A stretch of 64,000 nucleotides of DNA from a virus. Positions 1 through 64,000 of the stretch are shown here, one piece after another. The notes beneath the pieces are model-generated. The model was not told the DNA's origin. It saw only the letters and a list, made by a program, of their open reading frames with translations, and searched no databases. The translations under genes and the position numbers were made by a program. How positions within the stretch are numbered: the first letter of the stretch is position 1; every line of letters begins with the position of its first letter. The DNA is taken from positions 39,318-103,317 of IMG/VR virus record IMGVR_UViG_3300042314_000343; one strand, given 5' to 3'.

Positions 1-328
1 GAAATAATCCGTAACAGTTGCTAGATCTGTTCAAAGACATTGGTCTATTTGTAGATTCATAGAATGCAATGGCTTTAGCCATCTTTAATCCATTACCAGA
101 AAACCCAGCTTGCCTGAGAATACCGTCAAGTTCTTCATCAGACAGCTGGGTAGTTCTGTCGTAACTAGCTTTTACTATTTCATATGAGCCACGAACAAAT
201 TCAATCTCGTAGCTAGGCACAGACAGAGTCTGTAATCCAGAGATGTCAGTCTGACCTAAACCAGACATATTTGTGGTACCAAGACTAGCAAGTAGACTTA
301 TGGTGCTAATAACTGCATATGTTTTCAT
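1..328 (-). CDS. Lysozyme/transglycosylase-like protein, C-terminus cut by window edge
   Basis: The first 109 residues are visible, reading leftward from an ATG at 328. A short hydrophobic N-terminus (about residues 4-17) suggests export. Residues 86-109 contain an A-I-A-F-Y-E-S stretch followed by N-C-Y-G-L-F. This matches the catalytic-Glu region and following GLFQ motif of lysozyme-like and SLT transglycosylase domains; Glu91 would be the catalytic acid. It lies 2 bp after the NlpC/P60 gene, so the two form one minus-strand operon. The likely role is cleavage of the glycan strands of peptidoglycan, either as endolysin or as virion-associated lysin. The domain call rests on about 25 residues because the rest is outside the window. 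Confidence 0.6.
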   Translation of the reverse strand, partial: MKTYAVISTISLLASLGTTNMSGLGQTDISGLQTLSVPSYEIEFVRGSYEIVKASYDRTTQLSDEELDGILRQAGFSGNGLKMAKAIAFYESTNRPMSLNRSSNCYGLF

Positions 329-330
329 AA

Positions 331-948
331 TTAATTTTCTATTACTCTAATAAAGGAAATCTCGCTTTGAGAAAACCATCCATCTGTTAATTCAATTTTT
401 TCTGTTTTTGTTCCTGGTTTCTTGGAGTGGATTACCTGGTTGTTACCAGCGTAAATTCCAACATGGTAATATTTTTTAGAATTCAAATGCTTGAATCCAA
501 CAATATCTCCAACCTGTGGGGTCTGTACATAGTAGCCAGCGTTCTTTGCTTGCTTGCTAGCTGAATGATCTAGCTCAATATCAATTCCTTCATAGAACCA
601 TCTGGTCAACCCAGAGCAGTCCCACCCAGAAGGAGAGGATCCGCTAAATACGTACCAGGTCTTTCCAACATATTTTTCTAGCTCAACAAGCCTATCTTTA
701 AGAGCTTGCCTATTGGCAACTCTTTCCTTTTCAGCCTTTTGTTGTTCAGCTATATTTTTCAAAGCTTCGGCAGCTTGCTGCTCCAGCATTGTTTGTTCCT
801 TGTGAGTCTCAATGATCTGAGACATGGCGTTTACTTCGTAAACTGGCTTATATTTATTTGTACTTAATGATTTATGGTCATCAGCCACGGTAGCTGCAGA
901 ACAGCCAAGTAAAACTACTACCGCTCCTAGTATTACAATCTTTTTCAA
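331..948 (-). CDS. NlpC/P60 cell-wall peptidase, lipoprotein
   Basis: A 205-residue protein starting at TTG (946-948) with an AGGAGG ribosome site 6 bases upstream. The N-terminus is a lipoprotein signal: a hydrophobic stretch ending in lipobox LLGC, with Cys16 as lipidation site. Residues about 45-90 are charged and Glu/Gln/Lys-rich, probably a coiled coil. Residues about 90-205 form an NlpC/P60 domain with the catalytic cysteine in W-D-C-S-G (Cys111) and histidine in H-V-G-I-Y (His162); His174 may be the third residue. The family cleaves peptide cross-bridges of peptidoglycan. A lipid anchor is unusual for a phage lysin and suggests action from outside the membrane. It is first in the minus-strand operon with the lysozyme-like gene, giving complementary peptide and glycan cleavage. 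Confidence 0.88.
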   Translation of the reverse strand: MKKIVILGAVVVLLGCSAATVADDHKSLSTNKYKPVYEVNAMSQIIETHKEQTMLEQQAAEALKNIAEQQKAEKERVANRQALKDRLVELEKYVGKTWYVFSGSSPSGWDCSGLTRWFYEGIDIELDHSASKQAKNAGYYVQTPQVGDIVGFKHLNSKKYYHVGIYAGNNQVIHSKKPGTKTEKIELTDGWFSQSEISFIRVIEN

Positions 949-960
949 GTTGCACCTCCT

Positions 961-989
961 AAAGCAAAAAGCACCTTTTTTAAGGGTGC
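961..989 (-). terminator. Leader hairpin with U-tract, possible attenuator of the lysis operon
   Basis: On the minus strand the leader reads GCACCC, a 7-base A-rich loop, GGTGC, then TTTTTGCTTT. This is a 5-6 bp stem followed by a U-run, just upstream of the AGGAGG site of the NlpC/P60 gene and downstream of the minus-strand promoter at 1007-1015. It looks like a weak intrinsic terminator inside the 5' leader. Attenuation is inference; the stem is short. Confidence 0.4.
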
Positions 990-1006
990 CTAGATTTGGT
1001 CTTAAT

Positions 1007-1015
1007 ATTATAGCA
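1007..1015 (-). promoter_or_regulatory. Extended -10 promoter for the lysis genes
   Basis: The minus strand reads TGCTATAAT. An ATGACA box (5 of 6 matches to TTGACA) lies 17 bases upstream of the hexamer. It drives the NlpC/P60 and lysozyme-like genes with a leader of roughly 50 bases. It is the mirror image of the plus-strand promoter at 1035-1043. Confidence 0.7.
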
Positions 1016-1034
1016 TCGTTTGCCTAGATTGTCA

Positions 1035-1043
1035 TGCTATAAT
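1035..1043 (+). promoter_or_regulatory. Extended -10 promoter, leaderless start at 1050
   Basis: TGCTATAAT followed by 6 bases and then the ATG at 1050, with no Shine-Dalgarno sequence. The predicted transcript start falls on or next to the start codon. No good -35 is visible, which is normal for TGN-extended promoters. Together with 1007-1016 it forms a perfect 10-bp inverted repeat (ATTATAGCAT / ATGCTATAAT) separated by 17 bases. Confidence 0.7.
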
Positions 1044-1049
1044 TAAAAC

Positions 1050-1565
1050 ATGGCACAAGGAAGATCAGACGGGCTGGACCTGCCCTACCCACTAGCAGAA
1101 GATTACGTCAACGTTCACGGAGACATTCGTCAGCTAGTAGAAAAGCTTGAGGTTGTACTACCTCCGCTTGGACTTTCGTATTTTCAGCTTCAGGTTACCA
1201 ATAACAGTGGTGCAGCCATAGCAGCAGGAGATCCTCTGGTTGCATCAGGTTTTACCACAAAGACAAACGTTAGAGAGGCTATTGCTGCTGACGTGCTACC
1301 AATTTTGGGTCTAGCTAAAGAAGCAATTCCAAACGGAACTGATGGCGTAGCTGTTGTTGCTGGAGTTCTAAATGGGGTAAACACTTCTGGATTTGCAGCT
1401 GGAGATATTCTATATGTTGGAGTATCTGGAGGACTTACCAATGTCAGACCTTCCGCAGGTGGAGGTGCCGTAGGGCTTGTTGCACACGCAGCAACAGATG
1501 GTGTAGTTATCGTTGAGCCAAAGGGCAATGGAACTTGGGGAGCACTCAAGGCTGGACTAGCCTAA
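1050..1565 (+). CDS. Putative virion structural protein
   Basis: 171 residues, rich in Gly, Ala and Val, with predicted beta character and no charged core or signal. The pattern G-D-I-L-Y-V-G followed by G-G-L-T-N and V-G-L-V-A-H (residues about 118-145) resembles beta-rich domains at the ends of phage head- or tail-decoration proteins. It is the first plus-strand gene of the fibre block, followed 18 bp later by an LtfC-like gene with its own promoter. The start is fixed by the promoter 6 bases upstream (leaderless). No named family is recognised; the structural role is inferred from composition and position. Confidence 0.55.
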   Translation: MAQGRSDGLDLPYPLAEDYVNVHGDIRQLVEKLEVVLPPLGLSYFQLQVTNNSGAAIAAGDPLVASGFTTKTNVREAIAADVLPILGLAKEAIPNGTDGVAVVAGVLNGVNTSGFAAGDILYVGVSGGLTNVRPSAGGGAVGLVAHAATDGVVIVEPKGNGTWGALKAGLA

Positions 1566-1568
1566 AGG

Positions 1569-1577
1569 TGGTATAAT
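1569..1577 (+). promoter_or_regulatory. Extended -10 promoter, leaderless start at 1584
   Basis: TGGTATAAT with 6 bases to the ATG at 1584 and no Shine-Dalgarno sequence. It lies immediately after the stop codon of the preceding gene. Confidence 0.65.
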
Positions 1578-1583
1578 AATAAA

Positions 1584-1973
1584 ATGGCCAGATCAAAATC
1601 TTATGAAGTCGGAAGTATTCCACCGCAGGTGGCGTGGACAGTAGTCCGTGGAGACACTGCCTCATTCAAGGTTTACGTTACAAATGATGCAAAGCAAGCA
1701 CTAGAGCTAGAAGACTGGACAATCGCAATGAAGATAAAGCGTCCAAACCTAGCTAAGAATTCTGGAATTATTACTGACGACGCCACTCTAATTTCTACCC
1801 TCACACCTGCCGCAGATGAGGACGACCTTCCTGGAGAGTTTACCGTATCTCTAACAGCTAACGAGTCTTTAAATCTGCAAACTGGAGACATATTTGATAT
1901 TCAGCTATCTCAGCCAGGAACTGTTTGGACAGTTGCCCAGGGAAGAATGGTTATCATTGAAGATGTGACATAA
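1584..1973 (+). CDS. LtfC-like beta-sandwich tail protein
   Basis: 129 residues. The pattern V-R-G-D-T-A-S-F-K-V-Y-V followed by L-E-L-E-D-W-T-I-A-M-K-I-K and a C-terminal D-I-Q-L (about residue 109) and V-A-Q-G-R-M-V-I is typical of the LtfC/Gp6-type beta-sandwich domain. Such proteins occur near tail-fibre genes in actinobacteriophages and are thought to be small structural connectors of the tail tip. The next gene overlaps its stop (TAATG), so the two are translationally coupled. Assignment is by remembered family pattern only. Confidence 0.6.
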   Translation: MARSKSYEVGSIPPQVAWTVVRGDTASFKVYVTNDAKQALELEDWTIAMKIKRPNLAKNSGIITDDATLISTLTPAADEDDLPGEFTVSLTANESLNLQTGDIFDIQLSQPGTVWTVAQGRMVIIEDVT

Positions 1974-2197
1974 TGGCAAAAGCAGTCATAGTAGCTGATA
2001 CAAAGCGACACACAAGAAAGATCACACCATCAAACTTTTTTAACTCAAAAATAAAGTTTAAGTCTGGAAATGCAAAGATAGACGAAGTTCTTCCATTCAG
2101 GGTTAAGTTTATAAACGTTGATATCGCTCAATACACAAGCACTACCCCAGCAGGTATTGGAATTGCAATCATTGGAGTTAGTAACTACATCTTGTAA
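1973..2197 (+). CDS. Small uncharacterised structural-region protein
   Basis: 74 residues, basic N-terminal half (K-R-H-T-R-K) and a Gly/Ile-rich end (G-I-G-I-A-I-I-G). The start overlaps the stop of the LtfC-like gene, so it is probably co-translated and may act with it. The C-terminal hydrophobic run is too short to call a membrane segment. No family is recognised. Confidence 0.6.
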   Translation: MAKAVIVADTKRHTRKITPSNFFNSKIKFKSGNAKIDEVLPFRVKFINVDIAQYTSTTPAGIGIAIIGVSNYIL

Positions 2198-2204
2198 AGA
2201 TAAA

Positions 2205-2213
2205 TGTTATAAT
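2205..2213 (+). promoter_or_regulatory. Extended -10 promoter, leaderless start at 2221
   Basis: TGTTATAAT with 7 bases to the ATG at 2221. No Shine-Dalgarno sequence is present in the intervening bases. Confidence 0.65.
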
Positions 2214-2220
2214 GTAATTT

Positions 2221-2544
2221 ATGGCTATTTTAACTATTCAGCAGTTGCTAAACAAATTTGGCCCTGGAGAGATTCCAAGATCTGACGACTACCAGGACCT
2301 AATTCAAACGCTCTCGGATGATAGAAATGCCGTCCACTTTTCTGACACACAGCCAGCAGACCCTTTGGCTACCCCAATATGGTTTAATACTTCTTCGCTC
2401 ACACTTTCCGTATATGACTCAGAGTGGAAGTCTGTTGGTGTACTTCTAGATATTTCCTCAGCTGCAAATGGAGATGTTCTGGTATATTCATCTAGTAATG
2501 ATGCCTGGGAAAACCAGTCCGTACTAGATGGAGGCACCCCATAA
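2221..2544 (+). CDS. Small virion/fibre-associated protein ending in LDGGTP
   Basis: 107 residues. The middle contains P-I-W-F-N-T-S-S-L-T-L-S-V-Y, a pattern common in phage fibre proteins (a 'flat' beta module around W-F-N/D-T). The protein ends in V-L-D-G-G-T-P, the same terminal motif as the protein ending at 5290 and an internal site in the large tail protein at about 15595. The N-terminal 45 residues resemble those of the next gene (R-S-D-D-Y-Q-D-L-I versus P-S-Q-S-D-Y-E-D-L-I). The role is unknown, probably a fibre or fibre-assembly component. Confidence 0.6.
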   Translation: MAILTIQQLLNKFGPGEIPRSDDYQDLIQTLSDDRNAVHFSDTQPADPLATPIWFNTSSLTLSVYDSEWKSVGVLLDISSAANGDVLVYSSSNDAWENQSVLDGGTP

Positions 2545-2560
2545 TCATAAAAAAAACCAG

Positions 2561-2566
2561 TATACT
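2561..2566 (+). promoter_or_regulatory. -10 box, leaderless start at 2573
   Basis: TATACT with 6 bases to the ATG at 2573 and no ribosome site. There is no TGN extension here, so this is the weakest of the leaderless promoters. It nevertheless selects the ATG at 2573 over an in-frame ATG at 2528. Confidence 0.5.
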
Positions 2567-2572
2567 TGTTAC

Positions 2573-3019
2573 ATGTCCAGATCCCAAATCACATATGTTA
2601 AGTCTCGCTTTGAAAGCGGAGACAGGCCATCACAATCAGACTACGAAGACCTGATTGATACCTCTACCGCTCAGGCTACAGACCTGGGCACCTTTGGAAA
2701 TAACGAAAACACCATCACAGGCATTGAGAACGTCACACACATTGATGAGTTTGATGCGACGGTATGGAGAATGGTAAAGTATGTAATCTCACTGTCAAAG
2801 ACGACCCAGGGAGACAACTACTTTTATGCAACAGAGTTGACCGTACTAATTGATGGAGAAGATGTCTCTGTTAGCGAGTACGGCACAATTGACAACGATG
2901 GGAATATGGGAACCATTAGCGTCTCTAGGACTGGAGATACGGTTAAACTTACCGTTACCCCAGATTCAGTCATTAAGCCAGTTACCGTACGTTTTGCACG
3001 TATGGGACTTAAGGCATAA
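2573..3019 (+). CDS. Putative fibre/structural protein
   Basis: 148 residues from the ATG at 2573. I chose it because a TATACT box lies 6 bases upstream and the upstream in-frame ATG at 2528 would overlap the previous gene and add a low-quality N-terminus. Residues 1-30 (Y-V-K-S-R-F-E-S-G, S-Q-S-D-Y-E-D-L-I) are similar to the previous gene. The C-terminal 90 residues are beta-rich, with D-N-D-G-N-M-G-T-I-S-V and V-R-F-A-R-M. They resemble the C-terminus of the next, 607-residue fibre (T-N-G-D-L-G-S-Y-S), suggesting a shared tip module. Function is inferred from similarity within the window. Confidence 0.6.
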   Translation: MSRSQITYVKSRFESGDRPSQSDYEDLIDTSTAQATDLGTFGNNENTITGIENVTHIDEFDATVWRMVKYVISLSKTTQGDNYFYATELTVLIDGEDVSVSEYGTIDNDGNMGTISVSRTGDTVKLTVTPDSVIKPVTVRFARMGLKA

Positions 3020-3039
3020 CTAAAACAGGAGATAATAAA

Positions 3040-4863
3040 ATGGCAACAGTCGTAAAAGACTTTAAGATTAAGAGCGGACTGGTTGTTGAGGGTACCACAG
3101 GAACCATCAACACCTACGACATTCTTACAAAGAAGCAAGCAGACCAGGATTACATCATTGGTCTTATCGGTGGCACAGCCACTTCAGAAAACACAGCAGA
3201 CACCGTTGTAAAGCGTGATGAGGATGGCAGCTTTGCTGCTGAAGTCATTACAGCAGAAGGCGGATTTGTTGGTAACCTAACAGGTGACGTAACAGGTGAT
3301 GTATCTGGTAATGCAGGTACCGCAACTGCACTAGAAACAGCTCGCACCATTGAGCTAACTGGTGACGTAACTGGCTCTGTATCATTTGATGGTACATCAA
3401 ACGTTCAGATCTCTGCAACCATTGATGGTGACTTTGCAACTGACTCAGAGGTAGCAACTGCTAAGCAGGAAGCTATTGATGCAGCTGCTCTAGATGCAAC
3501 TTCAAAGGCAGACGCCGCTGAAGAAGCCGCTAACGACTACACAGATGGTCGTGAAACAGCTATCACTACAGCTTACCAGTCTTACGCAGACCAGGCAGAG
3601 CTAGACGCTGTTGCAACTGCAGAGTCTTACACAGACGCTCGTGAGACTGCTATCACAACCGCTTACGAAGCATACGCTGACCAGGCAGAGGTAGACGCTA
3701 AGGCCTACACAGACGCTCGTGAAACAGCAATCACAACTGCCTACCAGTCTTACGCAGACCAGGCAGAAGTAGATGCTAAGGCATACGCAGACCAGAAGGT
3801 TGCAGACCTAGTAGATGGTGCACCAGCACTTCTAGACACTCTAAACGAGTTGGCAGCAGCACTTGAGGACAACCCAGATGTTATTGCTGACCTAAGAGAC
3901 ATTGCTGATGGAAAGCAGGACACCCTAACCGCAGGTGCAAACATTGACATTACAGGAGACACAATTTCTGTAACTGGTCTAGACACCAACGACGTTGCTG
4001 AAGGAACTAACCTTTACTTCACAGACGCTCGTGCAGTTACTGCAAACACTGGTCTATGGGACACCATTGGTGCCGCATCAGACGCACAGGAAGCAGCAGA
4101 GGACTTCGCTACCGCAGCAGACACAACCCTTTACGGAACTGTTACTGGCGACATCGCAACTGCAAAGTCGGAAGCTGGAACAATTGCTCAGGGCTATGCT
4201 AACACTGCAGAGCAGAACGCAAAGGACTACGCTGACGGAATCGTTGAAGAGCTTGACGGCATCGTTAACGACCTAACCACAGACGACATTGCAGAGGGTA
4301 CAAACCTTTACTTCACTGACGGCCGTGCCAAGACATCTGCAGCAGAGCTTCTAACTGGTGCAACCCTAACCAACATTACCATCACTGGTAACGGTTCTGG
4401 TCTAACAATTACCGCAGAAAACGGTGTAGCTGACTCTACCACTGACGACCTTGAAGAAGGAGAGGACAACCTTTACTTCCTAGACTCACGTGCAGTAACA
4501 GCTCTTGAAGCAGTAGTTCCAAACTTTACAGCTGTAGAGTTTAACTCTGTTGCAAAGCAGGTAGCTGCAGAGGCATCAGTCGCAACAGCAAGCACAAGCA
4601 ATGCACTAACATGGGCAAAGGCTGAGTACCGCTCTGCTGAGTTCCTAGTCAAGATCAAGCAGGGTAACCACACAGAGGTTTCCAAGCTAGTTCTAACAAT
4701 GGACGTATCTGACAACATTGCTATCACCGAATACGCAATGGTTGGAACTAACGGAGACCTAGGATCCTACTCTGCTACCGTATCTGGTGACAACGTAGCC
4801 CTAACCGTAACCACCCTAAACAATAACTCTGATGTTATGGTTGTAGGAACACTGCTTAAGTAA
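3040..4863 (+). CDS. Tail fibre with coiled-coil repeats
   Basis: 607 residues preceded by an AGGAG site. Near residues 80-130 is the repeat G-D-V-T-G-D-V-S-G-N-A-G-T-A-T-A-L, common in phage fibres. Residues about 167-250 contain tandem 26-residue repeats (Y-T-D-A-R-E-T-A-I-T-T-A-Y) expected to form a trimeric coiled coil. Three copies of the N-L-Y-F-T-D-x-R-A fibre module follow at about 325, 425 and 478. The C-terminal 100 residues form a beta-rich tip with similarity to the tip of the preceding 148-residue protein. It is probably a long, thin host-contacting fibre. Arg codons are mostly CGT and Leu mostly CTA, unlike the AGA-rich neighbouring minor genes, suggesting strong expression. Confidence 0.8.
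   Translation: MATVVKDFKIKSGLVVEGTTGTINTYDILTKKQADQDYIIGLIGGTATSENTADTVVKRDEDGSFAAEVITAEGGFVGNLTGDVTGDVSGNAGTATALETARTIELTGDVTGSVSFDGTSNVQISATIDGDFATDSEVATAKQEAIDAAALDATSKADAAEEAANDYTDGRETAITTAYQSYADQAELDAVATAESYTDARETAITTAYEAYADQAEVDAKAYTDARETAITTAYQSYADQAEVDAKAYADQKVADLVDGAPALLDTLNELAAALEDNPDVIADLRDIADGKQDTLTAGANIDITGDTISVTGLDTNDVAEGTNLYFTDARAVTANTGLWDTIGAASDAQEAAEDFATAADTTLYGTVTGDIATAKSEAGTIAQGYANTAEQNAKDYADGIVEELDGIVNDLTTDDIAEGTNLYFTDGRAKTSAAELLTGATLTNITITGNGSGLTITAENGVADSTTDDLEEGEDNLYFLDSRAVTALEAVVPNFTAVEFNSVAKQVAAEASVATASTSNALTWAKAEYRSAEFLVKIKQGNHTEVSKLVLTMDVSDNIAITEYAMVGTNGDLGSYSATVSGDNVALTVTTLNNNSDVMVVGTLLK
3538..3783 (+). repeat. Tandem repeat in tail-fibre gene
   Basis: Three in-frame units begin with Tyr-Thr-Asp at 3538, 3628 and 3706. 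The last two are exactly 78 bp (26 residues) and the first is 90 bp. They encode alanine-rich helical repeats with Tyr-Ala-Asp-Gln. A partial fourth unit starts at 3784. The repeats probably set shaft length and could expand or contract by recombination. Confidence 0.85.
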
Positions 4864-4903
4864 GCAAAACAAAACAAGTTAATCTGAAAGGAGGAGTATT
4901 TAA

Positions 4904-5290
4904 ATGAGCACAATGGACAAGGACTTCAAAGTCAAAAACGGAATCCAGGTAACTGGAGGTGGAACCTTTGGAGCACCAGTCGTAGTTGCTACACCAACGG
5001 AAGACAATCACGCAGTAACAAGGGCATACCTTGACGATGCGATTGCTACCCCAGTTGGAGATACTCCTCCTTCAGATCCAACAAATGGAGACTTTTGGTT
5101 TGACACTGAAACCGAAAGACTGAAGGTATATTTCAACACAGAGTGGATCAGCCTTGCAACAAGAGGAGATCAGATTCCTGATCACATCCACGACACAACC
5201 ATTGACGGCGATGGAAGAATTACAGAGATTTTCTGGGACGGCCAGTTCCCAGAATTGGCAATGCAGATTCTGGATGGCGGAACCCCGTAA
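4904..5290 (+). CDS. Small fibre/structural protein ending in LDGGTP
   Basis: 128 residues with a strong AAGGAGGAG site. The N-terminus (D-K-D-F-K-V-K-N-G-I-Q-V-T-G-G) parallels the start of the 607-residue fibre (V-K-D-F-K-I-K-S-G-L-V-V-E-G). The two therefore probably share the same virion attachment domain. The middle has the module G-D-F-W-F-D-T-E-T-E-R-L-K-V-Y. The protein ends I-L-D-G-G-T-P. It may be a short fibre or an adaptor. The function is not established. Confidence 0.6.
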   Translation: MSTMDKDFKVKNGIQVTGGGTFGAPVVVATPTEDNHAVTRAYLDDAIATPVGDTPPSDPTNGDFWFDTETERLKVYFNTEWISLATRGDQIPDHIHDTTIDGDGRITEIFWDGQFPELAMQILDGGTP

Positions 5291-5318
5291 TCTTTAACCC
5301 TGTTTGCAAAAAAATAAC

Positions 5319-5327
5319 TGGTATAAT
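5319..5327 (+). promoter_or_regulatory. Extended -10 promoter upstream of the collagen-like fibre gene
   Basis: TGGTATAAT followed by a leader of about 32 bases carrying an AGGAG ribosome site before the ATG at 5366. It is one of the conventional (leadered) members of the promoter family in this window. Confidence 0.65.
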
Positions 5328-5365
5328 TAAGTAATTGGTAGCACCCCAATAGGAGAATTTTAAAT

Positions 5366-7330
5366 ATGGCAACTAGAATGCAGCAACGCAGAGGAACTGC
5401 GTCACAGTGGACAACAGCTAACACAATTTTGGCAGCTGGAGAAATCGGTTTTGAGACCGACACCAACCAGTTTAAGATTGGTGATGGAACCACTGCTTGG
5501 TCATCTTTGCCATACTTCAAGAACCTTGAAGACCTAGGTGCTAACCTAGATGACTACGTTCTAGTAGAGCTATTGGGAGAGCCAGAAGGTGTTGCTACTC
5601 TAGATGCAACAGGAAAGCTTACAGACTCTCAGATTCCAGATACAATTCATGGACCTACTGGCCCTACAGGTCCTACAGGACCAATCGGACCTACTGGTGC
5701 AGATGGAGAAATGGGTCCAGAGGGACCACAGGGTGAGACTGGAGACGACGGTGCTGTCGGACCAACAGGCCCAACTGGACCGCAGGGTACAGATATTCAC
5801 TTCGCAGGATCAGTTGCTGACGTAGCAAGCCTGCCATCAAGCGGTAACGAAGTAAACGATGCGTACATTGTTGACGCTGACGGAAACCTATACGTATGGA
5901 ACGGAACTTCCTGGACTGACGCTGGTCAGATTGTTGGACCGCAGGGAGATACTGGTCCTACTGGACCAACGGGGCCAGAGGGTCCACTAGGTGGAGTATT
6001 TTATGTAAGTGCAACACAGCCTACAACTACGGTTGACGGTTCTGTTTGGTTCCAGGAAGGAACTGGACTATCTTATGTTTATGTTGCAGATGAAACTTCT
6101 TGGGAATTGCTAAACATGTTTGGACCTACTGGTCCACAGGGACAGGTTGGGCCAACTGGACCTCAAGGTGCTACTGGAGATACTGGACCAACAGGGCCAG
6201 TCGGAAATGTGGGTCCTACAGGGCCAATCGGTGCTACAGGACCACAAGGTGACCAGGGACTTCAGGGTGCTCAGGGTGACCAGGGTGACCTAGGACCAAC
6301 AGGTCCACAGGGAGAAATGGGGCCAACAGGACCTCAAGGATCTCTAGGACCAACAGGTCCACAGGGTCCTACAGGACCAATCGGACCAACTGGACCAACT
6401 GGTGCTGACTCTACCGTAGCAGGACCAACAGGTCCTACAGGTGCAACTGGTCCACAGGGTGTTGCTGGTGAAGACTCTACTGTTCCAGGTCCTACAGGAC
6501 CAACTGGACCTACAGGACCACAGGGATCGTTCGGTGGTGCAACATTTGACTACACCTATGACTCTGAAACAAGCCACCCAGAAACGCTGCCTGATGGAGT
6601 TCTAAGGCTGAACAACGCAGACTTGACACTTGCCACGGCACTCTACATTGACTTCCTAGATGATGCATCAGTAAACGTCTACAACTTCTTGCAGACAATT
6701 GATGACTCAACATCTGCAGTTAAGGGGTCATTTAAGCTTTACAAGAAATCCGCCCCAGATGACTTTGTGTTCTTTAACATAGTCGGAGAGCACACTCATG
6801 TCACAGACCACTTTGACGTACCAGTTGCGTATGTTACTGGATCTGTTTCAAGCTTCTCAGACAACGAAGATGTGTTGATCACATTTGCAAGAACTGGTGA
6901 CATTGGTGACACTGGACCTACAGGTCCAACAGGACCAGCAGGAGCTACGGGACCAACAGGTCCACAGGGAAATGCAGGACCAACAGGTCCAACTGGACCA
7001 GCAGGTGCTGACTCCCCAACAGTAGTCTCAATTGTTTCTGCAACTGACAACTATAGCGTAACAGCAGCAGACAAGAACAAGATGGTTAAGATCACCTCTT
7101 CTTCTGCTAAGACAGTTACCTTCCCAACTATATCTACCGAACCAACTCTTGAGGTAGGCATGACCTTTACAATTGCTCAGATGGGAACTGGAAGACTAAC
7201 AATGACTCCAGCATCATCAGCAGTTGTATACACCACACCAGGAAACAAGACTAGAGCTCAGTACTCAACTGTATCTGCACTCTACCTTGGTTCTAACGAA
7301 TGGCTAGTCTCAGGAGATTTGGCGGTATAA
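5366..7330 (+). CDS. Collagen-like tail fibre
   Basis: 654 residues. The N-terminal 50 residues ([27 protein letters not shown]) match the virion-attachment domain found at the start of many phage fibres. Gly-X-Y collagen stretches follow at about residues 97-140, 190-208, 250-390 and 515-550, dominated by G-P-T and G-P-Q. They are interrupted by small beta modules ([13 protein letters not shown] at about 170; [10 protein letters not shown] at about 230) and a globular block at 392-510. The C-terminus is a beta-rich tip. Trimeric collagen shafts are known in phage fibres. It is followed closely by the Cys-rich gene and, 3 kb on, by glycosyltransferases. Confidence 0.85.
5656..7014 (+). repeat. 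Interrupted Gly-X-Y collagen-coding repeat
   Basis: Degenerate 9-base units encoding Gly-Pro-Thr, Gly-Pro-Gln and related triplets occur at about 5656-5790, 5935-5990, 6121-6535 and 6910-7014. Silent changes between units keep the DNA from being a perfect repeat. Third positions vary freely, as expected when protein rather than DNA is selected. Confidence 0.85.
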
Positions 7331-7333
7331 CAT

Positions 7334-8413
7334 ATGTTTAGAGATATATTTAGAGGTTCACTATCATCAGCTTTCCGAAAGGTAATCGGAACAGCAGGAT
7401 CTAACCCATTTAACGATGACTTTAATCGTACAGATGGTTCTATTAATCCAGCTGAAGACGGTGGAGTTTGGCAGGCTATAAGAGGAACCTTTCAGGTTTC
7501 TGGAAACAAGGCATCATCTCTAAATGACTCTAACTATCCAATCGCAGCTGTAGACTCGTTCACATCAAACGTTGACGTTGACATCAAGGGAACCACTGGT
7601 GCAGGTGCTGCACTTTGGGTAACGGATTCTGGAAACTGGTGGTCAGTGGGAGCGGTACAGACATCTGAATCATGTAACTGTACAGAATACTACAACAGCT
7701 ATACATACACATATTACTACACTTACATCTCTGGATACAACCAGGGAAACTGTGTAAGAAATAATAATGACTGCTGTGCCTCAAACTACTGCCTATACTA
7801 TAGCGGTGGAAACTGTGCAGCCTACGAATGTGTGGCATACAATACCTCAAACTGCTGTGGATTTAGCTGCTATGGCTACAATGCCTACAACTCTAGAAAC
7901 AAGACTGGTGGAAACTGTATGGGTAACTTCTGCTCTTGCTATAATGGATCTAACTGTGCTGCAACTGGATGCTCGGCCTATAACCCAATCGTATGTGGAC
8001 AGTACGCCTGCTCTGACTACACGTCTTGCAACAACTGTGCAGAGTACAACGCTGGAAACCCTAACTATGCAGAGGCATCTGCAAATGCAACTGGATACAA
8101 TGGACCATACTACAGCTGCCAGACATGCTACCCTAGCTACATCAGGGTATTCCAGTCCGCATCAAACGTGGTAACAACCATGCTAACTCAAGCAGTTAGT
8201 GCAGTGGTTCAGTCACTAAAGGTAAAGACCAACGGAAACCAGATAACTGTAAAGGCCTACTCTGATGCAAACCAGGTCACACAGATTGGTAGCGACATTG
8301 TGTACACTGCTACTGGTGCAGCGATTGCTCCTAGATTTGGAATCACAGTTGTGCCTAGCTCTTACGGACAAACCTACAACGTTGACGAAGTCACAATAAC
8401 ACCAAACTCGTAG
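7334..8413 (+). CDS. Virion protein with Cys/Tyr/Asn-rich insert
   Basis: 359 residues. Residues about 25-112 look like a concanavalin/LamG-type beta domain (D-D-F-N-R-T-D-G-S, A-A-L-W-V-T-D-S-G-N-W-W). Residues about 113-265 form a low-complexity insert with 22 cysteines. Its recurrent pieces are G-N-C, C-C, Y-N and A-Y, in patterns such as N-C-x4-C. The same beta domain then resumes (S-Y-I-R-V-F-Q, V-K-T-N-G-N-Q-I-T-V-K-A-Y). No transmembrane segment or signal peptide is seen. The gene starts 4 bp after the collagen-like fibre stop, with AGGAG 16 bases upstream, so translation is probably coupled. It may be a disulfide- or metal-stabilised surface spike; that is inference. Confidence 0.65.
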   Translation: MFRDIFRGSLSSAFRKVIGTAGSNPFNDDFNRTDGSINPAEDGGVWQAIRGTFQVSGNKASSLNDSNYPIAAVDSFTSNVDVDIKGTTGAGAALWVTDSGNWWSVGAVQTSESCNCTEYYNSYTYTYYYTYISGYNQGNCVRNNNDCCASNYCLYYSGGNCAAYECVAYNTSNCCGFSCYGYNAYNSRNKTGGNCMGNFCSCYNGSNCAATGCSAYNPIVCGQYACSDYTSCNNCAEYNAGNPNYAEASANATGYNGPYYSCQTCYPSYIRVFQSASNVVTTMLTQAVSAVVQSLKVKTNGNQITVKAYSDANQVTQIGSDIVYTATGAAIAPRFGITVVPSSYGQTYNVDEVTITPNS

Positions 8414-8417
8414 TTCG

Positions 8418-8435
8418 TGATATACTTGGTATATC
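8418..8435 (+). promoter_or_regulatory. Extended -10 promoter overlapped by an inverted repeat
   Basis: TGATATACT upstream of the ATG at 8452, with a purine-rich GAGAGAG ribosome site in the short leader. A perfect inverted repeat, GATATAC-TTG-GTATATC (8419-8435), covers the -10 hexamer and could be a regulator-binding site. Confidence 0.55.
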
Positions 8436-8451
8436 AAAAAAGAGAGAGACT

Positions 8452-9150
8452 ATGAAAATTTTTAAGGTGTTTTCCAGGCCAGGCCTGAGAGATTGGGGCA
8501 AGCCTCAGCCAGCAAAAGGCTTTGTGCCAGAGTGGTATCGCCAAAGCGAAAACACTTATGTTAGCGATAAAGATCCAAGTAAGAAGGAAAATGCAGGATT
8601 AAAAAAGTGCGTACCGCTTCTGGATGCACTTGTTTCTGGATACATGCTGACCATCCCAGTAGACATCTATGTAACTAAAGACGAAGATGGAAATCCAAGA
8701 TTTAGCTGGAATGGGCCACAACAACTTTCTGGGTTTGTAGATGAAAGATCTCCACAGCTAGGAAAGCTTATGCCAAGGCCAGCAGGCCATCACCCAAACC
8801 ACCTAGTATTCAGTGGTTTTTGGGGGTACAAAACTCCAAGAGGTTGGTCATCACTTATTGTGCATCCACTAAACAGGTTTGACCTACCATTCACTATCTC
8901 ATCTGCAATAGTAGATAGTGACGACTTCAATTCACCAGGAAATATTCCATTCTTTATAAAAGAAGGTTTTGAGGGGGTTATCCCAGCAGGAACACCATTT
9001 GCACAAATCATACCAATAAAGAGATCGTCGTGGACCCTGGTAGATGACACAACTGGCATGTCAGATGTAGAGCCTGTTCAGGCAGTGTTGGTTAGGCAAC
9101 CAGAGACACTTTATAAAAAGATATACTGGAGAAAGAAGGACTACCGCTGA
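8452..9150 (+). CDS. Uncharacterised phage protein, paralogue of 9560-10228
   Basis: 232 residues. It shares several blocks with the protein at 9560-10228: K-K-C-(V/I)-P near residue 50, K-T-P-(R/K)-G, H-P-L-N-R-x-D-L-P-F, a V-D-(S/T)-D site and P-A-G-T-P followed by I-P-x-K-R. The two genes therefore arose by duplication. I do not recognise a characterised family; similar proteins occur in tailed phages. The V-D-x-D and I-P-A-G-T-P-x-x-Q sequence order faintly recalls the beta-barrel of dUTPase/dCTP deaminase, but without a convincing active site. It starts an accessory block between fibres and glycosyltransferases. Confidence 0.6.
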   Translation: MKIFKVFSRPGLRDWGKPQPAKGFVPEWYRQSENTYVSDKDPSKKENAGLKKCVPLLDALVSGYMLTIPVDIYVTKDEDGNPRFSWNGPQQLSGFVDERSPQLGKLMPRPAGHHPNHLVFSGFWGYKTPRGWSSLIVHPLNRFDLPFTISSAIVDSDDFNSPGNIPFFIKEGFEGVIPAGTPFAQIIPIKRSSWTLVDDTTGMSDVEPVQAVLVRQPETLYKKIYWRKKDYR

Positions 9151-9563
9151 TGGCAAATCCAAAAAGAAGAAAATCAGAGAGAAAGCTTGTAGTCAACGTA
9201 CCAGGAGATGTCAAGAGAATAACCACTCTTGACCTTATAAAGATGGCAGTCCTTAAGTCACTTGATAGCAAAAAGGCCAAAAAGTCTGTAGTCTCTGAAA
9301 ATGGAATTATGCCAGACATGAGCAGAATGAACGACATCTCTACGCTAGCAATAGTTGTAGATAATGAAGTCGTAGATGTAATGAGGGCACAGCCTAGATT
9401 ATCATCAATACTTTTGGCAGAGCCAAAGTTTGTAAAGATTAACAAGGAAGATGGCGGAGTTAGAATTGGAGATAAGTATCTGGATGGAAAGTTTGTCCCT
9501 CAAGATGACAAAGTTGACATTAACCTAAATCCACAAGAGTTTAAGCTAGGAGAGACGCAGTGA
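9150..9563 (+). CDS. Uncharacterised protein between two paralogues
   Basis: 137 residues; the ATG overlaps the stop of the preceding gene (TGATG). The N-terminus is very basic (K-R-R-K-S-E-R-K). The middle has alternating Val/Asp (I-V-V-D-N-E-V-V-D-V-M), and the C-terminus is mixed-charge and probably soluble. The following gene overlaps its stop (GTGA). Tight coupling on both sides suggests it works with the paralogous pair. No family is recognised. Confidence 0.55.
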   Translation: MANPKRRKSERKLVVNVPGDVKRITTLDLIKMAVLKSLDSKKAKKSVVSENGIMPDMSRMNDISTLAIVVDNEVVDVMRAQPRLSSILLAEPKFVKINKEDGGVRIGDKYLDGKFVPQDDKVDINLNPQEFKLGETQ

Positions 9564-10228
9564 AAATAAGAGGAAAAAACATAACCTTTCATTCAGATAA
9601 AACTGAGTTTGATTTGCCAAGACCTGCTGCAGCAAGTCGTTTTATTCCAGACTGGTTTAGAACCATGCCAGGCGTGATTGACAGAGTTGAAACAGTAAAG
9701 AAGTGCATTCCAGTTTTAGACTCGCTAACTTTGGGGTACATGATTCCTCTGCCAGCAGATGTTATGTATGAGCCAGAGTCAAAGCAGATAATCTCAAATG
9801 CGAAGTTTAAACTTAACAGCGATCACGTGCCAGTGCAAACACAAAATGTAGCTTTGCCAGACCACTTTGACCCACAGCCACACAAGTGGGTTAACTCCTG
9901 GTATATCAAAACACCAAAGGGGTATAGCACTCTATTCGTTCACCCACTAAACAGGCTTGATCTGCCATTTCAGTCATTCAGTGGAGTGGTTGATACCGAC
10001 AAGCACCCCATTGTTATTAACTTTCCGTTTGTAATTCGTAAAGACTTTTCTGGTATAATACCAGCAGGGACTCCAATGATTCAGGCAATTCCATTTAAAA
10101 GAGACACTTGGGATAGCAAGGTAATTGACGAGAACGAGTCGTATTCATACGAGTTTGCAAATGCAAATCAAGATGCACCACTAGCATGGTATAAGAGGAA
10201 TATATGGAACAAGAAGACCTATCGTTAA
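9560..10228 (+). CDS. Uncharacterised phage protein, paralogue of 8452-9150
   Basis: 222 residues from a GTG start that overlaps the previous stop. The conserved blocks shared with the 8452 protein are K-K-C-I-P near residue 50, K-T-P-K-G, H-P-L-N-R-L-D-L-P-F, V-V-D-T-D and P-A-G-T-P followed by I-P-F-K-R. Differences concentrate in the loops, so both copies look intact and functionally diverged. The next gene begins inside its last 25 bases. The reaction is unknown; a jelly-roll-like enzyme or binding protein is possible. Confidence 0.6.
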   Translation: MKIRGKNITFHSDKTEFDLPRPAAASRFIPDWFRTMPGVIDRVETVKKCIPVLDSLTLGYMIPLPADVMYEPESKQIISNAKFKLNSDHVPVQTQNVALPDHFDPQPHKWVNSWYIKTPKGYSTLFVHPLNRLDLPFQSFSGVVDTDKHPIVINFPFVIRKDFSGIIPAGTPMIQAIPFKRDTWDSKVIDENESYSYEFANANQDAPLAWYKRNIWNKKTYR

Positions 10229-11646
10229 AAACGATCTACGTAGCAATCCCGTCACTATATGACGCAGAGCTGGCAAGAACAATTGCCGACGCATTTGCCA
10301 AAGCTGATCACCCAGAAAGGGTATTTGTTGGAGTAGCAATCCAGGACGACAATCAAAAGATTTTTAAGCAGCTAAAGAAGCTGTACAAGAACAACAAGAA
10401 TGTAAAGCTGTCCTTTACAAAGCTAACATCAAAGAACGTACTTGACGAGCTTGGGGTTGGTACAGGAAGAGCAAAATCACATTCCATGTACAATGACGAA
10501 GACTATGTTCTTCAGATTGACTCACACACTATGTTTGAGCAAGGATGGGATGCCATACTTGTTGATCTTCACCTAGAGGCAGTAGGAGAGATACAGAACG
10601 ATAAGATTGTTCTTACCGCATATGCTGGTCACTACTTTTTAGACAAAGACGGAGAGCGAACTGTAGAGCTTCCAGAAGGATTCTCGGCAACCCAAAAATT
10701 CTTTTATTCTCTTTACGCACAGTTTCAAAGACGGTACGGAGTAATTCCAGCAGCGTCTATGGTTGACTTCGCAACTATAACAGACGCCGACAGAAGACTT
10801 TTCCCAGCATCAAAATTTAGTGCCAACTTCGCATTTGGCAATAAAGAGTTTGCAAAAAACTTAGGACTAGACCTAAAAGCGGTGTTTTTTGAAGAAGAGG
10901 TTATCCAGTCTGTCAATCTTTTGTCATCAGGATTTAGCCTAGTATTTCCAAACATTGAAAGTGCACTTGTTCGCCACCTATACACTAAGGCAGGGTCAAA
11001 GCCAGAGCTTAGAAAGTCGTCAGCTGATTATCTAACTCAAGAGCAAGAGCGTCAGCTAAATCTAAGACAGCAGGAGAACTATCTGTCATTTTTGGCAGAC
11101 GAGTCTCTAAAGGAATACCGTGAGTCTTATGAGAGATACTCCAACATAAGCCTAGAGCTTGGAAGGCAGTCAGCATCTACTCTGCACCCATCAACCTGGA
11201 CTATTGACGCAGTAAGATACGACTTAATAGTGCAGGAATATCAGGATAGACTAAGAAGTCGTAACGTTGATGCAGCAGCTACTGAAGCTTCGGCACCAAC
11301 TTCTGGTAACGAAGATGGTTGTAACTGTAAGACTAAGCACAACGCTACTGAAAATCATGAGGGACACAGTCACGATGAGGTAGTTGTAGAAGAGCAGTCT
11401 GGTGAGCAAGGAGAGCAGGCAAAGCCTAAAGTTGCAAGGCCTTGGGACCTTCTAAATCCAAATATTGGTAGGGTAAGCGATGAAGTAAAGAAGCTTAGAA
11501 TGGACTACTGCAACGGCTGTGAGTTTTTCATCTCCCTTACACAGCAATGCACAAAGTGTGGATGCCACATGCCTTGGAAGACAGGTTTGCCACACGCATC
11601 TTGCCCAGTTGGAAAGTGGGACGCAGTTCCAGATGAAGGTAACTAA
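10204..11646 (+). CDS. GlcNAc-type glycosyltransferase with C-terminal zinc-binding tail
   Basis: 480 residues. Residues about 5-260 resemble the GlcNAc family of glycosyltransferases (related to Skp1-hydroxyproline GlcNAc-transferase, GT60). Visible motifs are Y-V-A-I-P-S-L-Y-D, G-V-A-I-Q-D-D, G-R-A-K-S and the metal-site region L-Q-I-D-S-H followed by W-D. A His/Glu-rich linker (about 355-400, including E-N-H-E-G-H-S-H-D-E) leads to a C-terminal four-plus-cysteine module, C-N-G-C ... C-T-K-C-G-C ... C-P-V-G-K-W (about 435-475), likely a zinc ribbon. It could transfer a sugar to virion proteins or host polymers; a collagen-like, Pro/Thr-rich fibre is encoded 3 kb upstream. Transferase call good; target is inference. 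Confidence 0.72.
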   Translation: MEQEDLSLKTIYVAIPSLYDAELARTIADAFAKADHPERVFVGVAIQDDNQKIFKQLKKLYKNNKNVKLSFTKLTSKNVLDELGVGTGRAKSHSMYNDEDYVLQIDSHTMFEQGWDAILVDLHLEAVGEIQNDKIVLTAYAGHYFLDKDGERTVELPEGFSATQKFFYSLYAQFQRRYGVIPAASMVDFATITDADRRLFPASKFSANFAFGNKEFAKNLGLDLKAVFFEEEVIQSVNLLSSGFSLVFPNIESALVRHLYTKAGSKPELRKSSADYLTQEQERQLNLRQQENYLSFLADESLKEYRESYERYSNISLELGRQSASTLHPSTWTIDAVRYDLIVQEYQDRLRSRNVDAAATEASAPTSGNEDGCNCKTKHNATENHEGHSHDEVVVEEQSGEQGEQAKPKVARPWDLLNPNIGRVSDEVKKLRMDYCNGCEFFISLTQQCTKCGCHMPWKTGLPHASCPVGKWDAVPDEGN

Positions 11647-12328
11647 TTTACTTGGAGATGCTACAAAGCTAAAGGTTGACTCAAATAGTGTTGACCTTGT
11701 AATAACTCACCCACCATATATTGGCATAGATGTAGAGCGTTATGGAGGAGATCCAGCTAGTCAGATTAACTTTTCACAAAACGAAAAGAACGTCTTAAAG
11801 CTTTTCAAGAAAGCCTTTTTAGAAGTTGAACGGGTATTACGTCCAGGGGGAAACTTAATCTTGGCTAACAACCCAAAAGGTGGTTTTGACGCAAAGCTTA
11901 TGGTCCAAATTATTAAGACAACCAACCTACAGTTTTCATCCTACTACGCACAACACTCAGACGAGCCACATAAGAATATAACCGTTTGGCAGCACTACAC
12001 TAAGGGAATTCAAAAAGGATTCTCTAGCTTTATTGGAACCAAGCGTTACGGATCAACAAAGATAGAGTGCGATATCAATAACGAAAAAGACCCAGTAGAC
12101 ATGCAGCTGGCAAAAGAAGGTTTTCACATATTTGATGCCATGCACAAAGATGTACCAACAAAGTTTATAAATATGTTTTCTGAGGATGGTCACGTAGTCT
12201 TGGATCCGTTTGGTGGTTCTGGGATTGTTGCCGTAACAGCTGCCCAACTAGGCAGGGTAGGGATTACTAATGATATATCAACCAAGCAGTTTGAAGCTGC
12301 ACAAAGAAGAATGGAGCTAAGTCTATGA
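11633..12328 (+). CDS. DNA methyltransferase, N4-cytosine/N6-adenine class
   Basis: 231 residues from the ATG at 11633, which overlaps the previous gene by 14 bp. An in-frame ATG at 11519 would add a translated copy of the zinc-ribbon DNA in another frame and is rejected. Motif IV is T-H-P-P-Y (about residue 24), followed by V-L-R-P-G-G-N-L (about 68). The SAM-binding motif D-P-F-G-G-S-G is near residue 189, so the motif order is that of beta-class amino-methyltransferases. Motif IV has His in place of the more usual Ser, Asp or Asn before P-P-Y. No restriction enzyme is nearby, so it is an orphan, perhaps protecting phage DNA from host restriction or marking it for packaging. Confidence 0.82.
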   Translation: MKVTNLLGDATKLKVDSNSVDLVITHPPYIGIDVERYGGDPASQINFSQNEKNVLKLFKKAFLEVERVLRPGGNLILANNPKGGFDAKLMVQIIKTTNLQFSSYYAQHSDEPHKNITVWQHYTKGIQKGFSSFIGTKRYGSTKIECDINNEKDPVDMQLAKEGFHIFDAMHKDVPTKFINMFSEDGHVVLDPFGGSGIVAVTAAQLGRVGITNDISTKQFEAAQRRMELSL

Positions 12329-13386
12329 AAGTAGCCGTATATACAATAGCACTAAATGAGCGTCAATTTGTACAAAAGTGGTACGACAGTGCCAAGGACG
12401 CAGACTACCTTCTCATAGCCGACACAGGCTCCTCTGACGGCACAAAAGAGCTTGCAGAGTCTTTAGGTATACACGTTATTGATGTATCCGTAAAACCGTG
12501 GAGATTTGATGATGCAAGGAATGCATCGCTAGCAGCATTGCCATCAGACATTGATTACTGCATAGCTTTAGATATGGACGAAGAGCTACAGCCAGGATGG
12601 AAAGAGTCTCTAGAAAAGGCATACGAGTCTGGTTGGAGTAGGCCAAGATACAACTACACCTGGTCTTGGAACCAGGACGGTACTCCAGGACTACAGTATG
12701 GTGGAGACAAGATTCACACTAGAAAGAATTACCGCTGGAAGTTTCCTGTGCACGAAGTCCTGACGGTTTATGGACAGGAAGAGACTCAGGGTTGGATAGA
12801 TCTAGAGATTCACCATCACCCAGACAGCTCTAAGCCTAGAAGCCAATACTTGCCATTGCTAAAAATGTCGGTACAAGAAGATCCTTACAACGATAGAAAC
12901 GCTCACTACTATGCCAGAGAGCTATACTTTTATTCAATGTTCTCCCAAGCAGCAGATGAGTTTAGAAGACACCTTGCTCTACCTGGTGCAACCTGGAAGC
13001 CAGAGAGGGCAGCCTCAATGAGATACCTTGCTAAGTGCGAGCCATTAAATGCTGAGCACTGGCTAAAGCTTGCGATAAATGAAGCACCAGATAGAAGAGA
13101 AGCATACGTAGAGTTGGCAACCCTCTACTACAAAGACAAGAAGTGGGAGCTTTGCAAACAGGCTGCAGAGTCCGCTATTCTCATAACAGAGAAGCCTTTA
13201 GAGTATCTAGTAGAAGGATTTGCTTGGGGTTCAACGCCATATGAGCTTGCTGCCTATGCTGCCTATAACCTGGGGGAATTCCAGAGGGCGTACGACTTAT
13301 CAGAGATGGCATATAAAACTAATCCAAATGACGAAAGGCTCAAGAAAGAGCTAGACGCATACGCACTAAAACTAACAGCAATCTAA
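12325..13386 (+). CDS. Family 2 glycosyltransferase with C-terminal TPR-like repeats
   Basis: 353 residues. The GT2 fold is shown by the N-terminal V-A-V-Y-T-I-A-L-N-E, A-D-T-G-S-S-D-G-T near residue 35 and the metal-binding A-L-D-M-D-E-E near 85. Helical repeats with TPR-like pattern (Y-V-E-L-A-T-L-Y-Y and A-A-Y-A-A-Y-N-L-G-E-F-Q-R-A-Y) occupy about 240-345. The start overlaps the methyltransferase stop (ATGA). Its family includes lipopolysaccharide and protein glycosyltransferases. With the GlcNAc-type enzyme upstream it makes a two-enzyme modification cassette inside the virion gene block. Confidence 0.8.
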   Translation: MKVAVYTIALNERQFVQKWYDSAKDADYLLIADTGSSDGTKELAESLGIHVIDVSVKPWRFDDARNASLAALPSDIDYCIALDMDEELQPGWKESLEKAYESGWSRPRYNYTWSWNQDGTPGLQYGGDKIHTRKNYRWKFPVHEVLTVYGQEETQGWIDLEIHHHPDSSKPRSQYLPLLKMSVQEDPYNDRNAHYYARELYFYSMFSQAADEFRRHLALPGATWKPERAASMRYLAKCEPLNAEHWLKLAINEAPDRREAYVELATLYYKDKKWELCKQAAESAILITEKPLEYLVEGFAWGSTPYELAAYAAYNLGEFQRAYDLSEMAYKTNPNDERLKKELDAYALKLTAI

Positions 13387-13396
13387 ACACTCTGTG

Positions 13397-13405
13397 TGGT
13401 AAACT
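13397..13405 (+). promoter_or_regulatory. Possible extended -10 promoter before the large tail protein
   Basis: TGGTAAACT, a weaker match than the other sites, followed immediately by a strong AGGAGG ribosome site (13408-13413) and the ATG at 13420. Confidence 0.4.
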
Positions 13406-13419
13406 ATAGGAGGTGAACA

Positions 13420-16400
13420 ATGTCTAGACCTTCTAATTTATACGCCGAGAAAATATTCTCCGAGCACCCAGTCGCTATGTGGGCTTTAGACGAGCAGGCT
13501 GATTATGTATCAATTATAGATGAAGACTTCAGGCTACTATCTGACTCGTCTAATTGGACGATAACTAATGGCACAATGGAAGATACCGTTTCTGGGCCAC
13601 TACAATCACCTTTCCCAGATAGCCATACATGTTTGTCTACAACAGATCACGAAGATGACAGTATCACAATCCTTAGCGACTTTGTCCCCAACATCTTTTC
13701 TGTTTCTGGAGGAATATTAAGCTTTGACGACCTAAACAAAGATCTTGGCACATTGTGCATCGGAATGTACGTATACTCACAGTCTGAAAATACTACGGGG
13801 TATGAGATAGGCTACTCCTATTTTGACTCAGTTTCTGCAGAAAGCGTAGAGGTAACCAAAAGCTTTGATATTGAAACTTATGGCAAATGGCTGCACATAT
13901 CTGCAACATTTCCAATCTTAGATCAAGATGTTTCATTCAAGCTATTGTTTAGGTCAAAGTTCAAGCAGTCTATAGTGACACCAACCCCACATACCGTTCT
14001 TTACAATGGCCTTACTTTGGGGCAGTGGTCAGAAGAATTTTGTTCAACATCCTTGGGCTCAGATGTAATTGACATCCCAGAAGAAATAGGTTTTTTGCCA
14101 GAAGGGTACAAGGCAATAGAGGCAAGGTCCTATTCTAGAGAAGACATCCCAGGATATTACCTAGTTAGCGGATCCTCTATCTATGCCAAGAATTCTGGTA
14201 TTCCGTTAGTGTATGGTGCTGAAAACTCAACTGTTATTTACGAAAATCTGAATGAGACAGAGGCTCCATCACTTATAGTCCCAGGACTTGGGTTCCTTAA
14301 TGGTAATGGCAGATACCAGACAATGACTGCAGAGATGTGGCTCAACATAAACTCCTCAACATTTGAGCTAAAAAGAATTTTCGGACCAGTGTTTTCAACA
14401 GATGGCCTTTATGTAGACGGTGCATTCTTAGGGCTAAAGATTGGAAACAGCTATAGTTCTCACTACGTTGGTGAGTGGGCAAGACCAATGCTAGTGCATA
14501 TCAGATATTCAGAATCCGCAGCCAGCCTGCTGATAAATGGAGAGGAAGTTATAAACCTAGTTTTTGACCAGTCAACCATAAACTTTCCAGACCCAGAGGT
14601 AGAAGGCGTAAGCACCGACTGGCTTGGCTTTTATGCTCATGAGCACATCTCACCAATCCTTGTAGACTGCGTTGCAATATATGGATACAAAGTTCCACCA
14701 GTTGTCGCAAAAAGAAGATTTGTTTACGGTCAGGGCGTAGAGTTTCCAGAGAATATCAACAACGCCTATAGCGGAACAACTACATTCTTTGACTATTCAT
14801 TCTCTAAGTATTCAAATAACTACTCTTATCCAGGAGCTGGCTCTTGGACACAGGGGGTATACAACAACCTTGATCTACAGAAGAATTACCTTGCAACAAA
14901 GAGCTACGAAAAGCCACAGCTAATTTTTGACACTTTCGGAAGAGATATTTATCAAGAATGGAAGCAGGATAGTCTAGAGGTAACGCAGGAAACCTCGCCA
15001 TTCTTTTCCCTAAAACCAAACAGCAATTGGAATGGACTGAACGGATACATATACTTTGACAAGTATCAGATGATTGATGAGCCAGTAGCAGCTTTTTATG
15101 GTATTTTTAAAGTTTCGCAACTTACTAGCTCAGAGCAAGTCCTATTTAGAATAGACGACAAGCTCCAGGATAGGTACTTTGAGATAGTTCTTGTTAATAA
15201 TATAATTAAGTATAACTTTAAGGATAGCAACGCCAGCATCGAAACCCTGTACCAAACTGAAAGTGTTATTCCTGGAGAGCAGTTCACTATAGGAATTTCT
15301 GTAAAAGATTTTGTTAGCTATTTCGAAGGTAACATGAGGCCATTCTTTGGAAATCCTAGCCAGCTTTCGATGAGCGTGGGGGGCAGATCAGAGCTATCCT
15401 CAACATTTTCTGGAAAGATATACTCCATATCTATCCTTAATGCCCAGAGCCTTCTGACCGTTCCATATATGTTTTCTGCTCGTGGAATACCAGTCGACTA
15501 CGAGTACGGCTTTGACGAATACGACTCCTTTGTACTCTATGATGCTGGAGACGAATACTTTGGAAATGATGGTTCATATTGGCAGCACATTCTTGACGGT
15601 GGTACCCCAACATCATTTATCACCGCCAGAGCACTTGGACATACTGGAACTTATACGCTAAGAGCCAAAGAGGTTTTTGACAACTTTGATCTGTGCGTAT
15701 CTACAAGCTCTACCTGGGAAGACTATCTTCCCCTTAGCTATTTTGCAAGGTACGTCACTAACGAAAAAGGCAAGAGCTACTACGACCTTGACTTTATTCA
15801 GTTCAACATAGACTATCCTGCACCAAATAAATTTTCTAAGATAGACACTCAGGGCGGTCAGTGGACTTACGGCGACCTATATGAAGAATACTCGTTGCCA
15901 ACAAAGAAGACATACGAAGTTTTGTCAAACCAGCTATTCACTGGGTACGACAACTATGCCGATCTAGCACAGAGGTCATCATTTGAGTATGTATACGATA
16001 CCGCAGAAGCAATGGTAAAAACATACGTAATGTTTTCCTACACCTCATCACTTAAAGGAACCCTGTCTGGAAAATACTCAAACACTGTTAGTCTGCCAAA
16101 GAGTGGTATTGTCGTGCCAGGCGATGACTGGCTGACCACCAGGTACGAGGTTGTAGACAACTCTATCATCTATCCACCAGCTGGGGTAAACGTTAATCAG
16201 ATAGTTATGACAACTCAGGTAGAGATTGTTAATCCAGACACAGAGACATACCCAATAGCAATTAGATCTATTCAGTATTCTCCACAGTCTTTAGAGAAAT
16301 CTTCCCCAACTGCAATTGGTACAAGATTTGGAATTGATGTTGCTCCATACACACAGAATGGCTTTTACGTAGATTATGCTGCAAACAATCCGTTTAGCGT

Positions 16401-17193
16401 TTACAAGGGCAGCACCCCATATCTCTATAACACTAGATACAGCGGAGTGCAGCCAAGAGGTGTGTTCAGCCCTCTGACTAATCGTGGAGTTTCTATCCCA
16501 GTTAATCCAGAAAAGACGAGAAACTACGAAATCATTGCGATGCAAATATCGCTAAGATTTGACGAAGACTTCTTCCCAATTTCACCAATTCAAATCTTTG
16601 AGGTACAGGGCAGAAGAGACCACATAAAGTTCTTCCTTGTATCAACCAGTCCAAATGGAAAACGTGCAAAGATATACGCTGTAAACGCAAAGACTGGTCA
16701 GCTAGATGCTAATGTTGGACTTTACATAAATGGCAAAATATCTAAGGACGCCACTCTAACAGTAAAGGAGTGGGCAACTCTAGGAGTTAGCTTCTCTAAG
16801 ATCCTAGACGTTTCTCTGACGGCAGGCTCCATTAGGATCAACGGTCCAATTCTTGCAAACAACATTTCATACTATCAGTCAACAAGTCTTGAAGAGCGTC
16901 AGGACACCCAAGAAAGAGACTGGGAAGATGTTTTGCAAAATGGTACGATAGAGCTAGAGTGGGATTTCTGGGACTCGTTCATTTGGAATGACGTCCTAGT
17001 TCTGACATCAACATCACTTTTTGGTGTATCTCCAGTAGAAATATACAAGGCATTTACAGGAACAAACAGGATTGTGGTAGACGATTATTCTGCAACAGCT
17101 CAGGGGCAGCCAGATAAATTGGTGTTTAAGGATTACCAGTACTCCGTGTATTCCGACATATCATGGTTTAGCACTACTAGGTCAGCCCTATAA
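13420..17193 (+). CDS. Large minor tail protein with concanavalin-like domains
   Basis: 1257 residues with a strong AGGAGG site. The sequence is Ser/Tyr/Asp-rich and beta-dominated throughout. Several stretches resemble concanavalin/LamG lectin folds, for example T-A-E-M-W-L-N-I-N near 304 with L-L-I-N-G-E-E-V near 370, and later A-A-F-Y-G-I-F-K-V. An internal I-L-D-G-G-T-P occurs near residue 725, the same motif that ends two small upstream proteins. It is probably a baseplate or fibre protein that contacts host-surface carbohydrate. Arginine is encoded mainly by AGA/AGG, unlike the capsid genes, consistent with low copy number. Confidence 0.7.
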   Translation: MSRPSNLYAEKIFSEHPVAMWALDEQADYVSIIDEDFRLLSDSSNWTITNGTMEDTVSGPLQSPFPDSHTCLSTTDHEDDSITILSDFVPNIFSVSGGILSFDDLNKDLGTLCIGMYVYSQSENTTGYEIGYSYFDSVSAESVEVTKSFDIETYGKWLHISATFPILDQDVSFKLLFRSKFKQSIVTPTPHTVLYNGLTLGQWSEEFCSTSLGSDVIDIPEEIGFLPEGYKAIEARSYSREDIPGYYLVSGSSIYAKNSGIPLVYGAENSTVIYENLNETEAPSLIVPGLGFLNGNGRYQTMTAEMWLNINSSTFELKRIFGPVFSTDGLYVDGAFLGLKIGNSYSSHYVGEWARPMLVHIRYSESAASLLINGEEVINLVFDQSTINFPDPEVEGVSTDWLGFYAHEHISPILVDCVAIYGYKVPPVVAKRRFVYGQGVEFPENINNAYSGTTTFFDYSFSKYSNNYSYPGAGSWTQGVYNNLDLQKNYLATKSYEKPQLIFDTFGRDIYQEWKQDSLEVTQETSPFFSLKPNSNWNGLNGYIYFDKYQMIDEPVAAFYGIFKVSQLTSSEQVLFRIDDKLQDRYFEIVLVNNIIKYNFKDSNASIETLYQTESVIPGEQFTIGISVKDFVSYFEGNMRPFFGNPSQLSMSVGGRSELSSTFSGKIYSISILNAQSLLTVPYMFSARGIPVDYEYGFDEYDSFVLYDAGDEYFGNDGSYWQHILDGGTPTSFITARALGHTGTYTLRAKEVFDNFDLCVSTSSTWEDYLPLSYFARYVTNEKGKSYYDLDFIQFNIDYPAPNKFSKIDTQGGQWTYGDLYEEYSLPTKKTYEVLSNQLFTGYDNYADLAQRSSFEYVYDTAEAMVKTYVMFSYTSSLKGTLSGKYSNTVSLPKSGIVVPGDDWLTTRYEVVDNSIIYPPAGVNVNQIVMTTQVEIVNPDTETYPIAIRSIQYSPQSLEKSSPTAIGTRFGIDVAPYTQNGFYVDYAANNPFSVYKGSTPYLYNTRYSGVQPRGVFSPLTNRGVSIPVNPEKTRNYEIIAMQISLRFDEDFFPISPIQIFEVQGRRDHIKFFLVSTSPNGKRAKIYAVNAKTGQLDANVGLYINGKISKDATLTVKEWATLGVSFSKILDVSLTAGSIRINGPILANNISYYQSTSLEERQDTQERDWEDVLQNGTIELEWDFWDSFIWNDVLVLTSTSLFGVSPVEIYKAFTGTNRIVVDDYSATAQGQPDKLVFKDYQYSVYSDISWFSTTRSAL

Positions 17194-17195
17194 TA

Positions 17196-17204
17196 TGGTA
17201 TACT
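17196..17204 (+). promoter_or_regulatory. Extended -10 promoter, leaderless start at 17212
   Basis: TGGTATACT, 7 bases before the ATG at 17212, with no ribosome site. It begins inside the intergenic space directly after the tail-protein stop. Confidence 0.65.
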
Positions 17205-17211
17205 GTTGGTT

Positions 17212-17589
17212 ATGAAACCACAAAAACCACGCATGCCTGGTCAAATAGGCGACACAAAGATAAGAGTTATCGAAGAAAACTTTTCAAATTTTGGAACTTA
17301 CGTTTGGGTTAAGCCAAATGGAAAGCCATTCATGGATTCCGACAAGAATGTTTTGTCCATTGAAGGCATGAGGGATGACAAGTCAAAGATTAGAGAGCTT
17401 GCAGACGCTGCAAAGTACTGGGGACAGCCAGATGGTCGTGCCGTATTCTACCCAAACATGAAGAAGATCTCCGATGAAGAGCACTCCGAGCAGGTAGACA
17501 GAATGAGCCAGGGATTAATTCCAAGCCTGAATGACCTTGGTGCTGTCATGGCAGCAAAGAAAACACTAGAACTTTATGGAGATGAGTAG
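17212..17589 (+). CDS. Uncharacterised head-module protein
   Basis: 125 residues. An in-frame TTG lies 6 bases earlier, but the ATG at 17212 fits the promoter geometry of other leaderless genes here and is preferred. The N-terminus is basic and proline-rich (K-P-Q-K-P-R-M-P-G), followed by G-T-Y-V-W-V-K-P-N-G-K-P-F. The rest is helical and charged. It overlaps or touches the portal gene start and is the first gene of the head operon. No family is recognised. Confidence 0.6.
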   Translation: MKPQKPRMPGQIGDTKIRVIEENFSNFGTYVWVKPNGKPFMDSDKNVLSIEGMRDDKSKIRELADAAKYWGQPDGRAVFYPNMKKISDEEHSEQVDRMSQGLIPSLNDLGAVMAAKKTLELYGDE

Positions 17590-17590
17590 T

Positions 17591-19234
17591 ATGTCAGAAG
17601 AATACATTAGAGAAATTAGCCTAGACAGCGTACAAGAAAACCAGGACCAATTTAAGGATCACGACCCGTTTACAAAATCCTGGAATAGCCTAAAAGATTT
17701 CTCTGGAATTGAAAAGAACTTTAAGCGTCGCACAGACAGAATTGAGAAGGCAAATAACGACTCTCTAGTAGACTCAACTCTACAGTACAACAATGTAAAC
17801 GTAATGTCGCTTGAGTACCAGGACAGTGCCCTAGCAATTAATTCTGGAAAAGACGGGGCATACTCAAAAGAGATTAACCCTGGCAAGGTATATCGCAACG
17901 GATATGGACTATTTGACGTAATCACTCCACCATGGAACCTATATGAGCTAGCTAACTACTACGACACATCGTTCGCTAATCACGCTGCTATTGATGCTAA
18001 GGTAGAGAACATCGTTGGCCTAGGGTATGATCTCCAGGCAACAGAGAGAGTTCTCATGGCACTTGAGGCATCTGATAATGATAGTGCAGTAGATAAGGCA
18101 AGAAAAAGAGTTGAAAGAGCCAAGGTAGAGGTTAAGGAATGGTTTGAGTCTTTAAATATGGACGAGTCTATGACATCTACTTTCATGAAGGTGTGGACCG
18201 ACTACGAGTCTACTGGGAATGGATACTTGGAAATCGGAAGAACAGTTGCTGGCGAGATTGGCTACGTCGGTCACATTCCAGCAACCACCATGAGGGCACG
18301 TCGACTACGTGACGGCTACGTTCAGATTATTGGAAACAAGGTTGTGTACTTCCGCAACTTTGGTGCAAGAAATGTAAATCCAATTACAGACGACCCTAGA
18401 CCAAACGAGATTATTCACATTAAGCAGTACTCTCCGCTAAACTCCTTCTACGGAGTTCCAGACATTCTTTCCGCAGTTGGTGCCTTGCAGGGCGACGCCC
18501 TGGCTTCACAGTATAATATTGATTACTTTACCAATAAGGGTGTTCCAAGATATATTGTTACCCTAAAGGGTGCAAAGCTATCTGAGGATGCAGAAGATAA
18601 GATGTTTAGATTCCTGCAGACAAGCCTAAAGGGGCAAAATCACAGGACACTATACATTCCTCTACCAGGAGACTCTGACACAAACAAGGTAGAGTTCAAG
18701 ATGGAAGCGGTGGAGACTGGAACTCAGGAGGCATCGTTTAACGAGTACCGCATTCGTAATCGTGATGACATCTTGGTGGCACACCAGGTACCACTTTCAA
18801 AGATTGGTGGTGGAGATTCTGCTGCAATCGCTGCAGCACTTGCACAGGACCGTACCTTCAAGGAGCAGGTGGCTAGACCAGCACAAAGAAACTTTGAAAA
18901 GGTTATTAACAAGATCATTAAGGAAAAGACTGATATTGTAGAGCTAAAGTTTAAAGAACTTACCCTAACAGATGAAATTGCTCAGTCTCAGATCATTGAA
19001 CGCTATGTTCGAAACCAGGTAATGACTAGGAACGAAGCAAGAGAAGCACTAAACCTACCACAGCTAGAAGAGGCAGACAGCTTTCTTGAGATGACTGCAA
19101 GGTCAGCTGCAGACGCAAGTGCTAATACTAGACAGACTCGTGAGCGAGATTCAGAGAGAAGTTCAAACTCCTCAGATAGCTCGGCTACAGTTGCTGGAAG
19201 AAACCCACAAGGTGAAGGTCGCTCAGTTCAATAA
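17591..19234 (+). CDS. Portal protein
   Basis: 547 residues from the ATG at 17591, which has GGAG 9 bases upstream; earlier in-frame ATGs at 17576 and 17582 overlap the previous gene. The central region (about 90-460) has hallmarks of HK97/PBSX-type portals: N-H-A-A-I-D-A-K-V near 138, H-I-K-Q-Y-S-P near 278 with Y-G-V-P-D-I near 290, and V-P-L-S-K-I-G near 404. The C-terminal 60 residues are Ser/Thr/Arg-rich and probably flexible. The portal is the dodecameric DNA gate at one capsid vertex and the docking site for terminase. Protease and capsid genes follow, as usual. Confidence 0.92.
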   Translation: MSEEYIREISLDSVQENQDQFKDHDPFTKSWNSLKDFSGIEKNFKRRTDRIEKANNDSLVDSTLQYNNVNVMSLEYQDSALAINSGKDGAYSKEINPGKVYRNGYGLFDVITPPWNLYELANYYDTSFANHAAIDAKVENIVGLGYDLQATERVLMALEASDNDSAVDKARKRVERAKVEVKEWFESLNMDESMTSTFMKVWTDYESTGNGYLEIGRTVAGEIGYVGHIPATTMRARRLRDGYVQIIGNKVVYFRNFGARNVNPITDDPRPNEIIHIKQYSPLNSFYGVPDILSAVGALQGDALASQYNIDYFTNKGVPRYIVTLKGAKLSEDAEDKMFRFLQTSLKGQNHRTLYIPLPGDSDTNKVEFKMEAVETGTQEASFNEYRIRNRDDILVAHQVPLSKIGGGDSAAIAAALAQDRTFKEQVARPAQRNFEKVINKIIKEKTDIVELKFKELTLTDEIAQSQIIERYVRNQVMTRNEAREALNLPQLEEADSFLEMTARSAADASANTRQTRERDSERSSNSSDSSATVAGRNPQGEGRSVQ

Positions 19235-19236
19235 TA

Positions 19237-19277
19237 TGTTATAATTATGTAATAATATTGTAAAAGGGAACTATAAT
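19237..19277 (+). promoter_or_regulatory. Two -10 boxes before the protease gene, the second leaderless
   Basis: TGTTATAAT at 19237-19245 and a second TATAAT at 19272-19277. The second lies 7 bases before the ATG at 19285 with no ribosome site. The first would give a leader of about 30 bases. Confidence 0.6.
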
Positions 19278-19284
19278 TAAAGTT

Positions 19285-20625
19285 ATGACTATTTCAAAAG
19301 TTCAGTGGGACACCGAGGGTGAGAATGTTCGCCTCTCTATGCCGTTTAGCAAGGTAGACAAGGAGCGAAGAATCGTCTCTGGTTTTGCTACCCTAGATAA
19401 CGTTGATCGTCAAAAAGATATTGTAACTGCAGAAGCCTCTGTAAAGGCATTCTCAAAGTTCCGTGGCAACATCCGTGAGATGCACCAGCCACTAGCCGTT
19501 GGGAAAATGGTATCGTTCAGAGAGGACAAATACTTTGACCCAGAGACAAAGAAGTTCTATTCTGGTGTCTATGTTTCTGCATATGTTTCAAAGGGTGCAC
19601 AGGATACTTGGGAAAAGGTCCTGGATGGCACCCTTTCTGGCTTCTCTATCGGTGGCCGTATGAACAAGTACGACGACGCTTATGACGACACCACCAACTC
19701 ACCAATTAGAATTATTAAGGAGTACGACCTGATGGAGCTATCCTTGGTTGACACTCCAGCAAACCAGTTTGCAAACATCCTGTCTGTTCAAAAGGTGGAC
19801 GGTATTGACGTAGTAAAGGGTGACTCCCTAAACGTTGAGATTGAGAATGTATTCTGGGATCCAGAGTCTGGCGTAGTAAAGATTTCTGAGAATGACACAG
19901 AGGTTAGCCCAACAACTGGCAACCCAATGCAAAATATAGGTTTCGTTGAAAAGAATGATAACGAAAAAACAAACATGATAAAGTTCTTAGTTGATAGTGC
20001 TAAAGGCATTAATACATCTAAGATTAACAAGGAGGTAAGTCCTATGACTGACACAACAAATGAGGTAGTTGAGACTCCTGCTCAAGAAGCAGTCGTTGAA
20101 GAAACTACAGTTGAAGAATCACAGGTCGCTCCAGAGGCAGATGCCCCAGTAGAAGAAGCAGCAGATGCAGCAGTTGAGGTAACAGAAGTTACTGATGCTG
20201 ACGCCGAAGAAGTTCTTGTAACCGAAGTAGCAGAAGAGTCAGAAGGCTCAGAAGAAAACCAGGTGACAGAAGAGTCGGATGCTGTGACTGAGGATGTATC
20301 TAAGTCAGACGAGGCTCTTGAGACTGCTGTTGCAGACATCAAGGACACCGTTACAAAAGCCTTTAGCGACCTAACTGCAGTTGTTCAGGCACAAGCCGAA
20401 CAAATTGCAGAGCTACACAAGTCACTTGCCGCAGTAAAGAATGAGGTAACTGCAAGCAAGGACGTGTTTAATGAGTTTGGAAAGAGAGTGGATGCCGTAG
20501 AGGCCGACACAGCTTTCCGCAAGTCTGGCGATCTTGGCGAGATCGTACAGGAAACTGAACCAGAACAGGTTCAGAAATCCCTATGGGGCGGACGTTTCCT
20601 CAAAACTGCCGATCTATTTAGATAA
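19285..20625 (+). CDS. Prohead protease fused in frame to scaffold
   Basis: 446 residues. Residues 1-170 are an S78-type prohead serine protease: I-V-S-G-F-A-T near 30, the catalytic His in E-M-H-Q-P (His67), the catalytic Ser in G-F-S-I-G-G (Ser121) and L-S-L-V-D-T-P-A-N-Q near 150. Residues about 254-446 are an acidic, Glu/Val/Ala-rich domain with a helical end typical of scaffolds. An internal ribosome site and start (ATG at 20044) would make that domain separately. The protease matures the procapsid by cleaving scaffold and itself. The start is probably leaderless (TATAAT 7 bases upstream). Confidence 0.9.
   Translation: MTISKVQWDTEGENVRLSMPFSKVDKERRIVSGFATLDNVDRQKDIVTAEASVKAFSKFRGNIREMHQPLAVGKMVSFREDKYFDPETKKFYSGVYVSAYVSKGAQDTWEKVLDGTLSGFSIGGRMNKYDDAYDDTTNSPIRIIKEYDLMELSLVDTPANQFANILSVQKVDGIDVVKGDSLNVEIENVFWDPESGVVKISENDTEVSPTTGNPMQNIGFVEKNDNEKTNMIKFLVDSAKGINTSKINKEVSPMTDTTNEVVETPAQEAVVEETTVEESQVAPEADAPVEEAADAAVEVTEVTDADAEEVLVTEVAEESEGSEENQVTEESDAVTEDVSKSDEALETAVADIKDTVTKAFSDLTAVVQAQAEQIAELHKSLAAVKNEVTASKDVFNEFGKRVDAVEADTAFRKSGDLGEIVQETEPEQVQKSLWGGRFLKTADLFR
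20044..20625 (+). CDS. Capsid scaffolding protein, nested in frame in the protease gene
   Basis: 193 residues beginning M-T-D-T-T-N-E, in the same frame as the protease. The ATG is preceded by AAGGAGGT with 7-base spacing, one of the best ribosome sites in the window and placed exactly at the end of the protease domain. The product is strongly acidic (Glu/Val/Thr/Ala repeats) with a helical region near A-Q-A-E-Q-I-A-E-L-H-K-S-L-A and a basic C-terminus (W-G-G-R-F-L-K). That layout is expected for a scaffold that binds the capsid protein through its tail. Nested scaffolds are known in lambda-type phages (C/Nu3). Confidence 0.8.
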   Translation: MTDTTNEVVETPAQEAVVEETTVEESQVAPEADAPVEEAADAAVEVTEVTDADAEEVLVTEVAEESEGSEENQVTEESDAVTEDVSKSDEALETAVADIKDTVTKAFSDLTAVVQAQAEQIAELHKSLAAVKNEVTASKDVFNEFGKRVDAVEADTAFRKSGDLGEIVQETEPEQVQKSLWGGRFLKTADLFR

Positions 20626-20650
20626 AAAAATCACTTAGGAGGTGAACAAT

Positions 20651-21787
20651 ATGTCGGAAGATATTAAGAAGAATAACCCTGATTCAGCAGGCAACGACTC
20701 TGGTCTATACAACGGAGAAGGAGCTTTCGCTTCAGGTTCAGATGCTGGTAACAATGTTCCAGGCAACTACGCAACTGGTGGTGCCATCGGCAACATTCCA
20801 ACAGCACTAAACGGACTAACAACTGGTCCAAACGCAATCAACCCTTCTGGTGAGGCAGGTAGCGGTATCCTACGCCCAGAGCAAGCACGTCGTTTTATTG
20901 ACTACGTGTGGGATGCCACAGTTCTCGCCAAGGATGGTCGTCGTGTGACCATGCGAGCAAACACCATGGAACTTGAAAAAGTTAACGTGGGAGAGCGTGT
21001 AATCCGTGCAGCTGCACAGGCAAATGGTGACTACACCAATGCTGGTGCATCCTTCACAAAGGTAGAGCTTACAACCAAGAAGATTCGTCTAGACTGGGAA
21101 GTTTCTGCTGAAGCACTTGAAGACGGTATTGAGGGTGGTGCTCTAGAGGACCACCTAGTACGTCTAATGACAAATGCATTCGCAAATGACATTGAGGATC
21201 TAGCAATCAACGGTACTGGTGACAGTGGCGATGGTGCATTCCTCGGTATTATGGAAGGCTTTGTTAACAAGGTAACCACAAATGGAGATGCCCACGAGTC
21301 AGTAGTAACAGTTGCTGACAACGCATGGACTCCAGACGTTATGCAGGACATCATCTTGGCTATGCCACGCAAGTACCGTGCACTTAAGAACAACCTTAAG
21401 TTCTACGCTGGTACTGACGCATTCCAGGGAATCATCAAGCACAACGGTACCCTTGCTGACGCTATTGCAGAGGCATTCACTGGTGCAGCAGGTACACCTG
21501 CTAACCGCCAGGCTTACCTAGACGGTAACGGCCAGACATTCGGTGGTGCTCGCACTACCCGTGTTCTAGGTGTTGACGTGCAGGAAGTTCCTTACTACCC
21601 TGAAGGATATGTCGACTTGACATTCCCTCAGAACCGTATCTGGGGATTCCAGCGTGACATCACTGTAAACCGTGAGTACAAGCCAAAGAAGGACACCATT
21701 GAGTACACCGTATTCGTACGTTTCGGTATTCAGTGGGAGGAAGAGGACGCAGTCGCATTTGCTGATGCAGCAGGTTCGGACAGCTAA
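20651..21787 (+). CDS. Major capsid protein, HK97 fold
   Basis: 378 residues from the ATG at 20651, with AGGAGG 8 bases upstream; an in-frame GTG at 20642 lies inside the ribosome site and is rejected. The N-terminal 75 residues are Gly/Asn/Ser-rich. The body matches HK97-type coats: I-L-R-P-E-Q-A near 75, T-T-K-K-I-R-L-D-W-E-V-S-A-E near 140, G-D-G-A-F-L-G-I near 192 and a late R-F-G-I-Q-W-E-E-E-D-A-V-A-F. It forms the icosahedral shell. Codon use is strongly CGT/CTA-biased, and a strong terminator follows, both fitting high expression. Confidence 0.92.
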   Translation: MSEDIKKNNPDSAGNDSGLYNGEGAFASGSDAGNNVPGNYATGGAIGNIPTALNGLTTGPNAINPSGEAGSGILRPEQARRFIDYVWDATVLAKDGRRVTMRANTMELEKVNVGERVIRAAAQANGDYTNAGASFTKVELTTKKIRLDWEVSAEALEDGIEGGALEDHLVRLMTNAFANDIEDLAINGTGDSGDGAFLGIMEGFVNKVTTNGDAHESVVTVADNAWTPDVMQDIILAMPRKYRALKNNLKFYAGTDAFQGIIKHNGTLADAIAEAFTGAAGTPANRQAYLDGNGQTFGGARTTRVLGVDVQEVPYYPEGYVDLTFPQNRIWGFQRDITVNREYKPKKDTIEYTVFVRFGIQWEEEDAVAFADAAGSDS

Positions 21788-21807
21788 TCTAGTTATCCTT
21801 TAAGCTG

Positions 21808-21846
21808 GAGGGGCTGGGCATTTTGCCTGGCCCCTCTTTCTTTTTT
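21808..21846 (+). terminator. Intrinsic terminator after the major capsid gene
   Basis: A 12-bp GC-rich stem (GAGGGGCTGGGC / GCCTGGCCCCTC, with G-T pairs) around a 5-base loop ATTTT, followed by a T-rich tail. Confidence 0.9.
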
Positions 21847-21860
21847 ATATCTGATATAAT
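21847..21860 (+). promoter_or_regulatory. Extended -10 promoter for the connector genes
   Basis: TGATATAAT at 21852-21860, directly after the capsid terminator, with an AGGAGG site before the ATG at 21878. The 14-mer ATATCTGATATAAT is identical at 41594-41607. Confidence 0.7.
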
Positions 21861-21877
21861 TAACTTAGGAGGTCATT

Positions 21878-22324
21878 ATGTCAAATGAACTAAATAATGA
21901 GGAAAAGGTTACGCCACTAACTGCACGGTTGCAGGATGGAGAGCCAGTAATTCCAGAGCTTAGCGAAGAGTCGCAAGCGGTAGTAGAAGAGCTTGTTAGC
22001 AAATATTCTCAGATGGTAGATCAGTTAGAAGACGATGCCGAAGAGGTAGAGTCTATTGTTGAAGAAATCACAGAAGAGCCAGTAGTTGAGGAAGTCAAGG
22101 CTGCAAAGCCAGAGCCAAAGGCTGCGAAGCCAAAGGCAGCTAAGAAGAAGGATGACGAAAAGATTGTTGCAGTATTCTCCACAAAGAATGTAACATGGAA
22201 TGGCGTAGGAAAAGTTTACAGAGGTTACAACATTGTGACCCAGGAAGAGGCAGACCTATGGGCAACAAGAAGCCACATCCGTATTGCAACCCCAGAAGAG
22301 GTAGCAAAGGAATTCGGTCTATAA
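21878..22324 (+). CDS. Uncharacterised head-module protein with acidic and Lys/Ala/Pro linker
   Basis: 148 residues with AGGAGG ribosome site. Residues 15-70 are acidic and helical (S-K-Y-S-Q-M-V-D-Q-L-E-D-D-A-E-E). Residues about 73-92 are a Lys/Ala/Pro linker. The C-terminal 55 residues form a small domain with F-S-T-K-N-V-T-W-N-G-V-G and V-T-Q-E-E-A-D-L-W. It could be a head decoration or connector-associated protein, since it sits between capsid and neck genes. No family is recognised. Confidence 0.55.
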   Translation: MSNELNNEEKVTPLTARLQDGEPVIPELSEESQAVVEELVSKYSQMVDQLEDDAEEVESIVEEITEEPVVEEVKAAKPEPKAAKPKAAKKKDDEKIVAVFSTKNVTWNGVGKVYRGYNIVTQEEADLWATRSHIRIATPEEVAKEFGL

Positions 22325-22325
22325 A

Positions 22326-23237
22326 ATGGAAATTTTGAGAGTCGCTGAGAACATCACATCAGATGGGGTAGAAGTAACAATCCAGGTCCCAGGTGACCAC
22401 ACAGAATCTGATCATGTTTTGTCTATTACAGACCTCAGCGACTTTTCTATTTTAGAGCAGGAAATTGTCACAGCTGGAGGAGAGTCGTTAACCTTCTACC
22501 TTGATAAAAACTTCGACAACTCATACGACGTAGAACTACTTCTTGACGGAGATGTAATATTCTCCGAAAGCTACGAGGTAGTAAGGCCATATCTTGATCC
22601 ATATGCTGTTGCAGAAACGGCAACAGAGATAGCAGAAATAAGAAAACTAGAAAGACTTTCTAGGGCAATCATAGATTCATTTCTAGACAACATAGATTTT
22701 TATAACAAGAAGGCTATTTATGAGGTCACAGGAAACGGGCTTGACTTAATACCAGTGTGGAAGGACGTAAACAAGATCCTTAAGGTTTACGAAAACAATG
22801 AGCTTGTGTACGATGCAAATGCAGAAGAAAATGATTTTGTTTTTGCTATTACAAAAGATAAATCAGCCATCTACAGAGTCGTATCTGGTGCCAACAACGT
22901 CATTGATGCCAGGGTACCTAGCCTGCCAGTATCTCCAACAGACTATGTAGACTTGTCGCTAACAAGATCAACATTTAGAAAAGGCAATGACTTTGCATTT
23001 GTTCTAGACATCGGATACAAAACTTTGCCATCTTCGGTTGTAGATGCCACAGAGATGCTGGTTGACGATCTAAAATGCGGAAGACTAGACTATTTTCAAA
23101 GATATGTTACTTCATACAATACAGATCAGTACAGAATTCAGTTTGACAAGAGAGTCTTGGAAGGAACGGGAAACATCCTGGTAGACAAAATACTAGAAAA
23201 GTATAGAAAGTCTATTACAAGAGTTGGAGTTCTGTAA
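22326..23237 (+). CDS. Head-tail connector (adaptor) protein, putative
   Basis: 303 residues, start one base after the previous stop. The N-terminal 90 residues are beta-rich (V-E-V-T-I-Q-V-P-G-D-H). After a helical segment (A-E-I-R-K-L-E-R-L-S-R-A-I) comes a domain with L-T-R-S-T-F-R-K-G-N-D-F and a C-terminal helical region, A-T-E-M-L-V-D-D-L-K-C-G-R. The size, the domain order and the position after the capsid gene fit the adaptor ring that binds the portal. The assignment relies mainly on gene order. Confidence 0.55.
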   Translation: MEILRVAENITSDGVEVTIQVPGDHTESDHVLSITDLSDFSILEQEIVTAGGESLTFYLDKNFDNSYDVELLLDGDVIFSESYEVVRPYLDPYAVAETATEIAEIRKLERLSRAIIDSFLDNIDFYNKKAIYEVTGNGLDLIPVWKDVNKILKVYENNELVYDANAEENDFVFAITKDKSAIYRVVSGANNVIDARVPSLPVSPTDYVDLSLTRSTFRKGNDFAFVLDIGYKTLPSSVVDATEMLVDDLKCGRLDYFQRYVTSYNTDQYRIQFDKRVLEGTGNILVDKILEKYRKSITRVGVL

Positions 23238-23686
23238 TGTCAAAATGCGAAACTACTGACTTTATATACCCACTACTTGCAGATGTTTACTATCCGCTAG
23301 TAAAGCAAGACGCACTGGGTTCAATAAAAAAGCAGTGGGTTCTTGACAGAAGTGTTGCATGTAGCCTGGCACCTGCAGGGTCTGCAATGGCAGAAGACGT
23401 TAAGCCAAATGTAAACATTACAAGAGAGGTAATTCTAGTAGGAAGAGTACGCTCAGATATCAGGGTGGCAGCTACAGATTCAAATAACGCAATAACCAAT
23501 GTTCTGATAACCAACATTAGAGATAAGTCTGGTAACAGCATTTACAACGAAACTTCTGGTGTTAGAAACAATAAGACAACCCTTTTCGAGGTTGCTACAA
23601 ATGAGCCAATTGTTGGCCCATTTGGTAAAACAGAATACTTTAAGCTTGTCCTAAAAAGATCGGAGAACCAGGCGGTAGATCTGTGA
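23237..23686 (+). CDS. Head-closure (stopper) protein, putative
   Basis: 149 residues, ATG overlapping the preceding stop (TAATG). The composition is beta-rich, with W-V-L-D-R-S-V-A-C-S-L, V-N-I-T-R-E-V-I-L-V-G-R and K-L-V-L-K-R-S-E-N at the end, fitting the small beta-barrel stopper proteins of the neck. It is second in the usual adaptor, stopper, tail-completion, terminator order. Call by synteny and fold impression. Confidence 0.5.
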   Translation: MSKCETTDFIYPLLADVYYPLVKQDALGSIKKQWVLDRSVACSLAPAGSAMAEDVKPNVNITREVILVGRVRSDIRVAATDSNNAITNVLITNIRDKSGNSIYNETSGVRNNKTTLFEVATNEPIVGPFGKTEYFKLVLKRSENQAVDL

Positions 23687-24360
23687 GAGTTTTAATGAAC
23701 TCTAAAAAGCTAAAAAAAGATTTAGATAATTTAATGAATTATTCTATAGGCTTTCTAGAGGGTGCTCACCGTGGTAAGCAGGTATTCTTAAACTCAGTTG
23801 GAGCCCAGACCATAGAGGTATTAAAAGAATACATAGACTCAAGTGCAAGGGTAAACCCATCAGCCATGCACCATATCTATGAGTGGATGCAGACTGGAAG
23901 CCCAGACGCAAGACTATTTGATATATCTTATACGGTAAGCAATCTTGGCCTTTCTGTAAAATCAACCTTTAGGCAGTCGACATCTCTCCAGGCAGGGTCA
24001 ACTGTACCATTTTATGACAAGGCAAGAATTATGGAAGAGGGAATTCCAGTAAGAATTGAGCCGAGAAGGTCTAACGTCCTCGCCTTTACTGATGATGCTG
24101 GAGAGCAGGTCTTTACTAGTGCAGCAGTAAACGTTTCAAACCCTGGAGGCGATCAGGTACAGGGGTCGTTTGAAAGAACATTTGACTCATTTTTTAATCT
24201 ATACTTTAAGCAATCATTCCTTAAGTCGTCTGGTATAATGGACTATCTGCAAAATCCAGTATTGTTTAAAAAGAACTTCGCTGCTGGAAGAGCTGGTGGA
24301 AAGCAAAAGGGCATATCTACTGGTTACAGGTGGATCGCTAACGCAGGACTAGGAGGATAA
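23683..24360 (+). CDS. Neck/tail-completion protein, putative
   Basis: 225 residues from a GTG overlapping the previous stop; an ATG 12 bases in is an alternative start. The N-terminal 60 residues are helical and basic (S-K-K-L-K-K-D-L-D-N-L). The middle contains H-H-I-Y-E-W-M-Q-T-G-S-P-D-A-R and I-M-E-E-G-I-P-V-R-I-E-P-R-R. This arrangement resembles HK97 gp10-type tail-completion proteins. It lies between the putative stopper and tail terminator, as expected. Confidence 0.55.
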   Translation: MRVLMNSKKLKKDLDNLMNYSIGFLEGAHRGKQVFLNSVGAQTIEVLKEYIDSSARVNPSAMHHIYEWMQTGSPDARLFDISYTVSNLGLSVKSTFRQSTSLQAGSTVPFYDKARIMEEGIPVRIEPRRSNVLAFTDDAGEQVFTSAAVNVSNPGGDQVQGSFERTFDSFFNLYFKQSFLKSSGIMDYLQNPVLFKKNFAAGRAGGKQKGISTGYRWIANAGLGG

Positions 24361-24361
24361 C

Positions 24362-24934
24362 GTGGCAAAGACATTTCCGCCCATCTTTATCAATAAGTAT
24401 CTTGCTGCAAAGATATCTCCAGCACTGCCAGAATACTTCTCTAACCCACTAAAATTCTTTCCTACTATGCCAACAGACATAGAGTCTCTTACAGAAACAT
24501 TTCCTGAAGCAGCCAACGACGTATTTGCTGTATACGACAGAATGCTTAAGATGAGGAGAAAGGCTTTTCCGCACATCAAGAGTGAGCAGGTGCTGTACTA
24601 CTTCTACAAGGTAGCTGGAGACATTTCAGGACTGTTGTACACCACACAGGCAGTTCAAGACTTACTAGACCGTGGCGACGAGTCGGCAGAAGACTTGAAT
24701 ACCTGGATAACATCTTTGCCAAGAAATGCCCAGGGAAACGTGGTGTTCGACGAAGAGGAGTTCTCCCCAGTACACTTTCACGACATTAAGATTTATCAGC
24801 TAGAGGAGACCAGAGACATCATTGACTTTGGAACGGCCAGGACATATGCTGGCAATAAGATTATCATAGACTATACCTATCACTCTCCTGGCTACAGTTC
24901 AAACAGTTCATACAATGATACTCAGATCGTTTAA
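24362..24934 (+). CDS. Tail terminator protein, putative
   Basis: 190 residues from a GTG with a GGAGG site 7 bases upstream. Sequence includes A-R-T-Y-A-G-N-K-I-I-I-D-Y-T-Y-H, a C-terminal beta strand region, and a helical middle (L-Y-T-T-Q-A-V-Q-D-L-L-D-R). It is the last gene before the tail-tube operon, the place of the tail terminator in most siphophages. Function inferred from gene order. Confidence 0.45.
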   Translation: MAKTFPPIFINKYLAAKISPALPEYFSNPLKFFPTMPTDIESLTETFPEAANDVFAVYDRMLKMRRKAFPHIKSEQVLYYFYKVAGDISGLLYTTQAVQDLLDRGDESAEDLNTWITSLPRNAQGNVVFDEEEFSPVHFHDIKIYQLEETRDIIDFGTARTYAGNKIIIDYTYHSPGYSSNSSYNDTQIV

Positions 24935-24939
24935 AACCA

Positions 24940-24948
24940 TGGTATAAT
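24940..24948 (+). promoter_or_regulatory. Extended -10 promoter for the tail-tube gene
   Basis: TGGTATAAT followed by a leader of about 48 bases and a GAGGTGA ribosome site before the ATG at 25003. Confidence 0.65.
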
Positions 24949-25002
24949 TAGCCTTGAGGAAACAAACGCTTCAAACTCCATAAAAGAATGAGGTGAAAAA
25001 TT

Positions 25003-25647
25003 ATGGCATATTCAAGAGGTTCTAACGCCAACATTATTGTTGGTGCAGCCGCTCTCTTCACATACGAAGATGGCGAATTGACCGATGGCCTGTTGCCAGC
25101 ATACGTTGCTGGTGAGAGTTACCGTGAAACCCTATCCGATGAGGAAGGTTTCCGTAACGTAGGCTACACCATGAATGGTCTGGAACTAGCTTTCCAGCCT
25201 GACTTTGGTGAGGTAGCTGTTGACCAGTTGCTAGACGTTGCAAAGCTTTACAAGCAGGGCATGACTGTCAACCTAAACACTACTTTCGCAGAGGCAACAC
25301 TAGAAAACTTGTTGTTCGCACTAGCTGCTAAGCCAGAAGATCTATCTTCTGCTACAGGCACTGGTATCGGAGCAGGTTCTAGCTCTCTAAACCTATCTGC
25401 TGGTGACATCGGTGAATGTCCAGTAGAGCGTGGTCTTGTTGCAGTAGGTCCAGGTACAGGTGACTGTGCTCCAGACCTAGCTAAGGAGCGTGTATACGTT
25501 GCTTACCGTGCACTCTCAATTGAGAGCGTTACAGTAGGTGCAAAGCGTGACGAGGCAACAATGTTCGAAGTATCGTTCCGTCTGCTTCCAAACGACGCAG
25601 CTGCTTACGGTAAGATCGTTGACCGCACCATCCCTGCTGCTTCCTAG
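25003..25647 (+). CDS. Major tail tube protein
   Basis: 214 residues. The pattern N-A-N-I-I-V-G-A-A-A-L-F-T at the start, L-E-L-A-F-Q-P-D-F-G-E-V near 60 and E-A-T-M-F-E-V-S-F-R-L-L near 183 fits tube proteins that begin by naming a 'value' and end in a beta strand. It has the same highly expressed codon profile as the capsid protein (CGT, CTA), its own promoter and a strong terminator. Position between neck and chaperone genes agrees. It would polymerise into the tail tube around the tape measure. Confidence 0.82.
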   Translation: MAYSRGSNANIIVGAAALFTYEDGELTDGLLPAYVAGESYRETLSDEEGFRNVGYTMNGLELAFQPDFGEVAVDQLLDVAKLYKQGMTVNLNTTFAEATLENLLFALAAKPEDLSSATGTGIGAGSSSLNLSAGDIGECPVERGLVAVGPGTGDCAPDLAKERVYVAYRALSIESVTVGAKRDEATMFEVSFRLLPNDAAAYGKIVDRTIPAAS

Positions 25648-25668
25648 TAGCTGGTTATAACTAAATAG

Positions 25669-25708
25669 AACTGCCCTGGCATTAATTTGCTGGGGCAGTT
25701 TGCTTTTT
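25669..25708 (+). terminator. Intrinsic terminator after the tail-tube gene
   Basis: A 12-bp stem (AACTGCCCTGGC / GCTGGGGCAGTT with two G-T pairs), loop ATTAATTT, then TGCTTTTT. The T-tract runs directly into the next promoter. Confidence 0.88.
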
Positions 25709-25716
25709 GGTATACT
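25708..25716 (+). promoter_or_regulatory. Extended -10 promoter, leaderless start at 25723
   Basis: TGGTATACT, 6 bases before the ATG at 25723, no ribosome site. It overlaps the last T of the terminator tail. Confidence 0.68.
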
Positions 25717-25722
25717 ATAGGT

Positions 25723-26421
25723 ATGCCAACTACAGTTTATAACTCAGAAAACATCGTCCTAGTCGACGGCACAGAAATTTACATAACTCCACTAAAGATA
25801 AAGTATCTCAGACAATTCATGGAATCTTTTGAACTAGTAAAGGCTTTAGGCAACACAGACGAGGCCTTTGATCAGCTACTTGAGTGTGTCCGAATTGCAA
25901 TGAAGCAATACTTTCCAGCAATCAAGACCGTCCAGGATGTTGCAGATAATCTAGATATGGCAACAATGTATAAGCTAATAGATATCGCTGGCGGAATATC
26001 TAACAAGAAGCCAGACGAAGAGCAGAAGCAAGAAAAGACAGGAGATGGAGACTCATCTTCTAGCTGGAGAAACTTAGACTTAGCAAAGCTTGAGGCAGAG
26101 GTGTTTTTGCTGGGTATCTGGAAAGACTACGAAGAGCTAGAGTCATGTCTATCAATGCCAGAACTAACAGCAACTCTTGAGATTAAGAGAGAGATAGATT
26201 ATCAAGATAAGAAGTTTAATGCTGCAATGCAGGGGGTAGATCTTGACAAGCAGAGTGGAAAGAGTGAGCAAAACAAGTGGGAAGAAATGAAGGCACGAGT
26301 ATTCTCTGGAGGAAAGACTACAGATGGAAATGACATTCTTGCATTCCAGGGGGCCAATGCTGCTAAGGCAGGTTTTGGAATCGGCTTAGGCCTTGCCTAC
26401 GAGGATCTGTCTGAAAAATAA
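25723..26421 (+). CDS. Tail assembly chaperone, long (G-T type) form
   Basis: 232 residues from the ATG at 25723, chosen because of the promoter 6 bases upstream; an earlier in-frame start at 25687 lies in the terminator. Residues 1-95 are homologous to the short chaperone at 26476 (V-D-G-T-E-I-Y-I-T-P-L-K-I versus I-D-G-T-E-I-S-V-R-P-L-K-I). Residues about 117-232 form the extra domain (K-L-E-A-E-V-F-L-L-G-I-W, S-M-P-E-L-T-A-T-L-E) normally added by frameshifting. Arg codons are AGA/CGA and the start is leaderless, both suggesting lower expression than the short form. It binds the tape measure during tail assembly. Confidence 0.85.
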   Translation: MPTTVYNSENIVLVDGTEIYITPLKIKYLRQFMESFELVKALGNTDEAFDQLLECVRIAMKQYFPAIKTVQDVADNLDMATMYKLIDIAGGISNKKPDEEQKQEKTGDGDSSSSWRNLDLAKLEAEVFLLGIWKDYEELESCLSMPELTATLEIKREIDYQDKKFNAAMQGVDLDKQSGKSEQNKWEEMKARVFSGGKTTDGNDILAFQGANAAKAGFGIGLGLAYEDLSEK

Positions 26422-26430
26422 ACCGATCCG

Positions 26431-26439
26431 TGATATAAT
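26431..26439 (+). promoter_or_regulatory. Extended -10 promoter for the short chaperone
   Basis: TGATATAAT followed by about 36 bases with a GAGAGGA ribosome site before the ATG at 26476. It shares the 14-mer TGATATAATTAACT with the promoter at 21852. Confidence 0.68.
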
Positions 26440-26475
26440 TAACTAGCCAAAAAATGGTTATTTTGAGAGGAAAAT

Positions 26476-26793
26476 ATGACAACAACAGTTAACGAAGCAA
26501 AGAAGATCACCTTCATCGATGGTACAGAGATTTCCGTACGCCCATTGAAGATCTCGCTATTGCGTGAGTTTATGAAAAAGTTTGAAGAGCTTGGCCCAGT
26601 TGCCGAAGACAACGATAAGTCTATGGATGTTCTAATGGCTTGTGTTCAGATTGCCATGCGTCAGTATAACGCAGAGCTAGCTGCAGATGCAAAGGCACTA
26701 GAGGATTCTCTGGACCTGCCAACAGTCTACCAGATTGTTGAAGAGGCTTCGGGAATCAAGCTTGGAGATTCGGTTGCTGCTAGTCGCAAGTAA
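26476..26793 (+). CDS. Tail assembly chaperone, short (G type) form
   Basis: 105 residues, homologous along its whole length to the N-terminal domain of the long chaperone (shared positions include I-D-G-T-E-I, L-R-E-F-M and C-V-Q-I-A-M-R-Q-Y). It ends where the long form's second domain begins. I find no slippery heptamer near its end and no frame-shifted extension, so it is a separate gene rather than the pre-frameshift product. It has its own promoter, a ribosome site and CGT/CGC arginine codons, predicting a high ratio of short to long form. The tape measure gene follows 22 bp later. Confidence 0.85.
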   Translation: MTTTVNEAKKITFIDGTEISVRPLKISLLREFMKKFEELGPVAEDNDKSMDVLMACVQIAMRQYNAELAADAKALEDSLDLPTVYQIVEEASGIKLGDSVAASRK

Positions 26794-26815
26794 CCAGTAG
26801 CAGGAGTGCGAATGA

Positions 26816-29800
26816 ATGGCTGATATTGAGTCAAATATAAGAATAGATATTGATACCACAGACGCTCTGTCTGCTATCAAGAATCTGCAAAGACAGATAT
26901 CAGCCTTTCACAGCACAATGCAGCAGTCTGGCAACGCTGCCAATGCAGCCATCTCTGATGGCATGCAAAGAAACTTAGTCAATTCGATTAATGCCACAAA
27001 GAAGTTCTCTGCATCTATGGTGGATGTAAAGGGCAGTACAGAATCTTTTACTACTGCTCTTGAAAAGAACAAGCTCTCCCTTGGACAATACTTTAGGTAT
27101 GCTGGGGCATCTACAAAAACCTTTGGAAGACTCTTTACAAATGAGTTTAACACTATTGAGAAGGTTGCTAGAGAAAGAGTAAAGACCCTACAGACCCAGT
27201 ATATCAAGATGGGTAGAGATGCCAACGGTGCAATCCAAGCAATCAAGGTTAGGCCACTCGCCCTTGACATGGAAAAGCTTGGTACTCAGGTACAGATAGC
27301 AGCCCAGAAGCAGCAGATATTTAATCAGCTTCTAAAGCAAGGTTCTACAAACCTTCTAAACTTTGGTAAGAATACTCAGTGGGCTGGTCGTCAGCTTATG
27401 GTTGGTTTTACTGTACCACTTAGCATGATGGGTGTAGCTGCCGTAAAGTCTTTCATGGAAATGGAAAAGGCAGTTCTAAAGTTCCAAAGAGTCTATGGAG
27501 ATCTTGGCACAACTGCTGGCGATACCGAGAAGATGATCAAGCAGATCGAAAAGCTAGCTAATAGCTTTACCAAGTATGGTGTTGCAGTAGCAGACACAAT
27601 GTCTTTGGCAGCCGATGCTGCAGCCATGGGTAAGACTGGTGCCGATTTGTCTGCACAGGTATCTGAAGCAACCAGGCTAGCAATTCTTGGTGGTGTAGAG
27701 CAAGCTCAAGCACTTGAGACCACTACATCACTTACAAACGCCTTCGGCGTTGCAACAGAAGATCTGGCAAATAAGATAAACTTCTTGAACTCCGTTGAAA
27801 ACCAGACGGTAACATCCATTGAAGACCTAACCATTGCTATTCCAAAAGCTGGTCCAGTTGTTCAGCAGCTAGGTGGAGACGTAGAAGATCTAGCATTCTT
27901 CCTAACAGCAATGAAGGAAGGTGGGATTAATGCCTCTGAGGGTGCTAACGCACTAAAGTCTGGTCTAGCATCTCTAATTAATCCAACTGGAAAAGCAAGC
28001 GAGTTTTTGCAAACTTTTGGCATAAACGTAAAGAACATTGTAGACTCAAACAAGGGTGACGTTAAGGGGCTAGTTCTAGACTTTGCATCAGCACTAGATA
28101 CCCTAGATCCACTAAACCGTGCTCGTGCCATTGAGCAGATGTTTGGTAAGTTCCAGTTCGCCCGTATGTCAACACTATTCCAAAACGTAATTGCCGAGGG
28201 TAGCCAGGCCTCACGTGTACTTGACATGACAAAGGCATCAGCCCAAGAGCTAGCAATTCTATCTGAACGAGAAATGAAGAAGGTAGAGAATTCTCCAATG
28301 TTTAAGTTCCAGAAGGCATTGGAAGATATCAAGGCATCTCTAATTCCTTTGGGAGAAGAATTCCTAAAGTTGATCACACCACTTGTTGAGTTTGGTGTAG
28401 ATATGCTTAAGCAGTTTAACAATCTTGATGCAGGGGTTAAGCAGTTTGTTATGGGTGCTGTTGGTGTCCTTGGCCTAATAGCACCAGCAGCAATTATGAC
28501 CTTTGGTCTTTTTGCCAACGGTATCGCAAACATCATCAAGGGCGTTAGCTCTGTTAGCAAAATGTTCTACAAGCTTGCAGGTGCTACATCAGATGCAGCT
28601 GGCCCAATGGGATACTTTACCCAAGAACAGCTAGAAGCTTCAGCAGTGGCTGCCTCGCTTGAGCAGGTACACTCAAACCTTACTCAGCAATTTACATCAG
28701 AGACTTTTGCAATCCTAGGGCTAAAGGATGCTTATCACCAAGCCATTATAGCTATTAACGAGTACAGTGCCGCATCTTCACTTGCAAGAGCAGCAGCAAC
28801 TCCAACCCCATCAGTAGCACCTCCAATCTCAAAGGTTCCTGGTTCACGTCGTGCACAGTCACCTGGAGGAAGTCTTCCAGGGTATGCTTCTGGAATTATC
28901 TCAGTACCAGGACCCAAGGGTGCTGGAGATGTTGTTCCATCTTTGCTCTCTCCTGGAGAAGCCGTCATCCCTGCCGATGTTGCTAAGAAAAACCGTGGCT
29001 TTATCGCAGCAATGATTGCTGGAAAAATTCCAGGCTTTAATGGTGGTAAAGTTGGGTTCGACGGCATGGGGGACACAGAGAAGTACAAGGCACAGGAGTA
29101 TATTGATTCAATCTCAGCAGCTTTACCAAATGGCGTAGAGATTGTTACAAAGGCTTTAGATCGGGCAAGAGAAGACCTAAAGCTTACCTCAGCTGGATTG
29201 CTAAGAGAGATGTCTGTTGTTGCAGAGCAATTTGGGGTTGGCTCATCAGAACTTCTTAAGGCAGCTGGATGGACAAATGATCAAATTGGAAAAAAGCGTG
29301 GCTCACAGCAAACAGAAAATATTCAAGAGCAGTGGGCAAGAGAAAGGGGGTCGGTAGGAGAGATAGAGGCAAGAAGGGCATCGGAGGCATCAGCTACTGG
29401 AAGAGATGCAATAAGAGATTTCCACATGTCGAACGGTATGACTGAAGAAGAGGCTTTGAAAAAGGCTAATGCTCAAACACACAATGCAGGTTCTGTAAGA
29501 TCCCACATCGTTGATGTTGGACCTAACGCAAAGTTTGCAGCAAACAAAGAGGCATTTTCTACAAGCGTTACCACTGCACAGTCTGATCTTGCAAATAACT
29601 TTTTAACCAACCTAATAGATAGACCAACTGGCAAGAAGAGGGGAAGCTTTGATGCCATGCAGGAAGCTATCCGTAGTCCAGAAGCAGGCATTGATCCTGC
29701 AATGCAGGACGCAATATTGGAAAAGATTGAGACCGATATAGCATTAACAGAGCAAGAGCTTATTGAGCAGGGTAAGGCCATAGACCTTATTCTTACAAAA

Positions 29801-32800
29801 AGAAGAGATCTTATTGCCCAGGGCGGAGCCGCCTTTGAGTCGCAACTTGTTGGAATGTCGGCAGAAGCAAAGTATTATGGATCTCAGGAAAGAATTGCAG
29901 GGGTTGGAGATAGAACTCCACAAGAGCTAGCAGCTGGAAAAGCCGCAATTAACAAGGTAATGTATCGTGGCAACCAGCAGTATGCAGAAACAGAAAACCT
30001 TCCACGAATTGGAGCAAAGCTAGCAGACCCAACCGATCCAAAAGACGTTGCCCTGATGAAGCAAAACGGCGTTGACCTAGTCAAGGGAATGGATCTTGGT
30101 ATTAGGGAAGAGGGAGAGCTAGCTTCACCTTCGAAGAAGATGTTCCGCAGCGGTGCTGACCTAGTTAGAGGCCTTGTCAATGGAGTCAAAGAAGGCTACG
30201 ATGAAGCCAACCAGGTTGGAGATCAGCTAGGAGATGCTATCATAAACGGGGCAAGACCAGACGGACTTCCACCAACTCTGCCATCAATTCCAGGTTTCCC
30301 AACCACACCAACTCCATCATTTACGCCACCAGCTAGTGATGCTGCATCGGTTGGAAAGAATATTGGAAAGAAACTCTTCAAGGGTATTGATGACAAGCTA
30401 TCTGACCTATTTACAACTGGTGCTCTTTCAAACACAGCTCTAGGGCAGGCATTTAAGAATAACGCAATCTCAAATGCACTTGAGTCTGGCGGATACAAGA
30501 ATGGCGTAATCCTTACAGACAGCAAGGGCAATGAGGCTGACAGAGCAAACGTCAATCCTGCTGTAGGAGCTGGCTCTGCTGCAATGATGGCAGCTAGCAT
30601 AAACAATGGGAACGACAACCAGTTAGCATTCGACGCTGATGGAAACCCTATTGTAGATAATAAGGGCAGACAGCTAACTCAGCAGCAGCAGGAGAAGAGT
30701 CTTAAGAAGCAGGCATCTGCACAGAAGCGTGGTCGTATGGCAGGAAAGGCCATGGGTGCCCTAGGAACCCTAACGATGGTTTCTGGAATGGCATCTGGCA
30801 TGGGCGGCCCAATTGGAGACATTGCTAGTGCGGCAACCCCATTCCTTGGTGCACTCTCTGCTATTGTGCCACTTCTAATGGCTTTGCCACTACCAATTGC
30901 AGCGGTAGTTGCTGGACTAGGACTAATTGCTTTTGGATTGTACAAGCTTAACGAAGGCCTAATGAAGGCAAGAGAAGAAGCCACTAAGATGGCAAAAACA
31001 TTCTCTTCTGGTAGAGAGGCAATGGATGGCCTAGCTGAATTTGCTGGAACTGTAAACCCTTCTGAGGCTATGGACAGGATCCGTGCTGAGCGTAGAGTTC
31101 CATACCAAATTGTAACTGGTAAGAACACGTTTGGTGCAGAATATCTAGAGTCTGAGGCTGGAAAGAATCTTATAGATCAAGCAAGGACTGCCAAGCAAAA
31201 TGATGGCGGAGCAGCAGCATCCAAAGCTTTGGCAATTCAGCTTTCTCAAGCTATTGCCTCAAACGTTCTTACAAAGAATCAGGCGGCTAGCATTGCAAGC
31301 AATGTTGGAGAAGCACTGGGAGATTACGACTTTGCTATAGACGTTAACGCAACAATGGTTGAGCTGATTGGTCCAGGAGGAGAAGACCTAACGAAGGATC
31401 CTCTAGAAATTCAGGCTAGAATTATTGAGGCAAAGCAGGAAACACTTACCCAAACTGGTGGAGCAAAAGAGCTAATCGATGCGACAAACAAAGACATGGG
31501 TATAGACGGAAGGCAGAATTATACAGAGGTTGCTGCAGCAGAAGCTCAGGTCTCTAAAGCAATTCAAGACATTGCAGACATGGGCCAACAGAACCTGGAC
31601 ACACTAGAGCTTGAGCATTTAAAGAGGCTAGAGGTTCTTGAGGCAGCTGGAGACCTAGCAGGAATAGAAAAAGAAAACAAAAAGTTTAACCAGGACAAGC
31701 TTGATGTACTTAACACTACATCGGCTGCTCTAAAAGAAGAGGCTGCATATCTAGATAAACTAGAGGGCCAGGGCGGAGCAAGACGCAAGTCTGCAGAACA
31801 AATTGTTGACAACATGGAGAACTCGTTTGAGGCACTATTTGCAAGTGCTGATGAGGCAACAAAAAAGATGGCGACCAGGGTAGTCGAAAACATCTCTGAC
31901 CAAGCCAACTTCTCCTTCTCTGCCAAAGCCGCAATTCTTGCAACAATGACTGTAGACAATGTAGACCTATTTGATAGAGTCCAGACACTATTCGATCCAG
32001 ATAATGCAAAGAATGATGTTGTGTGGAATGGTATTGCCAACATGTCACTTGAATTTGGCAAGGGCATGACAGAAGACATGCTCGCAATACTGCCAGGATT
32101 CTCTGACGTAAATAAGGCAGGAAACTTCATTGATTATGTACTTAGGCTAAAAACAGAGGGCGGCCCAGAATCATCAGATGCAGCATTGCAGACCATGACA
32201 GCTTTGAGCAAGCTAAAGACATTTGATAAGGACGGAAAAGAAAAGCCAATAAGTCTAGATCAGTATGTGGATAAGGATGGAAAGGTTACAGAAAAATTTA
32301 AAACTCTAACCAAAAACATTAAAGAGATGAACACTCTCTTCTCAAAAAACAAGGGTAAGAAGATTACCTATGAGATGATGTCCAAGGTGACTGGTCTAGA
32401 CCTTAGCAAAGAGGCACAGGCATACTTCAACAGCCTACCAGCAGACCAGCAGAAGATTTATACGGAGACATACCTGACAGTTCTAGACACCATAGATCTT
32501 AGCACTGACGAAGGAAAGGCTAGAGTTAAGAAGTACAGGGCAGATGCAAACCTTATTGGTGGAACTGTAGCAAACTATACAGCTGGGCTAACGGATTTGG
32601 AAGTTGCACAATCAATTGCAAGCGGAGACGCTTACCAAAAAACCGAAGAATCTAAGGGTATCACAACCGTAGAAGAAGAGGAAGAGGAAGAAGAAGATAG
32701 CGGCGGAACCAAGACCGATCCATACGAGAATCTACTTTCAAGACTAAAGAGAGTTAGAGATGCAGCCATAAATGCAGCTGGAGGAATCTCTGAGCTAAAC

Positions 32801-34594
32801 AAGGCATTGGCAAAGGGAAGCACTATTGCAAAGGGTCTGTTCCGTGGAGTAAGTCAACAGCTAACTATGGCAGGGTACAGTGCTGAGTTCATTGATGACA
32901 TGATGGCACTTGATGAAGAGCAACGCAAGAAGTTTATGACTGTTGATAAAAAGGGTAAGGTAACCGTTACAAAGGACGGTAAGGCTTATCAGGAGGGCTT
33001 GCGTGAAGCAGCCATTGGAGAGTACCAGGATTCCGTTGTTCGCTCCACCGCAGATCTTGGCTACCAGTCCGAAGCATTTGACAAGCTAGTAAAAAATGGT
33101 ATGTCTACTGCAGATGCAATGGAAGTGGCATCAGATGCAAATATGGCATATGCTATAGCTACAAACGCTTCTACGACAGAAATTAAAGACATGGTAAAGT
33201 GGCTAGAGAAGCAGGCTAAGGCACAAAGAGAGCTAGACTTCAAGACCGCAGCAGGCCGAGAGAAGATCGTATCTGGAGCAACCTCTAAGGTTAGCGAATA
33301 CTTTGCTGCTCAAGAAGCCAAGGTTAACAAAGACTTTGAGAGCGGAGCAAACACTAGCGGAAGAAACACTTCTGGATTTAACATTGGTAAAACTAGAAGC
33401 GAAATAGAAAAGGCTCAAGACGAGATTGCGGATTACCAGTATGAGATTGATGACATACAGTACCAGCTAGATGGAATTGCCAAGGCAGAAGACGAGATAA
33501 ACAAGAGGTACGAAGAGCGAGTTGAGGCACTAGAAAACATTTGGGAAGCAAACAGCGACATTATGGAGCAGCAGAAGGGCCAGCTCTCTATAGCTCAGGC
33601 ACTAACATCTGGTGACGTTGCAGCAGCAGCAAAGGCAATGCAGGAAGAGCAAGCCAGAGCTGCAGATAGAGCAAGAGAAGAGCAGAAGGCTGCTCTAGAA
33701 AAGTCAAAGGAGCTAGAGCTTGCTTCTGTAAGGTCTACTAATGGAAAGACCAGGGTAGAGCTAGAAAAGAGCTTGCTAACGCTTCAGGAAAAAATAGCGA
33801 AGATTGAAGAAGAAAGAGTAGAGCCAGCAGAAAAGATTGTTAAGGCTGCAGAGCGAGCTAAGGCACTAGCTATTGAAGCAGTCGGGGAAGCTGGCTATCT
33901 CGGTCAAACAAAGAAGGCTTGGGAGAATGTGGCAGATGCTGCAAGAAACGCTACCGTAGAGTCTGAGGAGTTTGCAAAGTCAATTCAGGAGGCACTAAAG
34001 GCTATTCCAGGATTCACAGAAGTGCTTGATGCAAACGGTAAGTTTATGTCATTTAAGTTTGATCCAAAGGCATACTCAGCCTGGCTAGGAACTCCAGCAG
34101 AAGGCTCTGGTTCAGGTGCAGCCAGCAATACCGTCGTTGATAAAGAAGCTTTGGCTGCAATTAATACAAAGATTGCAAATGCAGAGCGTTACAAGGCTAA
34201 TATGGAGAAGTTGGGCAGGTCGGCAGAGGCAGCAGGAGCCCAGGCAAAACTAACTGCATACTATGCTGAGCGAAAGAGAATTCAGGGTCTTTCAAAGGGT
34301 GGAATGGTTGTGCCAAAGTACTTTGCCTCTGGTGGATTTGCAATGGGAACAGATACTGTCCCAGCCATGCTCACACCAGGAGAATTTGTAATGAGCAACT
34401 ATGCGGTAAAGACCCACGGTATTGACAAGATGAGAGCAATCAATTCAGGAAGAACAGTTGGTGATTCAGTGTATAATAGTTATGAGTTGAATGTCAATGT
34501 TAAATCAGATGCAAACGCAGACGAAATCGCCAGAGCAGTAATGACCCAGATTAGACAAGTAAACTCTCAGCAAGTAAGAGGAAATAGGTTCTAA
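26816..34594 (+). CDS. Tail tape measure protein
   Basis: 2592 residues with a GGAG-containing ribosome site. The N-terminal 150 residues are helical (T-T-D-A-L-S-A-I-K-N-L-Q). A TP901-type core spans about 170-530. Hydrophobic, membrane-inserting stretches lie near 540-575 (V-L-G-L-I-A-P-A-A-I-M) and 1340-1385 (L-P-L-P-I-A-A-V-V-A-G-L-G-L-I-A). Two copies of the tape-measure motif P-S-L-L-S-P-G-E-A-V / P-A-M-L-T-P-G-E-F-V occur near 710 and 2525. Long coiled coil fills about 2195-2390. It sets tail length and is probably ejected at infection. At the usual 0.15 nm per residue the tail would be near 390 nm. Confidence 0.95.
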   Translation: MADIESNIRIDIDTTDALSAIKNLQRQISAFHSTMQQSGNAANAAISDGMQRNLVNSINATKKFSASMVDVKGSTESFTTALEKNKLSLGQYFRYAGASTKTFGRLFTNEFNTIEKVARERVKTLQTQYIKMGRDANGAIQAIKVRPLALDMEKLGTQVQIAAQKQQIFNQLLKQGSTNLLNFGKNTQWAGRQLMVGFTVPLSMMGVAAVKSFMEMEKAVLKFQRVYGDLGTTAGDTEKMIKQIEKLANSFTKYGVAVADTMSLAADAAAMGKTGADLSAQVSEATRLAILGGVEQAQALETTTSLTNAFGVATEDLANKINFLNSVENQTVTSIEDLTIAIPKAGPVVQQLGGDVEDLAFFLTAMKEGGINASEGANALKSGLASLINPTGKASEFLQTFGINVKNIVDSNKGDVKGLVLDFASALDTLDPLNRARAIEQMFGKFQFARMSTLFQNVIAEGSQASRVLDMTKASAQELAILSEREMKKVENSPMFKFQKALEDIKASLIPLGEEFLKLITPLVEFGVDMLKQFNNLDAGVKQFVMGAVGVLGLIAPAAIMTFGLFANGIANIIKGVSSVSKMFYKLAGATSDAAGPMGYFTQEQLEASAVAASLEQVHSNLTQQFTSETFAILGLKDAYHQAIIAINEYSAASSLARAAATPTPSVAPPISKVPGSRRAQSPGGSLPGYASGIISVPGPKGAGDVVPSLLSPGEAVIPADVAKKNRGFIAAMIAGKIPGFNGGKVGFDGMGDTEKYKAQEYIDSISAALPNGVEIVTKALDRAREDLKLTSAGLLREMSVVAEQFGVGSSELLKAAGWTNDQIGKKRGSQQTENIQEQWARERGSVGEIEARRASEASATGRDAIRDFHMSNGMTEEEALKKANAQTHNAGSVRSHIVDVGPNAKFAANKEAFSTSVTTAQSDLANNFLTNLIDRPTGKKRGSFDAMQEAIRSPEAGIDPAMQDAILEKIETDIALTEQELIEQGKAIDLILTKRRDLIAQGGAAFESQLVGMSAEAKYYGSQERIAGVGDRTPQELAAGKAAINKVMYRGNQQYAETENLPRIGAKLADPTDPKDVALMKQNGVDLVKGMDLGIREEGELASPSKKMFRSGADLVRGLVNGVKEGYDEANQVGDQLGDAIINGARPDGLPPTLPSIPGFPTTPTPSFTPPASDAASVGKNIGKKLFKGIDDKLSDLFTTGALSNTALGQAFKNNAISNALESGGYKNGVILTDSKGNEADRANVNPAVGAGSAAMMAASINNGNDNQLAFDADGNPIVDNKGRQLTQQQQEKSLKKQASAQKRGRMAGKAMGALGTLTMVSGMASGMGGPIGDIASAATPFLGALSAIVPLLMALPLPIAAVVAGLGLIAFGLYKLNEGLMKAREEATKMAKTFSSGREAMDGLAEFAGTVNPSEAMDRIRAERRVPYQIVTGKNTFGAEYLESEAGKNLIDQARTAKQNDGGAAASKALAIQLSQAIASNVLTKNQAASIASNVGEALGDYDFAIDVNATMVELIGPGGEDLTKDPLEIQARIIEAKQETLTQTGGAKELIDATNKDMGIDGRQNYTEVAAAEAQVSKAIQDIADMGQQNLDTLELEHLKRLEVLEAAGDLAGIEKENKKFNQDKLDVLNTTSAALKEEAAYLDKLEGQGGARRKSAEQIVDNMENSFEALFASADEATKKMATRVVENISDQANFSFSAKAAILATMTVDNVDLFDRVQTLFDPDNAKNDVVWNGIANMSLEFGKGMTEDMLAILPGFSDVNKAGNFIDYVLRLKTEGGPESSDAALQTMTALSKLKTFDKDGKEKPISLDQYVDKDGKVTEKFKTLTKNIKEMNTLFSKNKGKKITYEMMSKVTGLDLSKEAQAYFNSLPADQQKIYTETYLTVLDTIDLSTDEGKARVKKYRADANLIGGTVANYTAGLTDLEVAQSIASGDAYQKTEESKGITTVEEEEEEEEDSGGTKTDPYENLLSRLKRVRDAAINAAGGISELNKALAKGSTIAKGLFRGVSQQLTMAGYSAEFIDDMMALDEEQRKKFMTVDKKGKVTVTKDGKAYQEGLREAAIGEYQDSVVRSTADLGYQSEAFDKLVKNGMSTADAMEVASDANMAYAIATNASTTEIKDMVKWLEKQAKAQRELDFKTAAGREKIVSGATSKVSEYFAAQEAKVNKDFESGANTSGRNTSGFNIGKTRSEIEKAQDEIADYQYEIDDIQYQLDGIAKAEDEINKRYEERVEALENIWEANSDIMEQQKGQLSIAQALTSGDVAAAAKAMQEEQARAADRAREEQKAALEKSKELELASVRSTNGKTRVELEKSLLTLQEKIAKIEEERVEPAEKIVKAAERAKALAIEAVGEAGYLGQTKKAWENVADAARNATVESEEFAKSIQEALKAIPGFTEVLDANGKFMSFKFDPKAYSAWLGTPAEGSGSGAASNTVVDKEALAAINTKIANAERYKANMEKLGRSAEAAGAQAKLTAYYAERKRIQGLSKGGMVVPKYFASGGFAMGTDTVPAMLTPGEFVMSNYAVKTHGIDKMRAINSGRTVGDSVYNSYELNVNVKSDANADEIARAVMTQIRQVNSQQVRGNRF

Positions 34595-35199
34595 TGGCAG
34601 ACATAGAGTACATGAGTGGAAGAAAGAAGTATGCAAGGCCACAGGCTGTGCTTTTTTCAGAGAACCCTGGAACTATAACTGAGTCTGGCAAAAGACTTCC
34701 AGATGGCTATGAGGTTGGTGCTGCAGAAGGCTCAGACGGATCATTCCTGATTCTTTCTGACGACAACAGAGAGCCAGTCAGCATGAGCATTGAGCGTATT
34801 GAAACCCGTGAAAGAATGATTAATGGAAGAATGCGTTCATATCACATTGCAGATAAGCTACAGTTGTCGCTGTCCTGGTCTATGATTCCATCAAGAGCAT
34901 TCTCCTCAAGCCCATCCTTTCAGGATAATGGCACAAGCTCAGCAACCTCTAAGTATACTTCAGATGGCGGTGCTGGCGGTGCAGACTTGCTAAAGTGGTA
35001 TGAAGACCACCCAGGATCATTTTGGGTTTTTCTTTCATACGATAAGCCAGATAATTTTTCCACAAATAAGTATGGCAGGCTTGCAGAGTATAGCCAGGTA
35101 ATTGAGATGTTTGTATCAGACTTCTCCTACTCCATTCAAAAGCGTGGAGCAACTAATCATGACTTCTGGGATGTGTCCATAACACTGGAAGAGGCTTAA
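34594..35199 (+). CDS. Distal tail protein, putative
   Basis: 201 residues, start overlapping the tape-measure stop (TAATG). The N-terminal region P-V-S-M-S-I-E-R-I-E-T-R-E-R-M and later S-Q-V-I-E-M-F-V-S-D-F with W-D-V-S-I-T-L-E-E-A at the end suggest a beta-barrel tail-tip adaptor. Directly following the tape measure, it occupies the place of the distal tail (Dit-like) gene that caps the tube. No sequence signature decides this. Confidence 0.5.
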   Translation: MADIEYMSGRKKYARPQAVLFSENPGTITESGKRLPDGYEVGAAEGSDGSFLILSDDNREPVSMSIERIETRERMINGRMRSYHIADKLQLSLSWSMIPSRAFSSSPSFQDNGTSSATSKYTSDGGAGGADLLKWYEDHPGSFWVFLSYDKPDNFSTNKYGRLAEYSQVIEMFVSDFSYSIQKRGATNHDFWDVSITLEEA

Positions 35200-35200
35200 A

Positions 35201-38200
35201 ATGTTTTTTAATCAAGAACTTCAAGACCACCTAGAACAAAGCTCGTCAGTTAGCTTAAAGTCTTTTATCTCTGCAGAGTGGAACATGAACGTCCCATCCA
35301 ACATAGCTACTGTTGGCAACTATCGAAACAGGCCACTAGACCTTGATTCCCCATACAACCAAGCGACATCGGTATATGATCCACTAGACAGCACCCTAAG
35401 TATTAAGCACTATACTGGTGCCACAGATGCTGACATAGCAATTGCAGGAGGGTACCAGGAGAAGCTTGATCAAGAGTTAAACCAAATCCCAGTAGTGTTT
35501 TCGTCATTAAAACAAAAAGAGAAAATGCTTTATTCTCTAGACGACTGCTTCTTAAAGTTTAGACCAAGATCTGGAATCAACAAGGCAAGATTTTTAAATG
35601 GAGTCTTTCTCCACAATACAAACTCGCAAATGGCAAGTAGGCCAAGGTACTATATGTCTAGCAAGAAGGACAACTTTAAGTATTGGTCCTCTTACAGAAC
35701 AGAGTCTTCTGGAACGAAAAACATTGAAAGAGGAATTGCCAATAAGCTAATTGGATCATCATACGTTATTGACGATGCAGCTCCATTTGTGGTTTACGAA
35801 AAGCCAGTGCCTGCCAACAGAATTGTAATTAAGATGCAGACTGGTGTAGGTACAGTAAACCTAGGACCATTTCAGACAGAGTCTGGAACTATAAATGACC
35901 CACTGTTTGGGTACGCAAACCAGAAGACACCAGTAAGGTGGAAGGTGCAATACCTAAAGAACAACTCTTGGTATGACGCCATATCTTTTGACAATAATTC
36001 AAAAAGACTAGATGGCTCTAACATTGTTGGACCAGACGGCTATGTAGAAATTGCCTACGGACCAATTATTCCAGAGAAGTATGCAAAAGCCTTCAGGTAT
36101 CTTGGAGAGATCTACGATGAAAGCATAATCCCAGAAGACTCGCTATTGGGCGATGCCTATCTAGTGAAAGAAACAGTGTCTTCTGCTGGAAGATTTGTAG
36201 TTAAAACTCAAGCTGGAAGAGAGTCATTCTCCGCAAAGTATGGCTGGTACTTGATCGATGAAGGTGTAGCTATGTCTACTCCATATGTTAAAAAGCTATC
36301 TTCACCAGACTCTTTTAAGAATGCTTCTGGAGAACAAAAGCTAAGAGAGCTAGAATTCATTTCTGGTATCAGGGTAGTTGTCGACACAATGAATGTTCAG
36401 AACTCCACCTTCGACCTGATTGAAATATCGCCAAGACTGCTCGCAGACATATCGGATATGGTCACAAACTTCAGTATTACCAAGGCAGCATCTGACCTTG
36501 GCGTAAGCGGAATGCCAGTCGGACAGCTACTAGCATCAACAGGAACACTAAGCCTTTTTGACGTAGACCAGGTATTTAATAATAATAATGAGGATAGCGT
36601 AATCTCAAACTACCAGTATGAAAATATAAAGTTCTCATTTTATGAGGTAATCAAAAATGTTAACTCTGACTCGTTCTTGGCAGACTACTACATTCCAATT
36701 AAGACGCTATACTCTGAGTCTAGACCAACCTTTTCTAGCAAAGATAGGTCAGCAGAAATAGAGCTTAGAGATCTATTCTTTCACCTAGAGTCGACAAAGG
36801 CTCCAGAGCTGTTGCTTCAGGACGCATCGACAAGCTACGCAGTAAGCCTCCTACTAGACTCTATTGGCTTTTCAAACTACACGTTCCTAACTTTGCCAGA
36901 TGAGTCGGAAGACATAATTCCTTACTTCTTTGTTGCCCCAGATAAGACCGTAGCTGAGGTTCTTCAGGATATTGCTGTCTCAACTCAAACAGCCATGTTC
37001 TTTGATGAGTACAACAACTTTGTTGTTATGAGCCGTGGATACCTAATGCCATCTGAAGAAGATAGACAGACCAATGCAGAGCTTCTGGGAACTATAGATC
37101 AGTCTAAGGACGGCACCCTAAGAAACAAGTCAACCTCAGCAAAGCTAGCAAACATTGCCGACATATCAGCGTCAGAAACAAAGGTATACAACTCTGGCAA
37201 AATAGCATACACCTCTAGATATATTCAAAGAGAGGTTGCATCGCTAAAGAACTCTTTGATGGTAGACAGGGATAAGTCTTGGATATACAAGCCAGCACTA
37301 CTGTGGGAAGTATCTCCAAGTGGCAACATTAAGTCTATCAACGATCAGACGGCGGATCAGCAACAGTACTTGTTGGCTGCTGTGCCACTAAACACTGACC
37401 TACCTGCCTCACCACCATCCGTATTGAATGGACAAATCATTAATAATATTATTGACTTTGGAGAGTCCGTACAGTGGATTGGAAGATACAATGGATACTT
37501 TTACGCCAACGGCGAGGTAATCAGGTATGACGCAGTTGAGTATAGCGTACCAGGACAAGAGTCTGGAAATGTTTGGATAACAAACATAAAGGAGTACCAG
37601 GGGTATTTCTCCAAGCTTCCATTTAACGGAAAGATGTATCAGACTGGAAGAGTTAGAATATTCTGTGTGCCAAACTATACAAACCTATCTAACGGGACAA
37701 CAATCCTATCTGAGGGACAGGTTGCACAGCACGGAAGAGGACAGTTTGGGACCCCAATAAACTATCACTCAGCAGGCGTGAATGCTTACTGGCAAGACAA
37801 CAAGAATGTTCGTGGAGTCAACATGGACCACACTAAGCTGTTCTACCAGTCAGACAACGTTTTTGCAACAGGGGCAATGTCAGCACCTCTAGAGACAAAC
37901 GGAAACTACACGATTATAGTTTCTGACTCAGAACTAATAAAGCCAGGATACAAGGTAGAAATCACTTCTGGTGTTGGAGCTTTTGAGCCAGGACCACTCC
38001 CATCGGTCGTAGAGGTCGTTGATGATACCCACGTCAGAATAGACAGAAAGATTGTTACTGCACTTAACAACGCTAGCATAATCTTTTATACAAAGCAGGC
38101 AGAACCATTTTATGGAAAAGCTGGGACATCGTTCTCATCTGGAACCAGTAATTCTTTTGCTCAAAAAACTGGAAGAAATTCAATTATAAAAAACTTTAAC

Positions 38201-39826
38201 ACTACCTTTGCCAACAAAGAGTCTACTGTTTCAAATTTGAAGGTAACGGAGCAGGGAGTAGTACAGGCATCAGCATTAGTTATGAATGGGCCATCATTCT
38301 CCATAAAGGATAACCCAATTAGTTTTGTTTCTTATGTGTACAAGACTTTGCCAGATAAGTTTAAGCACTTTGGAACCAGAATGAGAATTGTAGGCAAGAT
38401 TGAGGATGGTCTAGTAAGGTCTCAAACACCAGTCGGTGTTAACCCATACTACCAGCTAAACCAAAATACTCCAGATAAAGAATTGGCTATTGGAGGATCT
38501 TCTGGAGGTATTGCTATATCAGTAAATCCAGAAACCAACGCTGGATACTATTTTGAAATCGTTAGCCTAACAGCAGCAGATGTTTCGTCGTACCAGGATG
38601 GAGAAAATTCTGGAATTCATAATATACTATTTTACAAGCTTGGCAAGTCTTCTGCAAACTCACCAGAGTCAGAGCCAGCTATGCCAATCAAGCTGTGGGG
38701 TGGATCCGCAGAGATCCTGTCTGACACAGGAACAATGGTTGGAAAAGCAAGAGTTACTGCAGAAGAAAAGCTAACGGTATATGACCTTTCTATAGAGTAT
38801 GAAGAAGTTGGCTCTTCCCTAAGATTCTACCTATACATTAATGGCAGACAGATTGCTGTAGTAGATGACCCAAGACCTCAGCTACAGGACAACAAGATTG
38901 TTACATACAACAATGTTGCACTTTTCGTAAGAGGTTCTGCAAGAGTAATGTTTGAAAACCTCTATGCTATTCAAAACAACTATAGCCAGAACACAGCATT
39001 CGCATTGAATACACCAATTAGCGAAATATTTGGAGACCCAGAGGTAGATGTTAATGACGCCATGAGGAAATATGCAATGAGCGGAATGATTCAGTCAACG
39101 TACCTTTCAGGTCTTGGAACGCAAGAGCCACCAAGATACAACATGTACTTCGAAGAGTTCGGCACTATTATGCGTGAGGCTGCATACTTTGACGTGAGGT
39201 ATGACAAAGCTTATCCAGCACTGTATGCTCAAATGTCACCAACTTTCGACAGAATCAAGGGGTACACAATTTCTGGATTTACAGCAGGAGCCTACAGAGC
39301 AGAATTCCTTGTGTTTAACGCTACAGATACAGCACTACTTCTTGACTCTTCAAGTGGAAACTACTTAAGAATTCAGGGAATAGCCTTTACCCAAGAGTCT
39401 CAGCACTCACTAACTGTTGACGACTATTTTGCTCAAAACAGCAATTTCTCCAACCCAGAGTTTATTGACGACGGTACCGTAAGATCACCGCTCAAATCTT
39501 TGGAGAAGTACCAGGGCGTTAAGTTTAGCAGAATGACTGATGGAGTCAAGGAGTTTTCTATAGAGGCTCCATACATACAAAGCCATGACGCTGCAGAAAG
39601 TCTGATGGAGTGGTTGGTAGACAAGACAATGAGACCTAGACTTTCCGTAGGTCTTAAGATTTTCTCAATGCCAACGCTACAGCTTGGGGATATTGTGACA
39701 ATAGAGTATTTCTCAAACCAGAAAGATCAGCTCTCTGTACAAGGAAAGAGATTTGTCGTGTATAATATTGAGTATAGCCGCACATCTGCTGGCCCAGATA
39801 TGACAATTTATGCTGTGGAGGTATAA
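35201..39826 (+). CDS. Large tail-tip/baseplate hub protein
   Basis: 1541 residues, beta-rich throughout. The first 400 residues contain repeated Y and S patterns seen in tail-tip proteins; the middle (about 560-640) has E-V-L-Q-D-I-A-V-S-T-Q-T-A-M-F-F-D-E-Y, a hub-type signature. The region 860-1270 carries lectin-like beta sheets (S-L-R-F-Y-L-Y-I-N-G-R-Q-I). The C-terminal region includes L-Q-L-G-D-I-V-T-I-E-Y, typical of the ring-forming hub or gp27-like domain. It is probably the central hub at the tail tip that binds the fibres. Arg is mostly AGA, suggesting few copies per virion. Confidence 0.65.
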   Translation: MFFNQELQDHLEQSSSVSLKSFISAEWNMNVPSNIATVGNYRNRPLDLDSPYNQATSVYDPLDSTLSIKHYTGATDADIAIAGGYQEKLDQELNQIPVVFSSLKQKEKMLYSLDDCFLKFRPRSGINKARFLNGVFLHNTNSQMASRPRYYMSSKKDNFKYWSSYRTESSGTKNIERGIANKLIGSSYVIDDAAPFVVYEKPVPANRIVIKMQTGVGTVNLGPFQTESGTINDPLFGYANQKTPVRWKVQYLKNNSWYDAISFDNNSKRLDGSNIVGPDGYVEIAYGPIIPEKYAKAFRYLGEIYDESIIPEDSLLGDAYLVKETVSSAGRFVVKTQAGRESFSAKYGWYLIDEGVAMSTPYVKKLSSPDSFKNASGEQKLRELEFISGIRVVVDTMNVQNSTFDLIEISPRLLADISDMVTNFSITKAASDLGVSGMPVGQLLASTGTLSLFDVDQVFNNNNEDSVISNYQYENIKFSFYEVIKNVNSDSFLADYYIPIKTLYSESRPTFSSKDRSAEIELRDLFFHLESTKAPELLLQDASTSYAVSLLLDSIGFSNYTFLTLPDESEDIIPYFFVAPDKTVAEVLQDIAVSTQTAMFFDEYNNFVVMSRGYLMPSEEDRQTNAELLGTIDQSKDGTLRNKSTSAKLANIADISASETKVYNSGKIAYTSRYIQREVASLKNSLMVDRDKSWIYKPALLWEVSPSGNIKSINDQTADQQQYLLAAVPLNTDLPASPPSVLNGQIINNIIDFGESVQWIGRYNGYFYANGEVIRYDAVEYSVPGQESGNVWITNIKEYQGYFSKLPFNGKMYQTGRVRIFCVPNYTNLSNGTTILSEGQVAQHGRGQFGTPINYHSAGVNAYWQDNKNVRGVNMDHTKLFYQSDNVFATGAMSAPLETNGNYTIIVSDSELIKPGYKVEITSGVGAFEPGPLPSVVEVVDDTHVRIDRKIVTALNNASIIFYTKQAEPFYGKAGTSFSSGTSNSFAQKTGRNSIIKNFNTTFANKESTVSNLKVTEQGVVQASALVMNGPSFSIKDNPISFVSYVYKTLPDKFKHFGTRMRIVGKIEDGLVRSQTPVGVNPYYQLNQNTPDKELAIGGSSGGIAISVNPETNAGYYFEIVSLTAADVSSYQDGENSGIHNILFYKLGKSSANSPESEPAMPIKLWGGSAEILSDTGTMVGKARVTAEEKLTVYDLSIEYEEVGSSLRFYLYINGRQIAVVDDPRPQLQDNKIVTYNNVALFVRGSARVMFENLYAIQNNYSQNTAFALNTPISEIFGDPEVDVNDAMRKYAMSGMIQSTYLSGLGTQEPPRYNMYFEEFGTIMREAAYFDVRYDKAYPALYAQMSPTFDRIKGYTISGFTAGAYRAEFLVFNATDTALLLDSSSGNYLRIQGIAFTQESQHSLTVDDYFAQNSNFSNPEFIDDGTVRSPLKSLEKYQGVKFSRMTDGVKEFSIEAPYIQSHDAAESLMEWLVDKTMRPRLSVGLKIFSMPTLQLGDIVTIEYFSNQKDQLSVQGKRFVVYNIEYSRTSAGPDMTIYAVEV

Positions 39827-39828
39827 CG

Positions 39829-40320
39829 ATGACTTCATCTAGCACATCTGTATCTTCTGTCCCACAAGCACCACAGACTGCAAGAGTGTACTCAGTTGGA
39901 AGCGTAAAGGCTGCCACCCCAGACGTTGTCAAGGCGGTATCTGATATCCCAATAGACTCTGGGCAGATGGCACAAATGATTTTAAATGATATTGGTGGCC
40001 AGGAGTTAATATCAATTTCTAGAAGCGATATCGTTAATGGTCAGAACATCGTATACCAACCAATATCCGACATTAAAGAGATTCACAAGGCATATAACTC
40101 TAGCAACATTATATATTTGTCAGAGACATCCGAAAATGTTTTTAATAGTTTTCCAATAAAGCTAAGCTCAAAGATTCCAGACTCATTGGGAAATAACGTT
40201 TCGTACGCCGACAACAAGATCCTCATTCAGCTCAAAGATATTCAGAGAGATGAGCTAGTAGAAATCCAAGTCGTGTCGTCTGGAGTGCTCCTTGATGATA
40301 CAATATATACAGGAGAATAA
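39829..40320 (+). CDS. Minor tail protein, small
   Basis: 163 residues, Ser/Ile-rich, with GGAGG ribosome site. Its start lies 2 bp after the hub stop, and the next gene begins right after its stop (TAAATG). Visible features are an N-terminal Ser/Thr-rich 30-residue tail and a beta-rich body (I-V-Y-Q-P-I-S-D-I-K-E). A tail-tip or baseplate component is likely from position alone. Confidence 0.5.
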   Translation: MTSSSTSVSSVPQAPQTARVYSVGSVKAATPDVVKAVSDIPIDSGQMAQMILNDIGGQELISISRSDIVNGQNIVYQPISDIKEIHKAYNSSNIIYLSETSENVFNSFPIKLSSKIPDSLGNNVSYADNKILIQLKDIQRDELVEIQVVSSGVLLDDTIYTGE

Positions 40321-41433
40321 ATGATTACTAATAAAGGCAAGTCTATATTTGCAAAGTACATGATTGGCCAGACGCCAGCATACGCTTCCTACATTGCCCT
40401 AGGCTGCGGACCAAAGCCATCGGCATCTCAGGATGAATTTACCACAGAGCAAAAGGCAGAGTTTGCCACAAAGACCAATTTGGACTTTGAGATGTTTAGG
40501 GTGCCAATTACATCAAGAGGGTATTTGGTTGAGGATGGCGTTTCTAAAATTGTTTTCTCTGCAGAGTTGCCAACAGAAGAAAGGTATGAGATATCCGAGA
40601 TTGGGGTATACTCGGCAGGATCTAATCCAGGAGCAGGCCTTTCCGATAGCCGAGTAATGATAAAGTTTTCGGATGCCGAAGGCTGGGTCGCACATGATGA
40701 TTCTGTATCCGCTCTTGGGACATCTCCCCTAACTGGAGATACATTTATATCTAATGCAAATAATCCAGTGCTTCGTCAGGTTGATAGGGTAGCAAGGTAT
40801 GAGACCACAAGATTCCTTAATAGCGTTATTGGGATTAAGGGGGACTACTCAGATCTATCACTTGTTTCAGGGTCCATTATAGACACTCTATCAAACAGCA
40901 AGCCACACATTCACTTAACTGGAACCAAGTTTGACCTATCAAGGTCTGGCCCAGCAGACGAGCTAAGTCTTGCATTTAGCGTAGCCAATGGAGTTGTTGG
41001 CCCAGAAGCAGGAGAAGAGATTGACAAGATCCTAATCAGGGTAGAATTTCTTGGAGTGGAGAGTGCCTCTGTTAGCACCCCAAACGCAAGGTTTGACGTA
41101 ATTCTAGAAAACGATCAGGACAACTCGTTTGACGACAACCGTTACTTTGTAGTCACAAAGCCGCTATCAGAGCTTTCTGTGTCAACAAACTTTGCCTGGT
41201 CAGATGTGACGGTAGCCAGAGTATTTGTTACAGTAATTAACAATGACGGTGTTGCCTCGGATAGATACTATGTAAATCTTGACGGCATGAGAGTAGAAAA
41301 TAAGACATTTGAAAATCCACTTTATGGGCTTGTAGGGTATACAGTAATCAAGAATACAGATAGCAGCTTGATCATAAAAAGCCCAAACACTAAAAACTTT
41401 GTGGAATTTAGATTTGCCATGGATGTGGTCTAG
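40321..41433 (+). CDS. Baseplate/fibre-attachment protein, putative
   Basis: 370 residues with GGAG ribosome site. The N-terminus has I-T-N-K-G-K-S-I-F-A-K-Y-M and Y-A-S-Y-I-A-L-G-C-G, followed by E-I-S-E-I-G-V-Y-S-A-G-S-N-P. This is the pattern of phage tail-collar and fibre-attachment domains. The C-terminal half is beta-rich, with D-V-I-L-E-N-D-Q-D and Y-Y-V-N-L-D-G-M-R-V-E, reminiscent of carbohydrate-binding modules. It probably links a fibre to the tail tip. Confidence 0.6.
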   Translation: MITNKGKSIFAKYMIGQTPAYASYIALGCGPKPSASQDEFTTEQKAEFATKTNLDFEMFRVPITSRGYLVEDGVSKIVFSAELPTEERYEISEIGVYSAGSNPGAGLSDSRVMIKFSDAEGWVAHDDSVSALGTSPLTGDTFISNANNPVLRQVDRVARYETTRFLNSVIGIKGDYSDLSLVSGSIIDTLSNSKPHIHLTGTKFDLSRSGPADELSLAFSVANGVVGPEAGEEIDKILIRVEFLGVESASVSTPNARFDVILENDQDNSFDDNRYFVVTKPLSELSVSTNFAWSDVTVARVFVTVINNDGVASDRYYVNLDGMRVENKTFENPLYGLVGYTVIKNTDSSLIIKSPNTKNFVEFRFAMDVV

Positions 41434-41594
41434 TGAACGAAGAAATCCAAGAGGTCTCAGTCTCAGAGCTAGAGCTACCAGAACTTGCCCCAGGGGAGCA
41501 GTACCTAGTCAGGTACAGAATAGTGTCAGAAGACAGAAACAGGTCATCTGCATGGTCTCCGATAACTAGGCTAGACCCAGGACAAGAGTCCTGA
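41433..41594 (+). CDS. Small Fn3-like tail protein
   Basis: 53 residues from a GTG overlapping the previous stop (TAGTG). The core P-G-E-Q-Y-L-V-R-Y-R-I-V-S-E-D followed by S-A-W-S-P looks like half of a fibronectin type III or Ig-like beta sheet. Such tiny proteins are common next to tail-tip genes. It ends 20 bp before the next gene, which has its own promoter overlapping this stop. Confidence 0.6.
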   Translation: MNEEIQEVSVSELELPELAPGEQYLVRYRIVSEDRNRSSAWSPITRLDPGQES

Positions 41595-41607
41595 TATCTG
41601 ATATAAT
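41594..41607 (+). promoter_or_regulatory. Extended -10 promoter, leaderless start at 41614
   Basis: TGATATAAT at 41599-41607 with 6 bases to the ATG at 41614 and no ribosome site. ATATCTGATATAAT is identical to the promoter at 21847-21860. It begins over the stop codon of the small Fn3-like gene. Confidence 0.7.
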
Positions 41608-41613
41608 ACTTAT

Positions 41614-42060
41614 ATGGCAAAAATTCCACTACCGCAAACGGGCCAGCCGATGGACGTTTCTTACATCTATCAGCTAGCTAATGCTATCAATGATGTTGCA
41701 AAGCAAATATCACCATCTAACTATAAGTTTTTCACAATCCATACCCCTGCACGTGGTAGGGAAAGTGTTAAGAACATGGAAGCCAGAACGGTTGCTGCAC
41801 ACGTAGTCGTTGCTAGCGAAAAGCCAGTTACTTCTGGAGAAGAGCTAACATTCTCATATGAGTTTGACACAGACTTTTCCTACCCACCAATTGTTACCGC
41901 TACCATCTTTAATAGTGGATCGTCTATTGGAAACGCATCTACGGTAATTCTTAAAACTGTTACTACCAGCAAGATCGATGGTATTGTAAAGTTTACTACC
42001 AACGGAAATGTTTCGGTAGGTGTAAACATTATAGCTATTGGTATTCCTACAAACGGATAG
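41614..42060 (+). CDS. Putative receptor-binding/virion surface protein
   Basis: 148 residues with a leaderless start. The N-terminal 40 residues (Y-I-Y-Q-L-A-N-A-I-N-D-V-A) are helical and may attach to the virion. The C-terminal 85 residues are beta-rich with F-D-T-D-F-S-Y-P-P-I-V-T-A-T-I and V-S-V-G-V-N-I-I-A-I-G, the H-type-lectin-like pattern of fibre tips. It closes the tail module. Its independent promoter suggests different timing or level from the hub genes. Confidence 0.55.
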   Translation: MAKIPLPQTGQPMDVSYIYQLANAINDVAKQISPSNYKFFTIHTPARGRESVKNMEARTVAAHVVVASEKPVTSGEELTFSYEFDTDFSYPPIVTATIFNSGSSIGNASTVILKTVTTSKIDGIVKFTTNGNVSVGVNIIAIGIPTNG

Positions 42061-42065
42061 TCTAA

Positions 42066-42611
42066 ATGGCAAACCCCAAGAAAAGGTCTATAGCCGAAGA
42101 GGGCTATAATGATGCACCAGTAATCAAAGCAAGCCAGAAGGTTTGGTTTTTAAACGGAAGCCTTGTGAGAGTCCATCATCTAAACAAGTCTAACGGAATC
42201 ATGTCTGTTTATAACATTACAGAAGACCAGATTGAAAGCTGTCTTATTAGTGATTTTAAAAAGAATAGGGAAAGAGCATACACAGTTGGTCAGACTGCAG
42301 ACCTTGTAAATCGCCACAAGAAGTACCTACCTTTTTTGATGAAGACTGGTGTCATCCCATTCCCTACTGGATCTCAGAAGGGTGGCAAGACTGGATGGCA
42401 AGTAAGAAGTTATTACTCTGAGTCGCAGGTATTTGATATTCGTGATATACTTGCTTCCTACCACATGGGCAGACCAAGAAAAGATAGGCTAATAACAAAC
42501 GATAGAACTCCTTCAAGACAGGAGTTGACACGGCGTATGGGTGATGGTATACTGACTTATACAAGGACTGAAGACGGAAGGTTTATTCCGATTTGGTCAG
42601 AATCTATATAG
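42066..42611 (+). CDS. MerR-like helix-turn-helix DNA-binding protein
   Basis: 181 residues. Residues about 75-140 contain Y-T-V-G-Q-T-A-D-L-V-N-R-H-K-K-Y-L, a helix-turn-helix start, then P-F-P-T-G and Y-Y-S-E-S-Q-V-F-D-I-R-D-I. This is a winged MerR-like arrangement. G-R-P-R-K-D follows and may be a minor-groove contact. The C-terminus has D-G-R-F-I-P-I-W. This protein type is widespread in actinophages. It sits at the junction of the tail and replication modules, so it may regulate the change from early to late expression. It lacks a clear ribosome site and starts 5 bp after the previous stop. Confidence 0.72.
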   Translation: MANPKKRSIAEEGYNDAPVIKASQKVWFLNGSLVRVHHLNKSNGIMSVYNITEDQIESCLISDFKKNRERAYTVGQTADLVNRHKKYLPFLMKTGVIPFPTGSQKGGKTGWQVRSYYSESQVFDIRDILASYHMGRPRKDRLITNDRTPSRQELTRRMGDGILTYTRTEDGRFIPIWSESI

Positions 42612-42625
42612 AAGGAAAAACGGGT

Positions 42626-42835
42626 ATGAATAACGAAGAGACTAAAGTACGTGTAGCACTTGGCTACACCCTTAACCTTGGCAACTTCCAGTCGCTAAGA
42701 ATTGATGTTGAAGTCCAGGACAACAAGCGTGATGGTGAAAACACCAATGAGGCGTTTGAGCGTGTCTACTCATTCGTTGAGGCCAAGCTTCAGGAAAAGA
42801 CATCTGAAGCCAAGAGCGAGATCGAAGACAAGTAA
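42626..42835 (+). CDS. Small conserved phage protein
   Basis: 69 residues from the ATG at 42626 with GAAGGA 9 bases upstream; an upstream in-frame start at 42593 would overlap the HTH gene. Visible are a beta hairpin core (V-R-V-A-L-G-Y-T-L-N-L-G) with R-I-D-V-E-V-Q-D and a charged helical C-terminus with N-E-A-F-E-R-V-Y-S-F-V-E. Small proteins with this pattern occur near replication genes of actinophages. Function unknown. Confidence 0.6.
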   Translation: MNNEETKVRVALGYTLNLGNFQSLRIDVEVQDNKRDGENTNEAFERVYSFVEAKLQEKTSEAKSEIEDK

Positions 42836-43143
42836 TGGCAGAACGCAAAGACCGAATGGCTTTGCTCAGTCGCTACGCTAAGTTGCATAATCAGCACTAC
42901 GAGCAAAAGTCTACACTAAACCTAAACGTAGAACAATGGGCAGCAGATGCTCTCATTGAATCTTATACTTTACCTTTTTGCTATGACCTGTTAGAATATT
43001 ACTTCCAGGTAGCACAAAAGCCAGCATGGAAATATTTTGCAAACTATGCTCACGACATTATTGACAAGCGTCAACAATTAGAACTAGACAACAAGGAGAG
43101 AGCCGAACGCAGGGCAAGAGCGAAGGCGTGGTTAAATGAGTAA
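42835..43143 (+). CDS. Uncharacterised helical protein next to helicase
   Basis: 102 residues, start overlapping the previous stop (TAATG), and the helicase gene overlaps its last bases. It is helical with a Tyr/Phe/Trp-rich core (L-E-Y-Y-F-Q-V-A, W-K-Y-F-A-N-Y) and a very basic C-terminal end (R-A-E-R-R-A-R-A-K). Small helical proteins next to phage DnaB genes are sometimes helicase loaders, which would fit, but nothing in the sequence proves it. Confidence 0.5.
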   Translation: MAERKDRMALLSRYAKLHNQHYEQKSTLNLNVEQWAADALIESYTLPFCYDLLEYYFQVAQKPAWKYFANYAHDIIDKRQQLELDNKERAERRARAKAWLNE

Positions 43144-44362
43144 TACAGAATCCAAACTAATTTCTGCGGTATTGCAGGACAAGCAGATCCACGTTTTGCT
43201 ACAGGCAAACGTAGACAACATTATGTCTACTCACAACGACATCTGGGAGTTTATCAGGAAGTACTCCGAGGCCAATCAAGCGGTTCCTCCAGTATCACTT
43301 GTCGTAGAAAAGTTTAGGGACTTCTCACCAGTTGATGGCGTAGGGGCAACCAAGTATCACCTAGAAGAGCTACAGCAAGAGTTTCTAGATAGTAGCATCA
43401 AGAACTTGCTAAAGTCAGCAGCCACAGAAGTGCAGTCTGGTCACAGTGCTAATGCACTAGAAAGCCTAATTGCCAAGACCTCTGAGCTAAAGAAGAACAC
43501 AGCAGTCATTCGTGACATTGACGTTACAGACATTGAAGATGCAGTAGCATACTACACAAACCTACAGGCCCAGCAAGCTATTGGTTCTGTTGGTGTTAAG
43601 ACTGGTCTGCCAGGATTTGACAACTATCTTCCTGCTGGAATCATGCCAGGCCAGCTTGGAGTTATGCTTGCCTACCCAGGTATCGGAAAGTCGTGGTTAT
43701 CGCTATACTTTGCGGTACAGGCATGGAAGCAGGGAAAGTCACCGCTAGTAATCTCTCTTGAGATGAGCGAGACTGAGGTCCGCAATCGTGTGTTTACCAT
43801 CATGGGTGAAGGACTGTTCTCACATAGAAAGCTTTCCAACGGACAGGTAGATGTAGAAGACCTTAAGCGTTGGCACAAAAAGGAACTTACTGGAAAGCCA
43901 GAGTTCCATATCATCTCTAACGACTCTGGTGGAGAAGTAACCCCATCTGTTATTCGTGGAAAGATCGATCAGTACCGACCAGACTTTATTATCGTTGACT
44001 ACCTACAGCTAATGTCTCCAAACCAGAAGTCTGACAACGAGACTGTTCGCATGAAGAATCTGTCACGTGAACTAAAGCTTTTGTCTATCGCAGAAGAGGT
44101 GCCAATCATTGCCATCTCCTCAGCGACCCCAGATGACGTCACAAAGCTAGATACTGTTCCTACCCTAGGCCAGACTGCCTGGAGCCGTCAAATCGCCTAC
44201 GATGCCGACTGGGTGCTTGCTCTGGGCCGTGGTACAAACTCTGACGTAGTAGAGTGTGTATTCAGAAAGAATCGAAATGGATTCATGGGCGAATTCTTGG
44301 TGCAGGTAGACTTTGACAAAGGCTGGTACAAGTACAAGGACATGGAAGGTCTTGACGGATAG
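43136..44362 (+). CDS. DnaB-type replicative helicase
   Basis: 408 residues. The RecA-like ATPase domain has Walker A A-Y-P-G-I-G-K-S (about 180-187), Walker B F-I-I-V-D-Y-L-Q-L-M (about 282) and S-L-E-M-S-E motifs, with later V-F-R-K-N-R-N-G. The N-terminal 130 residues are helical, as in the DnaB primase-binding domain. It unwinds DNA at the fork. The start overlaps the previous gene by 8 bp, and a DnaG-type primase follows, giving the usual helicase-primase pair. Confidence 0.93.
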   Translation: MSNTESKLISAVLQDKQIHVLLQANVDNIMSTHNDIWEFIRKYSEANQAVPPVSLVVEKFRDFSPVDGVGATKYHLEELQQEFLDSSIKNLLKSAATEVQSGHSANALESLIAKTSELKKNTAVIRDIDVTDIEDAVAYYTNLQAQQAIGSVGVKTGLPGFDNYLPAGIMPGQLGVMLAYPGIGKSWLSLYFAVQAWKQGKSPLVISLEMSETEVRNRVFTIMGEGLFSHRKLSNGQVDVEDLKRWHKKELTGKPEFHIISNDSGGEVTPSVIRGKIDQYRPDFIIVDYLQLMSPNQKSDNETVRMKNLSRELKLLSIAEEVPIIAISSATPDDVTKLDTVPTLGQTAWSRQIAYDADWVLALGRGTNSDVVECVFRKNRNGFMGEFLVQVDFDKGWYKYKDMEGLDG

Positions 44363-44381
44363 CAGCAATTATTGCTATAAT
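44352..44381 (+). promoter_or_regulatory. Sigma70-type promoter before the primase, with inverted repeat
   Basis: TTGACG (44352-44357), 18 bases, then TATAAT (44376-44381) with a TGC extension. The inverted repeat AGCAAT-T-ATTGCT (44364-44376) fills the spacer up to the -10 hexamer, so it may be an operator. The leader to the GTG start is about 65 bases. Confidence 0.65.
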
Positions 44382-44450
44382 GTAACGACACAAGCATTTA
44401 TAGCTTGATAAAACATTAGAACATTTACAGTATATAGAAGAGGGAATAGA

Positions 44451-45395
44451 GTGAGTACTAGAGATAAACGTGGCAATGCCGACATTTACACAACTGAACA
44501 AATCTCTAGAGTTCTCGCAGGCTCAGGAATCTCTATTGAATCTGAGATAGATTCAGACTACATCATCTACTGTCCATATCACAATAATCACAGATCTCCA
44601 GCTGGAGAAATTGATAAGGTTACTGGAACGTTCTTTTGCTTTTCATGTCATCACGTGGCAAACCTAATTGAGTTTGTAATGCATACAACTGGCAGGACTT
44701 ATTTTGAGGCAGCCAGATTTGTTAGGTCTAAGGGCACGGAGTCCAGCATCGAACAGATTGTTGACAAAGCCTTAGTTATTAAACCTGACTATATCCAATA
44801 TGACCAGATACTGATTAAGAGATTAAATCAGCAGGCATTGGAGTCACCACGTGCAATGCGTTATTATCTTGGTAGACTTATCACTGAGGAATCAGTCAAG
44901 AAGTTTTCTTTAGGGTTCTCAGAAAAGCAGGATATGGTAACTATCCCAGTTCACTCTCCAGATGGTATGGAGATTGGCTTTGTCGGTAGGTCCGTAGAGG
45001 GCAAAGAATTTAAGAACACCCCAGGTCTGCCAAAGAGCAAGACCCTATTTAATATTCACCGTGTAAAGACTGCAGATCGTGTATACGTTGTAGAGTCATC
45101 GTTTGACGCTATTCGTCTAGACCAGTGTGGTTTTCCAGCGGTAGCTACGTTAGGTGCAAACGTATCTAACTTCCAAATAGACCTACTACAAAAATACTTC
45201 AATAACATTTTTGTTATTGCGGATAATGATGAAGCAGGCGGAAACATGAAGAGCAAGCTTGTAGAAAAGCTTGGTGGTCGTGTAACCGTAATAAGTATAG
45301 ATAAGAAGTACAAGGATATTGGTGACATGCCAGACGACGCAATTAAAAATCTTGACGAATCGTTTGACAAATCAATAGCTGCAATGCTAAACTGA
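44451..45395 (+). CDS. DnaG-type DNA primase
   Basis: 314 residues from a GTG with a GAAGAGGGAA ribosome site. A CHC2-type zinc finger is visible at the N-terminus (C-P-Y-H-N-N-H near 41 and F-C-F-S-C-H-H near 62). A Toprim domain follows: V-Y-V-V-E-S-S-F-D-A near 210 and I-A-D-N-D-E-A-G-G near 258. At 314 residues it lacks the long C-terminal helicase-binding part of cellular DnaG, common in phages. It synthesises RNA primers. Confidence 0.9.
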   Translation: MSTRDKRGNADIYTTEQISRVLAGSGISIESEIDSDYIIYCPYHNNHRSPAGEIDKVTGTFFCFSCHHVANLIEFVMHTTGRTYFEAARFVRSKGTESSIEQIVDKALVIKPDYIQYDQILIKRLNQQALESPRAMRYYLGRLITEESVKKFSLGFSEKQDMVTIPVHSPDGMEIGFVGRSVEGKEFKNTPGLPKSKTLFNIHRVKTADRVYVVESSFDAIRLDQCGFPAVATLGANVSNFQIDLLQKYFNNIFVIADNDEAGGNMKSKLVEKLGGRVTVISIDKKYKDIGDMPDDAIKNLDESFDKSIAAMLN

Positions 45396-45432
45396 TCATG
45401 CAATAAAAACACATAACATAAGGAGAAAACAA

Positions 45433-46086
45433 ATGAGCGTTATTAAGGGACTAAAGAACATCAATGCCCTGCTTGACAAGCCGAAGTACGATGAAAACTC
45501 ACCAAAGGTTCGCTGGCTAAAGCTAGCTGACGGACAGGGTATCAAGATCCGCTTTATTGAGGAGCTTGACGAAGACTCTGCACACTACTCGCCAGACCGT
45601 GGTTTGGCTCTTGTAGTAAAGGAGCACACTAACCCAAAGGACTACAAGCGTAAGGCTGTAGACACCATGGACACCGAAGGCCGTGACTGGGCAGAGGAAA
45701 TGCACCGCAAGGATCCAAAGGCTGGCTGGAAGGCTCGTCTACGTTTCTACTGCAACGTGCTAGTAGAAGATGGCGTTGAAGACCCATACGTCGCAATTTG
45801 GTCAATGGGAATCAGCAAGCAGTCAGCATTCAACACTATTCGTGAGTATGCACTTGAGACTGGCAGCATCTCAAACACCACCTGGAAGGTAAAGCGTAAC
45901 GGTCAGGGAACTGAGACCACCTATACCCTAATTCCATCGGCACCAGATTCTGAGCCGTACGACTGGGGTACAGTTAAGCCTTACCCACTAGAGTCAGCAC
46001 TGCGTAAGATTCCTTATGCAGAGCAGGAAGCTTTCTACCTAGGCTTTGACACCCCATCGGTGACATCAGCCAACATGGACTGGTAG
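45433..46086 (+). CDS. Putative single-stranded DNA-binding protein
   Basis: 217 residues with AAGGAG ribosome site and a CGT-rich, highly expressed codon profile. The sequence has many aromatic residues in a probable beta core (V-R-W-L-K-L, F-Y-C-N-V-L-V-E-D-G-V). The end, E-A-F-Y-L-G-F-D-T-P-S, leads to a short acidic/aromatic tail (M-D-W). Proteins of this type lie in actinophage replication modules and are annotated as ssDNA-binding, gp32-like. The cysteine motif that might bind zinc is not obvious here. Role supported by position between primase and polymerase and by expected abundance, not by a defining motif. Confidence 0.6.
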   Translation: MSVIKGLKNINALLDKPKYDENSPKVRWLKLADGQGIKIRFIEELDEDSAHYSPDRGLALVVKEHTNPKDYKRKAVDTMDTEGRDWAEEMHRKDPKAGWKARLRFYCNVLVEDGVEDPYVAIWSMGISKQSAFNTIREYALETGSISNTTWKVKRNGQGTETTYTLIPSAPDSEPYDWGTVKPYPLESALRKIPYAEQEAFYLGFDTPSVTSANMDW

Positions 46087-46100
46087 TAAGTATATTGTTT

Positions 46101-46133
46101 GATGGGGGTAGACACGTTCTGCCCCCATCTTTC
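46101..46133 (+). terminator. Intrinsic terminator after the SSB-like gene
   Basis: A 12-bp stem (GATGGGGGTAGA / TCTGCCCCCATC, one G-T pair) around a 5-base loop CACGT, then a short T-rich stretch. Confidence 0.88.
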
Positions 46134-46139
46134 CATATC

Positions 46140-46168
46140 TTGACAACTTGTCAGAAGTATGTCATAAT
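46140..46168 (+). promoter_or_regulatory. Consensus promoter for the polymerase gene, with inverted repeat
   Basis: A perfect TTGACA -35 (46140-46145), 17 bases, then CATAAT (46163-46168) preceded by TGT. TGACAA-C-TTGTCA (46141-46153) is a perfect inverted repeat covering the -35 and is a good candidate operator. It is the only full consensus -35 found in the window. Confidence 0.75.
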
Positions 46169-46210
46169 TCTTTTATTATCTTTTACAAACAATAACAAGC
46201 AAGGAAAAAA

Positions 46211-49200
46211 ATGAGCTACGTTGGACTTCACGTTCACACGCACTACAGTCTTTTTGATGGTATCGCAACTCCACAGGAATATGTGGAACGTGCCAAAGAG
46301 ATTGGCATGCCTGCTATTGCTATTACCGACCACGGATCTCTTTCTGGTCACCGTGAGATGTATCGCATAGCCAAGGAAAATGGCATCAAGCCAATCCTTG
46401 GTATTGAGGGGTACATCACTAAAGACCGTCATGACCATGAAGATAAGAAAGATAAGAACGATCCCCTAGACTTAAACTACAACCACCTAATTATCCTTGC
46501 AAAGAATGCACAGGGCTTAGAGAACCTAAACAAGCTTAACGAGCTAGCCTGGACAGAAGGCTTTTTCAAGAAGCCAAGGATGGACTGGGAGATTCTGACC
46601 AAGTACCGTGAAGGCCTTGTAGTTACTTCTGGATGTCTATCTGGATACTTAGCTAAAGCAATCGAAGCTGACAACTTAGCTGCTGCCAAGATGCACCTCA
46701 CTTGGGCAAAGAAAACTTTTGGGGATGACTATTACATTGAGGTAATGCCACACAACCCAGCAGAGATTAATAAGGTACTACTCCAGCTCGCAGACGAGTT
46801 TGGAATCAAGTCTATTGTAACTCCAGACTGCCACCATGCACACACTGGGCAGAGAGAAATCCAGGAGCTAAAGCTTATCCTTAACTCTTATTCAAATAAG
46901 ACTGTTAAAGATGTTACATACGACAAGTCATGTAAGCACGATAATCTTATGGACCGTCTAGACTATCTATACGGTGCAGACCGTCAAATGACGTTCCGTG
47001 ACTTTGAGATTCACCTACTCTCTGATGAAGAGATGCACAAGGCTATGGAGGCCCAGGGTATCGATCGCCAAGACATTTACGACAATACTGTTGAGGTGTC
47101 TAACAAGATCGAAGATTACGAAATCAAAGACCACCTTGACCTGCTTCCAGTGCAGTATCAAAATCCAAATAAGGAGTTGCGAGAGTTAGCCATTGCAGGG
47201 CTAGAAAAGCGTGGCATTAAGAATGACCAGTACCTAGCTCGCCTAGACGAAGAGCTAGAGGTAATTGAGGCAAAGAACTTTGGACCATACTTCTTGGTGG
47301 TTCGCAATATGATTTCTTGGGCTAAGAAAGAAGGCATCATGGTGGGGCCAGGACGTGGTTCTGCAGCAGGGTCGCTGCTCTGCTATGCTCTGGATATCAC
47401 AGACATTGATCCTATCCAGCACGGACTTCTATTCTTCCGATTCATTAACCCTGAGCGTAATGACTTCCCAGATATCGATACAGACATTCAGGACAACCGT
47501 CGTGAAGAGGTAAAAGACTATCTGGTCCGCCAGTATCGCCACGTAGCCTCCATTGCAACCTTCCTACAGTTTAAGGACAAAGGTGTTGTTCGTGACATTG
47601 CACGAGTACTGATGATCCCTCTGACTGACGTAAACAAGGTCATGAAGGTTGTAGATACTTGGGACGACTACTGTGGCTCTAAGCAGGCTGCATGGTTCCG
47701 TGAGAAGTATCCAGAGGTAGAGAAGTATGGAGAGCAGCTACGTGGTCGTATTCGTGGCACTGGTATTCACGCAGCAGGTGTTGTTACCTCCAAGGAACCA
47801 ATCTTTAAGTTTGCACCGCTAGAGACTAGAACGTCTCCAGGAAGCAAGGAGCGTATTCCTGTGGTGGCGGTAGACATGGAAGAGGCAGAAAAGATTGGCC
47901 TTATTAAGATTGACGCTCTAGGTCTAAAGACGCTATCTGTTATTCAGGACACTCTCAAGATTATTAAAGAAAGAAATGGTGCAGAACCAGATCTTCACGC
48001 CATTGATATGGAAGACAAGAACATTTATCAGATGCTTTCTGATGGATACACAAAGGGTGTATTCCAGTGTGAAGCCACACCGTATACCAATCTGATAGTC
48101 AAGATGGGTGTCAAGAACTTTGCAGAACTTGCAGCCTCTAACGCTCTGGTTCGACCAGGTGCTGCTAACACTATTGGTAAAGACTACATTGCACGTAAGC
48201 ACGGTAAGCAGAACATCTCCTACCACCACCAGGTGATGAAGGCGTTCACCGCTGAGACCTACGGATGTATTCTATATCAGGAACAGGTTATGCAGGCTTG
48301 TACAGAGCTTGGCGGTATGACAATGGCTGAGGCTGACAAGGTTCGTAAGATCATTGGTAAGAAGAAGGATGCCAAGGAGTTTGACCAGTTTAAGGACAGG
48401 TTCGTAAAGGGTGCATCTAACTTTATTCGCCCAGAGGTAGCAGAAGAGCTGTGGCACGACTTTGAGGCACACGCAGGGTACTCATTTAACAAGTCTCACG
48501 CTGTAGCATACTCAACACTGTCATACTGGACTGCCTGGCTAAAGTATTACTACCCAATTGAGTTTATGTACTCTATTCTAAAGAATGAGGGCGACAAGGA
48601 TGCTCGCACTGAGTATCTTATTGAAGCCAAGCGTATGAATATTCCTATTCGCTTGCCACACATCAATGACTCAGATGCTGACTTTAAGATTGAGGGCAAG
48701 GGTATTCGATTTGGTCTAAGCTCAATCAAGTACATTAGCGATAACATTGCTGGCAAGTACTTGGCGAGGAGACCATTCAAGTCCTACAAGGAGCTGGAAG
48801 AGTTTACGCTTCAAAAGAATAGCGGAGTAAACTCTCGTGCCCTACAGGCCCTCAGACTCACTGGTGCAGCAACCTTTGACGATAACCCTAGAAACGATGA
48901 GGATGTTCGACAGAACCTGTACGAGTACCTAAACTTGCCAGAGTTCAATGTATCTATTCCACCACACTACTACGCATTTATAAATGAGGTAGATGAGTTT
49001 GAGGAAAAAGGATCATTTGTTTTGCTGGGAATGGTTAAGAACATCAAGAGAGGCACTGGCTGGTCACGTGTAGAAATTCTAGACAAGACTGGTAGTGTTG
49101 GAATCTTTGACGATGAGCAGACTGCAATTGAGCCAGGAAAGACTTATCTTATTCTTGCAAGTGACAACAGAATTGTTTCGGCAATCCCGTCTGACGAGAT

Positions 49201-49486
49201 CAAGAACTCGGACTCTGCATTGGTAAAGTTCCTAGGGTATCGTCAGCTACCATTCAAGGATGAAGAGATGTTTGTCGTAGCGTTTAAGCCACGAGTAACA
49301 AAGACTGGAAAGAAGATGGCATACCTAACTCTTGCGGATACTAACAGAGAGCTTCACCCAGTCACAGTCTTTCCAACATCGTTTTCAAAAGCATACATGA
49401 AGATTGATGAAGGTAAAGCATATAAGTTTAGTTTTGGAAAAACTAAGGATGGAACGGTAATTATGGAGGATGTAGAAAATGTCTAA
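46211..49486 (+). CDS. dnaE: DNA polymerase III alpha-type (DnaE) polymerase
   Basis: 1091 residues. The N-terminal PHP domain has H-V-H-T-H-Y-S (residues 7-13) and A-I-T-D-H-G-S near 38, with P-D-C-H-H-A-H further on. The polymerase core has G-P-G-R-G-S-A-A-G-S near 380 and the catalytic P-D-I-D-T-D near 419-424. A C-terminal OB-fold region follows the tandem HhH-type segment. It is shorter than most bacterial DnaE. A separate DEDD exonuclease (51168) could provide proofreading. The gene has its own consensus promoter and likely serves as the replicative polymerase. Confidence 0.95.
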   Translation: MSYVGLHVHTHYSLFDGIATPQEYVERAKEIGMPAIAITDHGSLSGHREMYRIAKENGIKPILGIEGYITKDRHDHEDKKDKNDPLDLNYNHLIILAKNAQGLENLNKLNELAWTEGFFKKPRMDWEILTKYREGLVVTSGCLSGYLAKAIEADNLAAAKMHLTWAKKTFGDDYYIEVMPHNPAEINKVLLQLADEFGIKSIVTPDCHHAHTGQREIQELKLILNSYSNKTVKDVTYDKSCKHDNLMDRLDYLYGADRQMTFRDFEIHLLSDEEMHKAMEAQGIDRQDIYDNTVEVSNKIEDYEIKDHLDLLPVQYQNPNKELRELAIAGLEKRGIKNDQYLARLDEELEVIEAKNFGPYFLVVRNMISWAKKEGIMVGPGRGSAAGSLLCYALDITDIDPIQHGLLFFRFINPERNDFPDIDTDIQDNRREEVKDYLVRQYRHVASIATFLQFKDKGVVRDIARVLMIPLTDVNKVMKVVDTWDDYCGSKQAAWFREKYPEVEKYGEQLRGRIRGTGIHAAGVVTSKEPIFKFAPLETRTSPGSKERIPVVAVDMEEAEKIGLIKIDALGLKTLSVIQDTLKIIKERNGAEPDLHAIDMEDKNIYQMLSDGYTKGVFQCEATPYTNLIVKMGVKNFAELAASNALVRPGAANTIGKDYIARKHGKQNISYHHQVMKAFTAETYGCILYQEQVMQACTELGGMTMAEADKVRKIIGKKKDAKEFDQFKDRFVKGASNFIRPEVAEELWHDFEAHAGYSFNKSHAVAYSTLSYWTAWLKYYYPIEFMYSILKNEGDKDARTEYLIEAKRMNIPIRLPHINDSDADFKIEGKGIRFGLSSIKYISDNIAGKYLARRPFKSYKELEEFTLQKNSGVNSRALQALRLTGAATFDDNPRNDEDVRQNLYEYLNLPEFNVSIPPHYYAFINEVDEFEEKGSFVLLGMVKNIKRGTGWSRVEILDKTGSVGIFDDEQTAIEPGKTYLILASDNRIVSAIPSDEIKNSDSALVKFLGYRQLPFKDEEMFVVAFKPRVTKTGKKMAYLTLADTNRELHPVTVFPTSFSKAYMKIDEGKAYKFSFGKTKDGTVIMEDVENV

Positions 49487-49724
49487 CGAATCAGTATTGA
49501 TTTATGTAAAGCCACAGTGTGTGCAGTGCGACCAGACAAAAAGACTTTTGGATAGAGAGGGCATTGAGTATTCAACTATTGACATTACTCAGGATGCCGA
49601 AGCTCTTGAAAAGGTCTTGGCCTTGGGATTCAAGTCAGCACCAGTAGTGGTAACAGAAGAAGAGTCTTGGGCTGGTTTTAACCCAGCAAAGATTAACAGT
49701 CTTGTAGAGAGGAGCAAACAATGA
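49479..49724 (+). CDS. nrdH: NrdH-type glutaredoxin-like redoxin
   Basis: 81 residues overlapping the polymerase stop. The redox motif is C-V-Q-C near residue 13-16 with V-K-P-Q before it. The later S-A-P-V-V-V and E-S-W-A-G-F-N-P are the substrate-binding parts of NrdH. NrdH reduces class Ib ribonucleotide reductase; the matching NrdI, NrdE and NrdF genes are 8 kb downstream. Confidence 0.88.
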   Translation: MSNESVLIYVKPQCVQCDQTKRLLDREGIEYSTIDITQDAEALEKVLALGFKSAPVVVTEEESWAGFNPAKINSLVERSKQ

Positions 49725-50731
49725 CAACAATAGAAGAAGCACTAGCACTACTTGATCCAAAGATCAGAAAGCGTTTGGCAACAGGCGTAGGAATTAAAAC
49801 AGAGTTTCAGCCTACCCCAAGTCCAGGTCTAAATCGTGCATTAGGCGGAGGATTCCCGTACGGAAGACAAGTCCTTTTGTGGGGAAGTAAGTCAAGTGCA
49901 AAGTCTTCGCTATGTTTGCAGACGATTGCCCTTGCTCAGAAAGAGGGCAAGCTATGTGCATGGATTGACGCAGAGATGTCATACGATGAGGAGTGGGCCA
50001 CTAGCCTTGGCGTAGATACAAGCCAGCTAATCTACTCTGAAGCCAGGAGCATTAACGACATGGTTGATGTTGGCGTTGCACTGCTACACGCAGGTGTGGA
50101 CGTAATCGTGATAGACAGTATTAGCTCACTACTACCAGCGGTATACTTTGAGAAGGACTCTGACGAACTAAAGGCACTAGACCAGACCAAGCAGATTGGT
50201 GCAGAGTCCAAGGACCTAAAGCATGCATGGCTAATGCTTAACTACGCAAACAATCGTGAGAAGCCTGCATTGATTATTGCAATTTCTCAAGCACGAAACA
50301 ATATCCAAGCTACATATACTCAGTCAGCACCAACTGGGGGCTTGACTACGCAGTTTATGTCGTCTACAATTGTTAAGTTGTTCTCATCAAGCTCAGATTC
50401 TCAAGCCATCAAGGGCAAGGTCAAGGTTGGCGACAAGATTATTGAGCAGAAGGTTGGACGCAAGGTTCGTTGGGAAGTTCTAAACTCTAAGACATCCGCA
50501 CCAGGAGACAGTGCTGAATACGACTTCTACTACAGGGGTGACTACATCGGCATTGATTCAGTTGGAGACCTGGTTGACACTGCAGAAATGCTAGGGCTGG
50601 TTTCTCGTACTGGTGCCTGGTATCAGCTAGAGGATGGCACCAAGCTGCAAGGAAGAGATGCATTTGTATCAAAGGTGAGAGAAGATCTAGAGCTACAGGA
50701 ATCAATTAGAAAGAAGTTGATGGATGTCTAA
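49721..50731 (+). CDS. recA: RecA/UvsX-type recombinase
   Basis: 336 residues overlapping nrdH by 4 bp. The ATP-binding loop reads G-S-K-S-S-A-K-S (55-62); the usual Gly before Lys is Ala. Walker B is V-I-V-I-D-S-I-S-S-L near 127. Loop regions S-Q-A-R-N-N-I and S-S-T-I-V-K-L-F follow, with an ordinary C-terminal domain. It would make recombination filaments for repair and recombination-dependent replication. Some phage recombinases also have relaxed P-loops, so I regard it as active. Confidence 0.9.
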   Translation: MTTIEEALALLDPKIRKRLATGVGIKTEFQPTPSPGLNRALGGGFPYGRQVLLWGSKSSAKSSLCLQTIALAQKEGKLCAWIDAEMSYDEEWATSLGVDTSQLIYSEARSINDMVDVGVALLHAGVDVIVIDSISSLLPAVYFEKDSDELKALDQTKQIGAESKDLKHAWLMLNYANNREKPALIIAISQARNNIQATYTQSAPTGGLTTQFMSSTIVKLFSSSSDSQAIKGKVKVGDKIIEQKVGRKVRWEVLNSKTSAPGDSAEYDFYYRGDYIGIDSVGDLVDTAEMLGLVSRTGAWYQLEDGTKLQGRDAFVSKVREDLELQESIRKKLMDV

Positions 50732-50900
50732 GTATACCGTTTACTCTGGAAAGTTTCCTTGCCACACTTGTAAAGAAGTTGTGCTATCTCTAAGGCTTTA
50801 TAGTGCTGATAAAAATCTTACTTGGCTTTGTTCTCAGGGTCACATGAGCACGGTATCGCTTGTAACAAAGAAGAAGAAGGACTATGAGCGAGAGAAGTGA
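50724..50900 (+). CDS. Small zinc-finger protein
   Basis: 58 residues beginning inside the recA stop region. A four-ligand zinc site is seen as C-H-T-C near residue 13 and C-S-Q-G-H near 36. The basic C-terminal K-K-K-K-D-Y-E-R-E-K is consistent with nucleic-acid binding. Such a protein occurs next to recombinase genes in many actinophages. Too short for domain statistics, but it fits neatly between recA and the next gene. Confidence 0.7.
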   Translation: MSKYTVYSGKFPCHTCKEVVLSLRLYSADKNLTWLCSQGHMSTVSLVTKKKKDYEREK

Positions 50901-51165
50901 GTCTAAGAGAATTGGTGCCAAGCAGATAAAGAATAGCGGAAGAGGCACCAAGAAGGGCGATGCAACCTGGAACAACTTCACTGTTGATTTTAAGGAGTAT
51001 CCAAAAGGCTTTACCATCAACCAGGATTCCTGGGCAAAAGCAGTAACAGATGCAATGAAAAACAAAAATGACCCAGCAATCATCGTGGTTCTGGGAGAAG
51101 GAAATATAAAGACTAGACTTGCAATAATAGAGCTATCTCTACTAGAGCAACTAATTGAGGAATAA
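50884..51165 (+). CDS. PDDEXK-type Holliday-junction resolvase-like protein
   Basis: 93 residues overlapping the zinc-finger gene by 17 bp. The arrangement R-I-G-A-K-Q-I-K-N-S-G-R-G near 9, K-K-G-D-A-T near 23 and V-D-F-K-E-Y near 34 resembles the Hjc-type nuclease core (G-D ... D-x-K). W-A-K near 50 and V-V-L-G-E-G near 68 finish the small fold. A junction-cutting role would fit between recA and the exonuclease, but the catalytic assignment is uncertain. Confidence 0.5.
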   Translation: MSERSESKRIGAKQIKNSGRGTKKGDATWNNFTVDFKEYPKGFTINQDSWAKAVTDAMKNKNDPAIIVVLGEGNIKTRLAIIELSLLEQLIEE

Positions 51166-51167
51166 TT

Positions 51168-51794
51168 ATGAAAATACTACTACTAGATATTGAAACAACT
51201 CCAATGCAGGTATATGCTTGGGGACTATGGGACCAGAACATTAGTATTGACCAGATCATTAAGAGTACTGAGATGCTTTGTTTTGGTGCACGATGGCTAG
51301 GGGAGAAGAAGGTTATCTTCAAGTCTGTCCACCACGATGGCAAGCAGGCCATGCTAGAAGAGCTACACAAGCTTATGAGCGAGGCAGATCTTCTTGTCGG
51401 ATGGAACTCAGCAGCGTTTGACCACAAGCACATTAACCGTGAGTTCTTGGAGAATGGAATGACACCACCGTCACCAGTCAAGGACCTTGACCTTATGAGT
51501 GTTACAAAGGCAAACTTCCTGTTCCCATCGAACAAGCTTGACTATGTCGCCCAAAAGCTTGGTGTTGGTGCCAAGGTAAAGCACTCTGGATTCAGCCTCT
51601 GGATTAAGTGCATGGATGGCGACGAGAAGGCATGGGCAGAGATGAAGAAGTATCAGATCCAGGACGTAAACCTTCTTGTTGATCTATACGAAAAGCTGCT
51701 GCCTTGGTTTGTTGGTGCTGGACGAGCAACTGCAAAAGAAAAGCAGGCGATTTCTTCAACAGAGACTATCGTAGACACGGAAGCCGTGGTATAA
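51168..51794 (+). CDS. DEDD 3'-5' exonuclease (DnaQ-like)
   Basis: 208 residues with GAGGAA ribosome site. Exo I is L-L-D-I-E-T-T (4-10), exo II is G-W-N-S-A-A-F-D-H near 80-88, and exo III is the late Y-Q-I-Q-D-V near 163. This is the DEDD arrangement of proofreading exonucleases. It may proofread for the DnaE polymerase, which has no such domain, or act in recombination with RecA. It may equally be a degradative enzyme for host DNA. Confidence 0.82.
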   Translation: MKILLLDIETTPMQVYAWGLWDQNISIDQIIKSTEMLCFGARWLGEKKVIFKSVHHDGKQAMLEELHKLMSEADLLVGWNSAAFDHKHINREFLENGMTPPSPVKDLDLMSVTKANFLFPSNKLDYVAQKLGVGAKVKHSGFSLWIKCMDGDEKAWAEMKKYQIQDVNLLVDLYEKLLPWFVGAGRATAKEKQAISSTETIVDTEAVV

Positions 51795-51795
51795 T
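51787..51795 (+). promoter_or_regulatory. Extended -10 promoter, leaderless start at 51802
   Basis: TGGTATAAT inside the end of the exonuclease gene, with 6 bases to the ATG at 51802 and no ribosome site. Confidence 0.66.
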
Positions 51796-51801
51796 TAAAC
51801 G

Positions 51802-52119
51802 ATGGAACAATCAACAAAAACAGACAAGACAACTATTGAAATGATTAATGGTCTAGCAGAGATTGCAGACTTTATGGAAGACGAAGAGCTTACTCAGGCA
51901 CTAACCTTTATTGCCAAGCTAATCGTTAGACCAGACATTCCAATTAACGTTGCAACTGTGGAGATCGTTCGTCTACAGGCAATCGCAGCCAAGATGGCAT
52001 TCAAGGCCACTTGGATGGTAAACGTTGAAAAAGGGAATCGGGAGAAGAAGAACATTTACTTCACTGCACATGAGGCTATTTCAGATCTTGTGTCAGCACT
52101 AAAGTACATCGTTCGATAA
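51802..52119 (+). CDS. Uncharacterised helical protein
   Basis: 105 residues, mainly helical, with a leaderless start. Visible runs include N-G-L-A-E-I-A-D-F-M-E-D-E and A-I-A-A-K-M-A-F-K-A-T-W. It lies between exonuclease and Cas4-like nuclease genes, so a part in DNA processing is possible. No family is recognised. Confidence 0.6.
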   Translation: MEQSTKTDKTTIEMINGLAEIADFMEDEELTQALTFIAKLIVRPDIPINVATVEIVRLQAIAAKMAFKATWMVNVEKGNREKKNIYFTAHEAISDLVSALKYIVR

Positions 52120-52126
52120 ATATATT

Positions 52127-52936
52127 ATGGCAAAAAACTTTTTAAAGCAAGTGATGGAAAAGGCAGAAAACAGCTATGCAGCAGTCAAGCCTTCTTTTAT
52201 TGACCGTGACGCACTGATTCAGAAGATTAACTCTGGCTATACTGTTAATCGTGTGGACAAGTTTACTCAAAAGAAAACATTTGCTCCAAGTACAATTGCC
52301 TTCTCTCACGGAGAATGCCCAAGATACTGGTATCTAGCCTTTGAGGGTGCAACATTCTCTGACAACGCAGATGCTTATGGTGCTGCTAATATGACTGCTG
52401 GGACAAAGTCCCACGAGCGTATTCAGGAAGCCATGGGTAATGTTCCAGGATTCCTGGTTGACTCTGAGTTTAAGATTACATACAGCGATCCACCAATCTT
52501 TGGTTTCGGTGACGTAATGCTTAACTGGGACGACCAGGAACTCCTTGGAGAAATCAAGACCATGCCTCACGAGGCATTTGAATATCGTAAGATTTCAGGT
52601 AGGCCAAAGGCTGGGCACTTAGTGCAGATTTTGATTTACATGAAGATTCTAAACAAGGGCAAGTCAGTCCTTATTTATGAAAACAAGAACAACCATGAGC
52701 TCTTAATATTTCCAATTGAAATAAATGAGTACATGTATAAGTGGGTAGAGAACGCATTTGAGTGGATGAGACAGGTTCGGGCAGCTTGGGAGAACAAGAC
52801 TTTGCCTACCAAGAACTATCGGTCTAACTCAAAGATTTGTAAGACGTGTCCGATTCGTGACGCTTGCGACAAAGCTGGATCTGGAGAGATAAAACTTAAC
52901 TCTTTGGAGACACTAGATGAAAAACAAGCGATGTAA
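52127..52936 (+). CDS. Cas4/RecB-like PD-(D/E)XK nuclease with Fe-S cysteines
   Basis: 269 residues without an obvious ribosome site. The nuclease core has F-G-F-G-D-V-M-L near 127 and L-L-G-E-I-K-T-M near 142 (D ... E-x-K). Four cysteines expected of an iron-sulfur cluster are C-P-R-Y-W-Y near 65 and C-K-T-C-P-I-R-D-A-C near 244-253. Cas4/AddB-type enzymes resect DNA ends. No CRISPR genes are nearby, so it probably serves recombination or host-DNA breakdown. It overlaps the next gene by 20 bp. Confidence 0.85.
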   Translation: MAKNFLKQVMEKAENSYAAVKPSFIDRDALIQKINSGYTVNRVDKFTQKKTFAPSTIAFSHGECPRYWYLAFEGATFSDNADAYGAANMTAGTKSHERIQEAMGNVPGFLVDSEFKITYSDPPIFGFGDVMLNWDDQELLGEIKTMPHEAFEYRKISGRPKAGHLVQILIYMKILNKGKSVLIYENKNNHELLIFPIEINEYMYKWVENAFEWMRQVRAAWENKTLPTKNYRSNSKICKTCPIRDACDKAGSGEIKLNSLETLDEKQAM

Positions 52937-53204
52937 TCACTGCGACGTAGTATTCCTGCCAGCAGTTTCCTACCAAGTTTACTGCTCACCAAATTGCCGT
53001 GAGCTGGCAACAAGGGAAAAAATTTCAGAGCGGTATCAGGTAACAAGGCGTAGTAAAAGAGCTGGCAAGATTAGGAAGTGTAGATCTTGTCAGTCAAGTC
53101 TCTCCATATACAATGACGAAGTACTTTGTCAGAACTGCATAGTTGATCCTAAAGAAGTTAAGCAAGCATTGAAAGAATTACGGGAGCTGTCAAATGACGA
53201 ATAG
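52917..53204 (+). CDS. Double zinc-ribbon protein
   Basis: 95 residues overlapping the Cas4-like gene. Two four-cysteine sites are visible: C-N-H-C with C-S-P-N-C (about 6-29), and C-R-S-C with C-Q-N-C (about 59-80). A very basic segment (R-R-S-K-R-A-G-K-I-R-K) sits between them. This suggests a nucleic-acid-binding or protein-docking role with the neighbouring nucleases. The first site resembles the zinc fold found at the start of some resolvase-associated proteins. Confidence 0.7.
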   Translation: MKNKRCNHCDVVFLPAVSYQVYCSPNCRELATREKISERYQVTRRSKRAGKIRKCRSCQSSLSIYNDEVLCQNCIVDPKEVKQALKELRELSNDE

Positions 53205-53784
53205 CTTATTCCTAGTCAATCAGCCTAAAAACATCCTAGCCATTGACGCCAGCACAAACAGCCTGGCTTTTGCCCTGTTTTCTGGAATTGAGCTAAAGAC
53301 TTTTGGAAAGATAAAGTTTGAGGGTTCAACCGTTTACCAAAGGGTTGGGGATGCAGCAAGGAAGACCCTACCATTCATGAAAAACTTTGATGTAGATGCC
53401 ATTGTTATTGAGCACACTGTTTTTATAAATAGTCCAAAGACGGCGTCTGACCTAGCCTTGGTGCAGGGCGGACTACTGGGGGCAGCAGCATTAGCTGGAA
53501 TCACAACTGCTGGATCAATTAATCCAATTACTTGGCAGAGCTTCATAAACAACAATAAGCTTACAACAAAGGAAAAGCAGGATCTGATGACTGACTTCCC
53601 AGGTAAGTCTAAGAATTGGTACCAGAACAAGTCTCGTGAGATCCGTAAGCAAAGAACCATTAAGTTTGTTAATGTATACTATGATAAAGAGGTTACGGAT
53701 GATGACGTCGCAGATGCAATTGGCATTGGTCACTACGCAACCCACAACTGGCAGAAGATTGACAGATCAGGGGTATCATGGTAA
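53194..53784 (+). CDS. RuvC-like Holliday-junction resolvase
   Basis: 196 residues overlapping the zinc-ribbon gene by 11 bp. RNase H-fold catalytic acids are present: I-D-A-S-T-N-S near 18, I-V-I-E-H-T near 72 and D-D-V-A-D-A near 170. These match the D-E-D(D) set of RuvC. It would resolve recombination intermediates or trim branched DNA before packaging. A second possible resolvase (50884) lies 2.3 kb upstream. Confidence 0.82.
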   Translation: MTNSLFLVNQPKNILAIDASTNSLAFALFSGIELKTFGKIKFEGSTVYQRVGDAARKTLPFMKNFDVDAIVIEHTVFINSPKTASDLALVQGGLLGAAALAGITTAGSINPITWQSFINNNKLTTKEKQDLMTDFPGKSKNWYQNKSREIRKQRTIKFVNVYYDKEVTDDDVADAIGIGHYATHNWQKIDRSGVSW

Positions 53785-53930
53785 AATTGTATACAAGTGA
53801 GCTATGGCTCAAGAAGCGTTACGTGTTTGACAAGAGAACTCCAGAGCAGATTGCTAAAGAGTGTGGAGTTAGCATAGAGACTATCTATGTCTATCTTGCT
53901 AAGTTCGGTCTAAGAAAGTCCAGGCGATGA
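53778..53930 (+). CDS. Small helix-turn-helix protein
   Basis: 50 residues, start overlapping the RuvC-like stop. The segment T-P-E-Q-I-A-K-E-C-G-V-S-I-E-T-I-Y-V-Y-L is a compact helix-turn-helix of the homeodomain/transposase-like type, followed by a basic tail (K-S-R-R). It may regulate transcription or help terminase bind DNA. The overlap of start and stop on both sides supports a real gene. Confidence 0.62.
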   Translation: MVKLYTSELWLKKRYVFDKRTPEQIAKECGVSIETIYVYLAKFGLRKSRR

Positions 53931-54094
53931 GATATCTAAAACATTTTTATAAAAAGGGCATTGGCCTGATTAAGTCAGTGACCTGCAGGCATAATAAGAC
54001 TAGAGAGTCCGCTTGCCCATACACAGGAATTACCTATACAATTTGCACAGAATGTAGTAAACTTATTTCAGGAAGAAACACGGAGAATAGCTAA
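53927..54094 (+). CDS. Small zinc-binding protein
   Basis: 55 residues; start overlaps the previous stop (ATGA) and the stop overlaps the next start (TAATG). Cysteine and histidine positions C-R-H, A-C-P-Y and C-T-E-C suggest one zinc site. It begins with a basic helix (Y-L-K-H-F-Y-K-K). Perfect coupling with its neighbours is the main evidence. Confidence 0.6.
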   Translation: MRYLKHFYKKGIGLIKSVTCRHNKTRESACPYTGITYTICTECSKLISGRNTENS

Positions 54095-54387
54095 TGGCTC
54101 GTAAACCAAAGTATGTAATGTCAGAGATGGCAAAGAAGTTTTCAAGAGAACAGTCCGTTATGCTTGATGGATTCGAGATTAAGCAGGGGGACTACTTTAA
54201 GGTTCGTGGAGAACACGGTGGCAAGTTTAAGTTTCACTCATTCGTAACCAATACAGATACTGGTGCTCAGTGGGTGGACTGCTTTGAGGTTATGTCTGGT
54301 ATGACATCTGTGTTCAGGTCATTCAAGACTGAAAGAATTAAGAGAATTCCTAACAAGGGCAGGAGAGCAAAACGTGTCATCGTTTGA
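54094..54387 (+). CDS. Uncharacterised basic beta protein
   Basis: 97 residues, strongly basic (ends G-R-R-A-K-R-V-I-V). The core Q-G-D-Y-F-K-V-R-G-E-H-G and F-H-S-F-V-T-N-T-D looks like an SH3-like beta barrel. Proteins of this pattern precede terminase genes in actinophages. It may bind DNA or RNA; no activity is known. Confidence 0.58.
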   Translation: MARKPKYVMSEMAKKFSREQSVMLDGFEIKQGDYFKVRGEHGGKFKFHSFVTNTDTGAQWVDCFEVMSGMTSVFRSFKTERIKRIPNKGRRAKRVIV

Positions 54388-54913
54388 GGACTTAACAGTA
54401 GATCACCTTGATGAAGTAAACAAGGTTGTAGAAAAGTATTTGGCAGGAAACGAGCCTACACAAATCTCTAAAGAGCTGGCTATGCCTCGTCAAAAGGTTA
54501 TTGCATATATCAATGAGTGGCGAGTCATGGCTGCAGATAATGCTGCCATCCGTGCTCGTGCCAAGGAGGCTCTAGTTGGTGCAGACACTCACTACTCAAA
54601 GCTTATCCAAAAGGCATACGAGGTAATTGATGATGCAACCACCACAGCAAACCTGACTGCAAAGACTTCTGGCATTAAGCTAGTCATGGACCTTGAGTCC
54701 AAGCGTATTGACATGCTGCAGAAAGCAGGACTTCTTGAGAACAAGGAGCTTGCAGAAGAAATGGTTGAGATTGAGCGTAGGCAGGATATTTTGAAGGGCA
54801 TCCTTCAGGACATTGCTGCAGAGCACCCAGAGATTAGAGACAAGATTATGAGAAGGCTCTCTGATGTCGCTAGAGGACAGGAAGTCCTGACAGTGGTGCA
54901 CACAGATGTTTGA
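54374..54913 (+). CDS. terS: Terminase small subunit, putative
   Basis: 179 residues from a GTG overlapping the preceding gene by 14 bp. The N-terminal helix-turn-helix is visible (Q-I-S-K-E-L-A-M-P-R-Q-K-V near 30-45). It is followed by long helices for oligomerisation and a C-terminal region (R-R-L-S-D-V-A-R-G-Q-E) that could bind the large subunit. It recognises packaging sites on phage DNA. Call supported by the overlap with terL and by the HTH. Confidence 0.72.
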   Translation: MSSFEDLTVDHLDEVNKVVEKYLAGNEPTQISKELAMPRQKVIAYINEWRVMAADNAAIRARAKEALVGADTHYSKLIQKAYEVIDDATTTANLTAKTSGIKLVMDLESKRIDMLQKAGLLENKELAEEMVEIERRQDILKGILQDIAAEHPEIRDKIMRRLSDVARGQEVLTVVHTDV

Positions 54914-56681
54914 TGATTTTTTAGAAGCACTTAAGTCCGACAATTTTGAAGAGCGTCCAGTAGACGCCAAGACATTTGTTGAGGGCGAAGACTTCTTGGG
55001 GCAGCCTCCGCTGTCCCAGGTCCAGTATGACATTGTAGAGGCCATGAGCCAGATCTATAAGCTAGAGGACCTAATTGAGCTAATGGGAGATACAGATGGA
55101 AGAAAATACTACAAGAAGTACACAAAGAATGAAGTCATTCTTCAACTTGGTAAGGGATCTGGTAAAGATTTCACTTCAACTGTCGCCTGTGCGTATATTG
55201 TTTACAAGCTACTTTGTCTTAAGGATCCTGCACGATATTTTGGTAAACCTGCTGGTGATGCCATTGATATCATTAACGTTGCGATCAACGCACAGCAAGC
55301 GAAGAACGTATTCTTTAAAGGCTTTAAGAACAAGATTGAGAGGTCGCCTTGGTTTGCTGGAAAGTTCAACCCCAAGGCAGAATCTGTTGAGTTTGATAAG
55401 TCTATTACGGTTTACTCTGGACACTCGGAACGAGAGTCTCACGAAGGACTTAACCTTATCCTTGCGGTACTTGATGAGATCTCTGGATTTGCTAACGAGA
55501 TTGGAACTGGTAATGATCAGGGAAAGACTGCTGACAACATCTACAAAGCCTTCCGAGCCTCAGTAGACTCACGTTTCCCAGACCTTGGCAAGGTAGCCTT
55601 GCTATCATTCCCACGCTATCCAGGAGACTTCATATCTTCTAGATACGATACAGTCATCGCAGACAAAGAAGTAGTCACAAAGACTCATAGGTTTATTATG
55701 AATCCTGACCTGCCAGAAGATCAGGAAGGTAACTACCTAGATATTGAGTGGGAAGAGGACACTGTCATTAGTTACAAGTATCCAGGAATGTTTGCCCTAA
55801 AGCGTCCTACCTGGGTTGTCAATCCTACAAGAAGTATTGATGACTTCAAGCTAGCATTCTTTACTGACATGGGAGACGCCATGCAGCGATTTGCTTGCGT
55901 ACCCACCTTCTCCTCTGACAGGTTCTTTAAGCAGCAGGATAAGGTAAGATCAGCCATGAGCTTGAGAAATCCTTTAGACACCACAAGAAGATTTGAGGAG
56001 TCGTTCAAGCCAGACCCAGATAAGACCTATTTCATTCACGCCGACCTTGCACAGAAGCACGACAAGTGTGCTGTAGCCATTGCCCACGTTGACAAGTGGG
56101 TAAGCCTGCAGGTACTTAAAGACTATAACCAGGTAGCACCAATTGTTGTTGTGGATGCGGTAGCTTGGTGGGAGCCAAGGGTAGAGGGGCCAGTCAACCT
56201 TTCAGAAGTTAAGCAGTGGATTCAAAACCTACGCAGGCTTGGCTTCAATATAGGCATGGTCTCATTTGACCGCTGGCAATCATTTGATATTCAGAATGAG
56301 CTAAAGCAGGTGGGCATTAGAACTGAGACTGTCTCTGTTGCAAAGAAGCACTACGAAGATATGGCGATGTTGATTTATGAAGACCGCCTAGTCATGCCAG
56401 CCATTGAGCTTTTGTTTGAGGAGCTGACAGAGCTTAAAATTGTAAAGCAGAACAGAGTTGACCACCCACGAAAGTCATCTAAGGACTTAGCAGATGCTGT
56501 TTGTGGTGCAGTCTTTGGAGCTATCTCTCACACACCAAAAGACCAAAACCTTGAAGTTGAGGTTCATACTTTTAAAGATAGGCCAAAGCAGCAGCTTGAC
56601 ACCAACCCAAACGGTGTGATACAATATAAGCCTATGCCAAAAGATGTCAAGGAATACTTGGCGAGATTTGATCTAATCTAG
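54906..56681 (+). CDS. terL: Terminase large subunit
   Basis: 591 residues. Walker A is G-K-G-S-G-K-D (82-88), and Walker B is L-A-V-L-D-E near 186. The RNase H-like nuclease begins at F-I-H-A-D-L near 376 and ends with K-D-L-A-D-A-V-C-G near 527. This is the packaging ATPase and headful or site-specific nuclease. It lies 37 kb downstream of the portal gene in this window rather than next to it. A 12-bp palindrome (TAATCTAGATTA) covers its stop codon. Confidence 0.93.
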   Translation: MFDDFLEALKSDNFEERPVDAKTFVEGEDFLGQPPLSQVQYDIVEAMSQIYKLEDLIELMGDTDGRKYYKKYTKNEVILQLGKGSGKDFTSTVACAYIVYKLLCLKDPARYFGKPAGDAIDIINVAINAQQAKNVFFKGFKNKIERSPWFAGKFNPKAESVEFDKSITVYSGHSERESHEGLNLILAVLDEISGFANEIGTGNDQGKTADNIYKAFRASVDSRFPDLGKVALLSFPRYPGDFISSRYDTVIADKEVVTKTHRFIMNPDLPEDQEGNYLDIEWEEDTVISYKYPGMFALKRPTWVVNPTRSIDDFKLAFFTDMGDAMQRFACVPTFSSDRFFKQQDKVRSAMSLRNPLDTTRRFEESFKPDPDKTYFIHADLAQKHDKCAVAIAHVDKWVSLQVLKDYNQVAPIVVVDAVAWWEPRVEGPVNLSEVKQWIQNLRRLGFNIGMVSFDRWQSFDIQNELKQVGIRTETVSVAKKHYEDMAMLIYEDRLVMPAIELLFEELTELKIVKQNRVDHPRKSSKDLADAVCGAVFGAISHTPKDQNLEVEVHTFKDRPKQQLDTNPNGVIQYKPMPKDVKEYLARFDLI

Positions 56682-56711
56682 ATTAAACGTTAAAACACTA
56701 AGGAGAAAACA

Positions 56712-57632
56712 ATGAAGCTAAAGCAGCTTTCTATTGCCGTAATTGCGGCACTTACAATCGGTCTTGCAGGGACCGCAACCGTAGCAAATGCAAATACTCA
56801 GACTCTAACTGTCTCAGGAGTTTCTGCTACTGGTGGTACAACTTCTGCAACAGCAATTGCTCTGCCAGTACCAGGAGATAGCGTTGCTGCATCAAATGCA
56901 CTAAGCGTCTCTGTTTCTGGGACTGCTGGTGCAACTGTATCTGCAACTGCAACTAATGCACTGTTGCTAACAACTCTGACTGGTGCTACCGCAGCATCTG
57001 GTTCTGCTACTGCAACTGTTAATGTAAGCACTAGCGGTACAGTAGAGCTATTTGTCTTTACAAAGACCACTGCTGTTGGGTCAGTCACTCTAACTGTTGG
57101 TAACACCACTACAACCTATTATGTCAAGGGAACTGCAGGGGATCTTGCCAAGGTTGCAGTAGAGGCTCCAGCTACGGGAGTTGCAGGAACCACCCAGTCT
57201 GTTCGTGTATCTGCTTTTGACAAGTATGACAACGCAAAGTCTGGCGGTACCGTTAGCCTAGTAATCAACACTAATGGTGTTATCACTACCGCAACTGTTA
57301 CCACTAGCACATCTGGTTCTGTAAGTTACGTAGTAACCTTGCCAGCCACTGGTAACGTAGCTGTAACTGCCTACGCAGCCAGCTCTTCTGCTGTAGCCAC
57401 TACAGCTGTAACTCAGCCACGCAACGTTGAGACAGAGCTTGCTACTGCTCTTGCTTCTGTGGCTAAGCTAACTGCAGACCTGGCAACTGCCAATGCATCG
57501 CTAACTACTGCAAACGCCACCAATGCTGACCTAGCTAAGGGTCTTCGTAAGGTAAAGTGGCAGTACAATACTCTTGTAAAGAAGTATAATGTTGGAAAGC
57601 CAAAGTCTGAGCGACTTGCCTTCCTAAAGTAA
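56712..57632 (+). CDS. Secreted Ala/Thr/Ser-rich protein with Ig-like repeats
   Basis: 306 residues with AAGGAG ribosome site. A classic signal peptide ends at A-N-A (residues 1-28, basic start K-L-K, hydrophobic I-A-V-I-A-A-L-T-I-G-L-A). The body is Ala/Thr/Ser/Val-rich and beta-like (G-G-T-V-S-L-V-I-N-T-N-G), with Ig-like or cadherin-like repeats. Residues about 235-280 are helical and coiled (T-A-L-A-S-V-A-K-L-T-A-D-L), and the C-terminus is basic. It may be released from infected cells or displayed on the host surface, or be a virion decoration. It sits between terL and the ribonucleotide reductase genes and has its own terminator. Confidence 0.65.
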   Translation: MKLKQLSIAVIAALTIGLAGTATVANANTQTLTVSGVSATGGTTSATAIALPVPGDSVAASNALSVSVSGTAGATVSATATNALLLTTLTGATAASGSATATVNVSTSGTVELFVFTKTTAVGSVTLTVGNTTTTYYVKGTAGDLAKVAVEAPATGVAGTTQSVRVSAFDKYDNAKSGGTVSLVINTNGVITTATVTTSTSGSVSYVVTLPATGNVAVTAYAASSSAVATTAVTQPRNVETELATALASVAKLTADLATANASLTTANATNADLAKGLRKVKWQYNTLVKKYNVGKPKSERLAFLK

Positions 57633-57646
57633 CTGTAATCTAGGTG

Positions 57647-57677
57647 AAGGGGAAGAGGCTTAAATCTCTTCCCCTTT
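57647..57677 (+). terminator. Intrinsic terminator after the secreted protein
   Basis: An 11-bp perfect stem AAGGGGAAGAG / CTCTTCCCCTT around an 8-base loop, ending in TTT. Confidence 0.88.
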
Positions 57678-57714
57678 GCTGTCCCCCAGAGATTTTAAAA
57701 AGGAGCTACAATAG

Positions 57715-58108
57715 ATGTCCATACAAATCATCTATTTCTCAAACTACTCAGGAAATACTGCTAGATTTGTAGATAAACTTGGTCTAAGTTCTGTTCGCAT
57801 CCCCATTCAGTGGGATCCAGCACATCCAGTTTATGCAGAGCAAGAGTACGTTTTGTTCGTACCAACTTATGGTGGTGGAGCAGAGAGTCCTGCTATCCCA
57901 AGGCAGGTCAAGAAGTTTTTAAACATTCCTGCCAACAGGGATCTTCTAAGAGGAGTTGTTGGTTTCGGAAATACAAATTTTGGAGAGCACTTCTGCAAAG
58001 CAGCAGACATGGTCTCAGAAAAAACAGGAGTTCCCATTGTGGGCAGGGTAGAAATATTCGGCACCAATGAGGATGTAATTAAAATAAAAGAGAGGTTGGA
58101 AATACTGT

Positions 58109-58116
<8 letters not shown>
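57715..58116 (+). CDS. nrdI: NrdI flavodoxin-like protein
   Basis: 133 residues with AAGGAG ribosome site. The FMN site is visible as Y-F-S-N-Y-S-G-N-T near 7-15. P-T-Y-G-G-G near 50 and G-F-G-N-T-N-F-G near 83 complete the NrdI fold. NrdI activates the dimanganese or diiron cofactor of NrdF. The nrdE gene overlaps it by 8 bp. Confidence 0.92.
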
Positions 58117-61167
<3,051 letters not shown>

Positions 61168-61193
61168 ACAAAGTACACTCCAGAGGGGCATGG

Positions 61194-61214
61194 CTACGGC
61201 TGTGCCCCTTTTGG
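61194..61214 (+). terminator. Intrinsic terminator after nrdF
   Basis: AGGGGCA pairs with TGCCCCT around a short loop (61194-61209), followed by TTTTGG. It ends the ribonucleotide reductase operon. Confidence 0.75.
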
Positions 61215-61228
61215 CTTATATAGTATAG

Positions 61229-61270
61229 TATAATGATATAAGAATACATTCCATAGACCCCCCATAGGAG
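61229..61270 (+). promoter_or_regulatory. Possible -10 box and ribosome site for an AUU start
   Basis: TATAAT at 61229-61234 follows the nrdF terminator. AGGAG at 61266-61270 lies 7 bases before the ATT at 61278, and no ATG, GTG or TTG occurs in frame between the upstream stop (61254) and 61326. Confidence 0.5.
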
Positions 61271-61277
61271 TGATAGT

Positions 61278-63575
61278 ATTAATCTTAAAGTAGGAAGAGC
61301 CAGTGCTGCTCTTATTTTAGCGTTTTTGCCATTGTTCTGGGTTACCCCAGCTAGTGCTACTCAAATGACTTTGCAAGAGGCACAGGCAGCCTTGGTTGTG
61401 GCACAGCAAGAATTGTCCAGTGCATCTGCTGCATTGCAGTTAGCAAATAGTAGCGTTTCAGCTGCAACTGTTGCTAGAGATGAAGCCCAGGCGAACCTAA
61501 GCTCTGCATCTGCAGCTTGGGAGGCAACCAGGGTAACTGTTTCGGGAACCATTTCAAGCACTGCTCAGAACGTTGTGCTAAACGGAACATTTGATGACGC
61601 ATCAAACTGGTCAAACATTGGTATGGGATCTCCTTCTACAGTTCTGAACTCAAGCATTCCTCGTGTCTACAATGGGGTGTTGGTTGGTTCTTACATTTAT
61701 CACTTTGTATACCAAGCTGGTAACTTTACATCGCCAGTTAGACAGGTTACATTCTCGTATGATATGTCTAATAATAACACTAATGATGGTAACCGCCCAC
61801 AAGCAGACGGCTATCGTGTAGAGTTCCGAACCTACAATGCTGCAGGGCAAGTCTTAAACTACTATGATACTCGTAACCGTGCAGACAGTTTTCCTTGGAC
61901 ACACTTCACTGCCACCTATAATCTAAGCGATGACGCTGTACGCTGGGATGTTGGATTCCGTACTGTTGACAATGGCTACTGGAATGGTAACTTCGCAGGA
62001 AGTATTGACAACGTATCTGTTGTAGCTCAGGTAGCAACAACCACACCAGACACATATACATATGGCGAAGCAGAAACTCAGGCAAAGAACACTGCTCAGC
62101 AAGCTTTGCAAACTGCACAGGCAGCTCTTGATTCTGCAATTACAGCACAAAGTGCAGCTACAGCAATGGTAGACGCAGCAATTGACGAGGTAGTCAGACT
62201 TACCAATCTGGTTGAAGATCTAACACCAAGACTTTTTGCACCAACTAACCTAACCCTAAACACCACTGAGACAGGCATAGAGCTTTCCTGGACAGCACCT
62301 ACACCAAATCTATCTGGAGTTACACCTGAACGGTATGCTGTATTTTGGTCTACAACAAACTTTACTCAGAACGGCTGGGGTATTGCAAGCACAACAACTT
62401 CAATAACAATACCATTCTCAACCCTGTACTCTACAGCACCACAGGGAAGCACATTCCAGTTTGCTATTAGATCTGATAATGATACCCTAAGATTATATTC
62501 AGGACAATCAAACATTGTTTCACTGGTTACAGTTGCCCCACCTTGGTGGATGATTCATTTTGGTGAAGGAGAGCTTGTCTCTATCAGTGCTCCAGCAGGA
62601 TATGTATTTGCAAATGCTACAGCTTGGTATGGATCTCCAGATGACGTGTCTTGTGGAGCTACCGTATCCGATGTTGTTAATCAAGTTCTTGCTGGTAGCT
62701 CAAGTGCATCATTCTATGCAGATAACGGAATGTTTGGAGATCCTTGTGGTGGTGTAGTTAAGGTTTTGAGAATGAAGACACCTATAACACCAATTGTTAT
62801 TGTGCCACCAGTTGTTGTAGAACCTACACCAACACCTACCCCAACACCAGAGCCACAGCCTAGTCCTCAGCCAGAGCCTACCCCTGAACCAAGTCCTGAG
62901 CCAAGTCCTGAACCAGAGCCAACTGAAGAGCCTACTCCAGAACCTACAGAAGAACCTACACCAGAACCAGAGCCTACGGAGGAACCTACAGAGCCTGAGC
63001 CAGAGCCCACACCAGAGCCAACATCAGAGCCTGAGCCAGAAATAACAGAGGAACCAACCCCAGAAATTTCAGAAACACCAGAACCTTCGCCTTCACCAGA
63101 ACCTCCTATAGAAGAAAAACCTGAGACTAGTGTACCAGAAGAAGAGGTTGAAATAGAGGAAGAAATCTCTGCTGAGAACATTGAAAACCTGGTAGAGGAG
63201 TTGACAGAGATTCAGCCACAGCTACTAACTGAGGAACAGCAAACGCTTATTGTTGCTGCAGCTATGGAAGTCTTTGCTGATGCAGAGCAGGGATCTCCTG
63301 AGTATGAGGCAGCTCTAGATGCACTGCTAGTGGTAGCACAAGCAGACGACATCGTACTAGATGAAGAATTAGCAGCAATTCCACTGATTGGAAATGTTGC
63401 TGGTGCAGCGGTAGAAGTATTCAATGCACTTGGAAATGCTGGAGCAGACATGTCTCCACAGGTCCGTGAACAATCAGAAAAGGTTGTTATTGCAGCCGTT
63501 ATCGTTGGTCAAGTAGCGATGACTGCAACAGCAGCCGCAACTAGTGCAGCAGCAGCTGCAGGGAGGAAACCATAA
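61278..63575 (+). CDS. Large secreted multidomain protein, probable AUU start
   Basis: 765 residues if translation begins at the ATT at 61278, which has AGGAG 7 bases upstream. This start gives a full signal peptide: basic N-L-K-V-G-R, hydrophobic [13 protein letters not shown] and cleavage after T-P-A-S-A. The next usual start (TTG, 61326) would destroy it. After a helical coil (about 32-75) comes a carbohydrate-binding-like domain (about 90-250), a second coil, a fibronectin type III domain (about 325-420), then a Pro/Glu/Thr-rich stalk (about 510-620), an acidic helical region and a hydrophobic Ala-rich end. It looks like a surface-attached binding or adhesion protein; no enzyme motif is seen. 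Confidence 0.65.
62826..63060 (+). repeat. Pro-Glu-Pro-Thr-rich repeat in secreted protein gene
   Basis: Tandem short units encoding P-E-P, P-T-P and E-E-P-T run through about 80 residues. They form an extended, rigid stalk between the fibronectin-like and C-terminal domains. The unit length varies, so it is not a perfect DNA repeat. Confidence 0.8.
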
Positions 63576-63763
63576 TGATTAAATTTATTAAGGCATTGTT
63601 TAAAGACATCATTGATCAGGCTTGGACCCTGCTCGGTATGTTTGTAGCTTGGGTAGTCCTAGAAGGCTCAGCCAAAGATGTGGTTGGAATGCTTATCTGG
63701 ATTACTCTTGGCGTATGGGTATTAACATTCCCATTGCGTTATGAAAAAGAAGACGACGAGTAG
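63575..63763 (+). CDS. Small membrane protein
   Basis: 62 residues, start overlapping the secreted-protein stop (TAATG). Two hydrophobic segments are visible (L-L-G-M-F-V-A-W-V-V-L and G-M-L-I-W-I-T-L-G-V-W-V-L-T-F), ending in a charged tail (Y-E-K-E-D-D-E). It could be a holin or holin partner, since the next gene is holin-like. The lysin genes are at the other end of the window. Confidence 0.6.
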   Translation: MIKFIKALFKDIIDQAWTLLGMFVAWVVLEGSAKDVVGMLIWITLGVWVLTFPLRYEKEDDE

Positions 63764-63781
63764 TCGGAAGGTAGGTAAAAA

Positions 63782-64000
63782 ATGGAAGACGAACTGGGCG
63801 TAACTGGCGGTTGGCACACCATCAAGAACATCTTGCTAAGAATTGTAGCGGTATTCGCAGCATCAGTTCTTACTGTCTTGGGTGCAGGAGCCGTTGTAGG
63901 AGTTGACCTATTGTCAGCTGTATTCATGGCTGGTATACTAGGTGTAGCAACTGTTGTAGAAAGACTAGCTAGATCGTTCCTAGACGACGGAAAGTTGACT
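63782..64000 (+). CDS. Holin-like membrane protein, C-terminus cut by window edge
   Basis: 73 residues are visible from the ATG at 63782, with GGAAGG upstream. Two hydrophobic segments are seen: I-V-A-V-F-A-A-S-V-L-T-V-L-G-A-G-A-V-V and S-A-V-F-M-A-G-I-L-G-V-A-T-V-V. The start is acidic (M-E-D-E-L-G-V-T-G-G-W) and a charged helical end follows (E-R-L-A-R-S-F-L-D-D-G-K-L-T). This matches holin-like proteins seen in actinophages, which make pores for lysin release. Cut at the window end. Confidence 0.62.
   Translation, partial: MEDELGVTGGWHTIKNILLRIVAVFAASVLTVLGAGAVVGVDLLSAVFMAGILGVATVVERLARSFLDDGKLT

Follow-up and report, generated by a model that had tools for sequence, protein, structure and literature searches.

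The cI mRNA of phage lambda, made from PRM, is a leaderless phage message. It concerns one regulatory gene of an enterobacterial phage, whereas the phage described here has leaderless-type starts at a set of genes that includes virion genes. Leaderless initiation in lambda is cited in PMC3160421. In TA-led leaderless genes, a TANNNT box has its first T about 12 bp ahead of the start codon (PMC3160421). Leaderless genes with such a spacing are well described in Actinobacteria and Deinococcus-Thermus (PMC3160421; PMC12340547), and related bacterial genomes were reported to switch between Shine-Dalgarno (SD)-led and leaderless starts (PMC3160421). Among actinophages, Cluster O mycobacteriophages (PMC4351075) and gene 90 of Adephagia (PMC11373665) had been predicted to have leaderless SigA promoters. 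An initial annotation of the DNA had regarded the systematic use of leaderless transcripts for phage virion genes as little described. This does not extend to such earlier predictions for actinophages; it stands for the present phage family, for which no systematic account of leaderless transcription was found in the literature outside subscription journals.

The phage genes share with the TA-led leaderless genes of Actinobacteria and Deinococcus-Thermus (PMC3160421; PMC4633059; PMC12340547) the spacing of box and start, a -10 box adjoining the ORF, the lack of an SD and the exchange of SD-led and leaderless starts among related genomes. TA-led genes belong to host chromosomes and are backed by transcript data for mycobacteria and Deinococcus, whereas the present genes belong to a phage, have full TGNTATAAT boxes and were recognised from sequence alone. 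Cluster O phages and Adephagia are likewise actinobacterial phages with SigA-like boxes, yet one to a few such promoters per genome were reported for them; here, about 13 were found, conserved across host genera and statistically tested. The phage is a new and well-conserved example of a known phenomenon, and the conservation at head genes across host genera adds interest.

Putative promoter boxes adjacent to start codons

The window, a stretch of 64,000 nt, comprises bases 39318-103317 of a 103,317-bp virus contig with a GC content of 43.4% (57% AT). It has no tRNA genes. Gene starts on the contig were defined by a simple codon-usage gene caller made for this analysis. Leaderless-type genes make up a small part of the contig, about 13 among some 115 called genes. 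The remaining genes have an SD, are coupled to an upstream gene or lack a recognisable signal. The leaderless regime proposed in the initial annotation is supported for a class of genes, within an expression mode that is mixed and not general.

Direct reading of each site identified nine starts in the window, all on the plus strand, with a TATAAT or TATACT box 6 or 7 nt before the ATG. The gap is 6 nt at 1050, 1584, 2573, 25723, 41614 and 51802 and 7 nt at 2221, 17212 and 19285. The box reads TATAAT at 1050, 1584, 2221, 19285, 41614 and 51802 and TATACT at 2573, 17212 and 25723. A TGN extension is present at seven starts and missing at 2573 and 19285. None of the nine starts has a convincing SD at usable spacing. 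Hexamers, spacings, extensions and the lack of an SD are as first described.

The extended -10 promoter TGCTATAAT (1035..1043) precedes a gene for 171 amino acids (1050..1565). TGGTATAAT (1569..1577) is located inside the 18-nt intergenic gap before a phrog_1084 gene for 129 amino acids (1584..1973), and TGTTATAAT (2205..2213) precedes a gene for 107 amino acids (2221..2544). The function of these three genes is unassigned. A TATACT box without TG (2561..2566) is followed by a gene for 148 amino acids (2573..3019) with a weak match to tail or baseplate connector families. TGGTATACT is present twice, before the pre-portal gene (17196..17204; gene 17212..17589, 125 amino acids, phrog_9394) and before a functionally unassigned gene for 232 amino acids (25708..25716; gene 25723..26421). 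The latter gene is located in the tail region, 5' of a large tape-measure-like ORF, and a terminator-like hairpin followed by a T-tract (25670..25699) lies directly 5' of its promoter. The gene of the head maturation protease (19285..20625, 446 amino acids) has a TATAAT box without TG (19272..19277). TGATATAAT (41599..41607) precedes a gene for 148 amino acids (41614..42060), and TGGTATAAT recurs (51787..51795) before a phrog_9818 gene for 105 amino acids (51802..52119), both of unassigned function. The stop codon of the gene preceding 51802 sits inside the -10 box.

Longest-ORF calls are wrong for three of these genes, with starts at TTG 17206 instead of 17212, at TTG 25687 instead of 25723 and at 2528 instead of 2573. 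The box position predicts the exact start codons missed by such calling. The head maturation protease is clearly a virion gene; the pre-portal gene and gene 25723 are virion genes by position only. The systematic use at virion genes claimed in the initial annotation is clear for the protease in this sense and positional for the other two.

The pattern TATA[AC]T-N6/7-ATG occurred 10 times on the plus strand of the window, against a mean of 0.88 and a maximum of 3 in 100 simulations with a first-order Markov model, and was absent from the minus strand of the window. With the TGN extension, 7 matches on the plus strand compare with 0.01 expected. The tenth match is an in-gene ATG (61930) that opens a 31-codon frame within another gene. 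Contig-wide, a box at a gap of 6-7 nt preceded 14 of 139 gene-start ATGs, whereas 8 of 3248 ATGs elsewhere had one (Fisher P=5e-15). A TGN extension was present in 11 of these 14 starts. As had been supposed, the same spacing at nine starts is unlikely to be due to chance, and the scan against random sequence, set beforehand as a test, revealed that the motif is not equally frequent at random places. The degenerate TANNNT pattern was only about threefold enriched in the window phage because the signal is the full TATAAT or TATACT.

Four further called genes of the class have their starts at -29183, -28311, -4003 and, on the minus strand, -24076 (window coordinates). Two small uncalled ORFs, -24040 (61 amino acids) and -4563 (94 amino acids), probably also belong to it. 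The membership of -18853, one of the 14 starts, is doubtful, as an SD-led start of this gene lies three codons further upstream.

A second set of starts on the contig has the box at a distance of 16-30 nt, often together with an SD. In an example of this leadered type, TGATATAAT (21852..21860, plus strand) is located 17 nt before ATG 21878, with the SD AGGAGGT. No gene start on the contig had a box at gaps of 8-15 nt. Leaders of 2-9 nt would leave no room for an SD. The empty zone and the two-mode pattern of gaps would be expected from two modes of initiation.

Phage affiliation and host

Streptomyces phages of the Stanwilliamsviridae have the nearest relatives of the DnaE, portal, protease and pre-portal proteins; for the latter three, Rhodococcus phages give matches as well. 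Protein identities to these phages are about 35-56%. Replication and head genes are homologous and in the same order as in Stanwilliamsviridae, and the window phage may represent a sister group. The Stanwilliamsviridae (Streptomyces BE-type phages) and the Rhodococcus Trinavirus and Weaselvirus phages share homologous portal, protease and pre-portal genes and the head-gene order with the window phage; a homologous DnaE is shared by the Streptomyces phages. All place the promoter alike before the pre-portal gene and, in most cases, before the protease gene. The window phage has a GC content of 43%, compared with 49-53% in two measured relatives.

The contig encodes a WhiB protein. The actinobacterial host suggested in the initial annotation is likely, perhaps a low-GC aquatic one, given that the nearest relatives infect Streptomyces and Rhodococcus and that a WhiB gene is present. 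A search among genome contigs gave no direct host link: the protease had no matches there. DnaE matched a 3.7-kb contig in a Flavobacteriia MAG, which is probably a stray viral contig and was not used as a host link. No sigma region-2 domain was found in the window phage. A region-4-like match (G000 13890-13964) was weak and below the cut-off, and a phage-encoded sigma factor was rejected on these two grounds.

Conservation in related phages

For the cultured Streptomyces phages BillNye and Jay2Jay, the start codons of the depositors were used in a hand-copied subset (n=185). TANNNT at a gap of 6 nt preceded 19 of 185 starts, against 3.7 per gap (P=2e-8). An SD was present at 0 of 22 starts with gaps of 6-7 nt, in comparison to 87 of 185 overall. 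Eleven Streptomyces and four Rhodococcus phages have a -10-like box 6-7 nt from the annotated start of the pre-portal gene: TATAAT or TACAAT, and a weaker TATGAT in the Jay2Jay group. For the protease gene, the gap measures 6 nt in phages of the BillNye/Annadreamy group (box TATTAT or TAATAT) and 9 nt in all four Rhodococcus phages. Phages of the Jay2Jay group have a weak box or none there, and the start of their protease gene overlaps with the gene before it. The adjacent capsid gene of the cultured phages is preceded by a strong SD of the GGAGGTGA, AGAGGTGA or AAAGGAG type. The signature at two head genes of cultured soil phages makes the leaderless reading quickly testable in the laboratory.

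The putative protease promoter of Weasels2 comprises TTGACA, a 17-bp spacer and TATACT. For the cultured phages, matches to the -35 box exceeded those in shuffled sequence (3.85 vs 2.48). A TTGACA-like -35 box at 16-18 bp spacing was not detectable in the window phage (2.42 matches vs 2.55 shuffled), so promoter activity would rest on the extended -10. An extended -10 without a -35 box sets the window phage apart from its cultured relatives. As a control, 40 kb of T4, an AT-rich E. coli phage, were examined and no gene start had a box at 6-7 nt; TATAAT-N6-ATG occurred 8 times in the whole T4 genome vs 2 for the control.

Relatives known from metagenomes only contributed 172 related loci, which were pooled and are not statistically independent; their gaps peaked at 6 (69 vs 1.7 expected), 7 (40 vs 1.1) and 9 nt (33 vs 1.6). 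The histogram is low at 10-15 nt and rises again at 17 nt. The SD frequency in these loci was 1.8% at gaps of 6-7 nt, 2% at 8-10 nt and 59% at 16-32 nt. Boxes adjacent to the start and SD sites are mutually exclusive. The peak at 9 nt is largely due to protease orthologs. With a transcription start 6-7 nt past the box, protease orthologs with a gap of 8-9 nt would have a predicted leader of 2-3 nt. Near-leaderless mRNAs fall within broader definitions and appear less well translated in mycobacteria (PMC4633059).

The placement is conserved gene by gene. The box is kept in 5/5 orthologs of gene 1050 (gaps 6-10), in 9/9 orthologs of gene 2573 (gap 6), in 34/37 freshwater orthologs of the pre-portal gene and in 50/50 distinct freshwater orthologs of the protease (gap 7-10). 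Gene 25723 has a strict box in 16/24 orthologs, and most of the others have TACAAT at about the same position. The box is almost absent from the orthologs of SD-led control genes. In eleven related contigs, TATAAT-N6-ATG totalled 107 vs 10 for a reversed-pattern control, with an excess in each contig; TATAAT-N13-ATG was near its reversed control.

Two genes vary. About a third of the relatives have a more distant box at 41614, often with an SD, and many are SD-led with a more distant box at 51802. The alternatives are an adjacent box without SD or a farther box with an AGGAG or AAGGA site. Both genes switch between a leaderless-type and an SD-led promoter among relatives. This suggests that orthologous genes can swap leaderless and SD-led starts.

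Expression mode and alternative explanations

In an actinobacterial host, the window phage very probably uses host-sigma promoters to express a minority of its genes from leaderless or near-leaderless mRNAs. The boxes would be extended -10 promoters of the sigma-70/SigA type, TGNTATAAT, that need no -35. The host SigA holoenzyme would bind and melt TGNTATAAT and start transcription 7 nt past the box, on the A of the ATG, or within 1-3 nt. Host ribosomes could then initiate at the 5'-terminal AUG without an SD. About 13-15 phage genes may be expressed in this way, including those of the head maturation protease and the pre-portal protein. For other genes, this promoter would lie 16 nt or more upstream and give an SD leader, or the gene would be read from an upstream message. 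The leaderless reading of the initial annotation draws support from the TANNNT spacing, the exclusion of the SD and the conservation at individual genes. The lack of a -35 box in the window phage, the gap of 8-9 nt in many protease orthologs and the missing TGN at two of the nine starts count against it. The leaderless reading suggests that whole phage families have adapted gene expression, head genes included, to leaderless translation as found typically in Actinobacteria.

A phage-encoded or modified polymerase specificity, with an own sigma-like factor or a WhiB-guided SigA, could turn these genes into a timed class. This is compatible with host-sigma promoters, but improbable as the explanation. 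The WhiB gene, the sub-threshold region-4-like match and the lack of a -35 box in the window phage point towards it; the missing region-2 domain, a motif identical to the host consensus and the same box at leadered genes point away from it.

Slightly less probable still are real promoters that start a few bases off or serve mainly downstream genes, with the adjacent gene translated by coupling from a read-through mRNA. Several boxes lie 7-28 nt past the end of the preceding gene, so transcripts reading through from upstream could include those starts as well. The short upstream gaps at 1584, 2221, 17212 and 51802 and the gap of 8-9 nt in many protease orthologs fit such coupling. However, coupling would not set the distance between box and ATG, which is fixed at 6-7 nt, and an SD is nearly absent in the class. 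Moreover, gene 1050 and its neighbour are divergently oriented, 180 nt separate 41614 from the adjacent gene and 25723 is located behind the terminator-like hairpin.

AT-rich starts are common in phages and the genome is 57% AT, but it is hardly credible that the hexamer is an unstructured ribosome-entry region or a composition effect instead of a promoter, given the specific TGN and TATAAT, the sharp spacing with an empty zone at 8-15 nt, the same box far 5' of SD-led genes, reversed controls near chance, the -35 boxes of cultured relatives and the blank T4 gene starts.

Host-sigma promoters with leaderless mRNAs may offer compactness, speculatively an advantage: an 18-nt intergenic gap fits the whole extended -10 and the start (1584, 17212). 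Such promoters would be compact parts for leaderless expression. It is rather unlikely, though conceivable, that the leaderless genes constitute a purposeful regulatory class. They might, for example, stay translated when infection or stress changes initiation factors or SD-dependent ribosomes, or be timed by a phage WhiB/SigA complex, and the arrangement would have persisted at the same head genes from a time before the Streptomyces, Rhodococcus and freshwater lineages of these phages diverged. Terminator coupling was rejected as a general rule, with an upstream hairpin only at 25723 and -29183, about the background rate. The hairpin and T-tract 5' of 25723 are also visible in its orthologs.

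Start codons and flanking sequence features

The conserved start codons of three leaderless-type genes, which have a predicted -10 box ending 6-7 nt before the ATG and lack a Shine-Dalgarno sequence, lie downstream of the starts of the longest open reading frames (ORFs). The conserved starts are 17212, 25723 and 2573 in the window; the longest ORFs begin at 17206, 25687 and 2528, respectively. Gene callers without a leaderless model likely misplace these starts. At window 25670-25723, the T-tract of a terminator-like hairpin merges directly into the predicted leaderless-type promoter of 25723. This arrangement of hairpin, T-tract and promoter is also seen in related phages.

Upstream of the window, two divergent TGGTATAAT predicted promoters are located back to back on both strands (contig positions 15239-15279, window -24078 to -24038), each with an ATG at 6 nt. 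The leftward ORF encodes 70 amino acids, the rightward ORF 61 amino acids including a CPACG motif. Many minus-strand genes between about -19400 and -6000 (contig about 19900-33300) have AGAAAG as ribosome-binding site, which corresponds to the extreme 3' end of the 16S rRNA and not to the usual GGAGG core.

Over about 160 bases, the two ends of the 103,317-bp contig are near-identical, differing at a few positions. The genome may therefore be circular or redundant, with variation between strains.

In the genome contigs scanned for host identification, a phage DnaE with 74% identity was encoded on a 3.7-kb contig (CANHQP010000094.1) binned in a Flavobacteriia MAG. This is probably a viral contig placed in the wrong bin.

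Follow-up and report, generated by a model that had tools for sequence, protein, structure and literature searches.

Separate genes for the long and short tail assembly chaperones in a phage clade with frameshift-type relatives

Organization of the chaperone locus

The analyzed stretch of viral DNA (64 kb, part of a 103-kb IMG/VR virus record; hereafter, the window) contains two tail assembly chaperone genes located between the genes of the major tail protein and the tape measure protein, a position that is common to its relatives. The features of the locus are as follows:

25003..25647, + strand: major tail (tube) protein gene (phrog_2175 'protein with Ig domain', E 1.3e-31)
25668..25710, + strand: putative intrinsic terminator separating the long chaperone gene from that of the major tail protein (14-pair stem at 25668-25701, then a T tract)
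25708..25716, + strand: putative extended -10 promoter TG-G-TATACT of the long gene, recognized from the sequence; the ATG lies 6 nt further (leaderless start)
25723..26421, + strand: long tail assembly chaperone, 232 aa, in a single continuous frame (phrog_10504, N half; phrog_10474, C half)
26431..26439, + strand: putative extended -10 promoter TG-A-TATAAT (TGATATAAT) of the short gene, recognized from the sequence and its recurrence in the clade
26465..26470, + strand: Shine-Dalgarno sequence GAGAGG of the short gene, recognized from the sequence
26476..26793, + strand: short tail assembly chaperone, G only, 105 aa (phrog_10504, E 1e-18; homology to the N domain of the long protein)
26816..34594, + strand: tape measure protein gene, 2592 aa (phrog_10030, E 4.2e-94), 22 nt past the short gene

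The syntenic homologue of the protein encoded at 25003..25647 is annotated as the major tail protein in the phages Faust and BillNye. The boundaries of the chaperone pair given in the initial annotation (25723-26793) were correct. The long gene starts with the ATG at position 25723; the start in the ORF list, an in-frame TTG at position 25687, is located within the terminator.

As had been claimed, the long form is encoded by a continuous open frame (25723-26421) and is followed by a separate short gene homologous to its N-terminal domain; BLASTP comparison of the two proteins gave 40% identity over 94 aa (E 7e-23). The long protein consists of a G domain (approximately aa 1-92), a linker and a T domain (approximately aa 115-232). 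The halves of the long protein match phrog_10504 and phrog_10474, so two phage families are fused in it. The long and short forms have the N domain in common, and the T domain is present only on the long form. There is no room for a second T after the short gene, because the tape measure gene begins 22 nt further on. A T remnant 3' of the short gene was also ruled out in the relatives, where the short and tape measure genes are separated by 15-40 nt.

The Pfam search of both proteins revealed no family and only chance matches, and no match of the chaperones to T4 families was found in Pfam or PHROGs. In the AlphaFold models, both G domains show a beta hairpin with helices after it. The model of the short form (pLDDT 77) was similar to the viral protein A0A6J5QVP5, named 'Tail assembly chaperone' (E 2.5e-7, TM 0.78), and the PDB fold search with the short and long models gave nothing significant. 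No tRNAs were found within the 64-kb window.

Two-gene and frameshift loci among the relatives

Homologous loci were gathered by scanning IMG/VR and were sorted by the reading frame of G and T. The scans yielded 264 two-gene loci, in which a continuous long gene (GT) is followed by a short gene (G), and 151 loci of the G/T frameshift type; nearly all of the loci outside both classes were truncated at contig ends. After identical protein pairs were dropped, 145 two-gene and 69 frameshift loci remained distinct. The two-gene layout is a clade-wide trait and not a one-off. In the first sample of two-gene loci, the gap between the long and short genes was 28-88 nt and their relative frame was random; therefore, the short gene is not an out-of-frame remnant. 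The broken long genes of two loci, L353 and L398, are probably assembly errors (a short tandem duplication and an indel) and were left out of the counts; in L353, it is the segment LESEVFLIGIW (4368-4430) that is tandemly duplicated and breaks the gene.

The tblastn search against phage records matched 130 records, 127 of which were Streptomyces phages. In the Streptomyces phage records, the halves of the long protein correspond to two neighbouring ORFs, for which the annotation is often tail assembly chaperone.

The survey for a frameshift ancestor revealed relatives that carry G, T in the -1 frame and a canonical heptamer. The T frame was -1 in all 151 frameshift loci, and a heptamer of the X XXY YYZ form was found in 62 of the 63 distinct G/T overlaps (GGGAAAC/T in 30 and CCCAAAT/C/A in 32), in most cases about 40 nt 5' of the G stop codon. 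In one locus (L150), the G-to-T junction is seamless when read through GGGAAAC. In the Streptomyces phages Faust and BillNye, T is also in the -1 frame and the corresponding site reads CCCAAAT. Thus, the long form is attributed to programmed frameshifting in the sister loci and not in the two-gene clade, where its frame is continuous.

In Samisti12 (L159; Samisti12 32405-37928, locus positions 2700-2900), there is a -1 overlap without a canonical heptamer; the homologous place reads CCC GGA A, so the frameshift signal of this phage is either unusual or located elsewhere. A related frameshift locus with CCCAAAC was found in the distant 110-kb phage contig CAINGU010000031.1 (L243), which belongs to a MAG bin labelled uncultured cyanobacterium.

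The initial annotation had noted no slippery site, and this observation was extended to the clade: a canonical heptamer is absent from the domain junction and linker of the long gene in the window, and no conserved heptamer position was found in 68 representative long genes. It can be supposed that the long gene keeps a hidden programmed frameshift giving the short product, which would make the separate short gene superfluous, and some A/T heptamer does occur in the linker region of 14 of these 68 genes. However, in-frame X XXY YYZ heptamers were less frequent in the long genes than expected by codon permutation (1.13 vs 1.42 per gene), and they vary in sequence and position; the linker in the window has none, whereas the frameshift G genes carry the heptamer at a fixed place in 25 of 25 cases. 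This explanation is considered extremely improbable. Among the short genes, a heptamer was located near the end in only 3 of 68, and those inspected open into no T frame, which indicates that the short genes have lost the slippery site.

Start signals, codon use and selection

Start signals were surveyed in 67 representative two-gene loci with shuffled controls. The leaderless start proposed for the long gene of the window (TG-G-TATACT at 25708-25716, 6 nt, then the ATG, with no Shine-Dalgarno sequence) recurs in the clade far more often than in the controls. The extended -10 is located exactly 6 nt before the ATG in 58/67 loci and about 5-9 nt before it elsewhere; a -10 at 3-9 nt was found in 96% of loci vs 1% of shuffles, and a Shine-Dalgarno sequence upstream of the long gene was found in 0/67 loci. 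With the -10 at 6 nt, the A of the ATG is expected from promoter geometry to be the first transcribed base. Judging by the sequence, the leaderless start of the long gene appears to be real. Ahead of the long gene, 97% of the 60 representatives have a terminator-like element (shuffles, 2%); before the short gene, a terminator was found in 2% of representatives.

The short gene had been credited with its own promoter and ribosome site, and both recur throughout the clade, again far more often than in the shuffled controls. Its own TGNTATAAT was found in 67/67 loci (with TATACT in one of them) 15-50 nt before the ATG, mostly at about 25-38 nt, and a Shine-Dalgarno match of at least 4 nt was also present in 67/67. 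In the window, these signals are TGATATAAT at 26431-26439, preceded by a weak -35-like CTGAAA at 26411-26416, and GAGAGG at 26465-26470. This start layout (promoter and Shine-Dalgarno sequence) is that of the frameshift G genes.

Leaderless-like starts with an extended -10-like element at 5-7 nt were also found at positions 1050, 1584, 2221, 17212, 19285, 41614 and 51802 on the plus strand of the window, and none on its minus strand. Because seven other plus-strand ORFs show it, the phage seems to use the leaderless start generally. Leaderless mRNAs can be well translated in actinobacteria, so a leaderless start alone is no proof of low output.

The difference in arginine codons noted initially (AGA in the long gene, CGT in the short gene) holds in the window: 3 AGR codons and no CGY codon were counted in the long gene, against 4 CGY codons and no AGR codon in the short one. 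It also appears as a trend across the clade, the AGR share of the arginine codons being 87% for the long genes, 38% for the short genes and 12% for the genes of the major tail protein. Using a codon score defined as the log-ratio of major-tail-protein to tape-measure usage, the short gene scored higher than the long N domain in 68/68 loci (Wilcoxon p 8e-13). In the frameshift loci, the score of G was better than that of T in 24/25. Codon use fits a higher output of the short form, although it does not prove it.

The median dN/dS values were 0.035 for the short gene, 0.082 for the long N domain and 0.055 for the long T domain; these low values indicate that both genes are kept. The two G domains of one locus are just 42% identical (range 32-50%), and the long N domain is the faster-evolving one, with a median identity between loci of 52% vs 70% for the short protein. 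These distances could mean that the short form, or the long N domain, took another role and that the pair no longer acts as G and G-T. Against this, both G domains keep the core DGT..I..PLKI..LR.FM under strong purifying selection, their place between the tail tube and tape measure genes is retained, and the short form preserves the ancestral promoter layout and codon level. A change of role is therefore rated as unlikely.

Origin of the pair and comparison with known systems

Phylogenetic analysis was performed for 154 G domains. The long N domains formed one clade (60/60; support 100/100), as did the short proteins (60/60; 95/79). In the best tree, these clades are sisters (67/82) located inside a paraphyletic group of frameshift G, and the stem of the long clade is approximately tenfold longer than that of the short clade (0.95 vs 0.09). 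In the AU test, a tree uniting the short proteins with the frameshift G and excluding the long N domains was not rejected (p-AU 0.42). The short proteins were closer than the long N domains to the frameshift G in 1673 of 1675 comparisons (62% vs 44%). The claim that the frameshift was replaced by gene duplication is well supported by these results: frameshift relatives exist, and the best tree nests the two-gene clades among them. A single duplication nested in the frameshift lineage is thus supported by the best tree, though not firmly, the joining node being moderately supported. Since an earlier, smaller G tree had placed the long N domain outside the rest, the duplication could predate the split from the frameshift phages.

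The reverse direction was also considered, in which the two-gene state would be ancestral and the frameshift loci would have lost the long gene and regained the slippery site. The T-domain tree, in which the T of the long genes groups with the frameshift T apart from the Streptomyces phages (100), is compatible with this direction inasmuch as the frameshift T falls among the long T, and so is the first G tree, with its basal long N domain. However, the outgroups (Streptomyces phages, L243 and others) are also of the -1 frameshift type, a matching CCCAAAT/C site is present in Faust, BillNye and L243, the frameshift G is paraphyletic around the two-gene clade, and a matching heptamer would hardly be regained in place. 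An ancestral two-gene state is accordingly regarded as very unlikely.

The two-gene phages make up a derived clade of the tape measure tree. Next to these phages, or between them, lies one locus of the frameshift type, L211, a position suggestive of a degree of recombination. Phage genes do recombine, and neither this tree nor that of the major tail protein agrees completely with the two-gene trait. The loci L211 and L244-L255 represent a frameshift-type lineage (with CCCAAAC in L211); the place of the L211 tape measure protein suggests either that recombination affected the chaperone locus or that the lineage is a frameshift-type sister standing very close to the two-gene phages.

The most probable scenario, which we hold with considerable confidence, is that an ancestral frameshift locus gave rise, through one duplication of G, to separate long-only and short-only genes. 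It builds on features that are apparent at the sequence level, namely the two-gene layout, the frameshift relatives, the separate long and short clades, purifying selection and the distinct start signals. The ancestral phage would have produced G and G-T from one locus via -1 programmed frameshifting. The G gene would then have been duplicated once in the lineage leading to the phage of the window, and one copy would have been fused in frame to T; owing to this fusion, it would make the long form only. The other copy, being free, would have lost T and the slippery site and would yield the short form only. The short form may coat the tape measure protein, while the rarer long form may recruit the tail tube protein, like gpG and gpGT of lambda.

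The short form is presumably made in excess over the long one, owing to a leadered promoter of its own, a strong Shine-Dalgarno sequence and favourable codons, and since its gene can also be read from the upstream transcript; the long form would be scarcer because of its single leaderless start and poor codons. The types of promoter and leader and the codon bias point indirectly to a transfer of the ratio to transcription and translation signals. Whether a large clade of environmental tailed phages shifted this ratio wholesale from recoding to promoter and leader architecture, by one ancient duplication after which the G domains became specialised, is evenly balanced in our estimation. If true, the shift of the ratio together with the specialisation of G would be a natural experiment on the purpose of the frameshift.

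The chaperones G and G-T of the lambda type are produced by -1 programmed frameshifting (Levin 1993; Xu 2004, 2013; reviewed in PMC5009743), and T4 is named as an exception (PMC5009743). The pair in the window resembles that of lambda in having a short G and a long G-T with a common N domain, in its position between the tube and tape measure genes and in the presumed excess of the short form; however, no frameshift is involved here, the long gene is continuous and the short form is a paralogue with its own promoter and ribosome site. Some T4-like phages are reported to have one short and one fused longer chaperone gene (Vladimirov, Gautam and Davidson 2022, Virology 566:9-15, as cited in PMC10885494). 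Going by that citation, a separate short gene plus a fused long gene without a frameshift occurs in both groups and the principle was already known. The T4-like phages so cited are myophages, whereas the lineage of the window is related to Streptomyces siphophages and its relatives still have the frameshift. Because a related siphophage lineage still frameshifts, the replacement looks independent of that in the T4-like phages, and its ancestor is visible. The arrangement had initially been called an unusual evolutionary solution; it is neither a single case (145 distinct pairs) nor, by the citation in PMC10885494, unique in principle, and we regard it as a new, apparently independent variant of the T4-like solution. 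No description of the lineage of the window, or of a transition from frameshift to duplication with surviving ancestors, was found in the open-licence literature.

The phages of Stanwilliamsviridae (Samisti12, Faust, BillNye) share the gene order, and their G and T domains are homologous; the kinship is known from the tail module. However, they have one G gene and no second copy of it, T being in the -1 frame.

Few recoding events in tailed phages are as conserved as the chaperone frameshift, whose presumed purpose is to fix the ratio of the products. Here, the frameshift was lost in one lineage while frameshift relatives survive, and the signals of the replacement can be read in more than 100 distinct loci. 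Thus, it becomes possible to compare directly whether the ratio alone or the frameshift itself matters.

An evident frameshift is also reported to be absent in the Microbacterium phages of Cluster EA, whose chaperone ORFs are reportedly expressed separately (PMC7302621). In lacking the frameshift they are like the phage of the window, but only two separately expressed ORFs are described for them there, with no fused long gene and duplicated short gene. For annotation, the absence of a slippery site does not imply the absence of a G/G-T pair.
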